Shown here: piece after piece, positions 1 through 51,964 of the stretch | Numbering within the stretch: position 1 is the stretch's first letter | Layout: every line of letters begins with the position of its first letter | From: Bacteroidales bacterium | GTDB lineage: Bacteria > Bacteroidota > Bacteroidia > Bacteroidales > WCHB1-69 | DNA length: 51,964 nucleotides | Direction of reading: 5' to 3' | NCBI GenBank assembly: GCA_017525245.1 | Contig: JAFXTE010000007.1 | Coordinates: 1 to 51,964, forward strand | Notes under the pieces: generated by a model | What the model saw: only the letters and a program-made list of their open reading frames with translations | What the model was told of the DNA's origin: nothing | The model's database searches: none | Position numbers and translations under genes: made by a program

Positions 1-900
1 CCAATGTCCGTCGCGGTATATGAAGCTGAAATTGCGGGCGTGGTCATCGTAGTTGTGGGCGTAATGGTTGAAAACCATCCTTCGGAATTGTTGTTCCACA
101 GCCGCAGGCGATTGTGTGAGGTAGCCTGTGAGCTGCAAGAGCGTGTAGTAATCCATTTTAGGTGGGGAGATGGGTTCGTTGAGCAGTCCACTGGCTGTGG
201 CCACATGCAACCGTTTACCGTTTTCATCGATATCGTACCGTTTCGTGGCAAAATACTTCCCTTCCATCAATCGGAACTCTGGAACGTCAATGCCTGCCCG
301 TTTTGCGACCTCATTATAGCGGTATTCCATTTGCCCGATGTCCTGCGGGTCATAGATATGCCGGAATTTGACGAGCCAGTGCCCATCCGCGTCATGGTAA
401 ACACATTTTGGGCGGACACCCCCGGAATTGCCGCTGTTCATCAACAGCAGACCTGCGTTCTCGTCTTTTTTCTCCGAAAGCACCTCCAACGCCATAGTTT
501 GCATCTCATCAAGCGTGACAGACGAAGCCATTTCCATCAGCCTGTTTTCAGGGACGTAGCATAGCGCCCCCATTCCGGAACTTCCTACAATACTCAGTTG
601 TTGGATTGGTGTAAGACTTTGATAGTCAATCCCATTACGACGCAAAACCTTGTGCAAGAGATAGTCGCCATAACCTCCTGGAAGACTGTCTTCGAAGATG
701 CCGAAGTTACCGTTAAAGGGTCGGTAGTCTGCGGTGAAAAGTCCCGTTTTCAAGGGCAAATGTAACGGTGATATAGAAAAGCCGTCGCGAAGCCATTCCC
801 GATCGTATTCAAACTGGCAACACGAATGGGTATCCATTGAAAGTGTTCCCACGTTACGTTCATGGCACATCACGCGCACATATTTCACATCCTTTATCAT
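1..900 (-). CDS. HipA-like serine/threonine kinase toxin, 3' end cut by window edge
   Basis: The reading frame is open from the ATG at 898-900 to base 1 (300 codons, no stop), so the C-terminus lies outside the window. It matches the HipA kinase family: a GSSGMGAL segment at residues 106-113, a GNSGGVRPK segment at about 157-165, and the catalytic-loop motif NYDDHARNFSF at about 283-293, whose Asp and Asn are the expected catalytic and metal-binding residues. HipA kinases of this type phosphorylate a tRNA synthetase and slow growth; that is family knowledge, and the target here is unknown. The start overlaps the stop of the upstream helix-turn-helix gene by four bases (ATGA), the usual antitoxin-toxin coupling. 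HipA proteins are commonly about 400-440 residues, so roughly a quarter is missing. Confidence 0.88.
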   Translation of the reverse strand, partial: MIKDVKYVRVMCHERNVGTLSMDTHSCCQFEYDREWLRDGFSISPLHLPLKTGLFTADYRPFNGNFGIFEDSLPGGYGDYLLHKVLRRNGIDYQSLTPIQQLSIVGSSGMGALCYVPENRLMEMASSVTLDEMQTMALEVLSEKKDENAGLLLMNSGNSGGVRPKCVYHDADGHWLVKFRHIYDPQDIGQMEYRYNEVAKRAGIDVPEFRLMEGKYFATKRYDIDENGKRLHVATASGLLNEPISPPKMDYYTLLQLTGYLTQSPAAVEQQFRRMVFNHYAHNYDDHARNFSFIYRDGHW

Positions 901-1208
901 ACGCCGCGTTTTCTGGTTTTGTTCTTGTTTATTTCCAGCAATTCCTCCATAGTGTCGTATTTAGGCTCGGCAAGAAGTTGCATCATCTCTTCGGAGTAGC
1001 CAAGGGCCTTTGCCAGACGAACGTATGATTCCAACGAAATGGCATGTTTCAGTTCAAACCGTTGGATAGTGGAGGCCGGAACACCGCTCATTGTCGCCAA
1101 ACTCTTGGTGGATAGCTTTTTCTCCAAACGACGGGCACGGAGATTCACTGCCAACTGTTGCATGGTTTGCGACAAAGGGTACGGGTCAAATACATATTCG
1201 TTACGCAT
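897..1208 (-). CDS. HipB-like XRE-family antitoxin
   Basis: A 103-residue protein with one XRE/Cro-type helix-turn-helix at about residues 18-75 (NLRARRLEKKLSTKSLATMS, then VPASTIQRFE). The C-terminal tail is rich in Lys, Arg and Asn. It is the first gene of a two-gene operon with the HipA-like kinase, overlapping it by four bases. By family knowledge it binds its own operators and neutralises the kinase. Two matching inverted repeats just upstream support self-repression; one covers its start codon. It could also be described simply as an XRE regulator, but the pairing with HipA makes the antitoxin role likely. Confidence 0.87.
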   Translation of the reverse strand: MRNEYVFDPYPLSQTMQQLAVNLRARRLEKKLSTKSLATMSGVPASTIQRFELKHAISLESYVRLAKALGYSEEMMQLLAEPKYDTMEELLEINKNKTRKRGV

Positions 1209-1282
1209 ATAATACTATGTGTAAAAAGATATTTCGTTGTTTTACGCAGCATATATTATGCGTAAAATTTTCGGCAAAGATA
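1201..1282 (-). promoter_or_regulatory. Promoter and twin operators of the HipBA-like operon
   Basis: On the minus strand a TATCTTTG box (1275-1282) fits the Bacteroidota -7 element. Downstream are two inverted repeats of identical design, TTACGCA-N10-TGYGTAA: one at 1242-1265, whose match extends to TTTTACGCA/TGCGTAAAA at 1240-1267, and one at 1201-1224 (right arm TGTGTAA) covering the hipB-like start codon at 1206-1208. Their centres are 41 bases apart, about four helical turns, which suits cooperative binding by antitoxin dimers. The binding itself is inference. Confidence 0.75.
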
Positions 1283-1283
1283 C

Positions 1284-1318
1284 AAAAAATTCTGATTTAA
1301 TAACAGCGTCAGAATTTT
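1284..1318 (-). terminator. Rho-independent terminator after apbE
   Basis: A perfect 10-base stem (AAAATTCTGA at 1286-1295, TCAGAATTTT at 1309-1318) with a 13-base loop. Read on the minus strand it ends in a run of T. It lies 35 bases after the apbE stop and before the hipB-like promoter. Confidence 0.6.
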
Positions 1319-1352
1319 ATCCCCCCTGATAATCATTCTACATTCATAATTC

Positions 1353-2339
1353 TTAATTCTTAATTGTCTTCCACCCTCCGTCCCCGTCCGCAATAATAAA
1401 CCATGCCTCCAGTTCCGGATGCTGTTTCACGATTTGTGCGGACGTCTCGTGGCCGAGCACCATGAAAGCGGTGGCGTAGGCGTCGGCGGTGGCGCAGTCG
1501 GGGGCGACAACTGTGACGCTCAGCAGGTTGGTGCGCTCGGGCTGGCCGGTGCGCGGGTCGAGAATGTGGGTGTAGCGTACGCCGTCCTCCTCAAAGTAGT
1601 TGCGGTAGTTGCCGCTCGTGGCCACGGCGCGATGGTCGGGTAGGGGAAGGCTTTCGAAGCTCTCCCGCGCACCGTCGGCCGTTTGGGTCGGAATTTGGAT
1701 GCCCACTTTCCAGGGTTTGCCGTTCTTGTTGCCGCGGGCCGCCACCTCCCCGCCAATCTCGACGAGACAGTCTGCATAGCCGTTGTCCACTAACCAGTCG
1801 GCTACCCGATCGACCGCATAGCCCTTCGCCACAGCGTTGAAGTTCAGCTGCACGCGCGGATCTTTGCGAAGGATGCTGTCGCCTTGCAGGTCAACAAGTT
1901 GGAAACTGACGAACTCGCGAACCGCTGCGAGCGTGTCGTCACCAACCGTGTGGCGCACGCCGTCCTTGCCGAACCCCCACAGCTGCACTAACGGCTGCAC
2001 GGTGCAGTCGAACGCGCCGTCAGTGGCTGCACTCACCGTCTTGGAAAGCCGCAGAACGGCGAGGAAATCCTCGTTTAAAGGAACATCTTCACCCTTGTTC
2101 CACCGGTAAATCAGCGCGGTGGTGTCGAAAATGGAGAATGTGTGCGACAAATCAGACAAAATAGAGTCGATTTGCGGGCGCAACATGCTGCTTTCATCCG
2201 AAGAACTGTTGCCGATGCAGTTGATGGAGTACATCGTGCCAAATGCCTGACCTTCAAAGTGGATGACGGACTTCTGTTGACAGGAACTCGTCAATAGTAT
2301 CAGGCTTGACAATATAATGTATAAGGCATTTATTTTCAT
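1353..2339 (-). CDS. apbE: ApbE family FAD:protein FMN transferase (lipoprotein)
   Basis: A 328-residue protein that by family transfers FMN from FAD to a Thr or Ser of exported redox proteins such as Nqr/Rnf subunits. Visible family blocks are GQAFGTMYSI near the N-terminus, FDCTVQPLVQLWGFG, LNFNAVAKGYAVDRVADWL, EIGGEVAARG, TSGNYRNYF...THILDPRTGQP and the late metal-binding block ATADAYATAFMVLG. The start was set at the ATG at 2337-2339, giving a lipoprotein signal (MKINALYIILSSLILLTSSC) and a four-base ATGA overlap with the preceding gene; a longer frame to 2366 would bury this signal. It is translationally coupled to the VWA-domain gene. No Nqr or Rnf gene is visible in the window, so its substrate is unknown. 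Confidence 0.9.
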   Translation of the reverse strand: MKINALYIILSSLILLTSSCQQKSVIHFEGQAFGTMYSINCIGNSSSDESSMLRPQIDSILSDLSHTFSIFDTTALIYRWNKGEDVPLNEDFLAVLRLSKTVSAATDGAFDCTVQPLVQLWGFGKDGVRHTVGDDTLAAVREFVSFQLVDLQGDSILRKDPRVQLNFNAVAKGYAVDRVADWLVDNGYADCLVEIGGEVAARGNKNGKPWKVGIQIPTQTADGARESFESLPLPDHRAVATSGNYRNYFEEDGVRYTHILDPRTGQPERTNLLSVTVVAPDCATADAYATAFMVLGHETSAQIVKQHPELEAWFIIADGDGGWKTIKN

Positions 2340-3796
2340 TTTGAAGATTTTTGTGAAATAAGACAAAAGGAAGGTGGAATGGTGATCGCCAACAGGCAGG
2401 AAATGATTAGCAGATATGCTAACGGATTGTGTTTGTGCTGATGATCAATGAGTTGTGACTGGTACAGTTTTTCCGGTTCCAGTGCGTTGATGCGGTCAAG
2501 TCGTTCGCTTGACAGGCATCGCATCTCAAGCTGATGGGAGCCGGTACGGACATTTTCGGAGAAAACGATGTCCAAACGGCTTTTCAAAGTGCTGGAATCA
2601 AGCGTGAATGTTTTGTCTATACGTTCATTTCCGTTGAAAAAGAGTTGGAAATCAGCGTCTTGTATATCTGCAAAGGATAGAAGGAAAAGTGCGGTGGCAT
2701 TATTAAGCCGTGCTTCTTTATTCATGAAATCCTCCAAATAGATGTGGAGCGTGTCAGGGCGGTTGGCCTTCCAGAATAGGAATTTTGGGTAATGCTGTGC
2801 TTGAAGTTCGGAATTCCAAGCCAGTGGGAGATATAGGATTCGCTCGGGTTTGTTTACCACACGGACGTGTAGGTTTTTCGTGACTATCCAGACCTCGTGG
2901 TCTTCCGATTTCAATTGAATGTCAAAGAAATACTCATTTTGCCCAGACAGAGTGTCTTCTATGGTTTTGGGAGATTTGGGCATGATATTGATGTTCCCGT
3001 AAGAATTGGCGACTTGGATCCTGTTTTGGATTAGGAAATGGGGGTCTTTCGTCTTGGCTGAAAGAGTGAATGAACCGTCATAACAGCAGTGGATTTGTTG
3101 TTCTGACATTACGCCGAACGGCCACAGTTCAAGTCTTTCATCTTGCATGTCTTGCAGATTTACCACCAATTCTCTCGGCATAAACGCACATATTGGTTTC
3201 ATTTTATGCCCTTTAGCGTCAATGAGAAAGAAATCTGGACATAGTTTGAGCGTTTCCACTAACGTTTTGTCGTAGGCGTTGCGGGTGAGCATAATATAAA
3301 AGACATAAACGTTGGCGGGTTTTATCTTGCACCAGTTTCGGATGAAACGGTTGACAGCCTCCCGGTCCTTTTCGTCACTGGAACTGTTGCTGATCAGGTA
3401 GATGAAATTGTCCTTCTTGTTGTCAATGTGTTTCACGGCGTCTTTCAATGCGTTGTAGAGATTGGCTTTCGTTTTTTCCCGCATCAGCCGTTTCACTTCA
3501 TTGTCTATTTTTGTGGAAACTATATCGGCCTGATTGTCAGTGTGTTCAGCTGCGTTAAAGGTGATTGGCGTGCAGGTTTCTTCCTGAAACGGGATTATTG
3601 TCACTTGGCCTTCTTGCAATGTCTGGATGTCTTTTTCAAGCCATATCCGCGTGTTATTCCAAAGGTTTTCGGATTTGCCCAAGGAAGAGCTGACATCAAT
3701 CATGTAGATAATGTTGCGTTCGCGCTGTGCTTGAAGAAGAACGGCGGGGAATAAACAGCATGTTAGTGCTAATATTTTGATAATCAAGTGTTTCAA
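2336..3796 (-). CDS. Secreted von Willebrand factor A domain protein, membrane anchored
   Basis: A 486-residue protein with a signal peptide ending near LLQAQ (residue 24), then a VWA domain with a MIDAS-type motif DVSSS (about residues 34-38) and IYLISNSSSDEKD later in the same fold. The middle (about 200-450) is beta-rich and not recognised. A hydrophobic segment, LAYLLIISCLLAITIPPSFCLI, lies at the extreme C-terminus, so the domain is probably held on the periplasmic side. The start appears to be TTG (3794-3796): no ATG precedes the MIDAS motif, and the TACATTTG promoter lies 30 bases upstream. Overlap with apbE suggests a shared job, but none is known to me. Confidence 0.72.
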   Translation of the reverse strand: MKHLIIKILALTCCLFPAVLLQAQRERNIIYMIDVSSSLGKSENLWNNTRIWLEKDIQTLQEGQVTIIPFQEETCTPITFNAAEHTDNQADIVSTKIDNEVKRLMREKTKANLYNALKDAVKHIDNKKDNFIYLISNSSSDEKDREAVNRFIRNWCKIKPANVYVFYIMLTRNAYDKTLVETLKLCPDFFLIDAKGHKMKPICAFMPRELVVNLQDMQDERLELWPFGVMSEQQIHCCYDGSFTLSAKTKDPHFLIQNRIQVANSYGNINIMPKSPKTIEDTLSGQNEYFFDIQLKSEDHEVWIVTKNLHVRVVNKPERILYLPLAWNSELQAQHYPKFLFWKANRPDTLHIYLEDFMNKEARLNNATALFLLSFADIQDADFQLFFNGNERIDKTFTLDSSTLKSRLDIVFSENVRTGSHQLEMRCLSSERLDRINALEPEKLYQSQLIDHQHKHNPLAYLLIISCLLAITIPPSFCLISQKSSK

Positions 3797-3825
3797 AACA
3801 ATGTAAAAGGTTTTCTTTGACGTTG

Positions 3826-3833
3826 CAAATGTA
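3826..3833 (-). promoter_or_regulatory. -7 box TACATTTG upstream of the VWA gene
   Basis: Minus-strand TACATTTG fits the TAnnTTTG consensus and ends 29 bases before the TTG start. The divergent gene has its own box at 3886-3893, so 3797-3919 is a divergent promoter region. Confidence 0.6.
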
Positions 3834-3885
3834 CGAAATAAACCAAAAGGTTTGGGAATGGTCTTCCTTTTTCCGATTAAAAATG

Positions 3886-3893
3886 TACTTTTG
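3886..3893 (+). promoter_or_regulatory. -7 box TACTTTTG upstream of the 183-residue gene
   Basis: TACTTTTG fits the TAnnTTTG consensus and lies 26 bases before the ATG at 3920. Confidence 0.6.
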
Positions 3894-3919
3894 CACGCGA
3901 ATTTTTTTGATTGTATATT

Positions 3920-4471
3920 ATGAAGAAAATATTAATCACGTTGTTCTTTACTATAGCGTTTGCGGTCGGTTACAGCCAAACGCAGCCGATGAAGTTTTTG
4001 GGTATCGGTATGAACAGCACGATGTCCACGTTTGTTTCCAAGCTGAAAGGCAAAGGTTTTGTGGAAGATGTGAGCCATGCGAGACCCAACTATACTGTGA
4101 TGAAAGGAACTTTCGCTGGCGAGCGTGTGAAACTGGAAATCCGCTCAGCTGCCAAAACACACCTCATCTACAAGGTGGATGTCTATTTCAACATGAGCAC
4201 CCAATTTACGTATCCGGATTTGCAGGAACGATTGATTGGAAAGTATGGTGAGATTGCGCAGGAATTCAATAATATAAAAGGAGAACCAGTCTTTGTGAAA
4301 TATACTACGGACTATTCCCAATGGCAAATGAATACAGACACGCTAACCCAAGCATATAACACGATTATTCTGTCTAAATGCAGCTATCAAAGCACTTCTC
4401 CGGTGGTCATTTCTTATATTGACGGGAAGAATTCCAAGGTGGAAGCCTTAGAGGTGAATTCAGATTTTTGA
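3920..4471 (+). CDS. Exported protein of unknown function
   Basis: A 183-residue protein with a clear signal peptide (MKKILITLFFTIAFAVGYSQ), hence periplasmic or secreted. The body begins with MKFLGIGMNSTMSTFVSKLKGKGF, a layout seen in small Bacteroidota exported proteins of unknown role; I recognise no named family. ATG at 3920 was preferred over the in-frame TTG at 3911 because it starts exactly at the signal peptide. It is a single gene between its own promoter and a convergent gene. There is no strong terminator at 4472-4505. Confidence 0.6.
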   Translation: MKKILITLFFTIAFAVGYSQTQPMKFLGIGMNSTMSTFVSKLKGKGFVEDVSHARPNYTVMKGTFAGERVKLEIRSAAKTHLIYKVDVYFNMSTQFTYPDLQERLIGKYGEIAQEFNNIKGEPVFVKYTTDYSQWQMNTDTLTQAYNTIILSKCSYQSTSPVVISYIDGKNSKVEALEVNSDF

Positions 4472-4505
4472 CGTGTGATGTGGAATTTTTGACTTTAGAT
4501 CGCGT

Positions 4506-5978
4506 TTAAAAGTGCAAGAATAGGTTCACGGGTAATAAATTCTTTCCTTTTTCCATCGTTTCGCAGCTGAGGGAGAAGATGCGTAGCTCTTTCCCGAAAT
4601 GGCTGGCTTTGCCCTTTTCGGACAGACGATTGTACCAGAAGGTGTTATCTGCTTCGTTAAGAATTACAAAATCCAGTAAAGAGGAAGATGCAATGGCTTC
4701 GTTTACAAATGGATAAAGTCTGTTTTGGGTTAAGTCGCCGATAGTCTTCAGGCTGTTTTGATAAGATTTCAAGGCCTCTTTTGAATCAGAGAAAACGAGG
4801 GCATTGTCTTTTTCTATAAACCAAGTGGCGGAGTCAGGGACAAAGGTTGTCAGCAGCGGAGAAAGCGGGAACGGAATAGGGAAGAACCCATCGGGGTGGA
4901 CTTTTCGGACGGAGTCCGCCGCAACAGCATTTCCGTAAAAGACTTCCAAAGCGTTTTTGCTGCTGTCGGGTAACAGGATGGCGAATCGATGGTTGCATGA
5001 GTCGGTGCACAGAGAAAAGTAACCCGCTTCCGAAGGGTTAAGTTCTGTGAAATGTTCCGGATGTTGCAGCGTTTTCATTTTGTTGCTCTCACGTATTCGT
5101 GGTGTCTCCAATTGGGTGTACCAGTCGGATTTCGCCGGGATAAAACTGGTGATTTCGCTTCCGTTGCCACTCCTTTGGACGAAGAGTCCATAGCGGCTGT
5201 CATCGGGTTGGCTTACATGTGTATAGCCGGAAAGGTACATCCCGTTGCCGGAAAAGCGCAGTTGCAACGCAGTCCATCCAATCGGATTCAGGCATTCGGC
5301 CAACGCTTTAGCTGCTTCTCCGTTCAGAAAGGTGGAAAGGTAAGGAATGTAGTCTTTGGTGTTGATTAACAACCAGTTTTGTTTTTGGTTTTTTTCGGAA
5401 AGCTGATACATCTCCTTGAATTGCTTTTCCGATAAAAGGTTTTTGGGATGAGAATGCTGAACGATGGCGCGTTTCAGCAGTTCCAAGTCGGTGGAGAAGG
5501 AGATGATGTGGTTGGTATAAACGAACTTGACACTTTTGTAATTGGTGCCGTAGGTGTAGATGCGGTTGTTCTCAAAGGCGGTATAGTTGTTGGGATCGAT
5601 GCTGAGGGCGCGCAAAAGCCGTCGGAAGGCCGCCTTGTCGGCGTGCGTGTTGAAAAGCAGGCTGACGGTGTTGTTCTGGATGTGACCTGAAACTGTGAGG
5701 TCGTACTCGCCGGCAGGTAGTTTGTTCCGCATGGTCTCGTATGCGGGTAAGGCATCCATTGCGAAAAGCTCGTTCAAGTACGGGGTCAATTCCTTTGTGC
5801 CGGACACGAACCCATCGTTGTCATTCAGCGTGAAAATATACGCTGCGTCGGTCGGAATGGCCTCAATCAACTCCGATTTTGACTGCCGGAAGAGCGTGTA
5901 ATAGAAAAAGATACCCACACCGGCAAGGATGACTGCGATGATGGTGAGCCAAATTAGCCATGGACGGTTTTCTTTCAT
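4506..5978 (-). CDS. Membrane-anchored DUF3352-like protein
   Basis: A 490-residue protein with one N-terminal transmembrane segment (about residues 7-28, PWLIWLTIIAVILAGVGIFFYYTLF) and a large periplasmic part. Segments such as LIEAIPTDAAYIFTLND and the repeated 'protein of interest versus stored value' style beta strands resemble the DUF3352 group of Bacteroidota; this is recognition by eye and function is unknown. The start codon is preceded directly by a heptad repeat array (5982-6009) with no clear promoter box, so its transcript may begin upstream, possibly with the DUF5606 gene. Confidence 0.6.
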   Translation of the reverse strand: MKENRPWLIWLTIIAVILAGVGIFFYYTLFRQSKSELIEAIPTDAAYIFTLNDNDGFVSGTKELTPYLNELFAMDALPAYETMRNKLPAGEYDLTVSGHIQNNTVSLLFNTHADKAAFRRLLRALSIDPNNYTAFENNRIYTYGTNYKSVKFVYTNHIISFSTDLELLKRAIVQHSHPKNLLSEKQFKEMYQLSEKNQKQNWLLINTKDYIPYLSTFLNGEAAKALAECLNPIGWTALQLRFSGNGMYLSGYTHVSQPDDSRYGLFVQRSGNGSEITSFIPAKSDWYTQLETPRIRESNKMKTLQHPEHFTELNPSEAGYFSLCTDSCNHRFAILLPDSSKNALEVFYGNAVAADSVRKVHPDGFFPIPFPLSPLLTTFVPDSATWFIEKDNALVFSDSKEALKSYQNSLKTIGDLTQNRLYPFVNEAIASSSLLDFVILNEADNTFWYNRLSEKGKASHFGKELRIFSLSCETMEKGKNLLPVNLFLHF

Positions 5979-5981
5979 AAT

Positions 5982-6016
5982 GGTTATGGGTTATAGGTTA
6001 TTGGTTATTGAAGCTG
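5982..6016. repeat. Heptad array GGTTATK x4 upstream of 4506-5978 gene
   Basis: Units GGTTATG, GGTTATA, GGTTATT, GGTTATT, then GAAGCTG. On the gene strand it reads AATAACC repeats ending three bases before the ATG. The same word occurs at four other loci in the window. Confidence 0.8.
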
Positions 6017-6048
6017 GTTAGTGGTTTAGGAGGTTAGGAAGGGGGAAT

Positions 6049-6076
6049 GTAGAGACGCAAAATTTTGCGTCTCTAC
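6049..6076. repeat. REP-like 28-base perfect palindrome
   Basis: Two 14-base arms (GTAGAGACGCAAAA and its exact complement) with no loop, nine bases after the DUF5606 stop. Palindromes of the GTAGAGACG...CGTCTCTAC type are scattered through genomes of several phyla. It could also stabilise or end the transcript; there is no T run. Confidence 0.7.
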
Positions 6077-6085
6077 GGTCGGAAA

Positions 6086-6523
6086 TTATTCGTTGTCAGA
6101 TTTCTCTGCGGGTTCCTCGGTCTTTTCCTCGGTTGCCGGTTCCTCTAAATCCACCAGATTGTGCTCCACGAGGATATTGTACCAAGAGAAGACCTTCTTC
6201 ATGTTGGAAACATAGACACGGTCGCGGTCGTATTCGGGAAGAATCTCAGCGAAATACGCCTTGATGGCGTTGCTATCTTTAGGAATCTCCAATTTCTTAC
6301 CGTCTTCTTTGCGATAAATGTTCTGGAAAACGGTCTGTAACGGTACTTCGTCCGTCTCAGTGAAAATGGCGATATTGTCCAATGCGGCTACACCATCGTT
6401 TGAGAATGCAGGGAAACGTTTGCCGTCATCGAGTCCTTCCACGATGAAGCTGTTAGGGGTTTTTGAAAGGAATTTGAACAGGCCTCCTTTGCCTGTGATC
6501 GATAAAATCTTGCTTAAATCCAT
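6086..6523 (-). CDS. DUF5606 domain protein
   Basis: A 145-residue soluble protein beginning MDLSKILSITGKGGLFKF, followed by SFIVEGLDDGKRFPAF and IAIFTETDEVPLQTVF. This is the conserved DUF5606 form of Bacteroidota, with unknown role. The last 20 residues are acidic and low in complexity (EEPATEEKTEEPAEKSDNE). No signal peptide is present, so it is cytoplasmic. A REP-like palindrome follows the gene and a block of short direct repeats and palindromes lies upstream. Confidence 0.75.
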   Translation of the reverse strand: MDLSKILSITGKGGLFKFLSKTPNSFIVEGLDDGKRFPAFSNDGVAALDNIAIFTETDEVPLQTVFQNIYRKEDGKKLEIPKDSNAIKAYFAEILPEYDRDRVYVSNMKKVFSWYNILVEHNLVDLEEPATEEKTEEPAEKSDNE

Positions 6524-6552
6524 CTTTTTTAAGTTTATAGGTTAATTACTTC

Positions 6553-6692
6553 GTGTTTTTTACTTCGTGTTAGTTAGCCTTCGGCTGTTGATTAGCCTTC
6601 GGCTGTTGATTACTTCGTGTTGGGCAATCCCCGTCAGGGGATGTATATCTGTAGAAAATGCCCATCGCGGTTTTAAAATCCCCGTAGGGGAT
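6553..6692. repeat. Intergenic block of short direct repeats and two palindromes
   Basis: A tandem 18-base repeat carries the hairpin GCCTTCGGC (two copies, about 6574-6610), and TTACTTCGTGTT recurs three times. Then come two related palindromes, ATCCCC-GTCA-GGGGAT (6627-6642) and ATCCCC-GTA-GGGGAT (6678-6692). The second pair looks like a REP family. No gene is seen here. Confidence 0.65.
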
Positions 6693-6706
6693 ACACATAT
6701 CGATTA

Positions 6707-7609
6707 TTAATAATATTCGAATTTCCGTTGTTTTACATACACGATTTGGTCGTCCACGGCGCAGACCTCGGTTTGCCAGTTTTTGTTCGCATCGTAGTCG
6801 AAGAAGTAGTGGAATTCTTTGACGTGGTGCAGTTTATCCTCGTAAATGACCTTGCGCACGCGGCCGTCTTGGGCGTATTCCGTGTAGGTGTATTCAATCA
6901 TCTGGTTGCCGGCCTTATAGACGCAGCGGTTGACTTCGTCGCCGTAGTTGTCGTACTCTATTTTTGCGGTTTTGAAGACCTTGCCGTTGGGCTCGTATTC
7001 TATGATTTCCGTCACCAGCCCTTGCTCGTTGTACTTGTTCTCCAGCGTGGTCTTATACCTGCCGAACGACTGTACGGTTCGAATGGCGTTGCCGATACCG
7101 TCGGTGGTGTGACTGAACGACATCACCATACTGTCGCCCTGGAAAATCTGTTCGCCCACAAGGAACCCGTTGCGGTCGTAGGTGTAGTTCCCGTGCGTGA
7201 CCTGCGCCCCGTCAGCGTCATACTCTTCCCATCCTGTGATGTGCGCTTCCTTGTCGTACGTGTAGTTGCGGCGAAGGATCGTGTCGGATTCGGAGAGCTT
7301 GACGAACTCCATCAGATAGCCGTCGGAGGTATAGCGTTGACTTGACATGGAAATGTCAGCTACATCACACAACGAATCGCATGCTGTGAGCAACTTTTTC
7401 AGATCCGCCGTGTCCTTCACCGCCAAAGAGTCCTGCTGCACATTGTAGGTCGTCGTTTCCAAATGCTTGACATTCCCGAATATATGGTTCCTTTGCAGGT
7501 GGTTCTTCTCGATGTCTGGGGTGATGACGATGGGGGCGGGCTTCTTCTTACACCCGCTAAGTACTATCGCCACGACAGTGAAAACAAAGAGAATATATCG
7601 CTTTATCAT
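6707..7609 (-). CDS. YD-repeat-like lipoprotein
   Basis: A 300-residue lipoprotein (MIKRYILFVFTVVAIVLSGC, lipobox LSGC). From about residue 110 it has short repeats of the form NYTYDKEAHITGWEEYDADG, NYTYDRNGFLVGEQIFQGD, ENKYNEQGLVTEIIEYEPNG and IEYDNYGDEVNRCVYKAG, which resemble the YD or RHS-type beta repeats in size and pattern. Such repeats form beta sheets and often bind carbohydrate or make shells, but at this length a toxin shell is unlikely. Probably an envelope-bound protein of unknown role. Confidence 0.6.
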   Translation of the reverse strand: MIKRYILFVFTVVAIVLSGCKKKPAPIVITPDIEKNHLQRNHIFGNVKHLETTTYNVQQDSLAVKDTADLKKLLTACDSLCDVADISMSSQRYTSDGYLMEFVKLSESDTILRRNYTYDKEAHITGWEEYDADGAQVTHGNYTYDRNGFLVGEQIFQGDSMVMSFSHTTDGIGNAIRTVQSFGRYKTTLENKYNEQGLVTEIIEYEPNGKVFKTAKIEYDNYGDEVNRCVYKAGNQMIEYTYTEYAQDGRVRKVIYEDKLHHVKEFHYFFDYDANKNWQTEVCAVDDQIVYVKQRKFEYY

Positions 7610-7620
7610 ACCATAGGTTT

Positions 7621-7688
7621 GTTAGCAGTTAGTAGTTAGTAGTTAGCAGTTCGCTGCGAGAATCCAACTACTAACTGCTAACTACTAA

Positions 7689-7690
<2 letters not shown>
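7621..7690. repeat. Inverted pair of GTTAGYA heptad arrays
   Basis: Left array GTTAGCA, GTTAGTA, GTTAGTA, GTTAGCA (7621-7648); right array TACTAAC, TGCTAAC, TACTAAC (7669-7689) is its complement, so the two can form a long stem. The hutU stop codon (7689-7691) is part of the right array. It may act as the 3' hairpin of hutU. Confidence 0.8.
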
Positions 7691-9689
<1,999 letters not shown>

Positions 9690-9726
9690 ATCTTTGCTGT
9701 TTAATTATTCTTTTTGTACCAAACGG

Positions 9727-9734
9727 CAAAGATA
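9727..9734 (-). promoter_or_regulatory. -7 box TATCTTTG upstream of hutU
   Basis: Minus-strand TATCTTTG ends 37 bases before the hutU ATG, an intact promoter box in front of the interrupted gene. Confidence 0.65.
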
Positions 9735-9755
9735 CAATTTTTTTTAAGACTGGCA

Positions 9756-12700
9756 CTAAGGTGCCGTGGTGAATGTACGCTGGCGGCCATATACAGTTCC
9801 AAAGCTGTTAGAGGCGTATGCGCGAACATAGTACACCGTGTTTCCTGTTAGGCCATTCAGCGCGGCGGAGAAAGTACCCTCGTTGGTGATACCATTGGAT
9901 ATGGTATTGTCATTCAGGGTTGGATTTGGTTCGGTACCCCAACAGAGTCCGCTGGTTATTAGTGTGTCGGAACTATAAAGGTTGACCGAATAAGGAATGA
10001 CTGCGGTAGATTCGGTAATGCTTTCGGCAGGGTCGGTGATAACGACCAGGAATGGGTCGTTCAAAGGGGTGTCGCGCAGACAGCGCACGGAAGCCATGAT
10101 GGCTGTTAGGGATCCAGTCGTATGGATAACATCGGCATTATAGGATGCAAAATCAATCATGTGATTGTTGTCTCCCTGCAAGGGATTGTAGTGATAACCA
10201 CCAAAGGATTGATAGAAAAAAGAGGATCCAATATCAGCATAATACAATCCAGCGGGTAACAAGGAAAGGTCGGTGGCGTTGTTGTCGGCCAAGTTGTTGC
10301 CGATGGTGCAGATGCCGTTGTGCGTAGTCCAAGAATGGTCGGCCGCCAGTGATTTACAGTATGTGGGAACCGTGGGGGAAAAGTTGCAAATGTAGGGCGG
10401 GCGGCTTAAGAGATAGTTGGCGAGAGTTTGCCAGTCGATATTGCTTGGGACGTGCCATCCCTCTGGACAGATGCCGTGACTGTCGGCTGGTGGATTGCCA
10501 CGCATTGCCGCGAAATGGTTGTAGAGATAGCCGTAAACAGATACGTTGTCCGCGTCTCCGTTTGGATAATATCGGGCCGCGCCGGTAATGTCTGATCCGG
10601 AGGCCAGTGGAATGGCAGTGCCGTCGGCATAGTGTGTGGTCTTGACGTTCTCCTTAAACCAACATTGCGAGCCGATGGCAACGGTGTGGTAAAGGTTCCC
10701 GTCGTAGTCGGTGATAATGGACTCACCGCAAGTGAAGGTGCTGTCTCCAGTGTAAAAAACAAATGTGTTCCCGTAAGCGGTGCAGACGCTGTTGGTAGCG
10801 TATGCCCGTACGTAATATTTGGTGTTAGAGGAGAGTCCATTCAGTGTACACGTGAAGTTCCCGATGCCCGCCCCGGCGGGGACGGTCGCGCTGTCGATGG
10901 TGGGAGTGGCAGAGGAACTGTAACAGACACCCTTCTCTATAACGGGCAGGTTGCCGTCATGAATCACCTGGCCCTCCACCACAGCCGATGATGCGTTGAT
11001 GTAATGCACACAGGAGGTGACGACTTTCGCGTAAGGGATGGTGTAGAGGAGTGTGTCATCGCTGAAGGCTGTGCCGAGGACATTTGTGGCAAATGTGCGT
11101 GCATAGTAATAGGTACCAGGTTCCAGCCCATTCAGCGTTCTGGAGAAGGATCCTGTGCCACTGCCACTGACGGTGACGATGTTGTCACTCAGTGAGGGTT
11201 GTGGGGAGGTGCTCCAGCAGAACCCTTTCGAAGAAAGTGGGGTGCCTCCGTCGCTGAAAATAGTGCCGGTGAACGTGACGCTTGTGTCCGACACGTTGCT
11301 ATAGGTGATGGTGAGACCGCTGGGCAAATCCAGCGTGGTGAATACCTGCTGTTCACCGTATGTGATGCCTGACGTATTGGTGGCGTATGCTCGCACATGG
11401 TAGGTGGTACCTTGCGTGAGTGCGGAGAGTTGACATGCAAACGTACCCGTGTTGGCGGTGCTGGTGACATGGTCGCCTGAAATATCAGGGTTCTCGTAAG
11501 TACTCCAGCAGATGCCCTTCTCGATAACGGGCAGGCCTCCGTCATCTGTGATGATGCCTCCAGCCGTGGCCGATACGCCCGTGACGTTCGTGACATTGAC
11601 CGTGGTGACGGACGGAGGTGTGTTGGCGAGGGTGGTGAAGGATTTCGTTTCCCCATAAGTGGTTCCTAACTCATTGCTGGCGAATGCGCGGAAGTAGTAA
11701 GTGATACCCGCCTCTAAGTTTGCCAATGTGGACGTGAAGATTCCTGTGCCGGATCCTTCGGTGGTGTGCTGTCCCGCAATATTGGGCTCCGGAATCGTGT
11801 CCCAGCAGATGCCGCGAGCCGTGATGGGCAAGAAACCGTTGTTAACGACATCTCCACCGCATGTTGCAGAATAATAACTTACGGAACTGGAACTTCCAGT
11901 GACAACAGTCGGTTTGCTCGTCATAAGATAATCGGAAACGGGTAGCAAGGCGAGCTCCGCCTCTTCCACGTATCCGTTGTCCTGACTAAAACCGTCAATA
12001 AATTGAACTTGCCATAGACCGTTCAGTGGGCAGCCGATCAGGGTGGCGAAGGACTGGTCGGGATGATATACATTTGTCATGTTGACAACATCAGTGGAAT
12101 CGACGTAAGAATTGTTGATTTGGGTGTTTGGAAATGGATTGCTGGCGTAAATATGGTTACAAGATTCATACACCAATGCATTGGAACAGGCGTATTGATA
12201 ATCTTCGGATACATTATTTGACCAACAGTAGTTCCAACAAATGCCCATCGGGTTTTGGGTGGGGTCGCATTTGTCGGCGCCGTCCGATTTGTTATACAGC
12301 CCGAGACGAATGACAGGAGAGTCAGATGTCTGCCATCCCCAATCAGCTGCTGGGATTTGGGCAGAGCATCCACTGCTTCCTGTAGAATACTTTTTCAAAA
12401 TGGAGACTCGTTGTCCGTTAGGGCAGGTCAGCGATATCCACAGGTCGCCGAGGTAAGAGTGCTCAGCCTTAAGACGTAAGTAGCGAATATCGCCAGCAGT
12501 TTGTATGGTTTCGTTTATCGGATACCCGCTCACATTGAAGTTCATGACGCCAAAGCAACTCCCGTTGCAGGGTTGCCCATCGGGGATGAACAAAGTGTTA
12601 GTGTCTATGAAATGTCCTTCCTGCTCCACATATTCCCATAAATGGAACACCAGCTCGAACAATTCGTCCTCATGGACGGGTTGTTCAATAGTGGCACTTT

Positions 12701-13349
12701 GGACGAAACTGCTGTCCAAGAAAGCGAAACCTGTGTAGCGCATCAGGTCACCGGGGGTGTATGGATGGTCGCCGCTCATCGTTGACAGCAATTCGTAGGT
12801 TAATGGAGAAGCATTGAGATATTGGATGCGGTTTTGCCCGTCGTGTCCGTTATTTACCATCTTGATAGATGCGGCATCACGGCTGGTTTTCACACTCAGC
12901 AAATAGGACTGCGGCTTGTTCAGCCAAACTCGGAAAGAGTGACTGCCCGAGGTCAGCCGTTGCGTAGCTCCTGTCACCCGCTTTCCTGCCATGTCGAACA
13001 CCTCGATCGCGACTTTGTCTTCGTAAGGCAGTGTCATCGTGAAGTCCGTCACCCCGTCGAACGGGTTCGGCACATTCTGCGAGACCGAAAATGCCGATGC
13101 GGATTCATAATCCGGCAGCCCGACTCCCGACATAATGAGGATGGTGTCTGGATAATAGAGTGTATCTGTCCAGTCTTGTGTAACATTCTCTACCACAACA
13201 TGATGCAGCTGTACATAATTGTCGAGGTTGTCCTTGCCCGTGAAGGTCAGCGTCACTTGGGCGTTCATCTGTGACGAGGTGAAAATACAAAGAAGAATTA
13301 TCAAGGATTTGGTTAACAACGAATTGCAAAGATGAAGATACGTTCTCAT
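9756..13349 (-). CDS. Secreted FISUMP/P-domain protein with fibronectin-like repeats
   Basis: A 1197-residue exported protein. The start was set at the ATG at 13347-13349 because it gives a signal peptide ending near QMNAQ; the longer frame adds 26 unlikely residues. In order: a sorting-domain-like block (about 85-165, FSVSQNVPNPFDG...VFDMAGKRV) placed near the N-terminus; a proprotein-convertase P-domain-like region (about 225-475); five repeats of 75-85 residues with GICWxTxxxP...GTYYxRAYATNxxGTxYG; a FISUMP domain (about 880-1090, IGSQCWFKENVKTTHYADG, CPEGWHVPSNIDWQTL); and one last repeat. No T9SS domain is at the C-terminus. Probably a surface adhesin or binding protein. The C-terminal codons overlap a small GGCAC/GTGCC hairpin. 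Confidence 0.78.
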   Translation of the reverse strand: MRTYLHLCNSLLTKSLIILLCIFTSSQMNAQVTLTFTGKDNLDNYVQLHHVVVENVTQDWTDTLYYPDTILIMSGVGLPDYESASAFSVSQNVPNPFDGVTDFTMTLPYEDKVAIEVFDMAGKRVTGATQRLTSGSHSFRVWLNKPQSYLLSVKTSRDAASIKMVNNGHDGQNRIQYLNASPLTYELLSTMSGDHPYTPGDLMRYTGFAFLDSSFVQSATIEQPVHEDELFELVFHLWEYVEQEGHFIDTNTLFIPDGQPCNGSCFGVMNFNVSGYPINETIQTAGDIRYLRLKAEHSYLGDLWISLTCPNGQRVSILKKYSTGSSGCSAQIPAADWGWQTSDSPVIRLGLYNKSDGADKCDPTQNPMGICWNYCWSNNVSEDYQYACSNALVYESCNHIYASNPFPNTQINNSYVDSTDVVNMTNVYHPDQSFATLIGCPLNGLWQVQFIDGFSQDNGYVEEAELALLPVSDYLMTSKPTVVTGSSSSVSYYSATCGGDVVNNGFLPITARGICWDTIPEPNIAGQHTTEGSGTGIFTSTLANLEAGITYYFRAFASNELGTTYGETKSFTTLANTPPSVTTVNVTNVTGVSATAGGIITDDGGLPVIEKGICWSTYENPDISGDHVTSTANTGTFACQLSALTQGTTYHVRAYATNTSGITYGEQQVFTTLDLPSGLTITYSNVSDTSVTFTGTIFSDGGTPLSSKGFCWSTSPQPSLSDNIVTVSGSGTGSFSRTLNGLEPGTYYYARTFATNVLGTAFSDDTLLYTIPYAKVVTSCVHYINASSAVVEGQVIHDGNLPVIEKGVCYSSSATPTIDSATVPAGAGIGNFTCTLNGLSSNTKYYVRAYATNSVCTAYGNTFVFYTGDSTFTCGESIITDYDGNLYHTVAIGSQCWFKENVKTTHYADGTAIPLASGSDITGAARYYPNGDADNVSVYGYLYNHFAAMRGNPPADSHGICPEGWHVPSNIDWQTLANYLLSRPPYICNFSPTVPTYCKSLAADHSWTTHNGICTIGNNLADNNATDLSLLPAGLYYADIGSSFFYQSFGGYHYNPLQGDNNHMIDFASYNADVIHTTGSLTAIMASVRCLRDTPLNDPFLVVITDPAESITESTAVIPYSVNLYSSDTLITSGLCWGTEPNPTLNDNTISNGITNEGTFSAALNGLTGNTVYYVRAYASNSFGTVYGRQRTFTTAP

Positions 13350-13465
13350 ACTATTCTGGTTCTTTTTTGATAGAAACGATTTTTCGGTGGCAAAATACAA
13401 TCTATTTAGATATAAATAATCCCTCACAATACCAAATATGTTCCTTCACGGCGGAATTTGTCCCT

Positions 13466-15256
13466 TCAAGGAAGTACCGGCTGCTCCAACCCCACAATCC
13501 GGCTCACCGTTTTGCCGTCAATGACGAAATCGACGCGGTAGAGCTGATAGGGCTTGCTTTTCGGCAGTTTCGGGAGGGTGATGGTGTGGACAAGCCCAGA
13601 CAACTCATCATCTGCATCGATATGATGCTGAAACACTTTCACTTTTACGGGCTTTCCCTCTGTGGCTTTACCATTGTGGTAGGTGAGTGGTGTAGCCGTA
13701 ATCGCCAAGGTACTGTACATTTGTTTTTCAGCACTTTTTACGATAACGGCAAACTGGTTGCTCGTCTTGGTGTTCATCTCATGTGAGTAGGCAGCAAAAA
13801 GCACGTCGTCTTCACCGCCAAAGGTCAGGATATTGTACGCTCTCAGAAAATCAGCGATGCCGTAACCGTAGCCATCATTGGTGTCGGGAGCCGCATAGAC
13901 ATTGCCGTTCATCACCATGTTGCGGTCGCCGGCTTGGCGCACGGCCTCCATGATCTCGTAGTTGCTTTTCTCGGGGAAGGCCTGCCACAGACAGGCGACC
14001 ATGCCCGAAAGCATCGGGGAGGAGAAGGAGGTGCCATCAGCCATAGTGATGATGCCGACGGGAGTGCTGACGTAGGTGTTGCGGCCCACGGCACACGCAT
14101 CGGGCTTGATGCGACCATCGGCGGTGGGACCGAACGAGCTGAAATAGGCGCGTTTCCTCTTGACATTGACGGCTCCTACGGTGAGAATGTCCTTCGCGTC
14201 CGCTGGTGCCCCGATGTATTTCCACTTTTTACCGCCCTCGTTGCCCGCACTGTTGCAAATCAGCAGTCCTTTGCTCGCGGCGATGGTGGCGCCTCTCGAA
14301 GCACGGCTTATCTCACCCGTCAGGTCGGCGTAGGTGCGTTGATTCACGGTGTCATCGAAGGTGGTGTAACCCAACGAGGAATTAAGTACTTGACAACCAA
14401 GACTGTCGGCGTATTCCAATCCCGCTACCCAGTTGTCCTCCTCCACACGGTCCTCGCTGCCGGACTCCTCGGTCTGTGCGACATAGACCTGTACCATCGG
14501 GGCGGTGCCGACAAGTTTTCCAGGCAGGTAAGAGGCGATGCAGGAGAGCACCATTGTGCCATGCGAGTGCCTGCGCATCGGGTCTTTCTCGGGCTCCACG
14601 AAATTGCGGGCGCCGAGCAGCCGGTGGTCTTCGCGCATGGCCTTGAAGCAGGAGATAGTGTCGATGTTTTGGAATCCGCCGTCGAGGATCATCATCTGCA
14701 TCCCCTCGCCACGGAAGCCCATTCGGTGCAGCCACTGCACGTTGTTTACACGCACCTGCTGGGCCGCTTTGCCGTAGTTGAAGTCGTGGTTCTTCAAGAC
14801 ATCAGTCTGATAGGTAAATGATGGTTGGCCACCGCTTCCCGGGAAGACGTATGCAGGTTCCCATGGCGGCAGCAGGGTATCCTTCGGGACATCGGTGCGT
14901 TCCACGGAATCCACGAAAGGCAGCTTCTCGATGGCCTCCTTCATGTCCTCGCGCAGGGCATAGACTGTCATGCCGTTCAGCCACTTGGAGGTGGTGAAAC
15001 AGCGGGCGGCCGTGTCGAGGGCAAGCACCTGTCGTACATAATCGGGGTTCACAGGAATGTCGCGTTCGTCAATAGCGATGCTGTGGGCCTTGCGCAGTTC
15101 GATGGCGCGCGGCGACAGAAACGCTTCGGGTTTGTCAATGGAATACGGCGTGCCTTTCTTGTCGGTGAACGCTACCCAGTATTTCGCGGGAGTCTGCGCG
15201 ATAACAGCTGTTGCGAATAACAAAGATATGATACTGAAAATGATGGTTCTTTTCAT
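13466..15256 (-). CDS. Secreted subtilisin-like serine protease (S8)
   Basis: A 596-residue protease with signal peptide MKRTIIFSIISLLFATAVIAQ; the ATG at 15254-15256 was chosen over an upstream in-frame one for this reason. The catalytic triad is visible: Asp in MMILDGGFQNID, His in RRHSHGTMVLS, Ser in ADGTSFSSPMLSG, with the oxyanion Asn in NSAGNEGGKKW. The N-terminal part (KYWVAFTDKKGTPYSIDKPEAFLSPRAIELR) is the prodomain form typical of Bacteroidota S8 proteases. The last 90 residues are beta-rich and end with SRIVGLEQPVLP; a standard T9SS sorting domain is not evident. It lies downstream of the TPR gene, separated by heptad arrays. Confidence 0.87.
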   Translation of the reverse strand: MKRTIIFSIISLLFATAVIAQTPAKYWVAFTDKKGTPYSIDKPEAFLSPRAIELRKAHSIAIDERDIPVNPDYVRQVLALDTAARCFTTSKWLNGMTVYALREDMKEAIEKLPFVDSVERTDVPKDTLLPPWEPAYVFPGSGGQPSFTYQTDVLKNHDFNYGKAAQQVRVNNVQWLHRMGFRGEGMQMMILDGGFQNIDTISCFKAMREDHRLLGARNFVEPEKDPMRRHSHGTMVLSCIASYLPGKLVGTAPMVQVYVAQTEESGSEDRVEEDNWVAGLEYADSLGCQVLNSSLGYTTFDDTVNQRTYADLTGEISRASRGATIAASKGLLICNSAGNEGGKKWKYIGAPADAKDILTVGAVNVKRKRAYFSSFGPTADGRIKPDACAVGRNTYVSTPVGIITMADGTSFSSPMLSGMVACLWQAFPEKSNYEIMEAVRQAGDRNMVMNGNVYAAPDTNDGYGYGIADFLRAYNILTFGGEDDVLFAAYSHEMNTKTSNQFAVIVKSAEKQMYSTLAITATPLTYHNGKATEGKPVKVKVFQHHIDADDELSGLVHTITLPKLPKSKPYQLYRVDFVIDGKTVSRIVGLEQPVLP

Positions 15257-15272
15257 GTTTATGATGTAATAG

Positions 15273-15348
15273 GGTTCAAGGTTCAAAGTTCAAGGTTCAA
15301 GTTCAAAGTGTTAAAGCCAATAGCTAATAGCTAAAAGCCAAAGTCAGT
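15273..15348. repeat. Two heptad arrays, GGTTCAA and TAGCTAA/AAGCCAA
   Basis: GGTTCAA, GGTTCAA, AGTTCAA, GGTTCAA (15273-15300), a six-base partial unit, then AAGCCAA, TAGCTAA, TAGCTAA, AAGCCAA (15314-15341). The second array abuts the stop codon of the TPR gene (15344-15346). The interval between the TPR and S8 genes is almost wholly repeat. Confidence 0.8.
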
Positions 15349-16192
15349 TTTCTTCGTTCCGTCGCAGGTACTCTTCCGCATACTGGTAAAACTTCTTCGC
15401 CATTTCGTGGTTGCCTCGTTTTTCAGCTTCGCGGGCGATGCTCAGGTACGATTCATAGACACCTTCGCGAGAGCGTAGGATCCCCTGGTAGTAGTCGTCG
15501 TTGCAGTAGCCGCTGGGCATGTTGTTGCAGAAGTGTTCCAAAGCGAGAAAAACTTCCAAGGCCTCTGCCGCGCGGCCGCTTTTCACCAATTCGTCTCCGT
15601 GCGTGTAAAGGCGGTCGTAGAGTTCGAGCGTGAAGTCGGAAACGGCATTTTCCTGCTCTTCTGTCAAGGAAGTCTGCGTATAGACTTTGTGGATGAGGTC
15701 AACGCAGGGCTGGAATTGGTTCTGCGCCAGCAGGATTTTGCATTTCAGCAACATGGCGTCAGGGTTGTGGGGATTGTACTGCAGGGCGCGTTCCAGATGA
15801 TACATGGTCCGTGCGGTGTCGCGGAAAGAAAGCTCTTCCACAGCGCGTAAGAAGAACTCGTGGTCCACCAATGACTTGCGTATAGAGAAAATCTCGTTCA
15901 TCTGTTCGGCTTTGCTGCGGACATGCACGTAGGCTTGCTTGGTGGCGTAGAAGTCTAAACGGGGATTTCGCGCCAATGTGGTGTTCAGCTGATTGCCGAC
16001 CTTGTCCATACTTTTGAGTATGTCCTGGAGAAAGAGGTAGTGCAACGAAACAATTTCCGGATCCTCGTAGTTGAGCTCGTTCAGGCGCGTGTCCCAACGT
16101 TGGAACATCGCCGGCAAAGAATCCGCCGGCACCTGCGCGGTTGTTCCCACCCACGTGAGTAGCATCACAAAGAAGAACTCTATTTTCCGCAT
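15344..16192 (-). CDS. Exported TPR-like protein of unknown function
   Basis: A 282-residue protein with signal peptide MRKIEFFFVMLLTWVGTTAQ. The rest is helical; segments such as RTMYHLERALQYNPHNPDAMLLKCKILLAQNQFQPCVDLIHKVY (about 140-185) and ALEVFLALEHF, plus EAEKRGNHEMAKKFYQYAEEYL at the end, are tetratricopeptide-like. TPR proteins usually hold protein complexes together; no specific partner can be named. It lies between the thioredoxin-like lipoprotein and the S8 protease, all on the minus strand. Confidence 0.62.
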   Translation of the reverse strand: MRKIEFFFVMLLTWVGTTAQVPADSLPAMFQRWDTRLNELNYEDPEIVSLHYLFLQDILKSMDKVGNQLNTTLARNPRLDFYATKQAYVHVRSKAEQMNEIFSIRKSLVDHEFFLRAVEELSFRDTARTMYHLERALQYNPHNPDAMLLKCKILLAQNQFQPCVDLIHKVYTQTSLTEEQENAVSDFTLELYDRLYTHGDELVKSGRAAEALEVFLALEHFCNNMPSGYCNDDYYQGILRSREGVYESYLSIAREAEKRGNHEMAKKFYQYAEEYLRRNEEN

Positions 16193-16209
16193 GGAATGGT
16201 TTAAGGGTG

Positions 16210-16237
16210 GTAGGGGCGAATGATTATTCGCCCCTAC
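16210..16237. repeat. REP-like palindrome GTAGGGGCGAAT
   Basis: Arms of 12 bases (GTAGGGGCGAAT at 16210-16221 and its exact complement at 16226-16237) around a GATT loop, between the stop of the thioredoxin lipoprotein and the start of the TPR gene. This palindrome type is widely scattered in bacterial genomes. Confidence 0.75.
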
Positions 16238-16246
16238 ATATATATG

Positions 16247-16774
16247 TTACTTGTTGATGAAATCCTGGATAGCTTTCTCCAGTTCCGCCTCTGTGGGTGC
16301 CCCGACCATCTTTCCGGGCTGTGTGTTGGGCTTGAAGAAGAAGAGGGTGGGGATGCTTTGAATGTCGAGGCTTCGGCAGATGTCCTCCGCCCTGTCAACA
16401 TTCACTTTGTAGATGATCAGTTGACCTTTGTACTTGGCAGCCAGTTTTTCGGTGATGGGTTTTAGCTGCATGCAAGGATGGCACCAATCAGCGTAAAAAT
16501 CCACGATGCATGGAATGGAGCCTTTGTAGCGAAGTCCGAGTTCGGGGTTGATGTCGGTGACGCGCTCCCGGAATTCGTCAGCGGTGAGGGCGATGACTTT
16601 GCCGGAGAGGTTTTCTGCCGTAGCCGTCTGTCCTTCGTCGGAAGGGTTAAGATAGTCGTAGCTGCCCTCAGTTTTGGCTTTTGTTTCAGCCTGTTGTTGT
16701 TCTGACGTCTTTTTCTGTCCGCATCCTGCGAGGATCAACATCGCGAATAGGGTGATTAGGAATTGTTTTTTCAT
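16247..16774 (-). CDS. Thioredoxin-fold lipoprotein
   Basis: A 175-residue lipoprotein (MKKQFLITLFAMLILAGCGQ) with a thioredoxin domain from about residue 65: IPCIVDFYADWCHPCMQLKPITEKLAAKYKGQLIIYKVNVDRAEDICRSLDIQSIPTLFFF. The active site is WCHPC and the cis-proline is in SIPT. It should act as a thiol-disulfide oxidoreductase at the periplasmic face of a membrane; whether it reduces or oxidises is not clear. Heptad and hexamer arrays fill the space between it and the upstream murD-type gene. Confidence 0.87.
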   Translation of the reverse strand: MKKQFLITLFAMLILAGCGQKKTSEQQQAETKAKTEGSYDYLNPSDEGQTATAENLSGKVIALTADEFRERVTDINPELGLRYKGSIPCIVDFYADWCHPCMQLKPITEKLAAKYKGQLIIYKVNVDRAEDICRSLDIQSIPTLFFFKPNTQPGKMVGAPTEAELEKAIQDFINK

Positions 16775-16790
16775 TTCTATTAATGGTTAT

Positions 16791-17035
16791 GGGTTTATAG
16801 GTTATTGGTTATTGAAGGTCGTGAATAGTGAATAGAATTAATGTTAGAGTCATAGTTATAGTTTAAGTCTAAGTTTAAGTTTAAGTCTAAGTCTAAGTTT
16901 AAGTCTAAGTTTAAGTCTAAGTCTAAGTTTAAGTCTAAGTTTAAGTCTAAGTTTAAGTCTAAGTTTAAGTCTAAGTTTAAGTCTAAGTTTAAGTTAATAA
17001 GCTAATAGCCAAAAGCCAATAGCTAATAGCCAGCC
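16791..17035. repeat. Heptad, hexamer x22 and heptad arrays between trx gene and murD
   Basis: GGTTATG/GGTTATT units with one slipped unit lie at 16791-16818, next to the thioredoxin gene start. A pure hexamer array GTYTAA runs for 22 units at 16861-16992, with only C or T at the third base. Then GCTAATA, GCCAAAA, GCCAATA, GCTAATA, GCCAGCC at 17001-17035 run into the murD reading frame, so the last murD codons (Gly, Tyr, stop) are made of repeat. Confidence 0.85.
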
Positions 17036-18399
17036 ACCAATTGTTTGAAAATCTCACCTCGCTGTTCGAAGTTCTTGAACTGGTTATAGCTGGCGGCTGC
17101 GGGGGAGAGGAGGACAACCCCTTTTTCGGGTGTATTGTCGTAGGAGAAGCGGACGATGGCCTGCCAGTCATCGGTTTCGATGTGGTTTTTGGGCATTGCG
17201 CCCTGCTCACGGCACATCTCCAGCATACGGTGGCCTGCTGGACCCGTGAAGACGATATTAGGAATCGGATTCTCCTTCAGGAAATCGATGAGTACTTGAT
17301 AGTCAATGCCACGGTCATGGCCGCCGAGGATGAGGGTATCGACCCCGCGCAACGCCTTAACCGCTGCGATGGCCGATTCAGGAATGGTGGAGATGCTGTC
17401 GTTGTAGAACTCTATGCCCTTGAACTCGCCTACGAACTCGATGCGGTGCGGCAACCCCTTGAAAGTCAGTAGCGCATCCATGATGTCTTGGTGTTTAATG
17501 CCTAACCTCCGGCAAATGGCAATGGCCGCCATGATGTTGAAATAGTTGTGCGTGCCGGGCAGGTTCTTGTAGTCGATGAGGTCGTACTCGTCGATGATTT
17601 CGCCATTGTTGAAGAAGCGGACGAGGTGGTTGCGGCAGCGAGCGTGCAGCCCCGGATGGATCTGCGTGCCGAAGACGCAAGTGTCGCTTTCGGGTTGGTT
17701 GCCTTTCACCCAGCCGGGAATGTGTTCGTCGTCACCATTGTAAACCAGAAAATTGCCGGCATGTTGGAAATTGAAGATGTTCGTTTTGGCATTCTGGTAG
17801 TTGTTGAAGGAGTTGAAGTGGTCGAGATGCTCTTGATAGATGTTCAGCAGCACGGCGTAGTCAGGTGAATGGTGCGTGAACTCTAACTGGTGCGCTGAAA
17901 GTTCTGCCACCACAAGTGATTCTGGTGTGAGCTGCTCCACGATGTCGAAGAACGGTGTGCCGATGTTGCCCGCCAGAAAGACGTTTTCGCGAGAATGGCT
18001 CAGAATGTGGTAAATCAGCGAGGCCGTTGTGCTCTTGCCCTTTGTGCCGGTGATACCGATGACCTGCTCATGGAAATATTCCAAGAAAAGGTTTGTTTGT
18101 GATGTGATTCGCTCATTCTCAATATAGTAGTCAAGTCGGTTGAAGCTGATGCCAGGACTCTTGAAAATGAGGTCGTAGTTGTTCAGATTTCGGTCATAAT
18201 CCTTCCCTTTGATGATTTTGAGGTGCTTGTCATCCGCGAAATCGTCCGTTTTCAGATTTTCGTTGCCATCCGCGACAACGAGTTTCATTTTCGGGAAATG
18301 CTTGCGGATGAACCGGTAGGTGGAAATGCCCTCCTTACCGAAACCGAGGATTATAACTTTCTTATTTTCAATTCTTTCGAGAAGATTCTCTAAAGCCAT
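17023..18399 (-). CDS. murD: MurD-type UDP-N-acetylmuramoylalanine-glutamate ligase
   Basis: A 458-residue Mur ligase that by family adds glutamate to UDP-MurNAc-L-Ala in the cytoplasm, using ATP. An N-terminal Rossmann-like part (KKVIILGFGKEGISTYRF) precedes the P-loop GTKGKSTT (about 118-125), AELSAHQLE, NIYQEHLDHF, the HNYFNIMAAIAI block and a C-terminal domain with LILGGHDRGIDY. The usual NDSK lysine of the classical enzyme is replaced: the segment reads NDSISTIPES. The gene stands outside a dcw division cluster, so it may be a second or variant MurD (compare MurD2-like ligases). ATG at 18399 is the only sensible start. Its stop codon lies inside a heptad array. Confidence 0.82.
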   Translation of the reverse strand: MALENLLERIENKKVIILGFGKEGISTYRFIRKHFPKMKLVVADGNENLKTDDFADDKHLKIIKGKDYDRNLNNYDLIFKSPGISFNRLDYYIENERITSQTNLFLEYFHEQVIGITGTKGKSTTASLIYHILSHSRENVFLAGNIGTPFFDIVEQLTPESLVVAELSAHQLEFTHHSPDYAVLLNIYQEHLDHFNSFNNYQNAKTNIFNFQHAGNFLVYNGDDEHIPGWVKGNQPESDTCVFGTQIHPGLHARCRNHLVRFFNNGEIIDEYDLIDYKNLPGTHNYFNIMAAIAICRRLGIKHQDIMDALLTFKGLPHRIEFVGEFKGIEFYNDSISTIPESAIAAVKALRGVDTLILGGHDRGIDYQVLIDFLKENPIPNIVFTGPAGHRMLEMCREQGAMPKNHIETDDWQAIVRFSYDNTPEKGVVLLSPAAASYNQFKNFEQRGEIFKQLVAGY

Positions 18400-18441
18400 A
18401 GGTGGTTTTGGTTTTGAAAGCGCGAATATACACTTTTTAAT

Positions 18442-18742
18442 GGTTATTGGTTATGGGTTATTGGTTATTGAAGCTTTTTGTTGGTTGTTGGTTGTTAGTT
18501 GATGGGTTTTAAAAGCATTGCTTAGGCCGGAGAGCATTTTGGCAATGTCAATGATTAAAGTTTGTAACGGTATACATCTTTTATAAGATTTCAATTTTTA
18601 CTGGATATTTCTTAATTCTCAAAAGGAAAACTCCTATTCTCCGTTTTTTGTCTTTTATGATTGATGTTTCTTATCCCTTTCACAATAAACTATAAACTAT
18701 AAACCAAAGCTTCAATAACCCATAACCAATAACCCATAACCA
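18442..18742. repeat. Gene-free interval bounded by inverted heptad arrays
   Basis: The 343-base gap between murD and the TPR membrane protein gene holds GGTTATT/GGTTATG units with GAAGCTT at 18442-18476, then GTTGGTT, GTTGGTT, GTTAGTT (18480-18500). At the other end are AAACTAT units (18687-18707) and AAGCTTC plus AATAACC/CATAACC units (18707-18741), the imperfect complement of the first array over about 38 bases. The 180 bases between are AT-rich without a gene. The right array abuts the stop codon at 18743-18745. Confidence 0.75.
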
Positions 18743-20779
18743 TTACTTATACTTTTCCGCTTCTTTCTCATCCCCTTTGCTTTTATACATATTGTATAGG
18801 TTGAAACGGATGTTCTCATCTTCGGGGGCGAGTTCATGGGCGTGCAGCAGGCAGCGTTCAGCGTTGGCGAAGTCATGTTTGATGGCGTAGCAGATGCCCA
18901 TGTTCTCCCAGGAGCTGGTAAAGTCCGGCTTCTCCGCGACAATTTCCTCAAAAATCTTGATAGCCTCGTCTAAGCGACCATAGCCGCGACCTAACACATT
19001 GCCTTTCACGTTTTTGGCAACGATGTTGTTTGGGTCTTTTTCCAAGATTTTGTTGACTTCGCGCCAGGCGTCATCTACTTTCCCTTCGTCAAGCAGCTTG
19101 TTGACGGGGTCAAGTTCGTGGGCTTTTTGTGACTGTGTGGCCGCAGCCAGCAAGTTTTGGGCTTGGACGTTGTCCGGATCGATGAGCTTGGCGTTGCTCG
19201 CTGCTTGGAGTGCCAGATCCGGATTCTCATCCAGATAGGCAAGTTCGCTGAGCAGCAGGTAGGCGTTCAACGCATTGTTGTCCAATTTCAGTGCTTTGTC
19301 CAGATATTTGTAGGCATCTCGCTTGTCGCGTTCTTTGTGACTCTTTTTCCAGATTTGCAGACAGCTGCCGCCCGCCGAAATGTTACACTTGATGCTGTTG
19401 TCGGAGGTTTTCACGTCCGTAAGGAAGAGCGTGAAGTCGTCTTTCCATGTGAAGTTGCGGGTGAAAGTCTTGATGCCGAACAACAAGCAGACCACACCGG
19501 CAATGCCTATGGCGGTTTTCTGTAATGCAGGTATGGCGGCGGTGCTCAGCAGATAAAGCCACCAGCCCACAATCAGCGTGAAACCGATAGACGACATGAA
19601 CACAAATCGCTCATTCATGAAGGTACCCACATTGAACAGGAGGTTGGAGACAATCGAGAAGGTGATGATGAAATAGAGGATGCCGAAGGCGGGCACGCTT
19701 TTCTTTTTCAGGTTCCAGATTCCGTAAACCACCAAGGCAATGCAACCAAGCAAAATTACCCAAACCAAAGGGTTGCTGAAGTCAGTGATGGCGATCTGAT
19801 GCGGGTAATAGTCGTGAGTGAGAGGGTGGGGGATGAACAGCAGCTTGAGATAGATGCCCCAAGTGATCAGCACGGTGGCAATTTGTTGCGCCCGTGTGGA
19901 GTTGATGTATGGATTGTTGAGGATGTTGCCCGTCGTGTCGGGTGGCATCATGCTGCCCAACACTTTGTAACGTACAACGATAAAGAAAATGCTGCTTAAC
20001 ACAATGGGAATCAGCGTGATGAAGTAGTCGGAAGTACGTTTGTTGTTATTTTGGTAGTAAAATAATGACAACGGCAATACGGCGAGGAAAGTGATTGTAT
20101 TTTCCTTTGAGAAGATGCCGAAAGTGAAGGTCAGGAAGCTGATAATCAGCCAATACCATTTTCGAGTGTCGACATATTTCAGGGAACACCATAGTGCGGC
20201 GAAAGCTCCAAGCATGGCGAAGATCTCGTCACGGCCTTTCACGTTGGCCACCACCTCGGTGTGGATCGGGTGTACGGCGAACAGCACCACGGCGAGGAAC
20301 GGCAGCGATTGGAACCACTTTTTCCCTTCGTGCTGCGGGAAGATTTTGGCCAGCACCTCATAGAGTAGCAGGCATAACAGGATGTAATACAGCACGTTCA
20401 TCAGGTGGCTGACAAAGGGCGTGGGCGTTTCGTAGAAGTAGGCTTCGTTTTGGATTTTGTGCAGGTTATAGTAGTCGTCCAAATCACCGATTTTTTCCTT
20501 GATGTGCTTCCCGAACAGCTGGCATTCAATCATGTAGGTGAACTGCGACATGGGACGGTAGCGTCCGCCGGCCACAATGCTGTGGTCACCGCCGAAATAG
20601 CCGGTGAAAGTGTCTTCGGTGAAGATTTTCTTCACGGAGTCCCAGCCTCCTTGAATCGTGTATTTGCTCTCCAAAATGACCATGCGGTCGTCAAGCGCGA
20701 AGTGCAGAGCGGGGGTGTTGGCGTAGCAGAGCAGGGCGAGGATGGAGATGATGATGCGATGTAGGTTTTGTTTTTTCAT
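18743..20779 (-). CDS. TMTC-like polytopic membrane protein with C-terminal TPRs
   Basis: A 678-residue protein. The first ~430 residues hold about ten hydrophobic helices and the pattern of the TMTC/PMT-like group: FALDDRMVI near residue 29, GRYRPMSQFTYMI, AVHPIHTEVVANVKGRDEIFAML (about 165-187) and FGIFSKENTITFLAVLPLS. The C-terminal ~200 residues are TPR repeats (AYKYLDKALKLDNNALNAYLLLSEL, AIKIFEEIVAEKPDFTSSWENMGICYAI). Eukaryotic TMTC proteins are O-mannosyltransferases; bacterial relatives are mostly uncharacterised, so glycosyl transfer is inference. The stop codon adjoins a heptad array and another array lies ahead of the start. Confidence 0.7.
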   Translation of the reverse strand: MKKQNLHRIIISILALLCYANTPALHFALDDRMVILESKYTIQGGWDSVKKIFTEDTFTGYFGGDHSIVAGGRYRPMSQFTYMIECQLFGKHIKEKIGDLDDYYNLHKIQNEAYFYETPTPFVSHLMNVLYYILLCLLLYEVLAKIFPQHEGKKWFQSLPFLAVVLFAVHPIHTEVVANVKGRDEIFAMLGAFAALWCSLKYVDTRKWYWLIISFLTFTFGIFSKENTITFLAVLPLSLFYYQNNNKRTSDYFITLIPIVLSSIFFIVVRYKVLGSMMPPDTTGNILNNPYINSTRAQQIATVLITWGIYLKLLFIPHPLTHDYYPHQIAITDFSNPLVWVILLGCIALVVYGIWNLKKKSVPAFGILYFIITFSIVSNLLFNVGTFMNERFVFMSSIGFTLIVGWWLYLLSTAAIPALQKTAIGIAGVVCLLFGIKTFTRNFTWKDDFTLFLTDVKTSDNSIKCNISAGGSCLQIWKKSHKERDKRDAYKYLDKALKLDNNALNAYLLLSELAYLDENPDLALQAASNAKLIDPDNVQAQNLLAAATQSQKAHELDPVNKLLDEGKVDDAWREVNKILEKDPNNIVAKNVKGNVLGRGYGRLDEAIKIFEEIVAEKPDFTSSWENMGICYAIKHDFANAERCLLHAHELAPEDENIRFNLYNMYKSKGDEKEAEKYK

Positions 20780-20791
20780 TGTTTTATTTTT

Positions 20792-20850
20792 GGACTGAGG
20801 ATTGAGGACTGAGGACTGTGCATTTCTATAAGTCTCAAGTCTTAAGTCTC
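20792..20850. repeat. Heptad arrays GGACTGA and AAGTCTC
   Basis: GGACTGA, GGATTGA, GGACTGA, GGACTGT (20792-20819), a ten-base gap, then AAGTCTC, AAGTCTT, AAGTCTC (20830-20850). The second array ends one base from the kdsA stop codon (20852-20854). Confidence 0.8.
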
Positions 20851-20851
20851 A

Positions 20852-21664
20852 TTACAGAATTGCTTTTCGTATCCGTAATAATTTCAAGAGCAGGGGTTTG
20901 AGTTCGGAAAGCGGCAGCATATTGGCGCCGTCGGAGAGGGCTTTGGAAGGCTCGGGGTGCGTTTCCATGAAGAGGCCGTCGAAGCCGACTGCGACACCCG
21001 CTCTGGCGATGGTCTCGATGAGGTCGGGACGGCCGCCGGTGACACCGGAAGGCTGGTTGGGCTGCTGCAGCGAATGGGTGCAGTCGAGGACCACGGGACA
21101 GCGGTTCTCCTGCATAGCCTTGACCCCCCGGAAATCAACCACGAGGTCCTGGTACCCGAAGGTGGTGCCGCGCTCGGTGAGCATCACGTGCGGGTTGCCC
21201 GCCTCGCGCACCTTCTCCACGGCGTTTCGCATGGACTCTGGCGACATGAACTGCCCTTTCTTGATGTTGACGGTTTTCCCGGTCTTGGCAGCTGCCACTA
21301 ACAAGTCCGTCTGACGGCATAGGAACGCCGGGATTTGCAATATGTCAGCCACTTGCGCTGCCCAGACGGCTTCTTCGTTGGTGTGGATGTCCGTTACGAT
21401 GGGCACGCAGAGCTCTTCCTTCACGGTCTTCAGCACAGCCAAGGCCTCTTCGTCGCCGATGCCGGTGAATGAGTGCAGTGACGAACGGTTGGCCTTCTTG
21501 TAGGATGCTTTGAAAAAGAAGGGAATGTCAAGCTCGTTACAAATATCCTTGATTTCCCGTGCGATGCGAAGGGTGATTTCTTCGCCTTCCACCACGCAAG
21601 GACCTGCTATGAGGAAGAAATTGTCATTTTTCGGTGCGGGATAGCCGGGTAATTCTGGAAACAT
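20852..21664 (-). CDS. kdsA: 3-deoxy-8-phosphooctulonate synthase (KDO-8-P synthase)
   Basis: A 270-residue enzyme joining phosphoenolpyruvate and arabinose-5-phosphate to KDO-8-phosphate, for the lipopolysaccharide inner core. Family blocks: FFLIAGPCVVE near the N-terminus, FKASYKKANRSS, GKTVNIKKGQFMSP, LTERGTTFGY, LDCTHSLQQP, METHPEPSKALSDGANMLPL. The Cys in AGPC, with the late His, Glu and Asp, marks the metal-dependent class; the metal-free class has Asn there. Start at 21664 was chosen because the TACCTTTG promoter box lies at 21687-21694, so an upstream in-frame ATG at 21697 cannot be transcribed from it. Confidence 0.95.
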   Translation of the reverse strand: MFPELPGYPAPKNDNFFLIAGPCVVEGEEITLRIAREIKDICNELDIPFFFKASYKKANRSSLHSFTGIGDEEALAVLKTVKEELCVPIVTDIHTNEEAVWAAQVADILQIPAFLCRQTDLLVAAAKTGKTVNIKKGQFMSPESMRNAVEKVREAGNPHVMLTERGTTFGYQDLVVDFRGVKAMQENRCPVVLDCTHSLQQPNQPSGVTGGRPDLIETIARAGVAVGFDGLFMETHPEPSKALSDGANMLPLSELKPLLLKLLRIRKAIL

Positions 21665-21686
21665 TTTTTTCAAAATTTTAAGGCGG

Positions 21687-21694
21687 CAAAGGTA
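21687..21694 (-). promoter_or_regulatory. -7 box TACCTTTG of kdsA
   Basis: Minus-strand TACCTTTG fits TAnnTTTG and lies 22 bases before the kdsA ATG; it decides the start codon. Confidence 0.65.
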
Positions 21695-21721
21695 CACAAA
21701 TTACGAATACCATCATATATC

Positions 21722-21826
21722 TTAAGGTTCAAGTTTCAAAGTCTCAAGTCATAAGTCTCAAGTCTCAACATAATAATCAAAAGCTTTCCTTGAGCAGCTC
21801 CGTTAGGGGCAAGAGCTTGGTAGAGT
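21722..21826. repeat. AAGTCTC-type heptads and a REP-like element
   Basis: AAGGTTC, AAGTTTC, one eight-base unit, AAGTCAT, AAGTCTC, AAGTCTC make up about 21722-21765. At about 21788-21826 follows TTGAGCAGCTCCG and GGGGCAAGAG with TTGGTAGAG, a diverged copy of the element found at 48151, 49091 and 51860. Confidence 0.7.
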
Positions 21827-21845
21827 TTCAAGTCCAAAAAAAATG

Positions 21846-21853
21846 TATTTTTG
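21846..21853 (+). promoter_or_regulatory. -7 box TATTTTTG of the glycosyltransferase gene
   Basis: TATTTTTG fits TAnnTTTG and lies 27 bases before the ATG at 21881. Confidence 0.65.
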
Positions 21854-21880
21854 CGCCTAAATTGATCTCAAACGATTATC

Positions 21881-22627
21881 ATGCTGAAAGATAAAAAGAT
21901 AGTGGTCGTGATGCCAGCGTACAATGCGGCGCTTACGTTGGAGAAGACTTACCGCGAAATCCCCTTCAATATTGTGGATGAGGTGATACTGGTGGACGAC
22001 AAATCTTCAGATGAGACCGTTGCGGAAGCAGAAGCTATTGGCATCCATCATGTTATACGCCATGAAAAGAATAAAGGATACGGTGGAAATCAGAAAACCT
22101 GTTACCAGAAGGCGTTGGAGCTTGGTGCGGACGTGGTCATCATGTTGCATCCCGATTATCAATACACCCCGAAGCTGATAGAGTCCATATCTTATATGAT
22201 AGTCAACGGGTTGTATCCTGTGGTGCTTGGGTCGCGCATCCTCGGCAACGGTGCGCTGAAAGGTGGGATGCCGCGTTACAAATACTTCTTCAACCGCTGC
22301 CTGACCTGGTTCCAAAATGTCATGACCGGCCAAAAGCTGTCTGAATACCACACGGGCTACCGCGCTTTTTCGCGTGAGGTGCTTGAGAGAATCCCCTTTA
22401 TGCAGAATTCCGATGATTTTGTGTTTGACAACCAGATGCTTGCACAAATCATTTACGCGGATTTCGACATCGGTGAAATCACCTGCCCGACGAAATATTT
22501 TCCCGAAGCCTCCTCCATTAATTTCCGGCGCAGTTGCCGCTACGGATGGGGCGTTTTACGCACGTCGATGCAGTTCCGCCTCCAGAAATGGCATCTCGGA
22601 AAATTCCGCCTGTTTGCCGGACTGTAG
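21881..22627 (+). CDS. Family 2 glycosyltransferase
   Basis: A 248-residue GT-A fold enzyme like the dolichyl/undecaprenyl-phosphate sugar transferases. Near the N-terminus is VVVMPAYNAALTLEKTY, then EVILVDDKSSDET with the nucleotide-binding Asp pair, NKGYGGNQKTCYQKAL, and MLHPDYQY where a DxD-like acidic site is expected. STEYHTGYRAFSREVL-type residues (SEYHTGYRAF, about 160-170) form the acceptor side. There is no C-terminal membrane helix, so it is cytoplasmic or peripheral. It likely feeds surface polysaccharide or lipid-linked sugar synthesis, next to kdsA on the opposite strand. Own promoter; convergent with the nuclease gene downstream. Confidence 0.85.
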   Translation: MLKDKKIVVVMPAYNAALTLEKTYREIPFNIVDEVILVDDKSSDETVAEAEAIGIHHVIRHEKNKGYGGNQKTCYQKALELGADVVIMLHPDYQYTPKLIESISYMIVNGLYPVVLGSRILGNGALKGGMPRYKYFFNRCLTWFQNVMTGQKLSEYHTGYRAFSREVLERIPFMQNSDDFVFDNQMLAQIIYADFDIGEITCPTKYFPEASSINFRRSCRYGWGVLRTSMQFRLQKWHLGKFRLFAGL

Positions 22628-22699
22628 CTTATTAACTATAACCAGAACCTCCTAACTGAATATTCTTGTTGAGAAAGAGCCAGCTATGGCAGCTATCCC

Positions 22700-23755
22700 T
22701 CACTCTTTTAAGGCTAAAATCTCCGCTTCCGACATCCCGGTCACCTTCTCGATGGTCGCAATATCAAAGCCGTTTTCCAGCAGGCTGAGGATAATCTGCC
22801 GGTTCCTTTCCGCACGGCCTCGTTCAATCCCTTGTTCAATCCCTCGCTCAATCCCTTGTTCGATTCCCAAACCAATGCCTATTTGTATTCCTTCCTCTTT
22901 AGCCTCGTTGCGCTCGCACTCGACCATCTCCCGCACGTCGTCGTGTTCCATCAAACTCTTAACATAGTCTTGCTTTTCCATATCCGTGAAATTTGTGATT
23001 TGACATTCTTTGTAGAACCGCAATTGCATGGGCGTCAAGTTGTTGATCTCTTTTTTCGGCAGATACACCACGTTGGTGAACATGTAGAGCAGGCGGTTGC
23101 GCTCGTCGCCCATGTCAATCGTTCCCAATTGCGCGGCAAATTTACTCAATTCAACGAAATAGTAAGCAGTATTTTTCGTGAAAATTTCATTGTCGTCATC
23201 TTTCAGGCAAACTCTCCAGTAGAAATTCCCCCGACCCTTGAACTCCGGTAGGCAGTAGCTCATCATGTTGAAGGAATATACGCGAGGCACATGCTCATAC
23301 TTGTCATCTCCGGGTTTCAGGTTCTGAACGGTGGCGAAACTGGTATATACCCTCAGCCTGTCGGCGTAGTGCTGCTGCTTGCCGTTCTGCATCTCCACGA
23401 TGAATCGGTCACCGTCCTGATTCTTGCAGTAGAGGTCGAAACGGACGTATTTGTCCTCTTTTTTGATGCCGAGTAGTTCAGTAGGCAAGAAGGTGACCTC
23501 AGTGATGACACCGGTATCCTCCGAGATGAATGCGTTGAGGAGGTGAATGAGGATGTCCTTGTTGCGTTCGGAAGCCAACAGCCGCTTGAACCCGAAGTCG
23601 GAGAGTGGGTTGATGACCTCTAGGTTGTGTTCCCTGATGTAGTCTTCCGTTTCCTGCAGGGTCGGGAGGGCCCTCTTTTCGCCTTTCTTGCTTTTGGTTG
23701 GCTGTTGCTGTATTGTTCGCTGTTTTCTTTTTTGTTTTCTTGATCGCTTTGACAT
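22700..23755 (-). CDS. Rpn family PD-(D/E)XK nuclease
   Basis: A 351-residue protein of the Rpn/transposase-31-like group, nucleases linked to recombination and often found as mobile or defence-related genes. The N-terminal ~35 residues are basic. Core motifs: INPLSDFGFKRLLASERNKDILIHLLNAFI, then RFDLYCKNQDGDRFIVEMQNGKQQHYADR, with the acidic Asp and Glu-x-Gln of the nuclease site. Near the C-terminus GIQIGIGLGIEQGIERGIEQGIERGRAERN is a four-residue repeat encoded by 12-base DNA repeats (about 22815-22875) that could change length. The final helix (ETVTGMSEAEI-like, IEKVTGMSEAEILALKE) is typical of the group. Confidence 0.85.
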   Translation of the reverse strand: MSKRSRKQKRKQRTIQQQPTKSKKGEKRALPTLQETEDYIREHNLEVINPLSDFGFKRLLASERNKDILIHLLNAFISEDTGVITEVTFLPTELLGIKKEDKYVRFDLYCKNQDGDRFIVEMQNGKQQHYADRLRVYTSFATVQNLKPGDDKYEHVPRVYSFNMMSYCLPEFKGRGNFYWRVCLKDDDNEIFTKNTAYYFVELSKFAAQLGTIDMGDERNRLLYMFTNVVYLPKKEINNLTPMQLRFYKECQITNFTDMEKQDYVKSLMEHDDVREMVECERNEAKEEGIQIGIGLGIEQGIERGIEQGIERGRAERNRQIILSLLENGFDIATIEKVTGMSEAEILALKE

Positions 23756-23805
23756 TGTTTTTTGATTTTGGTGAATAACTTTGTTTGTTGTGGTTAGTCG
23801 GCCAT

Positions 23806-23884
23806 CCGTATGGGCAGGACATACACGTTTCTAAAACGATGGGCACACCCCCATACGGAAAACCTTTTTCCGCCTGCAAAGATA
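23806..23884 (-). promoter_or_regulatory. Promoter box and 5'-UTR inverted repeat of the Rpn gene
   Basis: Minus-strand TATCTTTG at 23877-23884 is 121 bases before the ATG. The untranslated leader contains the inverted repeat CCGTATGGG (23806-23814) and CCCATACGG (23850-23858), which can pair around a 35-base loop just after the transcript start. Its function is unknown; it may be regulatory. Confidence 0.5.
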
Positions 23885-24210
23885 CAATGGAAAATCCCTT
23901 TTGTCAAGGGTTTTGCGAAATATTTTTTTTCGTTATATATCAAATTGTTGTGATTTTGATTTTACAATTCAATATTTAATAGTTAACTAATTTGGAAAGG
24001 TTTTCGCAGTATTTTGATGTAAGTCGTGGATTTCTGTTTCAATATTTCTTAAATAACCACATCGACACGAGATTGAGAAACTTGAATAACTATAACCATT
24101 ATAACTATAACATTTAACCTTTTTTTACCTTGGATTTTAGCTATTAGCCGTATTTATAAATTTCGTATTTTTGCACATTTTTGTGTTAATATAATTTAAT
24201 CTCTAATATA
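23885..24210. other. AT-rich gene-free interval with promoter box at 24166-24173
   Basis: About 325 bases with no gene. It is strongly AT-rich. TATTTTTG at 24166-24173 is a good -7 box 37 bases before the repeat protein's ATG. Loose ATAACTATAAC repeats occur at about 24085-24115. Nothing else was recognised. Confidence 0.55.
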
Positions 24211-27200
24211 ATGAATAACAATCTGATTAACAGGTTTTTAATAATGGCTGTGGTGCTGGTGTCCACCGCTTGTGGTGGGTTTGTGTTTGCGCAGAATCAG
24301 CCGTTCCAAACCGACACCGTCTATCATCAGGAATTCGGTTGCGACAGTTATCTTTTACAGGCCAATAGCACGGTCTATCATTCCGATACTGTTGTGAGGA
24401 TTCCGCATTATATTGCAGATCAAGGACTTGTGTATATGGATGTGCTGGATGTGTATCAAATCACCATCGGACACAGCTATGATTACAAGGACACGGTAAC
24501 GGCACGTGTTTGTAAAAACAGTCTCCCTTACGCATATCATGGGAATTTCTACACGCAACCGGGTAGTTATTGGGTGAACACTCCTACGCTACAAGGCTGT
24601 GACAGTCTTCGGACTTTGGTGAATCTGGAAGTGTTGGAAGGACAAAGAGATACCACTTTTGTTTCAATGTGTAATGCGGATCCTGTTGTGGTCAATGGCA
24701 TCACGTTTCCCAACCCCGGCACATTCAACTTCCCGCAAGGGGTGGATACCGATGGGTGTCCTGTCGTGCAGACCTATGTGATAACGCAATATTCAGTGGC
24801 GATTGATACGGTAGATGTCAGGATTTGTCAGAATGAAATTCCGTATTCTTATATGGGATATGATTTATCCGTTCCGGGTAATTACAAAATACATTACAAC
24901 TCGGAAGGTGGTTGCGATGCGGTCAAGTTTGTCCGTTTCAGAGTTTGTCCTGTTTATGAATTCTTGGATACGATAGACGTGACTGTTTGTGGAACAGAAC
25001 TTCCTTATGTGTATGGAAATGAGACGTTTAATGCTTCTGGGACGTATCAGGTGGTCATTCCTAACCGATGCGGTTGCGACAGCGTTTTCGTGACCTTGAA
25101 CCTGCAAGTGATTCTTCCGCAGATTGAAACAGTGACCCAAACAGTCTGCGCAGCGGATTTCCCTTATGTTTACGATTCTCTCCACATTTTTTCGGAACCC
25201 GGCGGTTACTATATTAATGATGATGAAGATTCCGCTTGCAGTCAGTTCACCTATCTGTTGCTCAATGCTTATCAATCCATTTTTGATACTGTAACAATTT
25301 GTACCTCTGATAGTTCATATATGTATGGAGATACGTTGTTCACCGAATCGACAGTATATACTTATTCTGATACAAATGTGTATGGATGTGTGGATTATCA
25401 CACGATTCGGGTCAATTTGAACAATCAAATGGTATATGATACGCTTTCGGTTGAGATTTGCGCTTCTGAAATGCCGTATGTTTTCCATGGCATTGAATAC
25501 TGGAATTCTGGTGAATATGATGTGGTGTTTCAGAACCAGCAGGGTTGTGACAGTGCAGCCGTTCACATTCAGGTGAACACGCTGACGAATCCGGTGGTGA
25601 ACAGGTTTGTCTCCATTACCAGGAATGAGATTCCTTTCGCCTATTATGACACTGTATTCACGACTTCGGGCAACTACATGTTGCAGATTCCGTCTGCCAC
25701 AGAAACGGAGTGCGACACGTTCCTGTATCTGAATCTTTTTGTTCAGCCGATATATAATCAGTTGATAGACACTGCTGTCTGTGCAAACACTGTCTTGAAC
25801 TACTTAGGAGAGGAAATCACTTCGGCTGGCATTAAAGAGTTTATCTACCATTTCGCGGATTTCGACAGCATTATCACGTTGAATGTGCAACATTTGCCAA
25901 CGTATGTGGATGAAACCGTTAATGTGGTCGTCGGTGAGTATGACTTGCCCTATCATTTTGCGGACACGTCCTATTATGCTGCCGGCTATTACGAACGGGT
26001 GTTGTCAACCGTGTCGGGATGCGACAGCGTGGTCTCGTTGAATTTGACCGTGATGCCCGCCATTATCAACAATGACACCATCTTTAGAGAGGTGTGTTCC
26101 AATGATTTGCCGCTGCAGTTGTTTGACAGCCTGCTCACGGAAGCCGGTGTTTACCGTTTCTTAACCCATACCGGGGAATCTTTTATCGATTCGGTGTTTT
26201 ATGTCAGGTTGAATGTGAAGGAGTCTCCGACGCTGATTATTGCTGATACATCGTATATGTGTACGGGCAGCACGGTGACGCTGACGGCGCAGTCCACGGG
26301 CAGCATCTACAGATGGAGCAACGGGGAATTGCAGCCTTCCATCACGGTGAGTTTGCCCGGACAGTATGGTGTCACGGTGTCCAATGCTTTTGAATGTTCC
26401 ACAGTGGCTGCCGTGCAGGTTGTCCAAGTGGATTTGCCGGAAGCGGAAATCGTGGGTGACAATCAAGTGTGTGATGGTAGCAGCTTGCTGTTGGAGGTAG
26501 AGGGTGGCACTGATTTCTTGTGGAGCGATGGCACCATGACGAGCAGTATCACAGTGTCTCCGACGGAAAACACTACCTATACGGTCACTGTCAGTAATGT
26601 TTACGGCTGTTCAACGGTGAAAGACATCGCTGTAACGGTCAATCCGTTACCGGCAATTGAACTTCTGGGCAACAACAGCATTTGCGAGGGTGCGAACACC
26701 ACATTTTATGTGTCAGGTGCTTCAAATTACCTCTGGAGCAATGGCAGTGTTGCTGAAAGTATCACAGTGGGAAATGCGGGCACGTATTCGGTGACGGCAA
26801 CAGATATGAATGGATGTCAGAGCACAGCTTCGGTCGTGTTGATGGTCCATCCTCTTCCTGTGGTTAAAATCAACGGTCGAAATACATACTGCCATGGTGG
26901 CAATACAACGATAACCGCAACAGGAGCAAATACTTACGAGTGGAGCTCCGGTGAGGTGTCGCAATCTATTGTGGTGTCATACGCTGGTTCTTATACGGTG
27001 ACCGGAACAGACCAATACGGATGCTCTGCCACCAAAAGCACTATTGTGAGCCAGTCAACGGTCAACGCAAGCATTTCAGGAAATCTTTTCTTCTGCCACG
27101 GCCAAAACACGATGTTGACAGTTACGGGAGATGCAGCAAACACCTACCATTGGTTCGACGGGAGTTCGACAAGTTCCATCAATATCAATACCGCAGGACA

Positions 27201-30200
27201 ATATTCGGTCACGGTTACAAATGCTGATGGATGTCAGAACACGTTGACAGCTATGGTGAGCGAATATAATACGACAGCACCTGAAATCAGTGGGAATCTG
27301 ACTATTTGTGAGAATCAGACCACTACGCTGCGCGCATCTGGCGGCAGCAGCTATTTGTGGGACAATGGCAGCACACAGGCGATGATTACCGTGAACGTCA
27401 CCGGCACTTATTCAGTGACTTCCACGAACTCATACGGTTGTACGGCCACCGCCTCGGCCACGGTGTTGGTAAATCCCATCCCGGCGGTTGACATTCTTTC
27501 CATGAGTGCGGTTTGTAAGAACGATAATGTGACGCTGATCGCGGTTTCCTCTGCAGGAACGTATAATTGGAATTCCGGCCAGAACACGGCGGCTATCACA
27601 GTGTCGCCTGCGGTGAGTTCCACCTATACAGTGCTTGTGACGGATGAGAACGGTTGCACCAATACCGCTTCGAAAATGATTACCGTGAATCCGCTTCCCC
27701 AATTATATGTTTCGGGTCAGACCTCCATCTGTCAAGGAGACACAGCGCATTTGGATGCCACAGGTGGGGTGTCATATTCGTGGAGTAACGGACAGTATGA
27801 TGCCGGCATCAATGTCACGGCACCGGGCACATATACCGTGACGGCCACAAGTGCTGACGGATGTGTGGCGGTATCACATGTGAATGTTACGGTGAATCCT
27901 CTCCCTGTTGCCTCGGTGACCGAGAATGTGGAGGTCTGTCGTGGGCAGCAGGCACAGCTTGTCGCGGACGCTCCGTCCGGATGCACCTACACATGGTCCA
28001 CCGGCAGCCATCAGGGCACGACTTCCGTGACAGAACCCGGCCTGTACCGGGTGACGGTGACCAACACCAACCAGTGCTCAAGGGTTTATCAGTCTGTTGT
28101 CGTGGTGCATGAGTTGCCGGTGATCAGCATTGCCGGCGAGACAAACATTTGCCAAGGCCAGAGTGCCACACTGACGGCAACAGGTGCGACTGCTTATAGT
28201 TGGAATAACGGAGAAGTCTCGTCTGAAATATTGGTTTCACCCGTAAACAATACAACTTATTCAGTTACGGGTACTGATGTCAACGGCTGTTCCAACTCGA
28301 TTCAGAAAGTGGTGATGGTGGAAGAACTTCCGTCTGTGCAGGTTTTGGGAAATCGTACTCTATGCCAGGGACAGTCAACAGTGTTGACCGCAACGGGAGG
28401 CTCCTCCTATCAATGGGGTACCGGCAGCAATTCTCAAAGCATTATGGTCTCCCCGAATCTCAGCACAACCTATACGGTGACGGCGTATAGTGCTTCCGGA
28501 TGCTCCGCTGTCAGTTCTGCCGCTGTCACAGTGAATGTTTTACCATCGATTATTTTCAGCGGAAACACCTCTATCTGTCAAGGACAAAGCACGACGATAG
28601 TGGCCACGGGCGGAAATACTTATATATGGAACACAGGTGTCACAACAAATAGCATTACTGTCACAGAACCGGGCGTTTACAAGGTGAATGTGACCAACTC
28701 GCTGAATTGCATGCGCAGTGATTCCGTGACTGTAGTTGTCTGGGATAATCCAACCGTTAATGTTGTCGGCTCAAGTCTGCTCTGTCAAGGAGCAACTGCG
28801 ACTTTAACCGCATCGGGTGCGGAAACGTATCTTTGGAGCACAGGAGAGACGGGGGCTTCCGTTTTGGTGATGCCGGAACAGACCACCACCTATAATGTCA
28901 CCGGTTATGATGCGAACGGTTGCAGCACCACAGTTGGCAAAGTGGTTAATGTGGAAGCATTACCGCAGGTGTATATCTCGGGTGTGCTTGCCATTTGTCA
29001 TGGTGACTCCACCACGCTCACTTCGTCTGATGCGTATTCGTATGTGTGGAGCACGGGTTCTACGGCAAATAGCATTACGGTTTCCAATCAGGGAGCTTAT
29101 ACGGTCACCGTCTCATCCGAGAACGGTTGCCAGGCGATGGCTTCCGTGACGGTTGAGGACAGACCGATGCCTGACTTCGACCTGTCGGGAAACAGCTTCC
29201 TCTGTGAAAACACCACGGAAGTGTTGTCTGTCACAGGGAATAATGAATATGTGTGGAGCACAGGTGAGACTACCTCGCAGATTACCATCTCGACAGGAGG
29301 TGTTTATACTGTGACGGCCACCAACAGCTATAACTGCACTCAGTCTTCCAGCATGAATGTGATTATGTTGCCGGCGCCGGAACTCTCCATCGTTGGTGTT
29401 TCCAGTCTGTGCCAAGGCGAAACGGCAACGCTGGTTGCCTCCTCGGATGCTACACAGTTCCAGTGGAGCAATGGTGATACCACTCAGTCCATAATGGTGA
29501 TTCCGGATAACACCACCTACAGTGTCACCGCGACTAATACCAACGGATGTTCTTCGGTGGCTCAACATCAAGTCGTTTCTCTGCCAGTTTACAATATTGC
29601 ACTCACGGGATCCATCTGTGAACATCAGGGATTCCATAACTACGGGTTCGATATTCCTGTGATGGATACTGCTGGCACATATACGTTTGTCCGAAATCTG
29701 CAGACGGCTGCCGGTTGTGACAGTGTTGTGAATTTGTTGTTGACTGTCAGCCCGTTACCTGTGTTAGACACCATTAGCGGACCGCAGAACATCACCCAAT
29801 ATGGCAATTTGTACTACACGATTGACAACCCTCAATATGCAGACTCTTACGAATGGATGATTTCCAATACTCACTGGACTATCACGGAGGAGAATTACAA
29901 CCATGCGACCTTGAATGTGACTACTAATGGCACCGGCATTCTGACCGCCCGGGGCATCAACAACTGCGGCTACACAGAGATAACCCTCAATCTCTATTGC
30001 AACGTCGGCATAGAGGATTATCCCGCCAATGCAGTGGTCACGCTCTATCCGAACCCCGTCCATCAGTCGCTGTTTGTCAATTTGGAGAAAGCCCCCGAAA
30101 TCAGCAAAGTGCGCCTCTACAACGAAGCAGGTCGCTTGGTCTATCAGACCAACTGCAATGACACGCACCTCGAAATCGACTGCACCCGTTTCGCCAATGG

Positions 30201-30276
30201 TCACTACACCCTCCAGTTCCTGAACGAAAAGGGTAGGAGAGTGGAAAGCCGGAAAATAGTCGTGAATAATAAATAA
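24211..30276 (+). CDS. Giant T9SS-secreted repeat protein, adhesin-like
   Basis: A 2021-residue exported protein with signal peptide ending near VFAQ (residue 28). Region A (about 90-690) has eleven repeats of about 50 residues: a Cys, then LPYxYxG, G-x-Y and GCDS followed by a beta strand. Region B (about 690-1790) has sixteen repeats of about 70-75 residues with the pattern ICxGxxxTLTATG, YxWSNG, SITV, GTYSVTxTNxxGCS, VNPLP, an Ig-like or PKD-like form. Then come one more A repeat, a linker, and a C-terminal type IX sorting domain (VTLYPNPVHQSLFVNLE...GHYTLQFLNEKGRR). Two Cys per B repeat suggest disulfides. Probably a surface adhesin; the ligand is unknown. Its stop codon opens a heptad array. 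Confidence 0.85.
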   Translation: MNNNLINRFLIMAVVLVSTACGGFVFAQNQPFQTDTVYHQEFGCDSYLLQANSTVYHSDTVVRIPHYIADQGLVYMDVLDVYQITIGHSYDYKDTVTARVCKNSLPYAYHGNFYTQPGSYWVNTPTLQGCDSLRTLVNLEVLEGQRDTTFVSMCNADPVVVNGITFPNPGTFNFPQGVDTDGCPVVQTYVITQYSVAIDTVDVRICQNEIPYSYMGYDLSVPGNYKIHYNSEGGCDAVKFVRFRVCPVYEFLDTIDVTVCGTELPYVYGNETFNASGTYQVVIPNRCGCDSVFVTLNLQVILPQIETVTQTVCAADFPYVYDSLHIFSEPGGYYINDDEDSACSQFTYLLLNAYQSIFDTVTICTSDSSYMYGDTLFTESTVYTYSDTNVYGCVDYHTIRVNLNNQMVYDTLSVEICASEMPYVFHGIEYWNSGEYDVVFQNQQGCDSAAVHIQVNTLTNPVVNRFVSITRNEIPFAYYDTVFTTSGNYMLQIPSATETECDTFLYLNLFVQPIYNQLIDTAVCANTVLNYLGEEITSAGIKEFIYHFADFDSIITLNVQHLPTYVDETVNVVVGEYDLPYHFADTSYYAAGYYERVLSTVSGCDSVVSLNLTVMPAIINNDTIFREVCSNDLPLQLFDSLLTEAGVYRFLTHTGESFIDSVFYVRLNVKESPTLIIADTSYMCTGSTVTLTAQSTGSIYRWSNGELQPSITVSLPGQYGVTVSNAFECSTVAAVQVVQVDLPEAEIVGDNQVCDGSSLLLEVEGGTDFLWSDGTMTSSITVSPTENTTYTVTVSNVYGCSTVKDIAVTVNPLPAIELLGNNSICEGANTTFYVSGASNYLWSNGSVAESITVGNAGTYSVTATDMNGCQSTASVVLMVHPLPVVKINGRNTYCHGGNTTITATGANTYEWSSGEVSQSIVVSYAGSYTVTGTDQYGCSATKSTIVSQSTVNASISGNLFFCHGQNTMLTVTGDAANTYHWFDGSSTSSININTAGQYSVTVTNADGCQNTLTAMVSEYNTTAPEISGNLTICENQTTTLRASGGSSYLWDNGSTQAMITVNVTGTYSVTSTNSYGCTATASATVLVNPIPAVDILSMSAVCKNDNVTLIAVSSAGTYNWNSGQNTAAITVSPAVSSTYTVLVTDENGCTNTASKMITVNPLPQLYVSGQTSICQGDTAHLDATGGVSYSWSNGQYDAGINVTAPGTYTVTATSADGCVAVSHVNVTVNPLPVASVTENVEVCRGQQAQLVADAPSGCTYTWSTGSHQGTTSVTEPGLYRVTVTNTNQCSRVYQSVVVVHELPVISIAGETNICQGQSATLTATGATAYSWNNGEVSSEILVSPVNNTTYSVTGTDVNGCSNSIQKVVMVEELPSVQVLGNRTLCQGQSTVLTATGGSSYQWGTGSNSQSIMVSPNLSTTYTVTAYSASGCSAVSSAAVTVNVLPSIIFSGNTSICQGQSTTIVATGGNTYIWNTGVTTNSITVTEPGVYKVNVTNSLNCMRSDSVTVVVWDNPTVNVVGSSLLCQGATATLTASGAETYLWSTGETGASVLVMPEQTTTYNVTGYDANGCSTTVGKVVNVEALPQVYISGVLAICHGDSTTLTSSDAYSYVWSTGSTANSITVSNQGAYTVTVSSENGCQAMASVTVEDRPMPDFDLSGNSFLCENTTEVLSVTGNNEYVWSTGETTSQITISTGGVYTVTATNSYNCTQSSSMNVIMLPAPELSIVGVSSLCQGETATLVASSDATQFQWSNGDTTQSIMVIPDNTTYSVTATNTNGCSSVAQHQVVSLPVYNIALTGSICEHQGFHNYGFDIPVMDTAGTYTFVRNLQTAAGCDSVVNLLLTVSPLPVLDTISGPQNITQYGNLYYTIDNPQYADSYEWMISNTHWTITEENYNHATLNVTTNGTGILTARGINNCGYTEITLNLYCNVGIEDYPANAVVTLYPNPVHQSLFVNLEKAPEISKVRLYNEAGRLVYQTNCNDTHLEIDCTRFANGHYTLQFLNEKGRRVESRKIVVNNK

Positions 30277-30413
30277 TTGATAATTGATAATGAAGTGGGG
30301 AGCTCGTAATGGATTCCTGATCGCTGATCACCATTCACTAATCACTAATCACTAATCACTAAACAACCACCAATCACCCAGCTTCAATAACCAATAACCC
30401 ATAACCAATAACC
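30274..30413. repeat. Three heptad arrays between the repeat protein and leuS
   Basis: TAATTGA-type units from the stop codon to about 30291; TCGCTGA, TCACCAT and four TCACTAA units in one register (30321-30362); AATAACC, AATAACC, CATAACC, AATAACC (30386-30413) ending nine bases before the leuS ATG. The last is the same word as at 5982, 16791, 18442 and 18714. Confidence 0.85.
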
Positions 30414-30422
30414 ATTACAAAT

Positions 30423-33260
30423 ATGGAATACAACTTCAGAGAAATCGAGAAAAAGTGGCAGGAAAAATGGAAAGAGTCAGGATTGTATAAAACGGAAATC
30501 GATCCTGACAGGCCGAAATTCTATGTGTTGGATATGTTTCCGTATCCGTCAGGTGCGGGGCTGCATGTGGGGCATCCGCTCGGCTATATCGCCTCTGACA
30601 TCTATGCGCGTTACAAACGGCAGAAGGGTTTCAACGTGCTGCACCCGATGGGCTACGACGCTTTCGGGCTGCCGGCGGAGCAATATGCCATCCAGACGGG
30701 ACAACATCCTGCGGTGACTACCGAGAAGAATGTCAACCGTTACCGCGAGCAGCTCGACAAAATCGGTTTCTCGTTCGATTGGGACCGCTCGTTCAAAACC
30801 TGCGACCCCGACTATTACAAATGGACGCAATGGACGTTCATTCAGCTGTTTAACTCCTACTACTGCTACCAAGCCAACCAGGCTCGACCAATATCTGAAT
30901 TGGAAGAGGCTTTCGCTGCCAATGGTACGCTAGGATTGGAGATTGCGCAGACCAAGCCGATGGAGTTTACTGCTGAGGAATGGAATGCTGCTTCCGAAAA
31001 GGAGAAGCAAGAAATTCTGATGAACTACCGTCTGGCATACTTGGCCGACACTTGGGTGAACTGGTGCCCGAAACTCGGCACGGTACTCGCCAACGATGAA
31101 GTAGTGAACGGACTTTCTGTGCGCGGCGGATTTCCTGTGGAACGTAAGTTGATGAAGCAGTGGATTTTGCGCGTGTCCGCGTATGCCGAACGCCTGCTAC
31201 AGGGTCTTGAAAAAGTTGATTGGACGGATTCCCTGAAGGAGATCCAGCGCAATTGGATCGGCCGCAGCGAAGGCGCCGCCGTTTGGTTCCCGCTCGCCAA
31301 AGAAGGTCAGCTGGATTGGAAGAAAATATATATGGGAGGTAATATTGAGGGTCTTGAGAGTGAAGCCGCTTTCGAGATTTTCACCACCCGCCCCGACACC
31401 ATTTTCGGTGTGACGTTCATGGTGCTGTGCCCTGAGCATGAGATGATAGACCAAATCACCACTCCCGAGCAGAAAGCCGAAGTGGAGGCATACGTCACAT
31501 GGGCGAAGAACCGTTCCGAGCGCGAGCGTCAGGCGGAGGTCAAGAAAGTGAGCGGTGTCTTCACCGGTGCTTTCGCCATCAACCCGATCACCGAAGAGCG
31601 CATCCCGATTTGGGTAAGCGACTACGTGCTGTCTGACTACGGTACCGGCGCCATCATGGCCGTGCCCGCACACGACAGCCGCGACTTCGCCTTTGCCCGT
31701 CATTTCAACCTTCCTATCCGTCAAGTGGTTGCACCCTCTGTGGATGAGATCAGCGACCCCGACACGTGGGAGGAGTCCATGGACAGCAAGACCGGTGTGA
31801 GTGTCAATTCCGGTTTCATCACCGGCATGACGGTCAAGGAGGCTGGCAAAGCGGTCATCGAGAAAATCAAGACCATGGGCATCGGTTATGGAACGGTGAA
31901 CTATCGTCTGCGCGACGCCATTTTCAGTCGTCAACGCTATTGGGGCGAGCCGTTCCCGATCTATTATAAGGATGGGATGCCTTATCCCGTTCCCGAGTCC
32001 GAACTGCCCGTTCTCCTTCCCGAAGTTGATCAGTTCCTGCCCACCGAAACAGGCGAGCCGCCGTTGGCACGCGCCAAGGACTGGACTTACAATGGCTATC
32101 CGCGCGAATACAGCACCATGCCTGGATTCGCTGGCTCCAGCGCGTACTATCTGCGCTATATGGATCCGAAGAACGACAAAGAGCTGGTTTCCAAAGAGGC
32201 CGATGAGTACTGGCAGAACGTGGATCTATACGTCGGTGGTGCGGAACACGGCACCGGCCACCTCATCTATGCCCGTTTCTGGAACAAATTCCTCTTCGAC
32301 CTTGGCGTCAGCTGCAAAGATGAACCCTTCCAGAAACTTATCAACCAGGGCATGATCCAGGGACGCTCCAATTTCGTCTATCGCGTGGTCGGCACCAACA
32401 AGTTTGTCTCCATCAATCTCAGAAAAGATTACGAAACCACACCTATCCATGTGGATGTCAACATTGTACATAATGATGTCCTTGACATAGAAGCGTTCAA
32501 AAACTGGATGCCTGACTTCAAGGATGCCGAATTTATTCTTGAAAACGGTCAATACATTTGCGGTTGGGAAGTCGAGAAGATGTCCAAGTCGAAATATAAC
32601 GTGCAGAATCCCGATGATTTGGTGGAGAAATATGGTGCGGACACGCTGCGCATGTACGAGATGTTCCTCGGGCCGGTGGAAATGGCCAAGCCGTGGGACA
32701 CCAACGGCATCGAGGGTGTCTCCCGATTCATTCGCAAGTTCTGGAAGCTCTATTTCGATGGCGAGGGCAACTTTAATGTCGTTGACGAAGAACCGACGAA
32801 GGCCGAGTGGAAGACGCTGCACAAGACCATCAAGAAGATTGAGGAGGACAACGAACGATTCTCCTTCAACACAGCGGTGAGCGCGTTCATGATTTGCACC
32901 AACGAGCTGAACGATGCCAAGTGCAACAAACGTGCTGTCCTCGAGCCGCTCTGCATCCTGATGTCGGCCTACGCACCGCACATCACCGAAGAGTTGTGGT
33001 CACTGCTCGGTCATCAGGAATCCATCTTGAAAGCTGCCTATCCGGTTTATGACGAGCATTATATGGTGGAAGACGAATATCTCTATCCCGTCTCGTTCAA
33101 CGGCAAGATGCGTCTGAAGATGTCGTTCCCGGCCAGCTATACGCCTAAGGACATCGAGCCGCTGATTCTTGAGAATCCGGATGTGCAGAAATGGTTGGCG
33201 GGTGCTACGCCCAAGAAAATTATCATCGTCCCGAAGAAGATTGTGAATGTTGTGTTTTAG
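30423..33260 (+). CDS. leuS: Leucyl-tRNA synthetase
   Basis: A 945-residue class I synthetase that charges tRNA-Leu with leucine. The HIGH-type motif is HVGH (48-51) in [15 protein letters not shown]. An editing (CP1) domain includes [15 protein letters not shown] and [17 protein letters not shown], whose Thr-rich and Asp residues hydrolyse mischarged tRNA. Also seen are [20 protein letters not shown], the late [24 protein letters not shown] block and KMSKSKYN (about 719-726). Length is a little above the bacterial norm, as in other Bacteroidota. Gene ends in TTTTAG, which is the first unit of a heptad array. No promoter box was recognised directly upstream. Confidence 0.97.
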
Positions 33261-33331
33261 CTTTTGGCTTTTGGCTTTTAGCTTTTAGCTTTTAGCCAAT
33301 AGCCAATGGCCAATAGCCAATAGCCAAAGTG
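33255..33331. repeat. Eleven in-register heptads joining leuS stop to next start
   Basis: TTTTAGC, TTTTGGC, TTTTGGC, three TTTTAGC, CAATAGC, CAATGGC, CAATAGC, CAATAGC and CAAAGTG. The leuS stop (33258-33260) is in the first unit and the GTG start (33329-33331) is the end of the last unit; no base is out of register. Confidence 0.9.
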
Positions 33332-34786
33332 AAACAGAAGGATTTCGTTTTCAACCTCTGTCTGCTGATTTTTCTGAACCTTCTTGTCAAGCCGTTCTGG
33401 ATGCTCGGTGTGGATGTGGGGGTGCAGAACAGCGTGGGCGCGGAAAATTACGGTTTCTATTTCTCCATCCTAAACTTCACCTTGCTTTTCAACATGGTGT
33501 TGGATATGGGGACCACAAATTTCAACAACCGAAATATTGCGCAAAATAACCAGTTGTTGGACAAGCATTTGTCAAGCTATATCATCTTGCGCTTGCTACT
33601 TGGGGTGGTCTATTTCGTGGTGATTTTTGCGGTAGCGTTGCTCATCGGTTACCGTGGAATCCAATTGAAGCTGTTGTTTTGGGTAGGGCTGAACCAGTTC
33701 CTGAATGCATTCCTGCTTTACCTGCGCTCCAACATCTCTGCATTGTTGATGTTCAAGACCGATAGTGTGCTTTCTGTGACGGACAAGTTGCTGATGATTC
33801 TGTTTTGCGGGTTGCTGCTGTGGGGCGGAATCACCGACTGCCCATTCCGTATTGAGTGGTTTGTATGGTGTCAGACGGTCGCCTACCTTGTCACGATTGT
33901 TTTGGTGCTTTGCATTGTCTTGAAAAAGGCAAAGTTACGGAAGCTGAATTGGAATCTGGCTTTTTTTCTGGTTATTATTAAAAAAAGCTTCCCCTATGCG
34001 CTCGTGACCTTTCTGATGGCATGTTATTACCGTATAGACTCGGTGATGCTGGAGCGGCTGCTGCCTGCGGGTGCCGGAGCAGCACAGTCGGGTATCTATG
34101 CCTCCGCGTTCCGTCTTATGGACACGTTGGCGATGATAGCCTACCTCTTTTCGGTCATCCTCCTGCCGCTTTTCTCCAAGATGCTGAAACAAAAGGAAAA
34201 TGTGACGCCAGTGGTGCGCACCAGTTTCTCGTTGCTGTTTCTCTTCTCGGTCACCGCTGTCGTGATATTATATGTCTATCGTGAACCTGTAATCCAGCTG
34301 TTTTATCCGGATATTGCGGAAAACAGTGTCGCGGTCTTCCGATTGATAATTTTCGGGTTGATCCCCATTTCCATGATTTACTTGTTTGGCACGCTACTTA
34401 CCGCCAACGGCAGCATGAAGGAACTGAACATCACAGCCGTTGTGGGTATTGTTATCAACGTGACGGTCAACCTGCTGCTGATTCCACGGATGCAGGCGTG
34501 CGGGTCCGCTGTGGCCAGTTTCTGTACGCAGTTAGTGGTGGCGGTCTTGCAGTTTGTTGTCGCGCTGAAGATTGTGAGATTCCCGCTTTTTTCGCTCCCG
34601 TGGCTCCGTTGTCTGTTGTTCGTGGCGGTGCTTGTTCCTGTCACCGCTCTGGCGCCGCGTTTTTTGCACTTCGGCGTGGTCTGGTCGCTGCTGCTGCTCG
34701 GCGGTTTCTCCTTGTTGCTCGGTTTCGTCACTGGACTGTTGGATTTCAATATTTTTCGCGGGCTGAAAGTCCGAAATGAAGCGTGA
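33329..34786 (+). CDS. Polysaccharide flippase-like (MATE/MOP) membrane protein
   Basis: A 485-residue protein with about 12-14 hydrophobic helices along its length, starting KQKDFVFNLCLLIFLNLLVKPFWMLGVD. Segments such as GAENYGFYFSILNFTLLFNMVLDMGTTNFNNRNIA and the later YRIDSVMLERLLPAGAGAAQSGIYASAFRLMDTL resemble O-antigen/lipid-linked oligosaccharide flippases. It likely moves a lipid-linked sugar across the inner membrane. The start is GTG, the last three bases of a repeat unit; no upstream alternative in frame precedes the first helix. Probably co-transcribed with leuS. Confidence 0.82.
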   Translation: MKQKDFVFNLCLLIFLNLLVKPFWMLGVDVGVQNSVGAENYGFYFSILNFTLLFNMVLDMGTTNFNNRNIAQNNQLLDKHLSSYIILRLLLGVVYFVVIFAVALLIGYRGIQLKLLFWVGLNQFLNAFLLYLRSNISALLMFKTDSVLSVTDKLLMILFCGLLLWGGITDCPFRIEWFVWCQTVAYLVTIVLVLCIVLKKAKLRKLNWNLAFFLVIIKKSFPYALVTFLMACYYRIDSVMLERLLPAGAGAAQSGIYASAFRLMDTLAMIAYLFSVILLPLFSKMLKQKENVTPVVRTSFSLLFLFSVTAVVILYVYREPVIQLFYPDIAENSVAVFRLIIFGLIPISMIYLFGTLLTANGSMKELNITAVVGIVINVTVNLLLIPRMQACGSAVASFCTQLVVAVLQFVVALKIVRFPLFSLPWLRCLLFVAVLVPVTALAPRFLHFGVVWSLLLLGGFSLLLGFVTGLLDFNIFRGLKVRNEA

Positions 34787-34866
34787 AAGCATCACAAAAA
34801 AGCCAAAAACGTCTAATTACGCAAATAGACATCTTTATCTCGTGTAAAAATTAATGCAAAAATATA

Positions 34867-34897
34867 TTTGTGGTTTTGAATAAAAATTGTATCTTTG
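34867..34897 (+). promoter_or_regulatory. -33/-7 promoter of the TonB-C/OmpA-like gene
   Basis: TTTG (34867-34870), a 19-base spacer, and TATCTTTG (34890-34897), close to the Bacteroides vegetative promoter; the ATG is at 34930. Confidence 0.7.
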
Positions 34898-34929
34898 CGC
34901 CTTGGAAAATAATGTAAAATAATATAAGT

Positions 34930-36018
34930 ATGAAAAGTAATTTTTCCTCTTTGAAATTAGTGGCCGTTTTGTTTTTAACGGTTTGTTTCACAATGGGTTA
35001 TGCCCAGTGCGACAAAGGCAATGTGTATGGAATGAAAGGGCAAAAGACCGGCATCGCTATCGTGAAAGCGGATTCCAACGGTCAACATGTTGTGCCGACA
35101 GCCGCCATGACCCTTCCCACTTTCAAGGGTGGTAACAAAGCCATGTGCCGCTACATCAACAAAACCAAAAAGTACCCAATTACCCTTAAGAACCAGAAAA
35201 TTTCCGGTACCACGACCGTTCAAGCAAAAGTGTTGAAAGACAGCACCCTTACGGATATAGAAGTGGTTAGCAGTTCCGGTTATCAGGAATTTGACGACGA
35301 AGCTCTCCGTGTGGTGAAGTCCTTCCCCAAAATGATCCCCTCCACCCAAAGCTGCGAACCTCAGGACATGATTATCCAAATCCCCGTGACTTTCATCTAC
35401 GAGGATGAGGTGGCCGCCGAAAAGAAGAAAGAGGAAATGGAAAGACTGAAAAAGGATATCGTTAAACCCATCACCCTCTATTTCGAGAATGACCGCCCGG
35501 ATCCGCGCACCCGCACCGAAACCACTAACACCGAATATGTGGGGCTCTACAACGACTACATGGCTGCCAAGAATACTTACGTCACCAGCGCAGGTAAAGG
35601 CTTGACGGGTTCACAGAAGACCAACGCTGAAAATGCTGTGGAGAACTTCTTCAACGATTCCATTCAGACGGGTTATGACCGCCTTGTGAAACTCACCAAC
35701 TTCCTCGTTGACGCCCTTCAGGACGGTCATCAGGTGGAGTTCACCATCAGTGGCTTCGCCAGCCCGCTCAGCAACAGTGACTATAACAAGAAACTCTCTT
35801 CCCGTCGTATCCAGAGCGTCCTCAACTACATGGCAAGAGCTAACGGTGGTGTCCTTGCTCCTTACATCAACGGCAGCAAGCCCGGTCTTATCATCCATCG
35901 TGTTCCTGAAGGACAGGTCAACCACAGCTTCTCTACCAACGCTGTCCGCGAGACCGTCTATGGTCTGCAAGCCGCCAAGGACAGAAAGATTGTCATTGAC
36001 CGCATTTCGATCAGGTAA
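34930..36018 (+). CDS. Periplasmic TonB-C domain plus OmpA-like protein
   Basis: A 362-residue protein with signal peptide (SSLKLVAVLFLTVCFTMGYAQ). Residues about 60-160 form a TonB C-terminal-type fold: GTTTVQAKVLKDSTLTDIEVVSSSGYQEFDDEALRVVKSFPKMIP. The second half has ITLYFENDRPDPRT (about 180-195) and an OmpA-like segment EFTISGFASPLSNSDYNKKLSSRRIQSVLNYM (about 270-300), usual for peptidoglycan binding. No membrane anchor other than the signal peptide is visible, so the protein is free in the periplasm or outer-membrane linked. The combination is unusual; TonB-C alone would suggest an energy transducer. Single gene with its own promoter and terminator. Confidence 0.65.
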   Translation: MKSNFSSLKLVAVLFLTVCFTMGYAQCDKGNVYGMKGQKTGIAIVKADSNGQHVVPTAAMTLPTFKGGNKAMCRYINKTKKYPITLKNQKISGTTTVQAKVLKDSTLTDIEVVSSSGYQEFDDEALRVVKSFPKMIPSTQSCEPQDMIIQIPVTFIYEDEVAAEKKKEEMERLKKDIVKPITLYFENDRPDPRTRTETTNTEYVGLYNDYMAAKNTYVTSAGKGLTGSQKTNAENAVENFFNDSIQTGYDRLVKLTNFLVDALQDGHQVEFTISGFASPLSNSDYNKKLSSRRIQSVLNYMARANGGVLAPYINGSKPGLIIHRVPEGQVNHSFSTNAVRETVYGLQAAKDRKIVIDRISIR

Positions 36019-36039
36019 GGTTATACCATATTATATTTT

Positions 36040-36068
36040 AATAGGGGAGCCGGTGTGGTTCCCCTATT
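36040..36068 (+). terminator. Hairpin after the TonB-C/OmpA-like gene
   Basis: AATAGGGGA (36040-36048) pairs with TCCCCTATT (36060-36068) around an 11-base loop, 22 bases after the stop. A short T run follows. Confidence 0.65.
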
Positions 36069-36076
36069 TCGTTTTA

Positions 36077-36132
36077 AATTGATAATTGATAATTGATAAT
36101 GGAGGTGGGGATTTGTTTTTTTATTATTTTTG
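36077..36132 (+). promoter_or_regulatory. AATTGAT heptads and -7 box TATTTTTG
   Basis: Three AATTGAT units (36077-36097) are followed by TATTTTTG at 36125-36132, 42 bases before the ATG of the frameshifted S23-like gene. Confidence 0.55.
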
Positions 36133-36174
36133 CCGAGACAAAAAACAAAATAAACAATTGCTAATATTAGAAAC

Positions 36175-36532
36175 ATGAAACGAAATGTTGTTTTGGAAAA
36201 AAGTGCTGCATTCTCAATTCGAATAGTCAATCTTTACAAATATCTCACTTGTGAAAAGCATGAGTATGTAATGGCAGAACAGATTAAGAGATCAGGCACC
36301 AGCATAGGGGCTAATATTAGCGAAAGCCAAAACGCGCAAAGCAGAGCCGATTTTATTCATAAAATGAACATCGCTAAAAGAAGCTGATGAAACGGTGTAT
36401 TGGCTGAATTTGTTGCATAAAACTCATTATCTGACTGACATCGAATTTGAATCAATGAAAAACGATGCTGAAGAACTTGTCAAGCTCTTAAAAGCAATCG
36501 TAAAGACTTCAAAATCACGTACTCCCCATTAA
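36175..36532 (+). pseudogene. Four-helix-bundle (S23-like) protein gene with frameshift
   Basis: The first frame (36175-36387) gives a 70-residue start of the S23/four-helix-bundle family: LYKYLTCEKHEYVMAEQIKRS, GANISESQNAQSRADFIHKMNIA. It then ends at TGA, but the +1 frame (36380-36532) continues with EADETVYWLNLLHKTHYLTDIEFESM...ELVKLLKAI, the rest of the same family. Family members usually read IALKEADET here; a two-base loss inside GCTTTAAAAGAAGCT would produce the sequence seen. The family is of unknown function, often next to or inside rRNA genes. Likely broken, unless the base run was misread. The 3' end lies in an AATTATC array. Confidence 0.8.
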
Positions 36533-36561
36533 TTATCCATTATCAATTATCAATTATCAAT
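36531..36561. repeat. AATTATC heptads x4
   Basis: AATTATC, CATTATC, AATTATC, AATTATC in register from 36531, overlapping the stop of the frameshifted gene, then AATTA. Confidence 0.75.
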
Positions 36562-36638
36562 TAATCAAATGGTTACATCGAAAAGTTGCGTTTTTGAAAA
36601 AAAAATAATAAACGGAACGGGGAATAAAGAAAAAAGTG

Positions 36639-36853
36639 TATTTTTGCAAGCTTTTTGAAGTGGAATGCAAAGGCGGGTGGAATTGTCGGGATGAACCGCG
36701 TAACTCATTGATTTCACGGACTGTAATGAAATAGGGTAGGGCAGAGGCGAAGGCGTTTTATGGTTACGATTTTGGTGAATAGTTGCATTTTTCTTTCAAA
36801 AAATGGGCTATTTTTTTTTGGATATTAGTAATAAAAATAAATTTTTAGAAGGG
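36639..36853 (+). promoter_or_regulatory. Promoter and long leader of the ribosomal protein operon
   Basis: TATTTTTG at 36639-36646 is a good -7 box. From there to the rpmD ATG there is no gene, about 207 bases. It holds ATTTCA/TGAAAT (about 36711-36732), a short hairpin, and G-rich segments between 36660 and 36770, then an AT-rich tail. Other genes here have 25-60 bases between box and start (the Rpn gene is an exception), so a regulatory leader is likely; its fold cannot be judged by eye. Confidence 0.5.
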
Positions 36854-37033
36854 ATGAAAAAGATTAAAATCACACAAGTAAGAAGCGCGGTTGACAGACC
36901 CGCACGCCAGAAAAGATCTTTAGTTGCTTTGGGCATTCACAAAATGCACCAGACTGTCGAACATGAGGCAACCCCCCAAATCCTTGGGATCGTGGACGCC
37001 GTCAAGCACTTAGTGAACGTAGAAGAAATGTAA
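36854..37033 (+). CDS. rpmD: Large subunit ribosomal protein L30
   Basis: A 59-residue protein of the large subunit. KIKITQVRSAVDRPARQKRSLVALGI is the family start, HKMHQTVEHEATPQILGIV the second part. ATG at 36854 was taken over the in-frame one at 36803 because it gives exact family length. It is the first gene of the cluster, 25 bases before rplO. Usually rpsE precedes rpmD; here it is absent. Confidence 0.92.
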   Translation: MKKIKITQVRSAVDRPARQKRSLVALGIHKMHQTVEHEATPQILGIVDAVKHLVNVEEM

Positions 37034-37058
37034 TTAATAACCAATAGAGCATAAAGAG

Positions 37059-37523
37059 ATGGATTTACACAATTTAAAACCGGCAAAAGGATCAACACAC
37101 AGAGAACGCAGAATAGGCAGAGGACAGGGTTCCGGAAAAGGCGGCACTTCCACACGTGGACACAAGGGTGCGCAATCCCGCTCCGGTTACAGCCGCAAGA
37201 TCGGTTTCGAAGGCGGCCAAATGCCCATTTACAGAATATTGCCCAAGAGAGGCTTCAAGAACATCAACCGCGTTGAATACAACGCCATCAATGTCAGCAC
37301 GCTGCAGCAGCTGGCCGAGAAGAAGAACCTCGACAGAATCGACCGCGAAGTGCTCGTGAACAACGGTTTGGCCAAGAAGAACGACCTCATCGCCATCCTG
37401 GCGAAGGGCGAGCTCACCGCCAAGGTGCATGTCGTGGCCGACAAATTCTCCGCGAAAGCCAAGGCTGTGATCGAGCAGTGCGGCGGCACGGCAGAACTCG
37501 TTAACGCTCCCGCAGCAGAGTAA
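37059..37523 (+). CDS. rplO: Large subunit ribosomal protein L15
   Basis: A 154-residue large-subunit protein. The Gly/Arg-rich N-terminus (RIGRGQGSGKGGTSTRGHKGAQSRSG) that reaches into the 23S rRNA core and the middle segment GFEGGQMPIYRILPKRGFKN are diagnostic. It lies between rpmD and secY in the standard order. Confidence 0.97.
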   Translation: MDLHNLKPAKGSTHRERRIGRGQGSGKGGTSTRGHKGAQSRSGYSRKIGFEGGQMPIYRILPKRGFKNINRVEYNAINVSTLQQLAEKKNLDRIDREVLVNNGLAKKNDLIAILAKGELTAKVHVVADKFSAKAKAVIEQCGGTAELVNAPAAE

Positions 37524-37545
37524 TCGTCATTAAAAAGTCTTTACA

Positions 37546-38910
37546 ATGAAAAAATTTATTGAAACCATTAAGAATATATTCAGGATCGAGGATCTGAGAA
37601 AACGCATTCTCTACACCCTCTTCATCATCCTGATATACCGCTTCGGCGCTCACGTAGTGCTCCCGGGCATCAACCCCGGCGCCCTTTCCGCCTTCAGCAG
37701 CGCAGCCCAGAAAGGTCTGCTCGGCATGTTGGACCTCTTCTCCGGCGGTGCATTCTCCAACGCCTCCATCTTCGCGTTGGGTATCATGCCCTACATCACG
37801 GCATCCATCGTGGTGCAACTTTTCACCCTGGCGGTGCCTTATTTCCAACGCCTCGCCAAGGAAGGTGAAAGCGGACGTACGAAAATCAACCAGATCACCC
37901 GTTATCTGACAGTGGCCGTGTTGGCCGTGCAGGCTCCTGCCTACATCACCCAACTCACCGTGCAATTCCCCGGTGCCGTGGCTCCCTCCATGCTCGAGAC
38001 CCGCATCCTCGGATTCTCCGCATTCGCCATCTGCGCCTTCATCCTGCTGATCTCTGCCACCCTGTTCATCATGTGGCTCGGCGAGCGCATCACCGACAAC
38101 GGTATCGGTAATGGTATCTCCATGATCATTATGATCGGTATCATCGCCCGTCTGCCTTTCGCCCTGAAAGCGGAATTCACGGCACGTATCACCGAGATGA
38201 ACGGCGGTCCCATCATCTTCATTCTGGAAATCATCCTGATGATGCTGATTATCGGTCTCTGCATCCTGCTCGTCCAAGGCACCCGTCGCGTTCCCGTTCA
38301 ATATGCGAAACGTGTTATCGGTAACAAGCAGTACGGCGGTGTCCGTAACTACCTGCCCCTCAAAGTGAATGCAGCAGGCGTTATGCCTATCATCTTCGCC
38401 CAGGCGTTGATGTTTATCCCCTTGACCTTCGTGAACATCTCCCAGGAGACGACCACCGGATTCTGGAGCAGTTTCATCGATTATAACCGTTTGGGCTACA
38501 ATGTCGTCTTCTTCCTGATGATTATTGCCTTCACCTATTTCTATACGGCAATCACCATCAACCCGCAGCAGATTGCGGAGGATTTGAAGAAGAACAACGG
38601 CTTTATCCCCGGTGTGAAACCCGGCAAGCAGACTGCGGAATACATCGACAAGATCATGTCCCGCATCACGCTGCCCGGCTCTATTTTCCTCGGCATCGTG
38701 GCTGTCCTGCCCGCCATCGTGCGTTTGTTCGGCGTGAACCAACAGTTTGCACAGTTCTTCGGCGGCACCTCCCTCCTGATTATGGTGGGTGTGGTGTTGG
38801 ATACCTTGCAACAGATTGAGAGCCACCTGTTGATGCGTCACTATGACGGTCTTACCAAATCAGGTCGTATTAAGGGTCGTACCGGTGGTGGAATCTATGG
38901 AGGTCACTGA
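37546..38910 (+). CDS. secY: Preprotein translocase channel SecY
   Basis: A 454-residue inner-membrane channel with ten hydrophobic helices. Visible blocks: YTLFIILIYRFGAHVVLPGINP (TM1), GIMPYITASIVVQL (TM2/plug side), WLGERITDNGIGNGISMII (TM4 area), GVMPIIFAQALM, and the cytoplasmic loop around GFIPGVKPGKQTAEYI. The C-terminal tail is GGGIYGGH. It works with SecA, SecE and SecG to export proteins, including the surface proteins of this window. Confidence 0.97.
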   Translation: MKKFIETIKNIFRIEDLRKRILYTLFIILIYRFGAHVVLPGINPGALSAFSSAAQKGLLGMLDLFSGGAFSNASIFALGIMPYITASIVVQLFTLAVPYFQRLAKEGESGRTKINQITRYLTVAVLAVQAPAYITQLTVQFPGAVAPSMLETRILGFSAFAICAFILLISATLFIMWLGERITDNGIGNGISMIIMIGIIARLPFALKAEFTARITEMNGGPIIFILEIILMMLIIGLCILLVQGTRRVPVQYAKRVIGNKQYGGVRNYLPLKVNAAGVMPIIFAQALMFIPLTFVNISQETTTGFWSSFIDYNRLGYNVVFFLMIIAFTYFYTAITINPQQIAEDLKKNNGFIPGVKPGKQTAEYIDKIMSRITLPGSIFLGIVAVLPAIVRLFGVNQQFAQFFGGTSLLIMVGVVLDTLQQIESHLLMRHYDGLTKSGRIKGRTGGGIYGGH

Positions 38911-38928
38911 TAAAATAATAGCAACGAG

Positions 38929-39753
38929 ATGTCCAAAGTAGTCATATATAACGAGGAGGATTTCGCGAAACTGCGTGAGAGTGCGAACGTGGTGGCGATT
39001 ACGTTGGCGGAGGTCGCCAAGGTGATCAAGCCCGGTGTGCCGCTCACGTACCTCGACCAGATTGGCGAGCAGTGCATTCGCGACCATCATGCCATACCCG
39101 CTTGCAAAGGCTACATGGGCTATCCCGCCGCTCTTTGTCTCTCTGTAAACGATGTGGTTGTCCATGGGATTCCTTATCCGAATCTCTACCTTCGTGACGG
39201 TGATGTCATCTCGGTGGATGTCGTGGCGCTGCTGAACGGTTATCACGGCGACTTCTGCTACACTTTCGAGGTGGGCGAAGTGGCCGAGGAGACCCGGTTG
39301 CTGTTGAAACGCACCAAGGAGTCCCTCTACAAGGCCATTGAGGTGGCTAAGATAGGAACGACGTTTTCGGAAATAGGGAAGACCATCGAAGAGTATGTTT
39401 CCCAGTTCCACTATTCCGTTCCCCAGGAATTTACCGGCCACGGCGTGGGCAGGCACATGCACGAAGAACCGTGCATCCCTAACTACGCGGTGAGGAAGTT
39501 TGACAGCATCTCCAGACTGCGCATCGCGCCGGGAATGTCATTCTGCGTGGAACCCATGGTGAAGATCGGACAGGGACAAAACAAGACCCGCTTCAAAAGC
39601 AAGTTTGACGATGACGAGTGGACCGCCCGCACCCCGGACGGACAGCCGGCCGCTCATTTCGAGCACCAGCTGGTAGTCACCGAAAAAGGCACCGAGGTTA
39701 TTTCATCCTACAAATTGTTAGGCGAAGTGATTGGAACAGAAGAATTATATTAA
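38929..39753 (+). CDS. map: Methionine aminopeptidase type I
   Basis: A 274-residue enzyme removing the initiator Met. The metal ligands are visible: Asp in [18 protein letters not shown] (two), His in [13 protein letters not shown], Glu in [11 protein letters not shown] and Glu in [11 protein letters not shown]. There is no N-terminal zinc-finger extension. The region around 225 ([20 protein letters not shown]) matches the family. Between secY and infA in the usual Bacteroidota order. Confidence 0.96.
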
Positions 39754-39764
39754 ATTATAGTGTT

Positions 39765-39986
39765 ATGGCAAAACAATCTGCAGTAGATATCGACGGTGAA
39801 GTGATTGAGGCATTGGGCAACGGTTTGTACCGGGTGCGCCTTGAGAGCGGCCATGTGATTTTGGCCCATCTTTCAGGGAAGATGCGAATGCACTACATCA
39901 AGATCATTCCGGGTGACCGCGTCCAGGTGGCGATGTCCCCCTACGATCTGACAAAGGGACGTATAACCTACAGGCATAAGAATTAA
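39765..39986 (+). CDS. infA: Translation initiation factor IF-1
   Basis: A 73-residue OB-fold factor that occupies the A site in initiation. Diagnostic segments: [41 protein letters not shown] and [12 protein letters not shown]. The start ATG at 39765 gives exactly the family length; an in-frame upstream extension into map is not used. Eleven bases after the map stop. Confidence 0.96.
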
Positions 39987-40034
39987 GACGTGAGACGTAA
40001 GAATAGAGATAAATAATAATAAAAAAATAAAGCA

Positions 40035-40151
40035 ATGAAAGTAAGAGCATCAGTCAAGAAAAGATCCGAAGATTGCATCGTGGTGAGACGCCATGGTGTG
40101 GTGTATGTGATTAACAAAAAGAACCCGAAATTCAAACAACGTCAGGGTTAA
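40035..40151 (+). CDS. rpmJ: Large subunit ribosomal protein L36
   Basis: A 38-residue protein: [20 protein letters not shown], then [18 protein letters not shown]. It has only one Cys, the zinc-free form usual in this phylum. Short gene between infA and rpsM. Confidence 0.95.
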
Positions 40152-40198
40152 TCGTTGGAATTAAATAATTAATCATCATAAAAAAACATTAAAGTAAT

Positions 40199-40573
<375 letters not shown>

Positions 40574-40605
40574 TAATTAATCACTGACAGTAGAATAATA
40601 ACAGT

Positions 40606-40995
40606 ATGGCAAAAAATACAAAATCAGCGAAGAAGAGAGTCGTTAGAATCGAGGCCTCGGGTAAGGCATTTATCTACGCTTCATTCAACAACGTCATCGT
40701 TTCCCTTACCAACAACGACGGTCAGGTGATTTCCTGGTCTTCCGCCGGTAAAATGGGATATAGAGGTTCCAAGAAGAACACTCCCTACGCCGCCCAGATG
40801 GTGGCTCAGGATTGCGCCAAGGTCGCTTACGACTTGGGTCTGCGCAGAGTGAAGGTTTACGTGAAAGGTCCCGGACAAGGCCGTGAGTCAGCTATCCGTT
40901 CCATCAACACCACGGGAATCATCGTGGAAGAGATCACGGATGTCACTCCGCTGCCGCACAATGGCTGCCGTCCTCCCAAGCACAGAAGAGTATAA
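40606..40995 (+). CDS. rpsK: Small subunit ribosomal protein S11
   Basis: A 129-residue platform protein. Diagnostic segments are [43 protein letters not shown] and [42 protein letters not shown] at the end. Confidence 0.97.
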
Positions 40996-41028
40996 TTTAT
41001 TTTCATTAATATCGAAAAAATATAAGTT

Positions 41029-41634
41029 ATGGCAAGATATACAGGACCCAAAACGAAAATCGCAAGAAAATTCAAGGAACCCATCTACGGTCCCGACAAA
41101 TATTTCGAAAGAAAGAACTATGCTCCGGGTCAGCATGGTCAGTCTCGCAGACGCACGAAACTCTCTGAGTACGGTATGCAGTTGCAGGAGAAACAGAAAG
41201 CGAAATACACCTACGGCATTCTGGAGCGCCAGTTCCGTAAACTCTTCCACATGGCATCCCGCAAGAAAGGTGTCACGGGTCAGAACTTGATGCAACTCAT
41301 CGAGTCCCGTCTCGACAATGTGGTGTTCCGCTTGGGCATTGCCCCCACCCGTAACGCTGCCCGCCAGCTGGTCACTCACCGTCATATCACCGTTAACGGC
41401 CAAATCAGCAACATTCCTTCAATGCTGTTGAAACCGGGTGACACGGTGGAGGTTCGCGAGCGTTCCAAGACCCTCGAGGTGATTGAGAACTCTCTCAGTG
41501 GCAAGGCGATGAACTTCGGATGGCTCGAATGGGACGGCAACCTCAAGGTTGGCAAATTCATGCAATATCCTCAGCGCGAGGAAATTCCGGAAACCATCAA
41601 CGAGCAGGCAATCGTCGAGTTGTACTCTAAATAG
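41029..41634 (+). CDS. rpsD: Small subunit ribosomal protein S4
   Basis: A 201-residue primary 16S-binding protein with the N-terminal [17 protein letters not shown] and an S4 domain [30 protein letters not shown]. In many bacteria S4 represses this operon. Its stop codon starts a TAGTGAA heptad array. The Cys motif of zinc-binding S4 proteins is absent. Confidence 0.97.
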
Positions 41635-41734
41635 TGATTAGTGAATAGTGAACAGTGAATAGAGGTTGGTTATCTCATGACAAACAATCATAAATCATAG
41701 GTCACAAGTCATAAGTCACAAGTCGCAAATCACA
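41632..41734. repeat. Heptads between rpsD and rpoA
   Basis: TAGTGAT, TAGTGAA, TAGTGAA, CAGTGAA, TAGAGGT (41632-41666), the first unit beginning with the rpsD stop, then AATCATA, AATCATA, GGTCACA, AGTCATA, AGTCACA, AGTCGCA, AATCACA (41686-41734), ending 15 bases before rpoA. This is inside an essential operon. Confidence 0.85.
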
Positions 41735-41749
41735 AAAAATAAACGAAAA

Positions 41750-42745
41750 ATGGCAATATTAACATTTCAAAAACCCGATAAGGTCATCATGAATGAGGCC
41801 GACGATTTTCACGGCATATTTGAATTTCGTCCGCTGCAACAAGGTTTCGGTGTCACCGTGGGCAATGCCCTTCGCCGTGTGTTGCTCTCTTCATTGGAAG
41901 GCTATGCCATTACCTCTGTGAAAATTGAAGGCGTCGCGCAAGAATTTTCATCAATACCGGGCGTTATGGAAGATGTCCTTGACATTGTCCTTAACCTCAA
42001 ACAGGTTCGCCTGAAAAACAAAGTTGACGGCTATACCTCTGAGAAAGTGTCTATCGTCATCAGTGGCCAAGATACCTTTACGGCCGGCGATATGAACCGC
42101 TATCTCAACTATTTCCAGGTGCTGAACCCGGATTTGCTGATATGCCGTATGGAGCCCTCCGTCCGCCTGAACATGGAAATCACCATTGACAAAGGTCGCG
42201 GCTATGTTCCCGTTGAAGACAACCGCCAACTTCATGATGGTATTGATGTTATTGCCGTTGACTCAACCCATACGCCTATCCGTAACGTCAAATACACAAT
42301 CGAGCCTTATCGTGTCGAGCAAAAAACCGACTTTGAGAAGCTGATTATCGAAGTGGAGACGGACGGTTCCATCCATCCGAAGGATGCTATCCAAGAGGCC
42401 GCCAAAATACTGATTCAGCATTTTGTCTTGCTCTCGGACGAGAACATCGCCCTTGAATCTCAGGATCAGGTTGAAAGCCAAGAGGTAACTGAAGACAGCG
42501 AAAAGAATATCCGACAGATTCTCCAAGCTAAGCTGATTGATATGGATCTTTCCGTGAGAGCACTCAACTGCTTGAAATCTGCAGAGTTGGAAACCTTGGG
42601 CGATTTGGTTGCTTTCCATAAGGCCGACCTGCTTAAGTTCCGTAACTTCGGCAAGAAGTCGTTGGCAGAGTTGGAAGAGCTGGTTCACAACAAGGGTTTG
42701 GAATTTGGTATGAATGTAGAAAAGTATAATATAGATAACGAATAG
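41750..42745 (+). CDS. rpoA: RNA polymerase alpha subunit
   Basis: A 331-residue subunit that nucleates RNA polymerase assembly. N-terminal domain with [31 protein letters not shown], an acidic linker near residues 230-250, and C-terminal domain [46 protein letters not shown] for activator and UP-element contacts. Length is normal. Its TAG stop is four bases before rplQ ATG. Confidence 0.97.
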
Positions 42746-42749
42746 AACA

Positions 42750-43241
42750 ATGAGACACGCTAAAAAAATTAACCATTTAGGTAGAACTGATGCCCACAGA
42801 AAGGCTATGTTGTCCAATATGGCAACCTCTCTGATCATGCATAAGAGAATTAACACCACCTTGGCTAAGGCAAAAGCGTTACGCATGTATGTGGAGCCCA
42901 TCGTGACCCGTTCCAAAGACGACACGACCCACTCTCGCCGTATGGTGTTCTCCGAACTGCAGAACAAGTTTGCCGTGACGGAACTCTTCAGAGAAATTTC
43001 CCCGAAGATTGCCGATCGCCCGGGCGGTTACACCCGCATCCTGAAGACCGGTTTCCGTAAAGGTGACAACGCTGAGATGTGCATCATCGAGTTTGTAGAT
43101 TTCAACGAAACCTACACTGTTGAGAAAACCAAGAAGAAATCCACACGCACGCGCCGCAGCAGCAAGAAAGCTGCCGCTCCCGCTGAGAACGTGGCAACAG
43201 AAGCTCCGGCCGCTGAAGTGGAAGCTCCCGCAGCCGAGTAA
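42750..43241 (+). CDS. rplQ: Large subunit ribosomal protein L17
   Basis: A 163-residue protein; [37 protein letters not shown] and [32 protein letters not shown] are diagnostic. The last ~40 residues are a Lys/Arg stretch followed by an Ala/Glu-rich tail, an extension common in Bacteroidota L17 but not in the bacterial core. Last gene of the operon. Confidence 0.96.
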
Positions 43242-43267
43242 CACACGAAGTGTTGTTGTGAGTACAG

Positions 43268-43299
43268 AAAAGAGATGTCGTGAAGGCATCTCTTTTTTT
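43268..43299 (+). terminator. Terminator of the ribosomal operon
   Basis: AAAAGAGATG (43268-43277) pairs with CATCTCTTTT (43287-43296) over a nine-base loop, ending in T residues, 27 bases after the rplQ stop. Confidence 0.85.
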
Positions 43300-43325
43300 G
43301 TCAGTCAGTTTTTAAAGGTATAAAG

Positions 43326-43362
43326 AAAAGAGCAGAGTTTCCATTCAAAACTCTGCTCTTTT
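43326..43362. terminator. Second, bidirectional hairpin
   Basis: A perfect 15-base stem (AAAAGAGCAGAGTTT at 43326-43340; its complement at 43348-43362) with a seven-base loop. A tracts on one side and T tracts on the other suit termination from both directions between the convergent rplQ and M16 genes. Confidence 0.85.
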
Positions 43363-43365
43363 TGC

Positions 43366-43407
43366 CAATAGCTAAAAGCTAAAAACCAATAGCCAATAGC
43401 CGATTAG
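43366..43407. repeat. CAATAGC heptads at M16 gene end
   Basis: CAATAGC, TAAAAGC, TAAAAAC (one base phase gap), CAATAGC, CAATAGC, CGATTAG, with the M16 stop at 43404-43406. The CAATAGC word also occurs at 33297-33324 and, shifted, at 15314 and 17001. Confidence 0.75.
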
Positions 43408-46313
43408 TATCCGAAAATCTCTTCCAAACTCAGTTTCGTCACCTTTCCGTATTTCTCCAGACCCTTCAAATCCACCTCGTTTTCGTTACCGAGTACAACC
43501 ACCACTCTCTTTTGTCCCTTGATGTAGGTCTTGTTGAAGTTCGTGACATCATTCAAGGTCATTTTCTGGATGGTGTTGAAATTGGTTCTGTCCATCGGAG
43601 CCTTCAGCCCCATTTCCTCGCAGGTGAGGAAGTAGTTGATGATGCTCATCTTGCGGGTGCGGTTGGTACGGTATTGGGAGATCAGGGAAGTCTTGGCGAG
43701 GTCGAAGTTCAGCTCAGACACAGGCATGTTGTCCAGCAGATCGGTGAAGGCCTCCATGGCGTCGATCAGCTTGTCGTTCTGCGTGCCAATGTGGGTCATA
43801 TTGTAGTTGTATTTGCCTTTCTCGCTCGGTTCCACATAGTAGGCGGCGGCAGAGTAGGCCAAAGAGCGTTTCTCGCGGATTTCCTGGAACACGATGGAGT
43901 TCATGCTCCCGCCGAAGTACTCGTTGTACATCTCGATTTGCGGACTCATAGACCAGTTGGCAGGTACGGAGGTGCTCAGCTGGCGGCACAAGGACTGTTT
44001 AGCATCGTAGTGGGCGAAATAGACCTTGTTGTCTTTCGTGGCGAGACGGTCGTAGTCAGCACCCATCTTGACGGGTTTCTTGGCCGGATGCACGCTGTGC
44101 TTGTCAGTGAGGACCTTCTGCAAGTCATTAAGACTCAGGTCACCGTAATAGAGGATGCGCTGCGGCTGAGAGGTCATCGTCTTGATCTGGTTGATGACAT
44201 CCTGGGCCTTGATCTTCTGGACCTCTTCGTTGCTTACGAAATACTTGCGGATGTTGTCCTTGCCGAAGGAAGCGTAACGCAGCATATTTTGGAAGATGGT
44301 TTGCTGGCGCGATTTCGCATCCACGCGGGATTTCAAGACATCGCTGATGGAATTTTTAACGGATTCCTCGGAGATTTTCGGGTGGTTGAGGATGTCCTCC
44401 ACAATGGCCATGGCCTTCTCCATGTTCTCGCTGAGGCCGTTGATATAAATGTTGGCGTATTTGTCGCCGAAACCGATGGAATAGGAGCAGGCGAGGTCGT
44501 ACATCTCGCGGTTGATCTGGCTCAGTGTGCGGTTCTCGCTCTCTAACTGGTCGAGGAAGTTGTTGGTGATGCCGGCTTTCTTGTCATAGAATCTACCATA
44601 GTTGTAACGATAGACAAGCGTGAAACGGCCGTTGTCGGTATTCTTCACGTAGAGGATCTCGTTGCCGTTGGCCTTGCCCTTCTGCATGTCTTTGTTGAAA
44701 TCCACGAAAACGGGTTCGATGGGGTTCACCTTCATGCTTTTGACCTCTTTCAAGAAGTTGCTTTCCACGTCGCGGTTCATGACCACAGGGGTGATTTCGG
44801 GCTTGTCGACTTTCTGCACGTTGCGTTGCTCGCCTTGACGTTTATAGATGATTACATAGTTGTTTTTCTTGAAGATACGGTTCGCGAAGTCGATGACATC
44901 TTCCTTCGTGACATAGCTCATGTTCTCGGTTTCATTGACCACATCCTGCCAGCTCCGGTGGGCGAGGTAAGCCATGGCCATAGCCATGGCGCGGTTGGTA
45001 TTGCTCTCAAGACTCGTCATGTCACTCAGCTTGCGGTTGTTGATGGCGGCGGTAAGAAGTTTTTCGTCCCAGTTGCCGGATTTCAGAACCTCGATTTGTT
45101 GCAGCAACAGGTCTTTCAGCTGCTCAAGGGTCTGTCCTTCTTTGGGTCTGCCGTAGAGACGGAAGTATGCATAGTCGTTGAGGTCGCTCACGCCGGAATA
45201 GGCGGTCATGGCCAGCTGTTTTTGGTTGATGTTCTCATCGATGATACCGCAAGAACCGTTCATCAGCACGGCGTCAGCCATCTCAGCGAGGAGCACGTCG
45301 CGAGAGCCTGTGCCGGACTCAATGCGGTAGCCGATCTGCACGTTCTCGGGCTCCAGACCATAGACTTCCACGGTTTTCACCTCACGGATAGGTTTCTCAT
45401 GAACGTAAGTGAAATCGGGGATGTATTTCGGCTGAATCTTTCCGAAATATTTGTCAATCAATTTGATGACCTGATCGGGATCAAAGTCGCCCGCCATGGC
45501 AATACAGTAATTGTTCGGAACATAGTAGGTGTAGAAGTGCTTGTTGATGTTGGTCAGGGACGGATTCTTCAGGTGCTCAATGGTACCGATGGTGGTCTGT
45601 GTGCCGTAAGGATGGTTCGGGAACAGGGCTTCGTTCAGCTTTTCGTAAGCCGTGCGGCTGTCGTTGGCCATGTTCATGTTCTTCTCCTCATAGACGGCCT
45701 CCAGCTCGGTGTGGAACAAGCGGAAGACGGGATTGGCGAAACGCTCGCCCTCAATCTTCAGCCAACGTTCAACTTCGTTGCTCGGGATGTCCTCCTGATA
45801 GACGGTCATATCGTTGGAAGTGAAAGCGTTAGTGCCCTGCGCACCGATCATGGACATCATCTTGTCGTACTCGTTGGGGATGGCGTACTTGGAAGCCTCG
45901 TACGACACGGAGTCGATCTGATGGTAGATGGCCTTGCGCTGGGCGGGGTCGGTGGTGTGGTTATAGACCTCGTACAACGCTTCGATCTTCTTGAGCTGCT
46001 CCTGCTCCTTGGCCCAGTCGAGGGTGCCGAAGTGGTTGGTGCCCTTGAACATCAAGTGTTCCAAGTAGTGGGAGAGGCCCGTGGATTCCGACGGGTCGTT
46101 CTTGCTGCCCACGCGCACCGCGATGTAGGTCTGGATGCGCGGAACGTCCTTGTTCACGGACATAAATACCTGCAGACCGTTGTCCAACGTGTAGTGGATG
46201 ACGTTCATCGGGTCATTCTGATAGGTCTCCTTGTGGTAATTCTGCGCGAAAGAGCTGAAGGTCAGGAGACAGCAGGCCGCCAGCAGCAGAGTTGCGATAA
46301 AGTTACGTTTCAT
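43404..46313 (-). CDS. M16 family zinc peptidase (insulinase/pitrilysin-like)
   Basis: A 969-residue exported two-half M16 protein. Signal peptide (MKRNFIATLLLAACCLLTFSSFAQ). The first half has the inverted zinc motif HYLEH (82-86) in STGLSHYLEHLMFKGTNHFG with the third ligand near VYEEKNMNMANDSRTAYEK (about 208-226). The second half (from about 500) has the fold without the motif. Degrades peptides in the periplasm. The gene starts 15 bases after the M6-like protease stop, so they form an operon. Confidence 0.93.
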   Translation of the reverse strand: MKRNFIATLLLAACCLLTFSSFAQNYHKETYQNDPMNVIHYTLDNGLQVFMSVNKDVPRIQTYIAVRVGSKNDPSESTGLSHYLEHLMFKGTNHFGTLDWAKEQEQLKKIEALYEVYNHTTDPAQRKAIYHQIDSVSYEASKYAIPNEYDKMMSMIGAQGTNAFTSNDMTVYQEDIPSNEVERWLKIEGERFANPVFRLFHTELEAVYEEKNMNMANDSRTAYEKLNEALFPNHPYGTQTTIGTIEHLKNPSLTNINKHFYTYYVPNNYCIAMAGDFDPDQVIKLIDKYFGKIQPKYIPDFTYVHEKPIREVKTVEVYGLEPENVQIGYRIESGTGSRDVLLAEMADAVLMNGSCGIIDENINQKQLAMTAYSGVSDLNDYAYFRLYGRPKEGQTLEQLKDLLLQQIEVLKSGNWDEKLLTAAINNRKLSDMTSLESNTNRAMAMAMAYLAHRSWQDVVNETENMSYVTKEDVIDFANRIFKKNNYVIIYKRQGEQRNVQKVDKPEITPVVMNRDVESNFLKEVKSMKVNPIEPVFVDFNKDMQKGKANGNEILYVKNTDNGRFTLVYRYNYGRFYDKKAGITNNFLDQLESENRTLSQINREMYDLACSYSIGFGDKYANIYINGLSENMEKAMAIVEDILNHPKISEESVKNSISDVLKSRVDAKSRQQTIFQNMLRYASFGKDNIRKYFVSNEEVQKIKAQDVINQIKTMTSQPQRILYYGDLSLNDLQKVLTDKHSVHPAKKPVKMGADYDRLATKDNKVYFAHYDAKQSLCRQLSTSVPANWSMSPQIEMYNEYFGGSMNSIVFQEIREKRSLAYSAAAYYVEPSEKGKYNYNMTHIGTQNDKLIDAMEAFTDLLDNMPVSELNFDLAKTSLISQYRTNRTRKMSIINYFLTCEEMGLKAPMDRTNFNTIQKMTLNDVTNFNKTYIKGQKRVVVVLGNENEVDLKGLEKYGKVTKLSLEEIFGY

Positions 46314-46328
46314 AATGTTTGATTTGTA

Positions 46329-47927
46329 TTATTTTTTGATGAATTTTTCGGTATGACATTCGTTGTCCGTGATGATTTTCACGACATAGACGCCTTGCGG
46401 AAGCGAAGAAATATTAATTCTAGAGTCAGGATTACTTTCAGAGAACATGATGTTGCCCAACAAATCGTAAATTTCAATGTTTTGAATGTCATCAAAGGTG
46501 ATATTCAGCAGATTTTGGGCTGGATTAGGGTATATATGCCTCTCCGTCTTCTCGTGTGTGGGCACAGCGTCGTGCAGGAAAGTCACGTCAAAGCTCGCCT
46601 GGTCGCCGCTGTACTGGATGTTGGTGATTTCAAAACTGGTTTCCGGGGTTCCGTCGGTGAGGAAGGGTCGCGGATTGGTGGTGGGACCGAAAGCTCTGCG
46701 GTTACCGTTACCAAATGTCGCAAAGTTTATGTTCCCGTTAATGGTGTCAATGGTGCTGCCGGGACGGAAAACCCAGTAAGTATGCGGCTTTTCATAAAAG
46801 TCAAATACACCGTTCCCGGCATCGTATAGATCGTTGAGGTTAACATTGTCGTACCACCTGCCGATAATCACACCGCTGCGGGGAACATTTTCCATAAAAT
46901 CGTTGCTGTTCCGATACTCAATAGTGAACCATTGGTCCGGATCGATGGATGATCGGATGAAGTAGCAGTTGTTGTGATCAGAGGAGGTGTTGCTATTTAA
47001 AATATAGTGGCCATCGCTTGTGATTTCGATGGGTTCGTCAACAATACCTAAGAATTTGTATTTCAGGATAGTGGAGATCTGCTGCAGATTGTTTTGCGCC
47101 ATTTGGTCCCAAATTCCGACAGGAACGATTTCGTTGTAATTGTAATAATGGTAATAGTCAGGTATTCCCAAAGAGTGTCCCATCTCATGGCAGAACACAT
47201 TGGCGGTGAAATAGGGTCCGGAATTGGCGAATTCAAAATTGTAGCAGCAAGGGAGTTTCCCGTTGATATAAATTTCGTCGGGCAGTCCTGCGTAGTAGGC
47301 GCTGAAAAAGTTCATGTGGGGCCACAGAAGTTCGTTCCAGCCGCCGACCCCGCCTTTGAGGATAAAGCTGATGTTGTCGATGAGACCGTCGTTGTTGCCG
47401 TCCAGATTGATGTTGCTGTCAACAAAGTTCAGGGAATCGACGTACCGGAGTGCCCGTGCCAGCATCTCAAATTCTCGGGAGACCTGGTTGTCGGTATAAC
47501 CGTCCGGATTGGTTTCGCTTTGGGGTTGGAAATAGGAGCGAGGGTAGGGGTCTTGATAGGAGACGATGGCCGTGTCCTGGATGTTGTTGGTATAGACTGT
47601 GTGATAGTTGATTTTTCCGTAGGTTGTGGCCTTGAAATAGTTGTGGACCGAGATGTTGTTCGGCATGGTGTCGTTGAACATCTGGTCGATAGGCCCCAAG
47701 GTCTCGGTGAATTCCGGATCGTCGGCGAAACGGATGAAGATGACCAGGTTGGTGAGCGTCATCTGTTCGCTCCGGTTCAAATGGATGTGGGGGGCGAGCT
47801 GGTAGTTCAAGGGAGGACGTGACGGAAGCAACGGCGGGATGGTATCTGCTGGTGCGGCAAAGCCGAGAAGCACAATCGCGTTGAACAATAAGGCAAGTAT
47901 CTTTTTCGTTACGGCTCCGAAGTCCAT
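46329..47927 (-). CDS. M6-like secreted metalloprotease with T9SS sorting domain
   Basis: A 532-residue exported protease. An N-terminal hydrophobic segment (KKILALLFNAIVLLGFAAPADT) acts as signal peptide. The catalytic domain has HEMGHSLGIPDYYHY (about 248), the HExxHxxGxxD zinc motif of the M6/immune inhibitor A group. IFIRFADDPEF and GVGGWNELLWPHMNF match the family. The end, RHIYPNPAQNLLNITFDDIQNIEIYDLLGN...LPQGVYVVKIITDNECHTEKFIKK, is a type IX sorting domain. Likely a surface or secreted enzyme. First gene of the operon with M16; promoter box at 47953-47960. Confidence 0.88.
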   Translation of the reverse strand: MDFGAVTKKILALLFNAIVLLGFAAPADTIPPLLPSRPPLNYQLAPHIHLNRSEQMTLTNLVIFIRFADDPEFTETLGPIDQMFNDTMPNNISVHNYFKATTYGKINYHTVYTNNIQDTAIVSYQDPYPRSYFQPQSETNPDGYTDNQVSREFEMLARALRYVDSLNFVDSNINLDGNNDGLIDNISFILKGGVGGWNELLWPHMNFFSAYYAGLPDEIYINGKLPCCYNFEFANSGPYFTANVFCHEMGHSLGIPDYYHYYNYNEIVPVGIWDQMAQNNLQQISTILKYKFLGIVDEPIEITSDGHYILNSNTSSDHNNCYFIRSSIDPDQWFTIEYRNSNDFMENVPRSGVIIGRWYDNVNLNDLYDAGNGVFDFYEKPHTYWVFRPGSTIDTINGNINFATFGNGNRRAFGPTTNPRPFLTDGTPETSFEITNIQYSGDQASFDVTFLHDAVPTHEKTERHIYPNPAQNLLNITFDDIQNIEIYDLLGNIMFSESNPDSRINISSLPQGVYVVKIITDNECHTEKFIKK

Positions 47928-47952
47928 TTAACCTTGATTTTGATTTAACTTG

Positions 47953-47960
47953 CAAAAATA
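47953..47960 (-). promoter_or_regulatory. -7 box TATTTTTG of the M6-M16 operon
   Basis: Minus-strand TATTTTTG fits TAnnTTTG and lies 25 bases before the M6-like ATG at 47927. Confidence 0.65.
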
Positions 47961-48120
47961 TATTTTTTGTGTTTTGGAGGCCGATATGTTGATAATTATT
48001 GAAATTTTGTCGCCCGCCGCCCCGTTCCCGTCCAATTTTTATACACCCCTGTCGCAATAATGGACACCCGTCCGACGTTGCTTTTCGCGTAAATGGCTGA
48101 TTTTTAAGTGTGTGTCGGTT

Positions 48121-48140
48121 TTGGCACGGTTTTGGGAATT
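48121..48140 (+). promoter_or_regulatory. Candidate sigma-54-type promoter
   Basis: TTGGCACGGTTTTGGGAATT has a perfect -24 half (TTGGCACG) but its -12 half reads TGGGA where TTGCW is expected, two mismatches. No TAnnTTTG box was seen ahead of the ABC gene. Confidence 0.35.
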
Positions 48141-48150
48141 AAACTCCTAC

Positions 48151-48248
48151 TTTGAGCAGCCCCGGAGGGGCAAGAGCTCGGTAGGGGTACGGATGGGGGA
48201 GATGATGCGATGATGCGATGATACGATGAAACGATGATGCGATGATAT
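48151..48248. repeat. REP-like element and GATGATGC octamer array
   Basis: TTGAGCAGCCCCGGAGGGGC and CAAGAGCTCGGTAG (48156-48184) form a copy of the element at 21788, 49091 and 51860. Then six octamers (48201-48248): GATGATGC, GATGATGC, GATGATAC, GATGAAAC, GATGATGC, GATGATAT. Between 47961 and 48150 nothing else was recognised apart from the candidate promoter. Confidence 0.75.
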
Positions 48249-48268
48249 TAGAACGAAACAACAAAACA

Positions 48269-48937
48269 ATGATACGATTAGAGAACATCAGCAAAAGCTT
48301 CCGTTCCGAGACAGTGGAGACGAAAGCGCTACAGCGAGTAAACCTGGAGGTCCGGAAGGGCGAGTTCATAGCCGTGATGGGCCCTTCCGGTTGCGGCAAG
48401 ACCACTTTGCTCAACATCCTCGGGCTTCTCAACACCCCCGACTCGGGCCGCTATTTCCTTGACGGCCGCGACGTGAGCGGACTGAAAGAGCGCGACCGGC
48501 TGAAGCTGCGGCGCGGGGTCATCGGCTTCGTGTTCCAGAGCTTCAACCTCATCGATGACATGAACGTCTTCGAGAACGTGGAGCTGCCGTTGCGCTACCT
48601 CGGTCTAAGCAAGTCGAAGCGGCGGGCGAAGGTCAACGAGGTGCTGGAACGCATGAGCATCATCCACCGGGCGAGCCACTATCCGCAGCAACTCTCCGGC
48701 GGACAGCAGCAACGCGTCGCCGTGGCCCGCGCGGTCGTCTCCAACCCGCAGCTCATCCTCTGCGACGAACCCACCGGCAACCTCGACAGCCACAACGGTC
48801 TCGACGTCATGCACCTGCTCTGCGACCTCAACGCTGCCGGCACCACCATCGTCATGGTCACCCACAGCGCCCACGACGCCGGCTTCGCGCACAGGATCGT
48901 TCACCTGCTCGACGGCACCATCAATTATGAATGCTGA
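48269..48937 (+). CDS. ABC transporter ATPase, MacB/LolD type
   Basis: A 222-residue ATPase that powers an FtsX-type permease. Walker A GPSGCGKTT (about 39-47), the Q-loop in FVFQSFNLI, signature LSGGQQQRVAVARA, Walker B LILCDEPTGNLD and the His switch in TIVMVTHS. ATG at 48269 was taken over the in-frame 48242 because it starts with the family form MIRLENISKSF. The last four codons before the stop (Asn-Tyr-Glu-Cys) lie at or in a heptad array. It pairs with the permease downstream. Confidence 0.93.
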   Translation: MIRLENISKSFRSETVETKALQRVNLEVRKGEFIAVMGPSGCGKTTLLNILGLLNTPDSGRYFLDGRDVSGLKERDRLKLRRGVIGFVFQSFNLIDDMNVFENVELPLRYLGLSKSKRRAKVNEVLERMSIIHRASHYPQQLSGGQQQRVAVARAVVSNPQLILCDEPTGNLDSHNGLDVMHLLCDLNAAGTTIVMVTHSAHDAGFAHRIVHLLDGTINYEC

Positions 48938-49019
48938 ATGATGAATGTTGAATGTTGAATGCTGAATGCTGAATGATGAATGCTGAATGCTGAATGTAGA
49001 ATGTAGAATGAAGAATGAT
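48929..49019. repeat. GAATGNN heptad array x13
   Basis: Thirteen units in perfect register: GAATG plus CT, AT, TT, TT, CT, CT, AT, CT, CT, TA, TA, AA, AT. The ABC ATPase stop codon (48935-48937) lies within the first two units. Confidence 0.9.
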
Positions 49020-49022
49020 GGT

Positions 49023-49195
49023 ACGAAAGAGCCCCAATTCCCCCCTTTAGGGGTGATGCCCGCAGGGCAGGGGGGTATCAAAACTGCTTCCTTGAGCAGC
49101 CCCGGAGGGGCAAGACGCGCGAAGCGCTAATAACCCCACACAAGCGAAGCGCAGTGTGGGGCTGGAAGAAGCAGAAGGTCCCGAACTGCGGAGAC
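49023..49195. repeat. 173-base direct repeat, copy 1
   Basis: Identical to 51792-51964 except one base (T or G near position 32). It is made of hairpins: nested CCCCCC/GGGGGG and GCCC/GGGC stems, GCCCC-GGA-GGGGC, GCGCGAAGCGC and CCCCACAC/GTGTGGGG. It precedes the permease. The remaining 65 bases to the ATG hold no clear promoter box. Confidence 0.95.
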
Positions 49196-49260
49196 AGCGA
49201 TGACGACGAAGCGCAGCCTCAGTGTATGGGCCTGACAAGAACGAAAAAACCAAATCAGAT

Positions 49261-51765
49261 ATGAAAACCCCAAAAATCCTCAACATCCTCGGCCTCGCCG
49301 TGGCCATCGCCGCCTTCATGGTGGTGGCGATGGTAAGATACTATGACCTCCGGTACGACAAGTCCTATCCCGGCGCCGACCGCATCTACGAAGTGAAGTC
49401 CTGGAGAAACGACTACACTGGAGACAAATTTCCAACCATACAGAACAAGGCAGGGATTCGCCGATTAGCGGATGTGACGCCGGAAAACGTGGCCAAACTC
49501 CCTTCCGATCTCCCTTTCGAGGAGTTGGAGGACGTCTGCTTGGCTCGCGGTTATGGTTACGGCCTCTACCATCTTTACGCACCCAGCCTTCCAGAGGTGG
49601 ACACGCTCGTGCCGATGCAGGTGGCCACGCCGTCGGTGTTCCGATTTTTCGGGATCAAACTCAAGGCGGGAAGTTTGGAGACCTTTGGCGATGACAACAA
49701 CATTGTGATCACCAATGGTTTGGCAAAGCATCTTTTCCCGAAAGGAGACGCAGTGGGGCAAAAATTGGTCATTGCCACGGACCCCGATGACGAGTTGGGC
49801 GACTATGCAGAATTGAACTCGATAGAAAACGGTGACACGGTTACGGTCATCGCCGTCTGCAAGGATTTACCGCAGAACACTTCGATGGCATATTATGGAA
49901 TCATTCGTTGTTTTAATCCGAAGCAAATCAAGGGCCATATCTATTATAAGCTCAAAGAGGGTTGTGAAAAATATCCTTTTGAGAAGCGGATGTTTGAAAT
50001 ATATCAGAGTGATTATCAAGCATATATGGCAACCCAAGACACCACAGGCGATTCGCAACTGTGCTATACGGAACGTGCGGAGAAATACGAAAACGCGCCT
50101 AAGGAATGCGATTCGATGTCACTGGAATTGTTAAGCGAGCAGCATTTCTCCACGAACAATTTCTGGAATGTGGATGAGGAACATTCCACCAACGTCTCCA
50201 AGGTGTTAAGCGTGTTCGGCATCGTGCTATTGCTGCTCGCTTTCCTGAATTTTACCAACTATGCGGTGGCTACTGTGCCGATGTTCCTGCGCAAGACGAA
50301 CATCCGCAAGATCGAGGGTTGCTCCAACGCGCAGCTTCGCTGGGAGATGTTCGGGCGTTTCCTGCTCTCCGCTGTTATCGCGTTCCTCATCGCGCTGGTC
50401 ATCGTGGAGGTGTGCGCCCGCACGAAAGTGATCCCGTTCGTGGAAATCAGTCTGAATTTGGCGGACAACCTGCCTGTGGTGTGGATTTCCGCCGCCGTCA
50501 CCCTTCTGGTTGCCGTGGTTGCCTCGCTCTATCCAGTCTTCTACGCCACCGCCGCCACTAACATCGAATCGGCGTTGAAGAGCCAGCTATCCACCCCGCA
50601 GAAGTACGGCAAGTGGCGCAAAGTGTTGCTTCGTATGCAGACCACTCCAGCTTCCGTGGTGCAGTTCTTCGCCTCGTTTGCCATCATCCTCTTCATGACG
50701 TTGGTTTTTGTGCAGAATCATAGCATGAAGACCGCCGATGTGGGCTTCAAAACGGACAATGTGTATGTATCCGTCGGACGATGCTTCAGGACGAATTTTT
50801 CCAATTCAGAAGGGGTTGTCAACATAGACCCATATATGTTGCAGAATATGTTTGACTCTGTTTCTGGCGTTCATGCGGTCGCTTTTGCTATGGACCCTGT
50901 TATGGGTCATGGGGAAGTGGTTTCCTATCAGGGGATTCTCATAGGAGATGAACAAATACATCTCAATGCCAGAACTGTGTCGCTCGATTTCTTCGACTTT
51001 TTCGGTATAGAGGTGGTTCGTGGAAGAATGATGGCGCGCCCAATCGGCTCAATTCATACGGAATCGATGGTCAACGAGGCGGCGCTTCAAGAGAACGAAG
51101 CTCTTTATTCCGATTCTCTTCGAAAATCCCCTCGTGTGGTCGGTGTGGTGCGTGACTACCACAACCTTTCCTTGACCAATGAGATTCTTCCGTGTATTTA
51201 CAGTCCCTACGCCCATGGACTGGCAAGGGGATTACGGACGGTTTATTTCTATGTGAAGCTGGGCGAGGGACAGGACATTCAGCGAGTGGAAGAGGAAATT
51301 TTGAAGAAATTGAAATCCGCTGGCGTCGATGATTTCAAGTTAGGGCATTTCCAGTCATTGAAGCAGGAAATCGACAAGGAGTACGAGAAAGAGGACGACT
51401 TCGCCAAGCTGATGGCGCTCTTCGGGGCGGCCACGTTGTTCGTCACGCTTACCGGACTGATCGGCATGGTGATGTTGGATTGCACGTACCGTCGCCGCGA
51501 GCTGACTTTGCGCCGCGTGTATGGTGCCTCCACCGGCGACCAGCTCTGGAAGATGCTCCGCAACCAGCTCATTATCTGCACCGTCTGTTTCGCCGCCGCC
51601 GCGCCCCTTGCTGTCGTCTTCCACAAGTGGCAGCAGCACTTCGCCTTCAAGAGCAATACCCCCGCCTGGGTCTTCATCGTCGTCTTTCTCACCATCACCC
51701 TTCTCGCCCTCGCCATCACCGTCTGGCAGACCCTGCAGACGTTGCGGGAGGAACCAGATATATAG
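49261..51765 (+). CDS. FtsX/MacB-like ABC permease
   Basis: An 834-residue membrane protein. N-terminal TM (about residues 7-25), a periplasmic domain, then three helices around 315-345, 365-385 and 405-430, a second periplasmic domain and three C-terminal helices (ATLFVTLTGLIGMVMLD, LIICTVCFAAAAPLAVVF, TPAWVFIVVFLTITLLALAITVW). FRRVYGASTGDQLWKML-type cytoplasmic loop (LTLRRVYGAS) contacts the ATPase. ATG at 49261 gives the correct N-terminal helix; an earlier in-frame start at 49222 lies in the repeat-rich leader. The double MacB-like layout is common in this phylum; substrate unknown. Confidence 0.88.
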   Translation: MKTPKILNILGLAVAIAAFMVVAMVRYYDLRYDKSYPGADRIYEVKSWRNDYTGDKFPTIQNKAGIRRLADVTPENVAKLPSDLPFEELEDVCLARGYGYGLYHLYAPSLPEVDTLVPMQVATPSVFRFFGIKLKAGSLETFGDDNNIVITNGLAKHLFPKGDAVGQKLVIATDPDDELGDYAELNSIENGDTVTVIAVCKDLPQNTSMAYYGIIRCFNPKQIKGHIYYKLKEGCEKYPFEKRMFEIYQSDYQAYMATQDTTGDSQLCYTERAEKYENAPKECDSMSLELLSEQHFSTNNFWNVDEEHSTNVSKVLSVFGIVLLLLAFLNFTNYAVATVPMFLRKTNIRKIEGCSNAQLRWEMFGRFLLSAVIAFLIALVIVEVCARTKVIPFVEISLNLADNLPVVWISAAVTLLVAVVASLYPVFYATAATNIESALKSQLSTPQKYGKWRKVLLRMQTTPASVVQFFASFAIILFMTLVFVQNHSMKTADVGFKTDNVYVSVGRCFRTNFSNSEGVVNIDPYMLQNMFDSVSGVHAVAFAMDPVMGHGEVVSYQGILIGDEQIHLNARTVSLDFFDFFGIEVVRGRMMARPIGSIHTESMVNEAALQENEALYSDSLRKSPRVVGVVRDYHNLSLTNEILPCIYSPYAHGLARGLRTVYFYVKLGEGQDIQRVEEEILKKLKSAGVDDFKLGHFQSLKQEIDKEYEKEDDFAKLMALFGAATLFVTLTGLIGMVMLDCTYRRRELTLRRVYGASTGDQLWKMLRNQLIICTVCFAAAAPLAVVFHKWQQHFAFKSNTPAWVFIVVFLTITLLALAITVWQTLQTLREEPDI

Positions 51766-51790
51766 TTAGTAATTAGCAGTTTGTAGTTGT
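51763..51790. repeat. TAGTTAG heptads after the permease
   Basis: TAGTTAG, TAATTAG, CAGTTTG, TAGTTGT, beginning with the stop codon and ending at the second 173-base repeat. Confidence 0.7.
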
Positions 51791-51791
51791 A

Positions 51792-51964
51792 ACGAAAGAG
51801 CCCCAATTCCCCCCTTTAGGGGGGATGCCCGCAGGGCAGGGGGGTATCAAAACTGCTTCCTTGAGCAGCCCCGGAGGGGCAAGACGCGCGAAGCGCTAAT
51901 AACCCCACACAAGCGAAGCGCAGTGTGGGGCTGGAAGAAGCAGAAGGTCCCGAACTGCGGAGAC
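51792..51964. repeat. 173-base direct repeat, copy 2 (runs to window end)
   Basis: Second copy of 49023-49195, one mismatch. The window ends here, so the true repeat could be longer. By analogy another permease gene may follow. Confidence 0.95.

What the first reader, a model, noticed from the sequence alone, without database searches (positions are those of the whole stretch)
5982..51790. Degenerate heptanucleotide tandem arrays fill most short intergenic spacers
About two dozen gene-free stretches are tandem repeats with a 7-base period and point variation, often C/T or A/G at one place of the unit. Units include GGTTATK, GTTAGYA, GGTTCAA, TAGCTAA, GGACTGA, AAGTCTC, TCACTAA, AATAACC, TTTTAGC, CAATAGC, AATTGAT, AATTATC, TAGTGAA, RRTCAYA and GAATGNN. 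Rare cases use 6 or 8 bases. They often include the stop codon of the preceding gene or end close to a start codon. Similar heptads (STRR) are known from heterocystous cyanobacteria; I know of no description for this group. Copy number could vary by slippage and alter gene spacing.
Basis: partly seen in the sequence, partly recalled or inferred. Interest (0 to 1): 0.8.

Follow-up and report, generated by a model that had tools for sequence, protein, structure and literature searches.

The report
Mirror-image seven-base repeats between genes
Some gut bacteria carry fast-changing stretches of repeated seven-letter DNA words in over a quarter of the longer gaps between their genes, often as mirror-image arms pointing away from the genes, which makes a scattered curiosity of bacterial genomes testable.

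Summary
Spacers have a strong 7-base period (z 13.6 in the window, 29.4 in an 852-kb genome sample) that shuffles lack and coding DNA does not show. "Most short spacers" fits the window (10 of 18) but not the sample (91 of 307).

By its relatives the host is an uncultured rumen Bacteroidales. Arrays reach about 200/Mb in one subclade of its genus, 38-100 in four other members, and 22 in other Bacteroidales loci.

- Polarity: the C-poor strand runs from the gene edge into the spacer, often from the stop codon.
- Arms: the two halves of a spacer tend to be reverse complements, sometimes replaced together between relatives; the signal is partial.
- Lexicon: 57 units in 184 arrays, about 159 expected by chance.

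Polarity, inverted pairs and a four-unit preference are published for G-rich heptads of Xanthomonas and Nostoc (PMC4692102). Here only 3 of 323 arrays could form a G-quadruplex, so quadruplexes are not the general cause. I read the arrays as DNA-level products of slippage and copying between spacers; the cause of polarity is open.

The parts
5981..6010 (-). AATAACC-type array upstream of the start of the minus-strand ORF 4506-5978; inner end GAAGC
   Evidence: TRF period 7; listed as an n=4 AATAACC element 3 nt from the start
7621..7651 (.). left arm of an inverted pair, unit GTTAGCA/GTTAGTA
   Evidence: TRF; RNA fold of the spacer -37.1 kcal/mol pairing both arms
7666..7691 (.). right arm of the pair, unit AACTACT/AACTGCT, reverse complement of the left arm and running into the stop codon of the minus-strand ORF 7689-8729
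   Evidence: TRF; inverted score 40 against at most 17 for swapped partners
15273..15306 (.). GGTTCAA array near the called start of the minus-strand ORF 13466-15286
   Evidence: TRF
15315..15338 (.). AGCTAAT-type array next to the stop of the minus-strand ORF 15344-16192
   Evidence: TRF
16780..17032 (.). composite spacer: AATAACC-type array, GTGAATA array, 12-base AGTCTAAGTTTA array, AGCCAAT array reaching the stop of the minus-strand ORF 17023-18399
   Evidence: TRF rows 16780, 16821, 16860, 17000
18437..18505 (.). TTATTGG and TTGTTGG arrays (G-rich arm of a 343-bp spacer)
   Evidence: TRF; spacer 18397-18745 inverted score 73
18685..18742 (.). ATAAACT and AATAACC/CATAACC arrays (C-rich arm), running up to the stop codon of the minus-strand ORF 18743-20779
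   Evidence: TRF
20792..20851 (.). GGACTGA and AAGTCTC arrays
   Evidence: TRF; orthologous spacer seen in two relatives, with more units in L012
21729..21768 (.). TCAAGTC/AAGTCTC array between divergent genes
   Evidence: TRF
30273..30291 (+). TTGATAA array at the stop codon of ORF 24211-30276
   Evidence: TRF
30327..30423 (+). TCACTAA then AATAACC arrays up to the start of the leucyl-tRNA synthetase gene
   Evidence: TRF; other units in relatives L011, L013, L014, L015, L019
33255..33327 (+). TTTTAGC arm then AATAGCC arm filling the spacer after leucyl-tRNA synthetase; the stop codon lies inside the first unit
   Evidence: TRF; two more TTTTAGC-type units in L009, and no spacer at all in L018
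36077..36100 (+). AATTGAT array
   Evidence: TRF
36531..36568 (+). AATTATC array
   Evidence: TRF
41630..41662 (+). left arm of the spacer before ORF 41750-42745 (the rpsD-rpoA spacer by operon order, recalled), unit TAGTGAA, includes the stop codon of ORF 41029-41634
   Evidence: TRF; TTTTAGC-type repeats stand here in L012 (left side only) and L018 (both sides)
41686..41736 (+). right arm of the same spacer, units TCATAAG/TCACAAG
   Evidence: TRF
43364..43401 (-). GCCAATA array at the stop of the minus-strand ORF 43404-46313
   Evidence: TRF
48923..49020 (+). TGAATGC/TGAATGT array of about 14 units that starts inside the end of ORF 48242-48937
   Evidence: TRF
51763..51788 (+). TAGTTAG/TAGCAGT array at the stop of ORF 49222-51765
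   Evidence: TRF
6049..6076 (.). 28-bp palindrome GTAGAGACG-core-CGTCTCTAC, a second dispersed repeat class in the same kind of spacer
   Evidence: 125 copies in this genome

Best explanation
The arrays are best read as DNA-level repeats, not genes, RNAs or phase switches. In one subclade of a rumen Bacteroidales genus a limited lexicon of seven-base words has spread through intergenic spacers. Shown: arrays change length in steps of seven; the word at a given spacer often differs between close relatives and the new word is usually one of the same lexicon; in some spacers both ends change together as reverse complements; the C-poor strand runs from the gene edge into the spacer. Inferred: arrays grow and shrink by 7-base slippage; new ones arise by copying short heptad tracts from other spacers, or from the other end of the same spacer by fold-back or template switching. 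Genes tolerate them at their edges, where at the stop side the array often overlaps the stop codon. Inferred and weakest: the polarity is imposed when an array is born, by the direction of synthesis away from the gene edge, rather than by later selection.
For: Period 7 in spacers, not in coding DNA or shuffles. Polarity: of arrays nearer the left gene 57 are G>C and 19 C>G, nearer the right gene 17 and 64; repeated in G020 (23:8 and 16:28), in ten subclade loci (14:7 and 2:17) and in G013 (9:2 and 3:6). In a pool of 323 arrays it is strong within 10 nt of stops (119:27) and 1-80 nt from starts (86:17), and absent further from stops (10:21). It holds between convergent genes of this genome (20:4) and for arrays with a promoter-like TAnnTTTG match before the start (11:2; some matches lie over 100 nt away and may be chance, and some arrays are orthologues). 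Arms: own-spacer inverted similarity beats swapped partners (0 of 5000 permutations for 17 spacers of 12 subclade loci, 58 of 5000 for 24 spacers of G000); exchange of one hairpin for another at orthologous sites. Arrays whose consensus unit is not at the orthologous site are at least as polar (30:7) as the others (20:8) (some of the 'different' units are one-base variants). Lexicon: 57 units in 184 arrays against 146-171 in 200 random draws; 75 of 91 G020 arrays use it, 8% expected; 33 of 40 units at sites where G000 and G020 share no unit recur among arrays of the same genome sample (TRF rows not merged). No excess of G.T over A.C mismatches between arms (48 against 69 in 33 hairpins), so no sign of sense-RNA pairing.
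Against: No generator is identified: Y1 transposases occur in 23 of 24 genus genomes, MutS in 20 of 20, PolA 5' nuclease in 17 of 20, RVT_1 in 6 of 20 and not in the array-rich G020, Ku in 0 of 20. Pairing of arms is partial: 22 of 79 period-7-rich codirectional spacers beat all ten shuffles; own partners exceed 95% of swaps in only 1 of 24 and 2 of 17 spacers and rank first in 3 and 3; and direct similarity of own halves is raised as well (21.6 against 15.6, 25.3 against 14.5), so part of the signal is simply that one spacer uses one kind of word. Divergent spacers show weak polarity (16:6 here, 8:6 in relatives), and convergent polarity is weaker in relatives (8:4). Arrays overlapping a called start run the other way (9:17). 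Four genus members outside the subclade still have some period-7 signal (z 1.7-8.2). Genes are mechanical ORF calls, and arrays of one family or of orthologous sites are not independent, so p-values are descriptive. Selection at birth cannot be told from a directional mechanism.
Confidence: 0.5

Rival explanations
1. Punctuation selection: heptads arise in any orientation by slippage, and selection keeps C-poor (stop-rich) strands at stop codons and G-poor (start-free, unstructured) strands before start codons; the inverted look is a by-product.
For: Stop-side arrays overlap the stop codon (55 of 94 and 49 of 81) and have more sense stops than antisense (density 0.116 against 0.094); start-side arrays have fewer sense ATG/GTG/TTG (0.037 against 0.077). 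24 of 27 C-rich exceptions within 10 nt of a stop still carry a sense stop, although those that overlap the stop codon do so by definition. TAG is the stop in 23 of 63 and 23 of 62 array genes, against 118 of 588 and 112 of 446 others. Stop-side polarity vanishes beyond 10 nt.
Against: Polarity persists when a promoter-like match lies between array and start (11:2) and is no weaker in arrays whose unit is absent from the orthologous site (30:7 against 20:8). It does not by itself predict that the two arms of one spacer match each other better than swapped arms.
Confidence: 0.25
2. Functional RNA hairpins: the arms pair in the transcript and act as terminators, processing sites or mRNA stabilisers between genes of an operon.
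For: Some spacers fold strongly (window 7610-7688, -37.1 kcal/mol); a hairpin is exchanged for another at the same site (the spacer after the ORF ending at C97 32604 of G000).
Against: G.T 48 against A.C 69 mismatches in 33 heptad hairpins of codirectional spacers. L018 has no spacer at all where relatives have arms. Some array spacers hardly fold (L100 17643-17736, -0.6 kcal/mol). No Rfam match in the window.
Confidence: 0.1
3. Binding sites for a translational or transcriptional regulator, as proposed for TAACTGA in marine Beggiatoaceae.
For: 37 of 63 start-side arrays of this genome sit 1-30 nt from the start, and the AATAACC element has four units in 37 of 56 cases with conserved ends.
Against: 57 different units in 184 arrays; 17 of 28 array-bearing orthologous spacers share no identical consensus unit between G000 and G020; stop sides are used as much as start sides (68 of 650 genes against 62 of 655).
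Confidence: 0.08
4. Mobile non-autonomous elements moved by a transposase, such as REP elements moved by RAYT.
For: The AATAACC family is a dispersed element with conserved ends TAATGG and GAAGC.
Against: The other unit families show no comparable pair of conserved outer ends. 0 of 14 Y1 transposase genes examined have a GTAGAGACG palindrome or a heptad array (17 of 21 matches at lag 7) within 260 nt, while several have GC-rich REP-like repeats.
Confidence: 0.07

Closest known systems
G-rich heptads GGGAATC (Xanthomonas) and GGGGA(C/T)T (Nostoc PCC 7120), Rehm et al. 2015, PMC4692102 (abstract, sections 10, 13, 14, 15, 16 and found passages read)
   Same: Seven-base unit, mostly intergenic, G-rich strand close to the 5' neighbouring ORF whatever its direction, overlap with stop codons, preference for four units, inverted pairs (70 cases in Xcc, 75 in Xac), length differences between relatives.
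   Different: Here dozens of mostly AT-rich units; 3 of 323 arrays have four GGG or CCC tracts; about 216 arrays/Mb, against 186 repeats reported for the whole Xcc genome (different search criteria); [quoted passage not shown]
TAACTGA direct repeats of marine Beggiatoaceae, some Cyanobacteria and five Bacteroidetes, MacGregor 2015, PMC4679880 (abstract, sections 3, 7, 8, 10, 24 read)
   Same: Mostly intergenic heptads; forward orientation before starts (12 of 14 sets in Flexibacter litoralis, with one reverse set just after a stop); indels mostly in 7-nt steps between two Cyanothece strains.
   Different: One dominant unit there; related heptamers rarely repeated in BOGUAY. TAACTGA is not among the 59 units. 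One inverted repeat reported in BOGUAY.
STRR heptads of heterocystous cyanobacteria (recalled, not read)
   Same: Degenerate intergenic heptad tandems.
   Different: In 350 kb of Trichormus variabilis plasmid A I found 12 intergenic arrays without clear polarity (7:5), and 0 of 13 arrays with a unit of this lexicon.
Survey 'Satellites in the prokaryote world' 2019, PMC6749651 (passages only)
   Same: Notes abundant families derived from heptamer repeats in bacteria.
   Different: [quoted passage not shown] no gene-edge polarity in the passages seen.
REP elements with RAYT/Y1 transposases (recalled; start of a REPIN abstract seen in the listing)
   Same: Dispersed intergenic hairpins.
   Different: Here several Y1 genes are flanked by GC-rich repeats, and none of 14 by heptads.

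Membership tests
Intergenic heptanucleotide tandem repeats (the general kind: STRR, TAACTGA, GGGAATC) | Tandem units of seven bases concentrated outside genes | tested here: met
Intergenic heptanucleotide tandem repeats (the general kind: STRR, TAACTGA, GGGAATC) | Length differences in steps of seven between relatives | tested here: met
   15 of 47 gaps of 5 nt or more are multiples of 7 in array spacers, 5 of 43 elsewhere; examples
GGGAATC-type heptads of Xanthomonas/Nostoc | G-rich strand points from the gene edge into the spacer, overlapping stop codons | tested here: met
GGGAATC-type heptads of Xanthomonas/Nostoc | Preference for four units | tested here: inconclusive
   AATAACC element 37 of 56 with four; all arrays peak at 4 (107 of 323) but the finder's score threshold removes short arrays
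GGGAATC-type heptads of Xanthomonas/Nostoc | Units able to form G-quadruplexes | tested here: not met
   3 of 323 arrays have four or more GGG or CCC tracts
TAACTGA repeats | Unit TAACTGA | tested here: not met
   Not among the 59 canonical units of 193 arrays
RAYT/REP elements | Same repeat flanks the Y1 transposase gene | tested here: not met
   0 of 14 Y1 genes examined flanked by heptads
Described RNA families | Match to an Rfam covariance model at gathering score | tested here: not met
   0 matches in the window
Phase-variable contingency repeats | Copy number switches expression of a surface gene | not testable with these tools
   No population or expression data; arrays also lie beside conserved genes such as leucyl-tRNA synthetase

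The most novel reading that the evidence does not exclude
The spacers are scars of a directional DNA synthesis process: free 3' ends at the two edges of a spacer are each extended away from the gene by repeated copying of one seven-base word, then joined, leaving matched inverted C-poor/G-poor arms. The same process, with other words, would have written the G-rich heptads of Xanthomonas and Nostoc.
Probability: 0.1. Interest if true: 0.85.

Novelty: new variant of a known kind. Interest (0 to 1): 0.55.

Why it matters
Why heptads are a favoured tandem repeat in many bacterial genomes, and why they sit at gene edges, is open. This lineage gives a natural experiment: many different units, dense arrays, and close relatives that differ site by site. 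It separates polarity and inverted pairing from quadruplex formation, which the authors of the Xanthomonas and Nostoc study had linked to the four-unit preference. It also warns that C-termini, stop codons and spacers of these genomes can be rewritten by repeats, which affects annotation and strain typing.

Tried and rejected
Chance: rejected. Assembly artefact: unlikely. G-quadruplex function: rejected as a general cause. RNA hairpin function: not supported. RAYT mobility of heptads: not supported (14 of the Y1 matches listed were examined). Generator genes (MutS, PolA 5' nuclease, RVT_1, Ku): none tracks array load; these calls were given 20 of the 24 genus genomes (G006, G007, G009 and G019 left out), and the three without a PolA-nuclease match are G014 and G017 (array-poor) and G021 (no AATAACC hit, otherwise not sampled). 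A telomerase-like extension by an RVT_1 enzyme was dropped because G020 has none; a Ku-based end-joining version of the novel case has no support. The reverse-pattern control of the genome search is not a control for AATAACC because the unit is mirror-symmetric. The first pairing test gave a modest signal and direct similarity of halves was as high as inverted; the swap test was clearer, but own partners rarely rank first. The cyanobacterial comparison was underpowered (12 arrays). Left out of polarity counts: arrays inside ORFs or at stretch ends (39 of 208), arrays with equal G and C, and arrays equally far from both genes. Start-side arrays overlapping a called start run the other way (9:17); I suspect wrong start calls but did not test it. 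Four genus genomes (G006, G007, G009, G019) gave no true leucyl-tRNA synthetase match and are not placed in or out of the subclade; three of them are AATAACC-rich.

Full report
The window is contig C51 of a 3.68-Mb, 111-contig genome. Its leucyl-tRNA synthetase is 91-97% identical to that of Bacteroidales assemblies mostly from rumen and other gut samples, such as RUG083. Of 23 genus relatives, 8 have 91-97% identity to this protein (the 'subclade'), 11 have 78-83%, and 4 gave no true match. G020 of that list is, by contig position, the RUG083 record held as L009 (inference).

The observation. TRF finds 30 period-7 rows among 56 in the window. Spacers show a period of 7 with harmonics that coding DNA and dinucleotide shuffles lack, in the window and in 852 kb of the genome. 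Arrays/Mb: 216 here, 228 in G020 (400 kb), 200 in G013 (80 kb), 207 in ten other subclade loci; 38-100 in four genus members outside the subclade (80 kb each, 3 to 8 arrays, period-7 z 1.7 to 8.2); 22 in two loci at 83%; and 22 in 55 loci of other Bacteroidales and Bacteroidetes (23 arrays, z 5.9). One word, AATAACC (three units, up to three mismatches), has 251 hits in this genome and 0 to 226 in 23 genus members; 28 of the 40 genomes searched, this one included, have any hit. 'Most short spacers' is true of the window only.

Anatomy. In the genome sample, 68 of 650 genes have an array just after the stop and 62 of 655 just before the start, against none in shuffles. Read inward from the nearer gene, arrays are C-poor. 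On the plus strand, arrays nearer the left gene are G-rich (57:19) and those nearer the right gene C-rich (17:64); spacer sequence outside arrays has skews of only +0.028 and -0.027 in its left and right halves, against +0.28 and -0.30 inside arrays. The rule repeats in G020, G013 and subclade loci; in other Bacteroidales it is 8:3 and 4:6, too few to judge. It is confined to 10 nt from stops and extends to about 80 nt from starts. At stops the array usually includes the stop codon (55 of 94 and 49 of 81; starts 7 of 63 and 12 of 72), and TAG is over-represented. Arrays with a promoter-like match between them and the start keep the rule (11:2), though some of these matches may be chance.

Inverted arms. 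In several spacers the two ends are reverse complements, for example window 7610-7688. In spacers with heptad signal in both halves, a spacer's own halves match better inverted than swapped halves do: mean 34.1 against 20.3 in 17 spacers of 12 subclade loci (0 of 5000 permutations) and 27.8 against 21.0 in 24 spacers of this genome (58 of 5000). But own partners rank first in only 3 cases of each set, exceed 95% of swaps in 2 and 1, and direct similarity is raised too. So the pairing is a tendency, not a rule. A mismatch test gives no RNA-level signal.

Turnover. The spacer between ORFs 41029-41634 and 41750-42745 has TAGTGA-type arms in this genome, L009 and L016, a related TGATCAC array in L010, and TTTTAGC-type repeats in L012 and L018. 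After leucyl-tRNA synthetase, relatives have TTTTAGC, TTAATGG, TTATTGG, TGATCAG, GGCAACA or GGGAATA words, a palindrome only (L019), or no spacer (L018); the two relatives at 83% show no arrays there. Against G020, 96 orthologous spacers gave 47 without arrays, 21 too short, 11 with a shared unit, 9 with arrays but no shared consensus unit, 5 with arrays in G020 only and 3 here only; 185 kb of aligned sequence average 88% identity. Some units counted as different are one-base variants. Gaps of seven and its multiples are enriched.

Lexicon. 184 arrays use 57 units, where random spacer 7-mers would give about 159. 75 of 91 arrays of G020 and 50 of 67 of other subclade members use the same set, against 6 of 21 outside the subclade, 7 of 23 in other Bacteroidales and 0 of 13 in a cyanobacterial plasmid; 8% is expected by chance. 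Units at sites where the two genomes disagree are mostly known elsewhere in the same genome (33 of 40). This points to copying between spacers rather than fresh slippage from local sequence. Of the families tested only AATAACC has conserved outer ends and a favoured copy number: TAATGG at the gene side, GAAGC inside, four units in 37 of 56.

How it most likely works. Shown: directionality, inverted pairing in part of the spacers, replacement, heptad-step length change, limited lexicon. Inferred: slippage plus copying between spacers, with polarity set at or soon after birth, because arrays whose unit is absent from the orthologous site are as polar as the others (30:7 against 20:8). Selection on stop and start punctuation is the main rival and probably contributes. 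No enzyme was found: Y1 transposases, MutS, PolA 5' nuclease, RVT_1 and Ku do not track array load.

Comparison with the known. Rehm et al. 2015 (PMC4692102) report for G-rich heptads the same strand rule, stop-codon overlap, inverted pairs and four-unit preference, and link the four units to quadruplexes while leaving function open. MacGregor 2015 (PMC4679880) reports TAACTGA sets mostly in forward orientation before starts. The present case shares the architecture but not the unit, the single-word character or the quadruplex potential. It is a new variant of a known kind. That such arrays are undescribed in this lineage rests on the rows listed by seven searches of an open-access library; most subscription papers are not held there.

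Limits. Genes are mechanical ORF calls; starts are approximate. Pooled counts include orthologous arrays and shared families, so p-values are descriptive. No expression, strain or long-read data were available.

Noticed in passing
window 6049-6076; all 24 genus genomes searched: A 28-bp palindrome GTAGAGACG-10 nt-CGTCTCTAC, 125 copies here and 3 to 244 in 23 relatives. In the stretches held, cores vary but stay mostly self-complementary (36 of 57 ten-base cores perfect, 20 with one broken pair). One copy also in 350 kb of Trichormus variabilis plasmid A. None beside the 14 Y1 genes examined.
   Followed up: partly
window 48158-48184, 49098-49111, 51867-51880; L177, L183, L187: GC-rich hairpins (AGCCCCGGAGGGGC, at the first place followed by GCTCGGTAG) resemble repeats flanking several Y1 transposase genes of the genus, so they may be the REP elements of RAYT-type transposases.
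   Followed up: partly
window about 49023-49195 and 51792-51964: A near-identical stretch of about 172 bp, with the GC-rich hairpin and a CCCCACAC...GTGTGGGG hairpin, occurs twice in the window (read).
   Followed up: no
L103 5438-5460, L095 9666-9690, L018 upstream of leucyl-tRNA synthetase: Arrays run into coding sequence, so the last few residues and the stop codon of some proteins appear to be written by the repeat.
   Followed up: partly
window 16860-16994: An 11-copy 12-base array (AGTCTAAGTTTA) sits between heptad arrays, a rare non-heptad tract.
   Followed up: no
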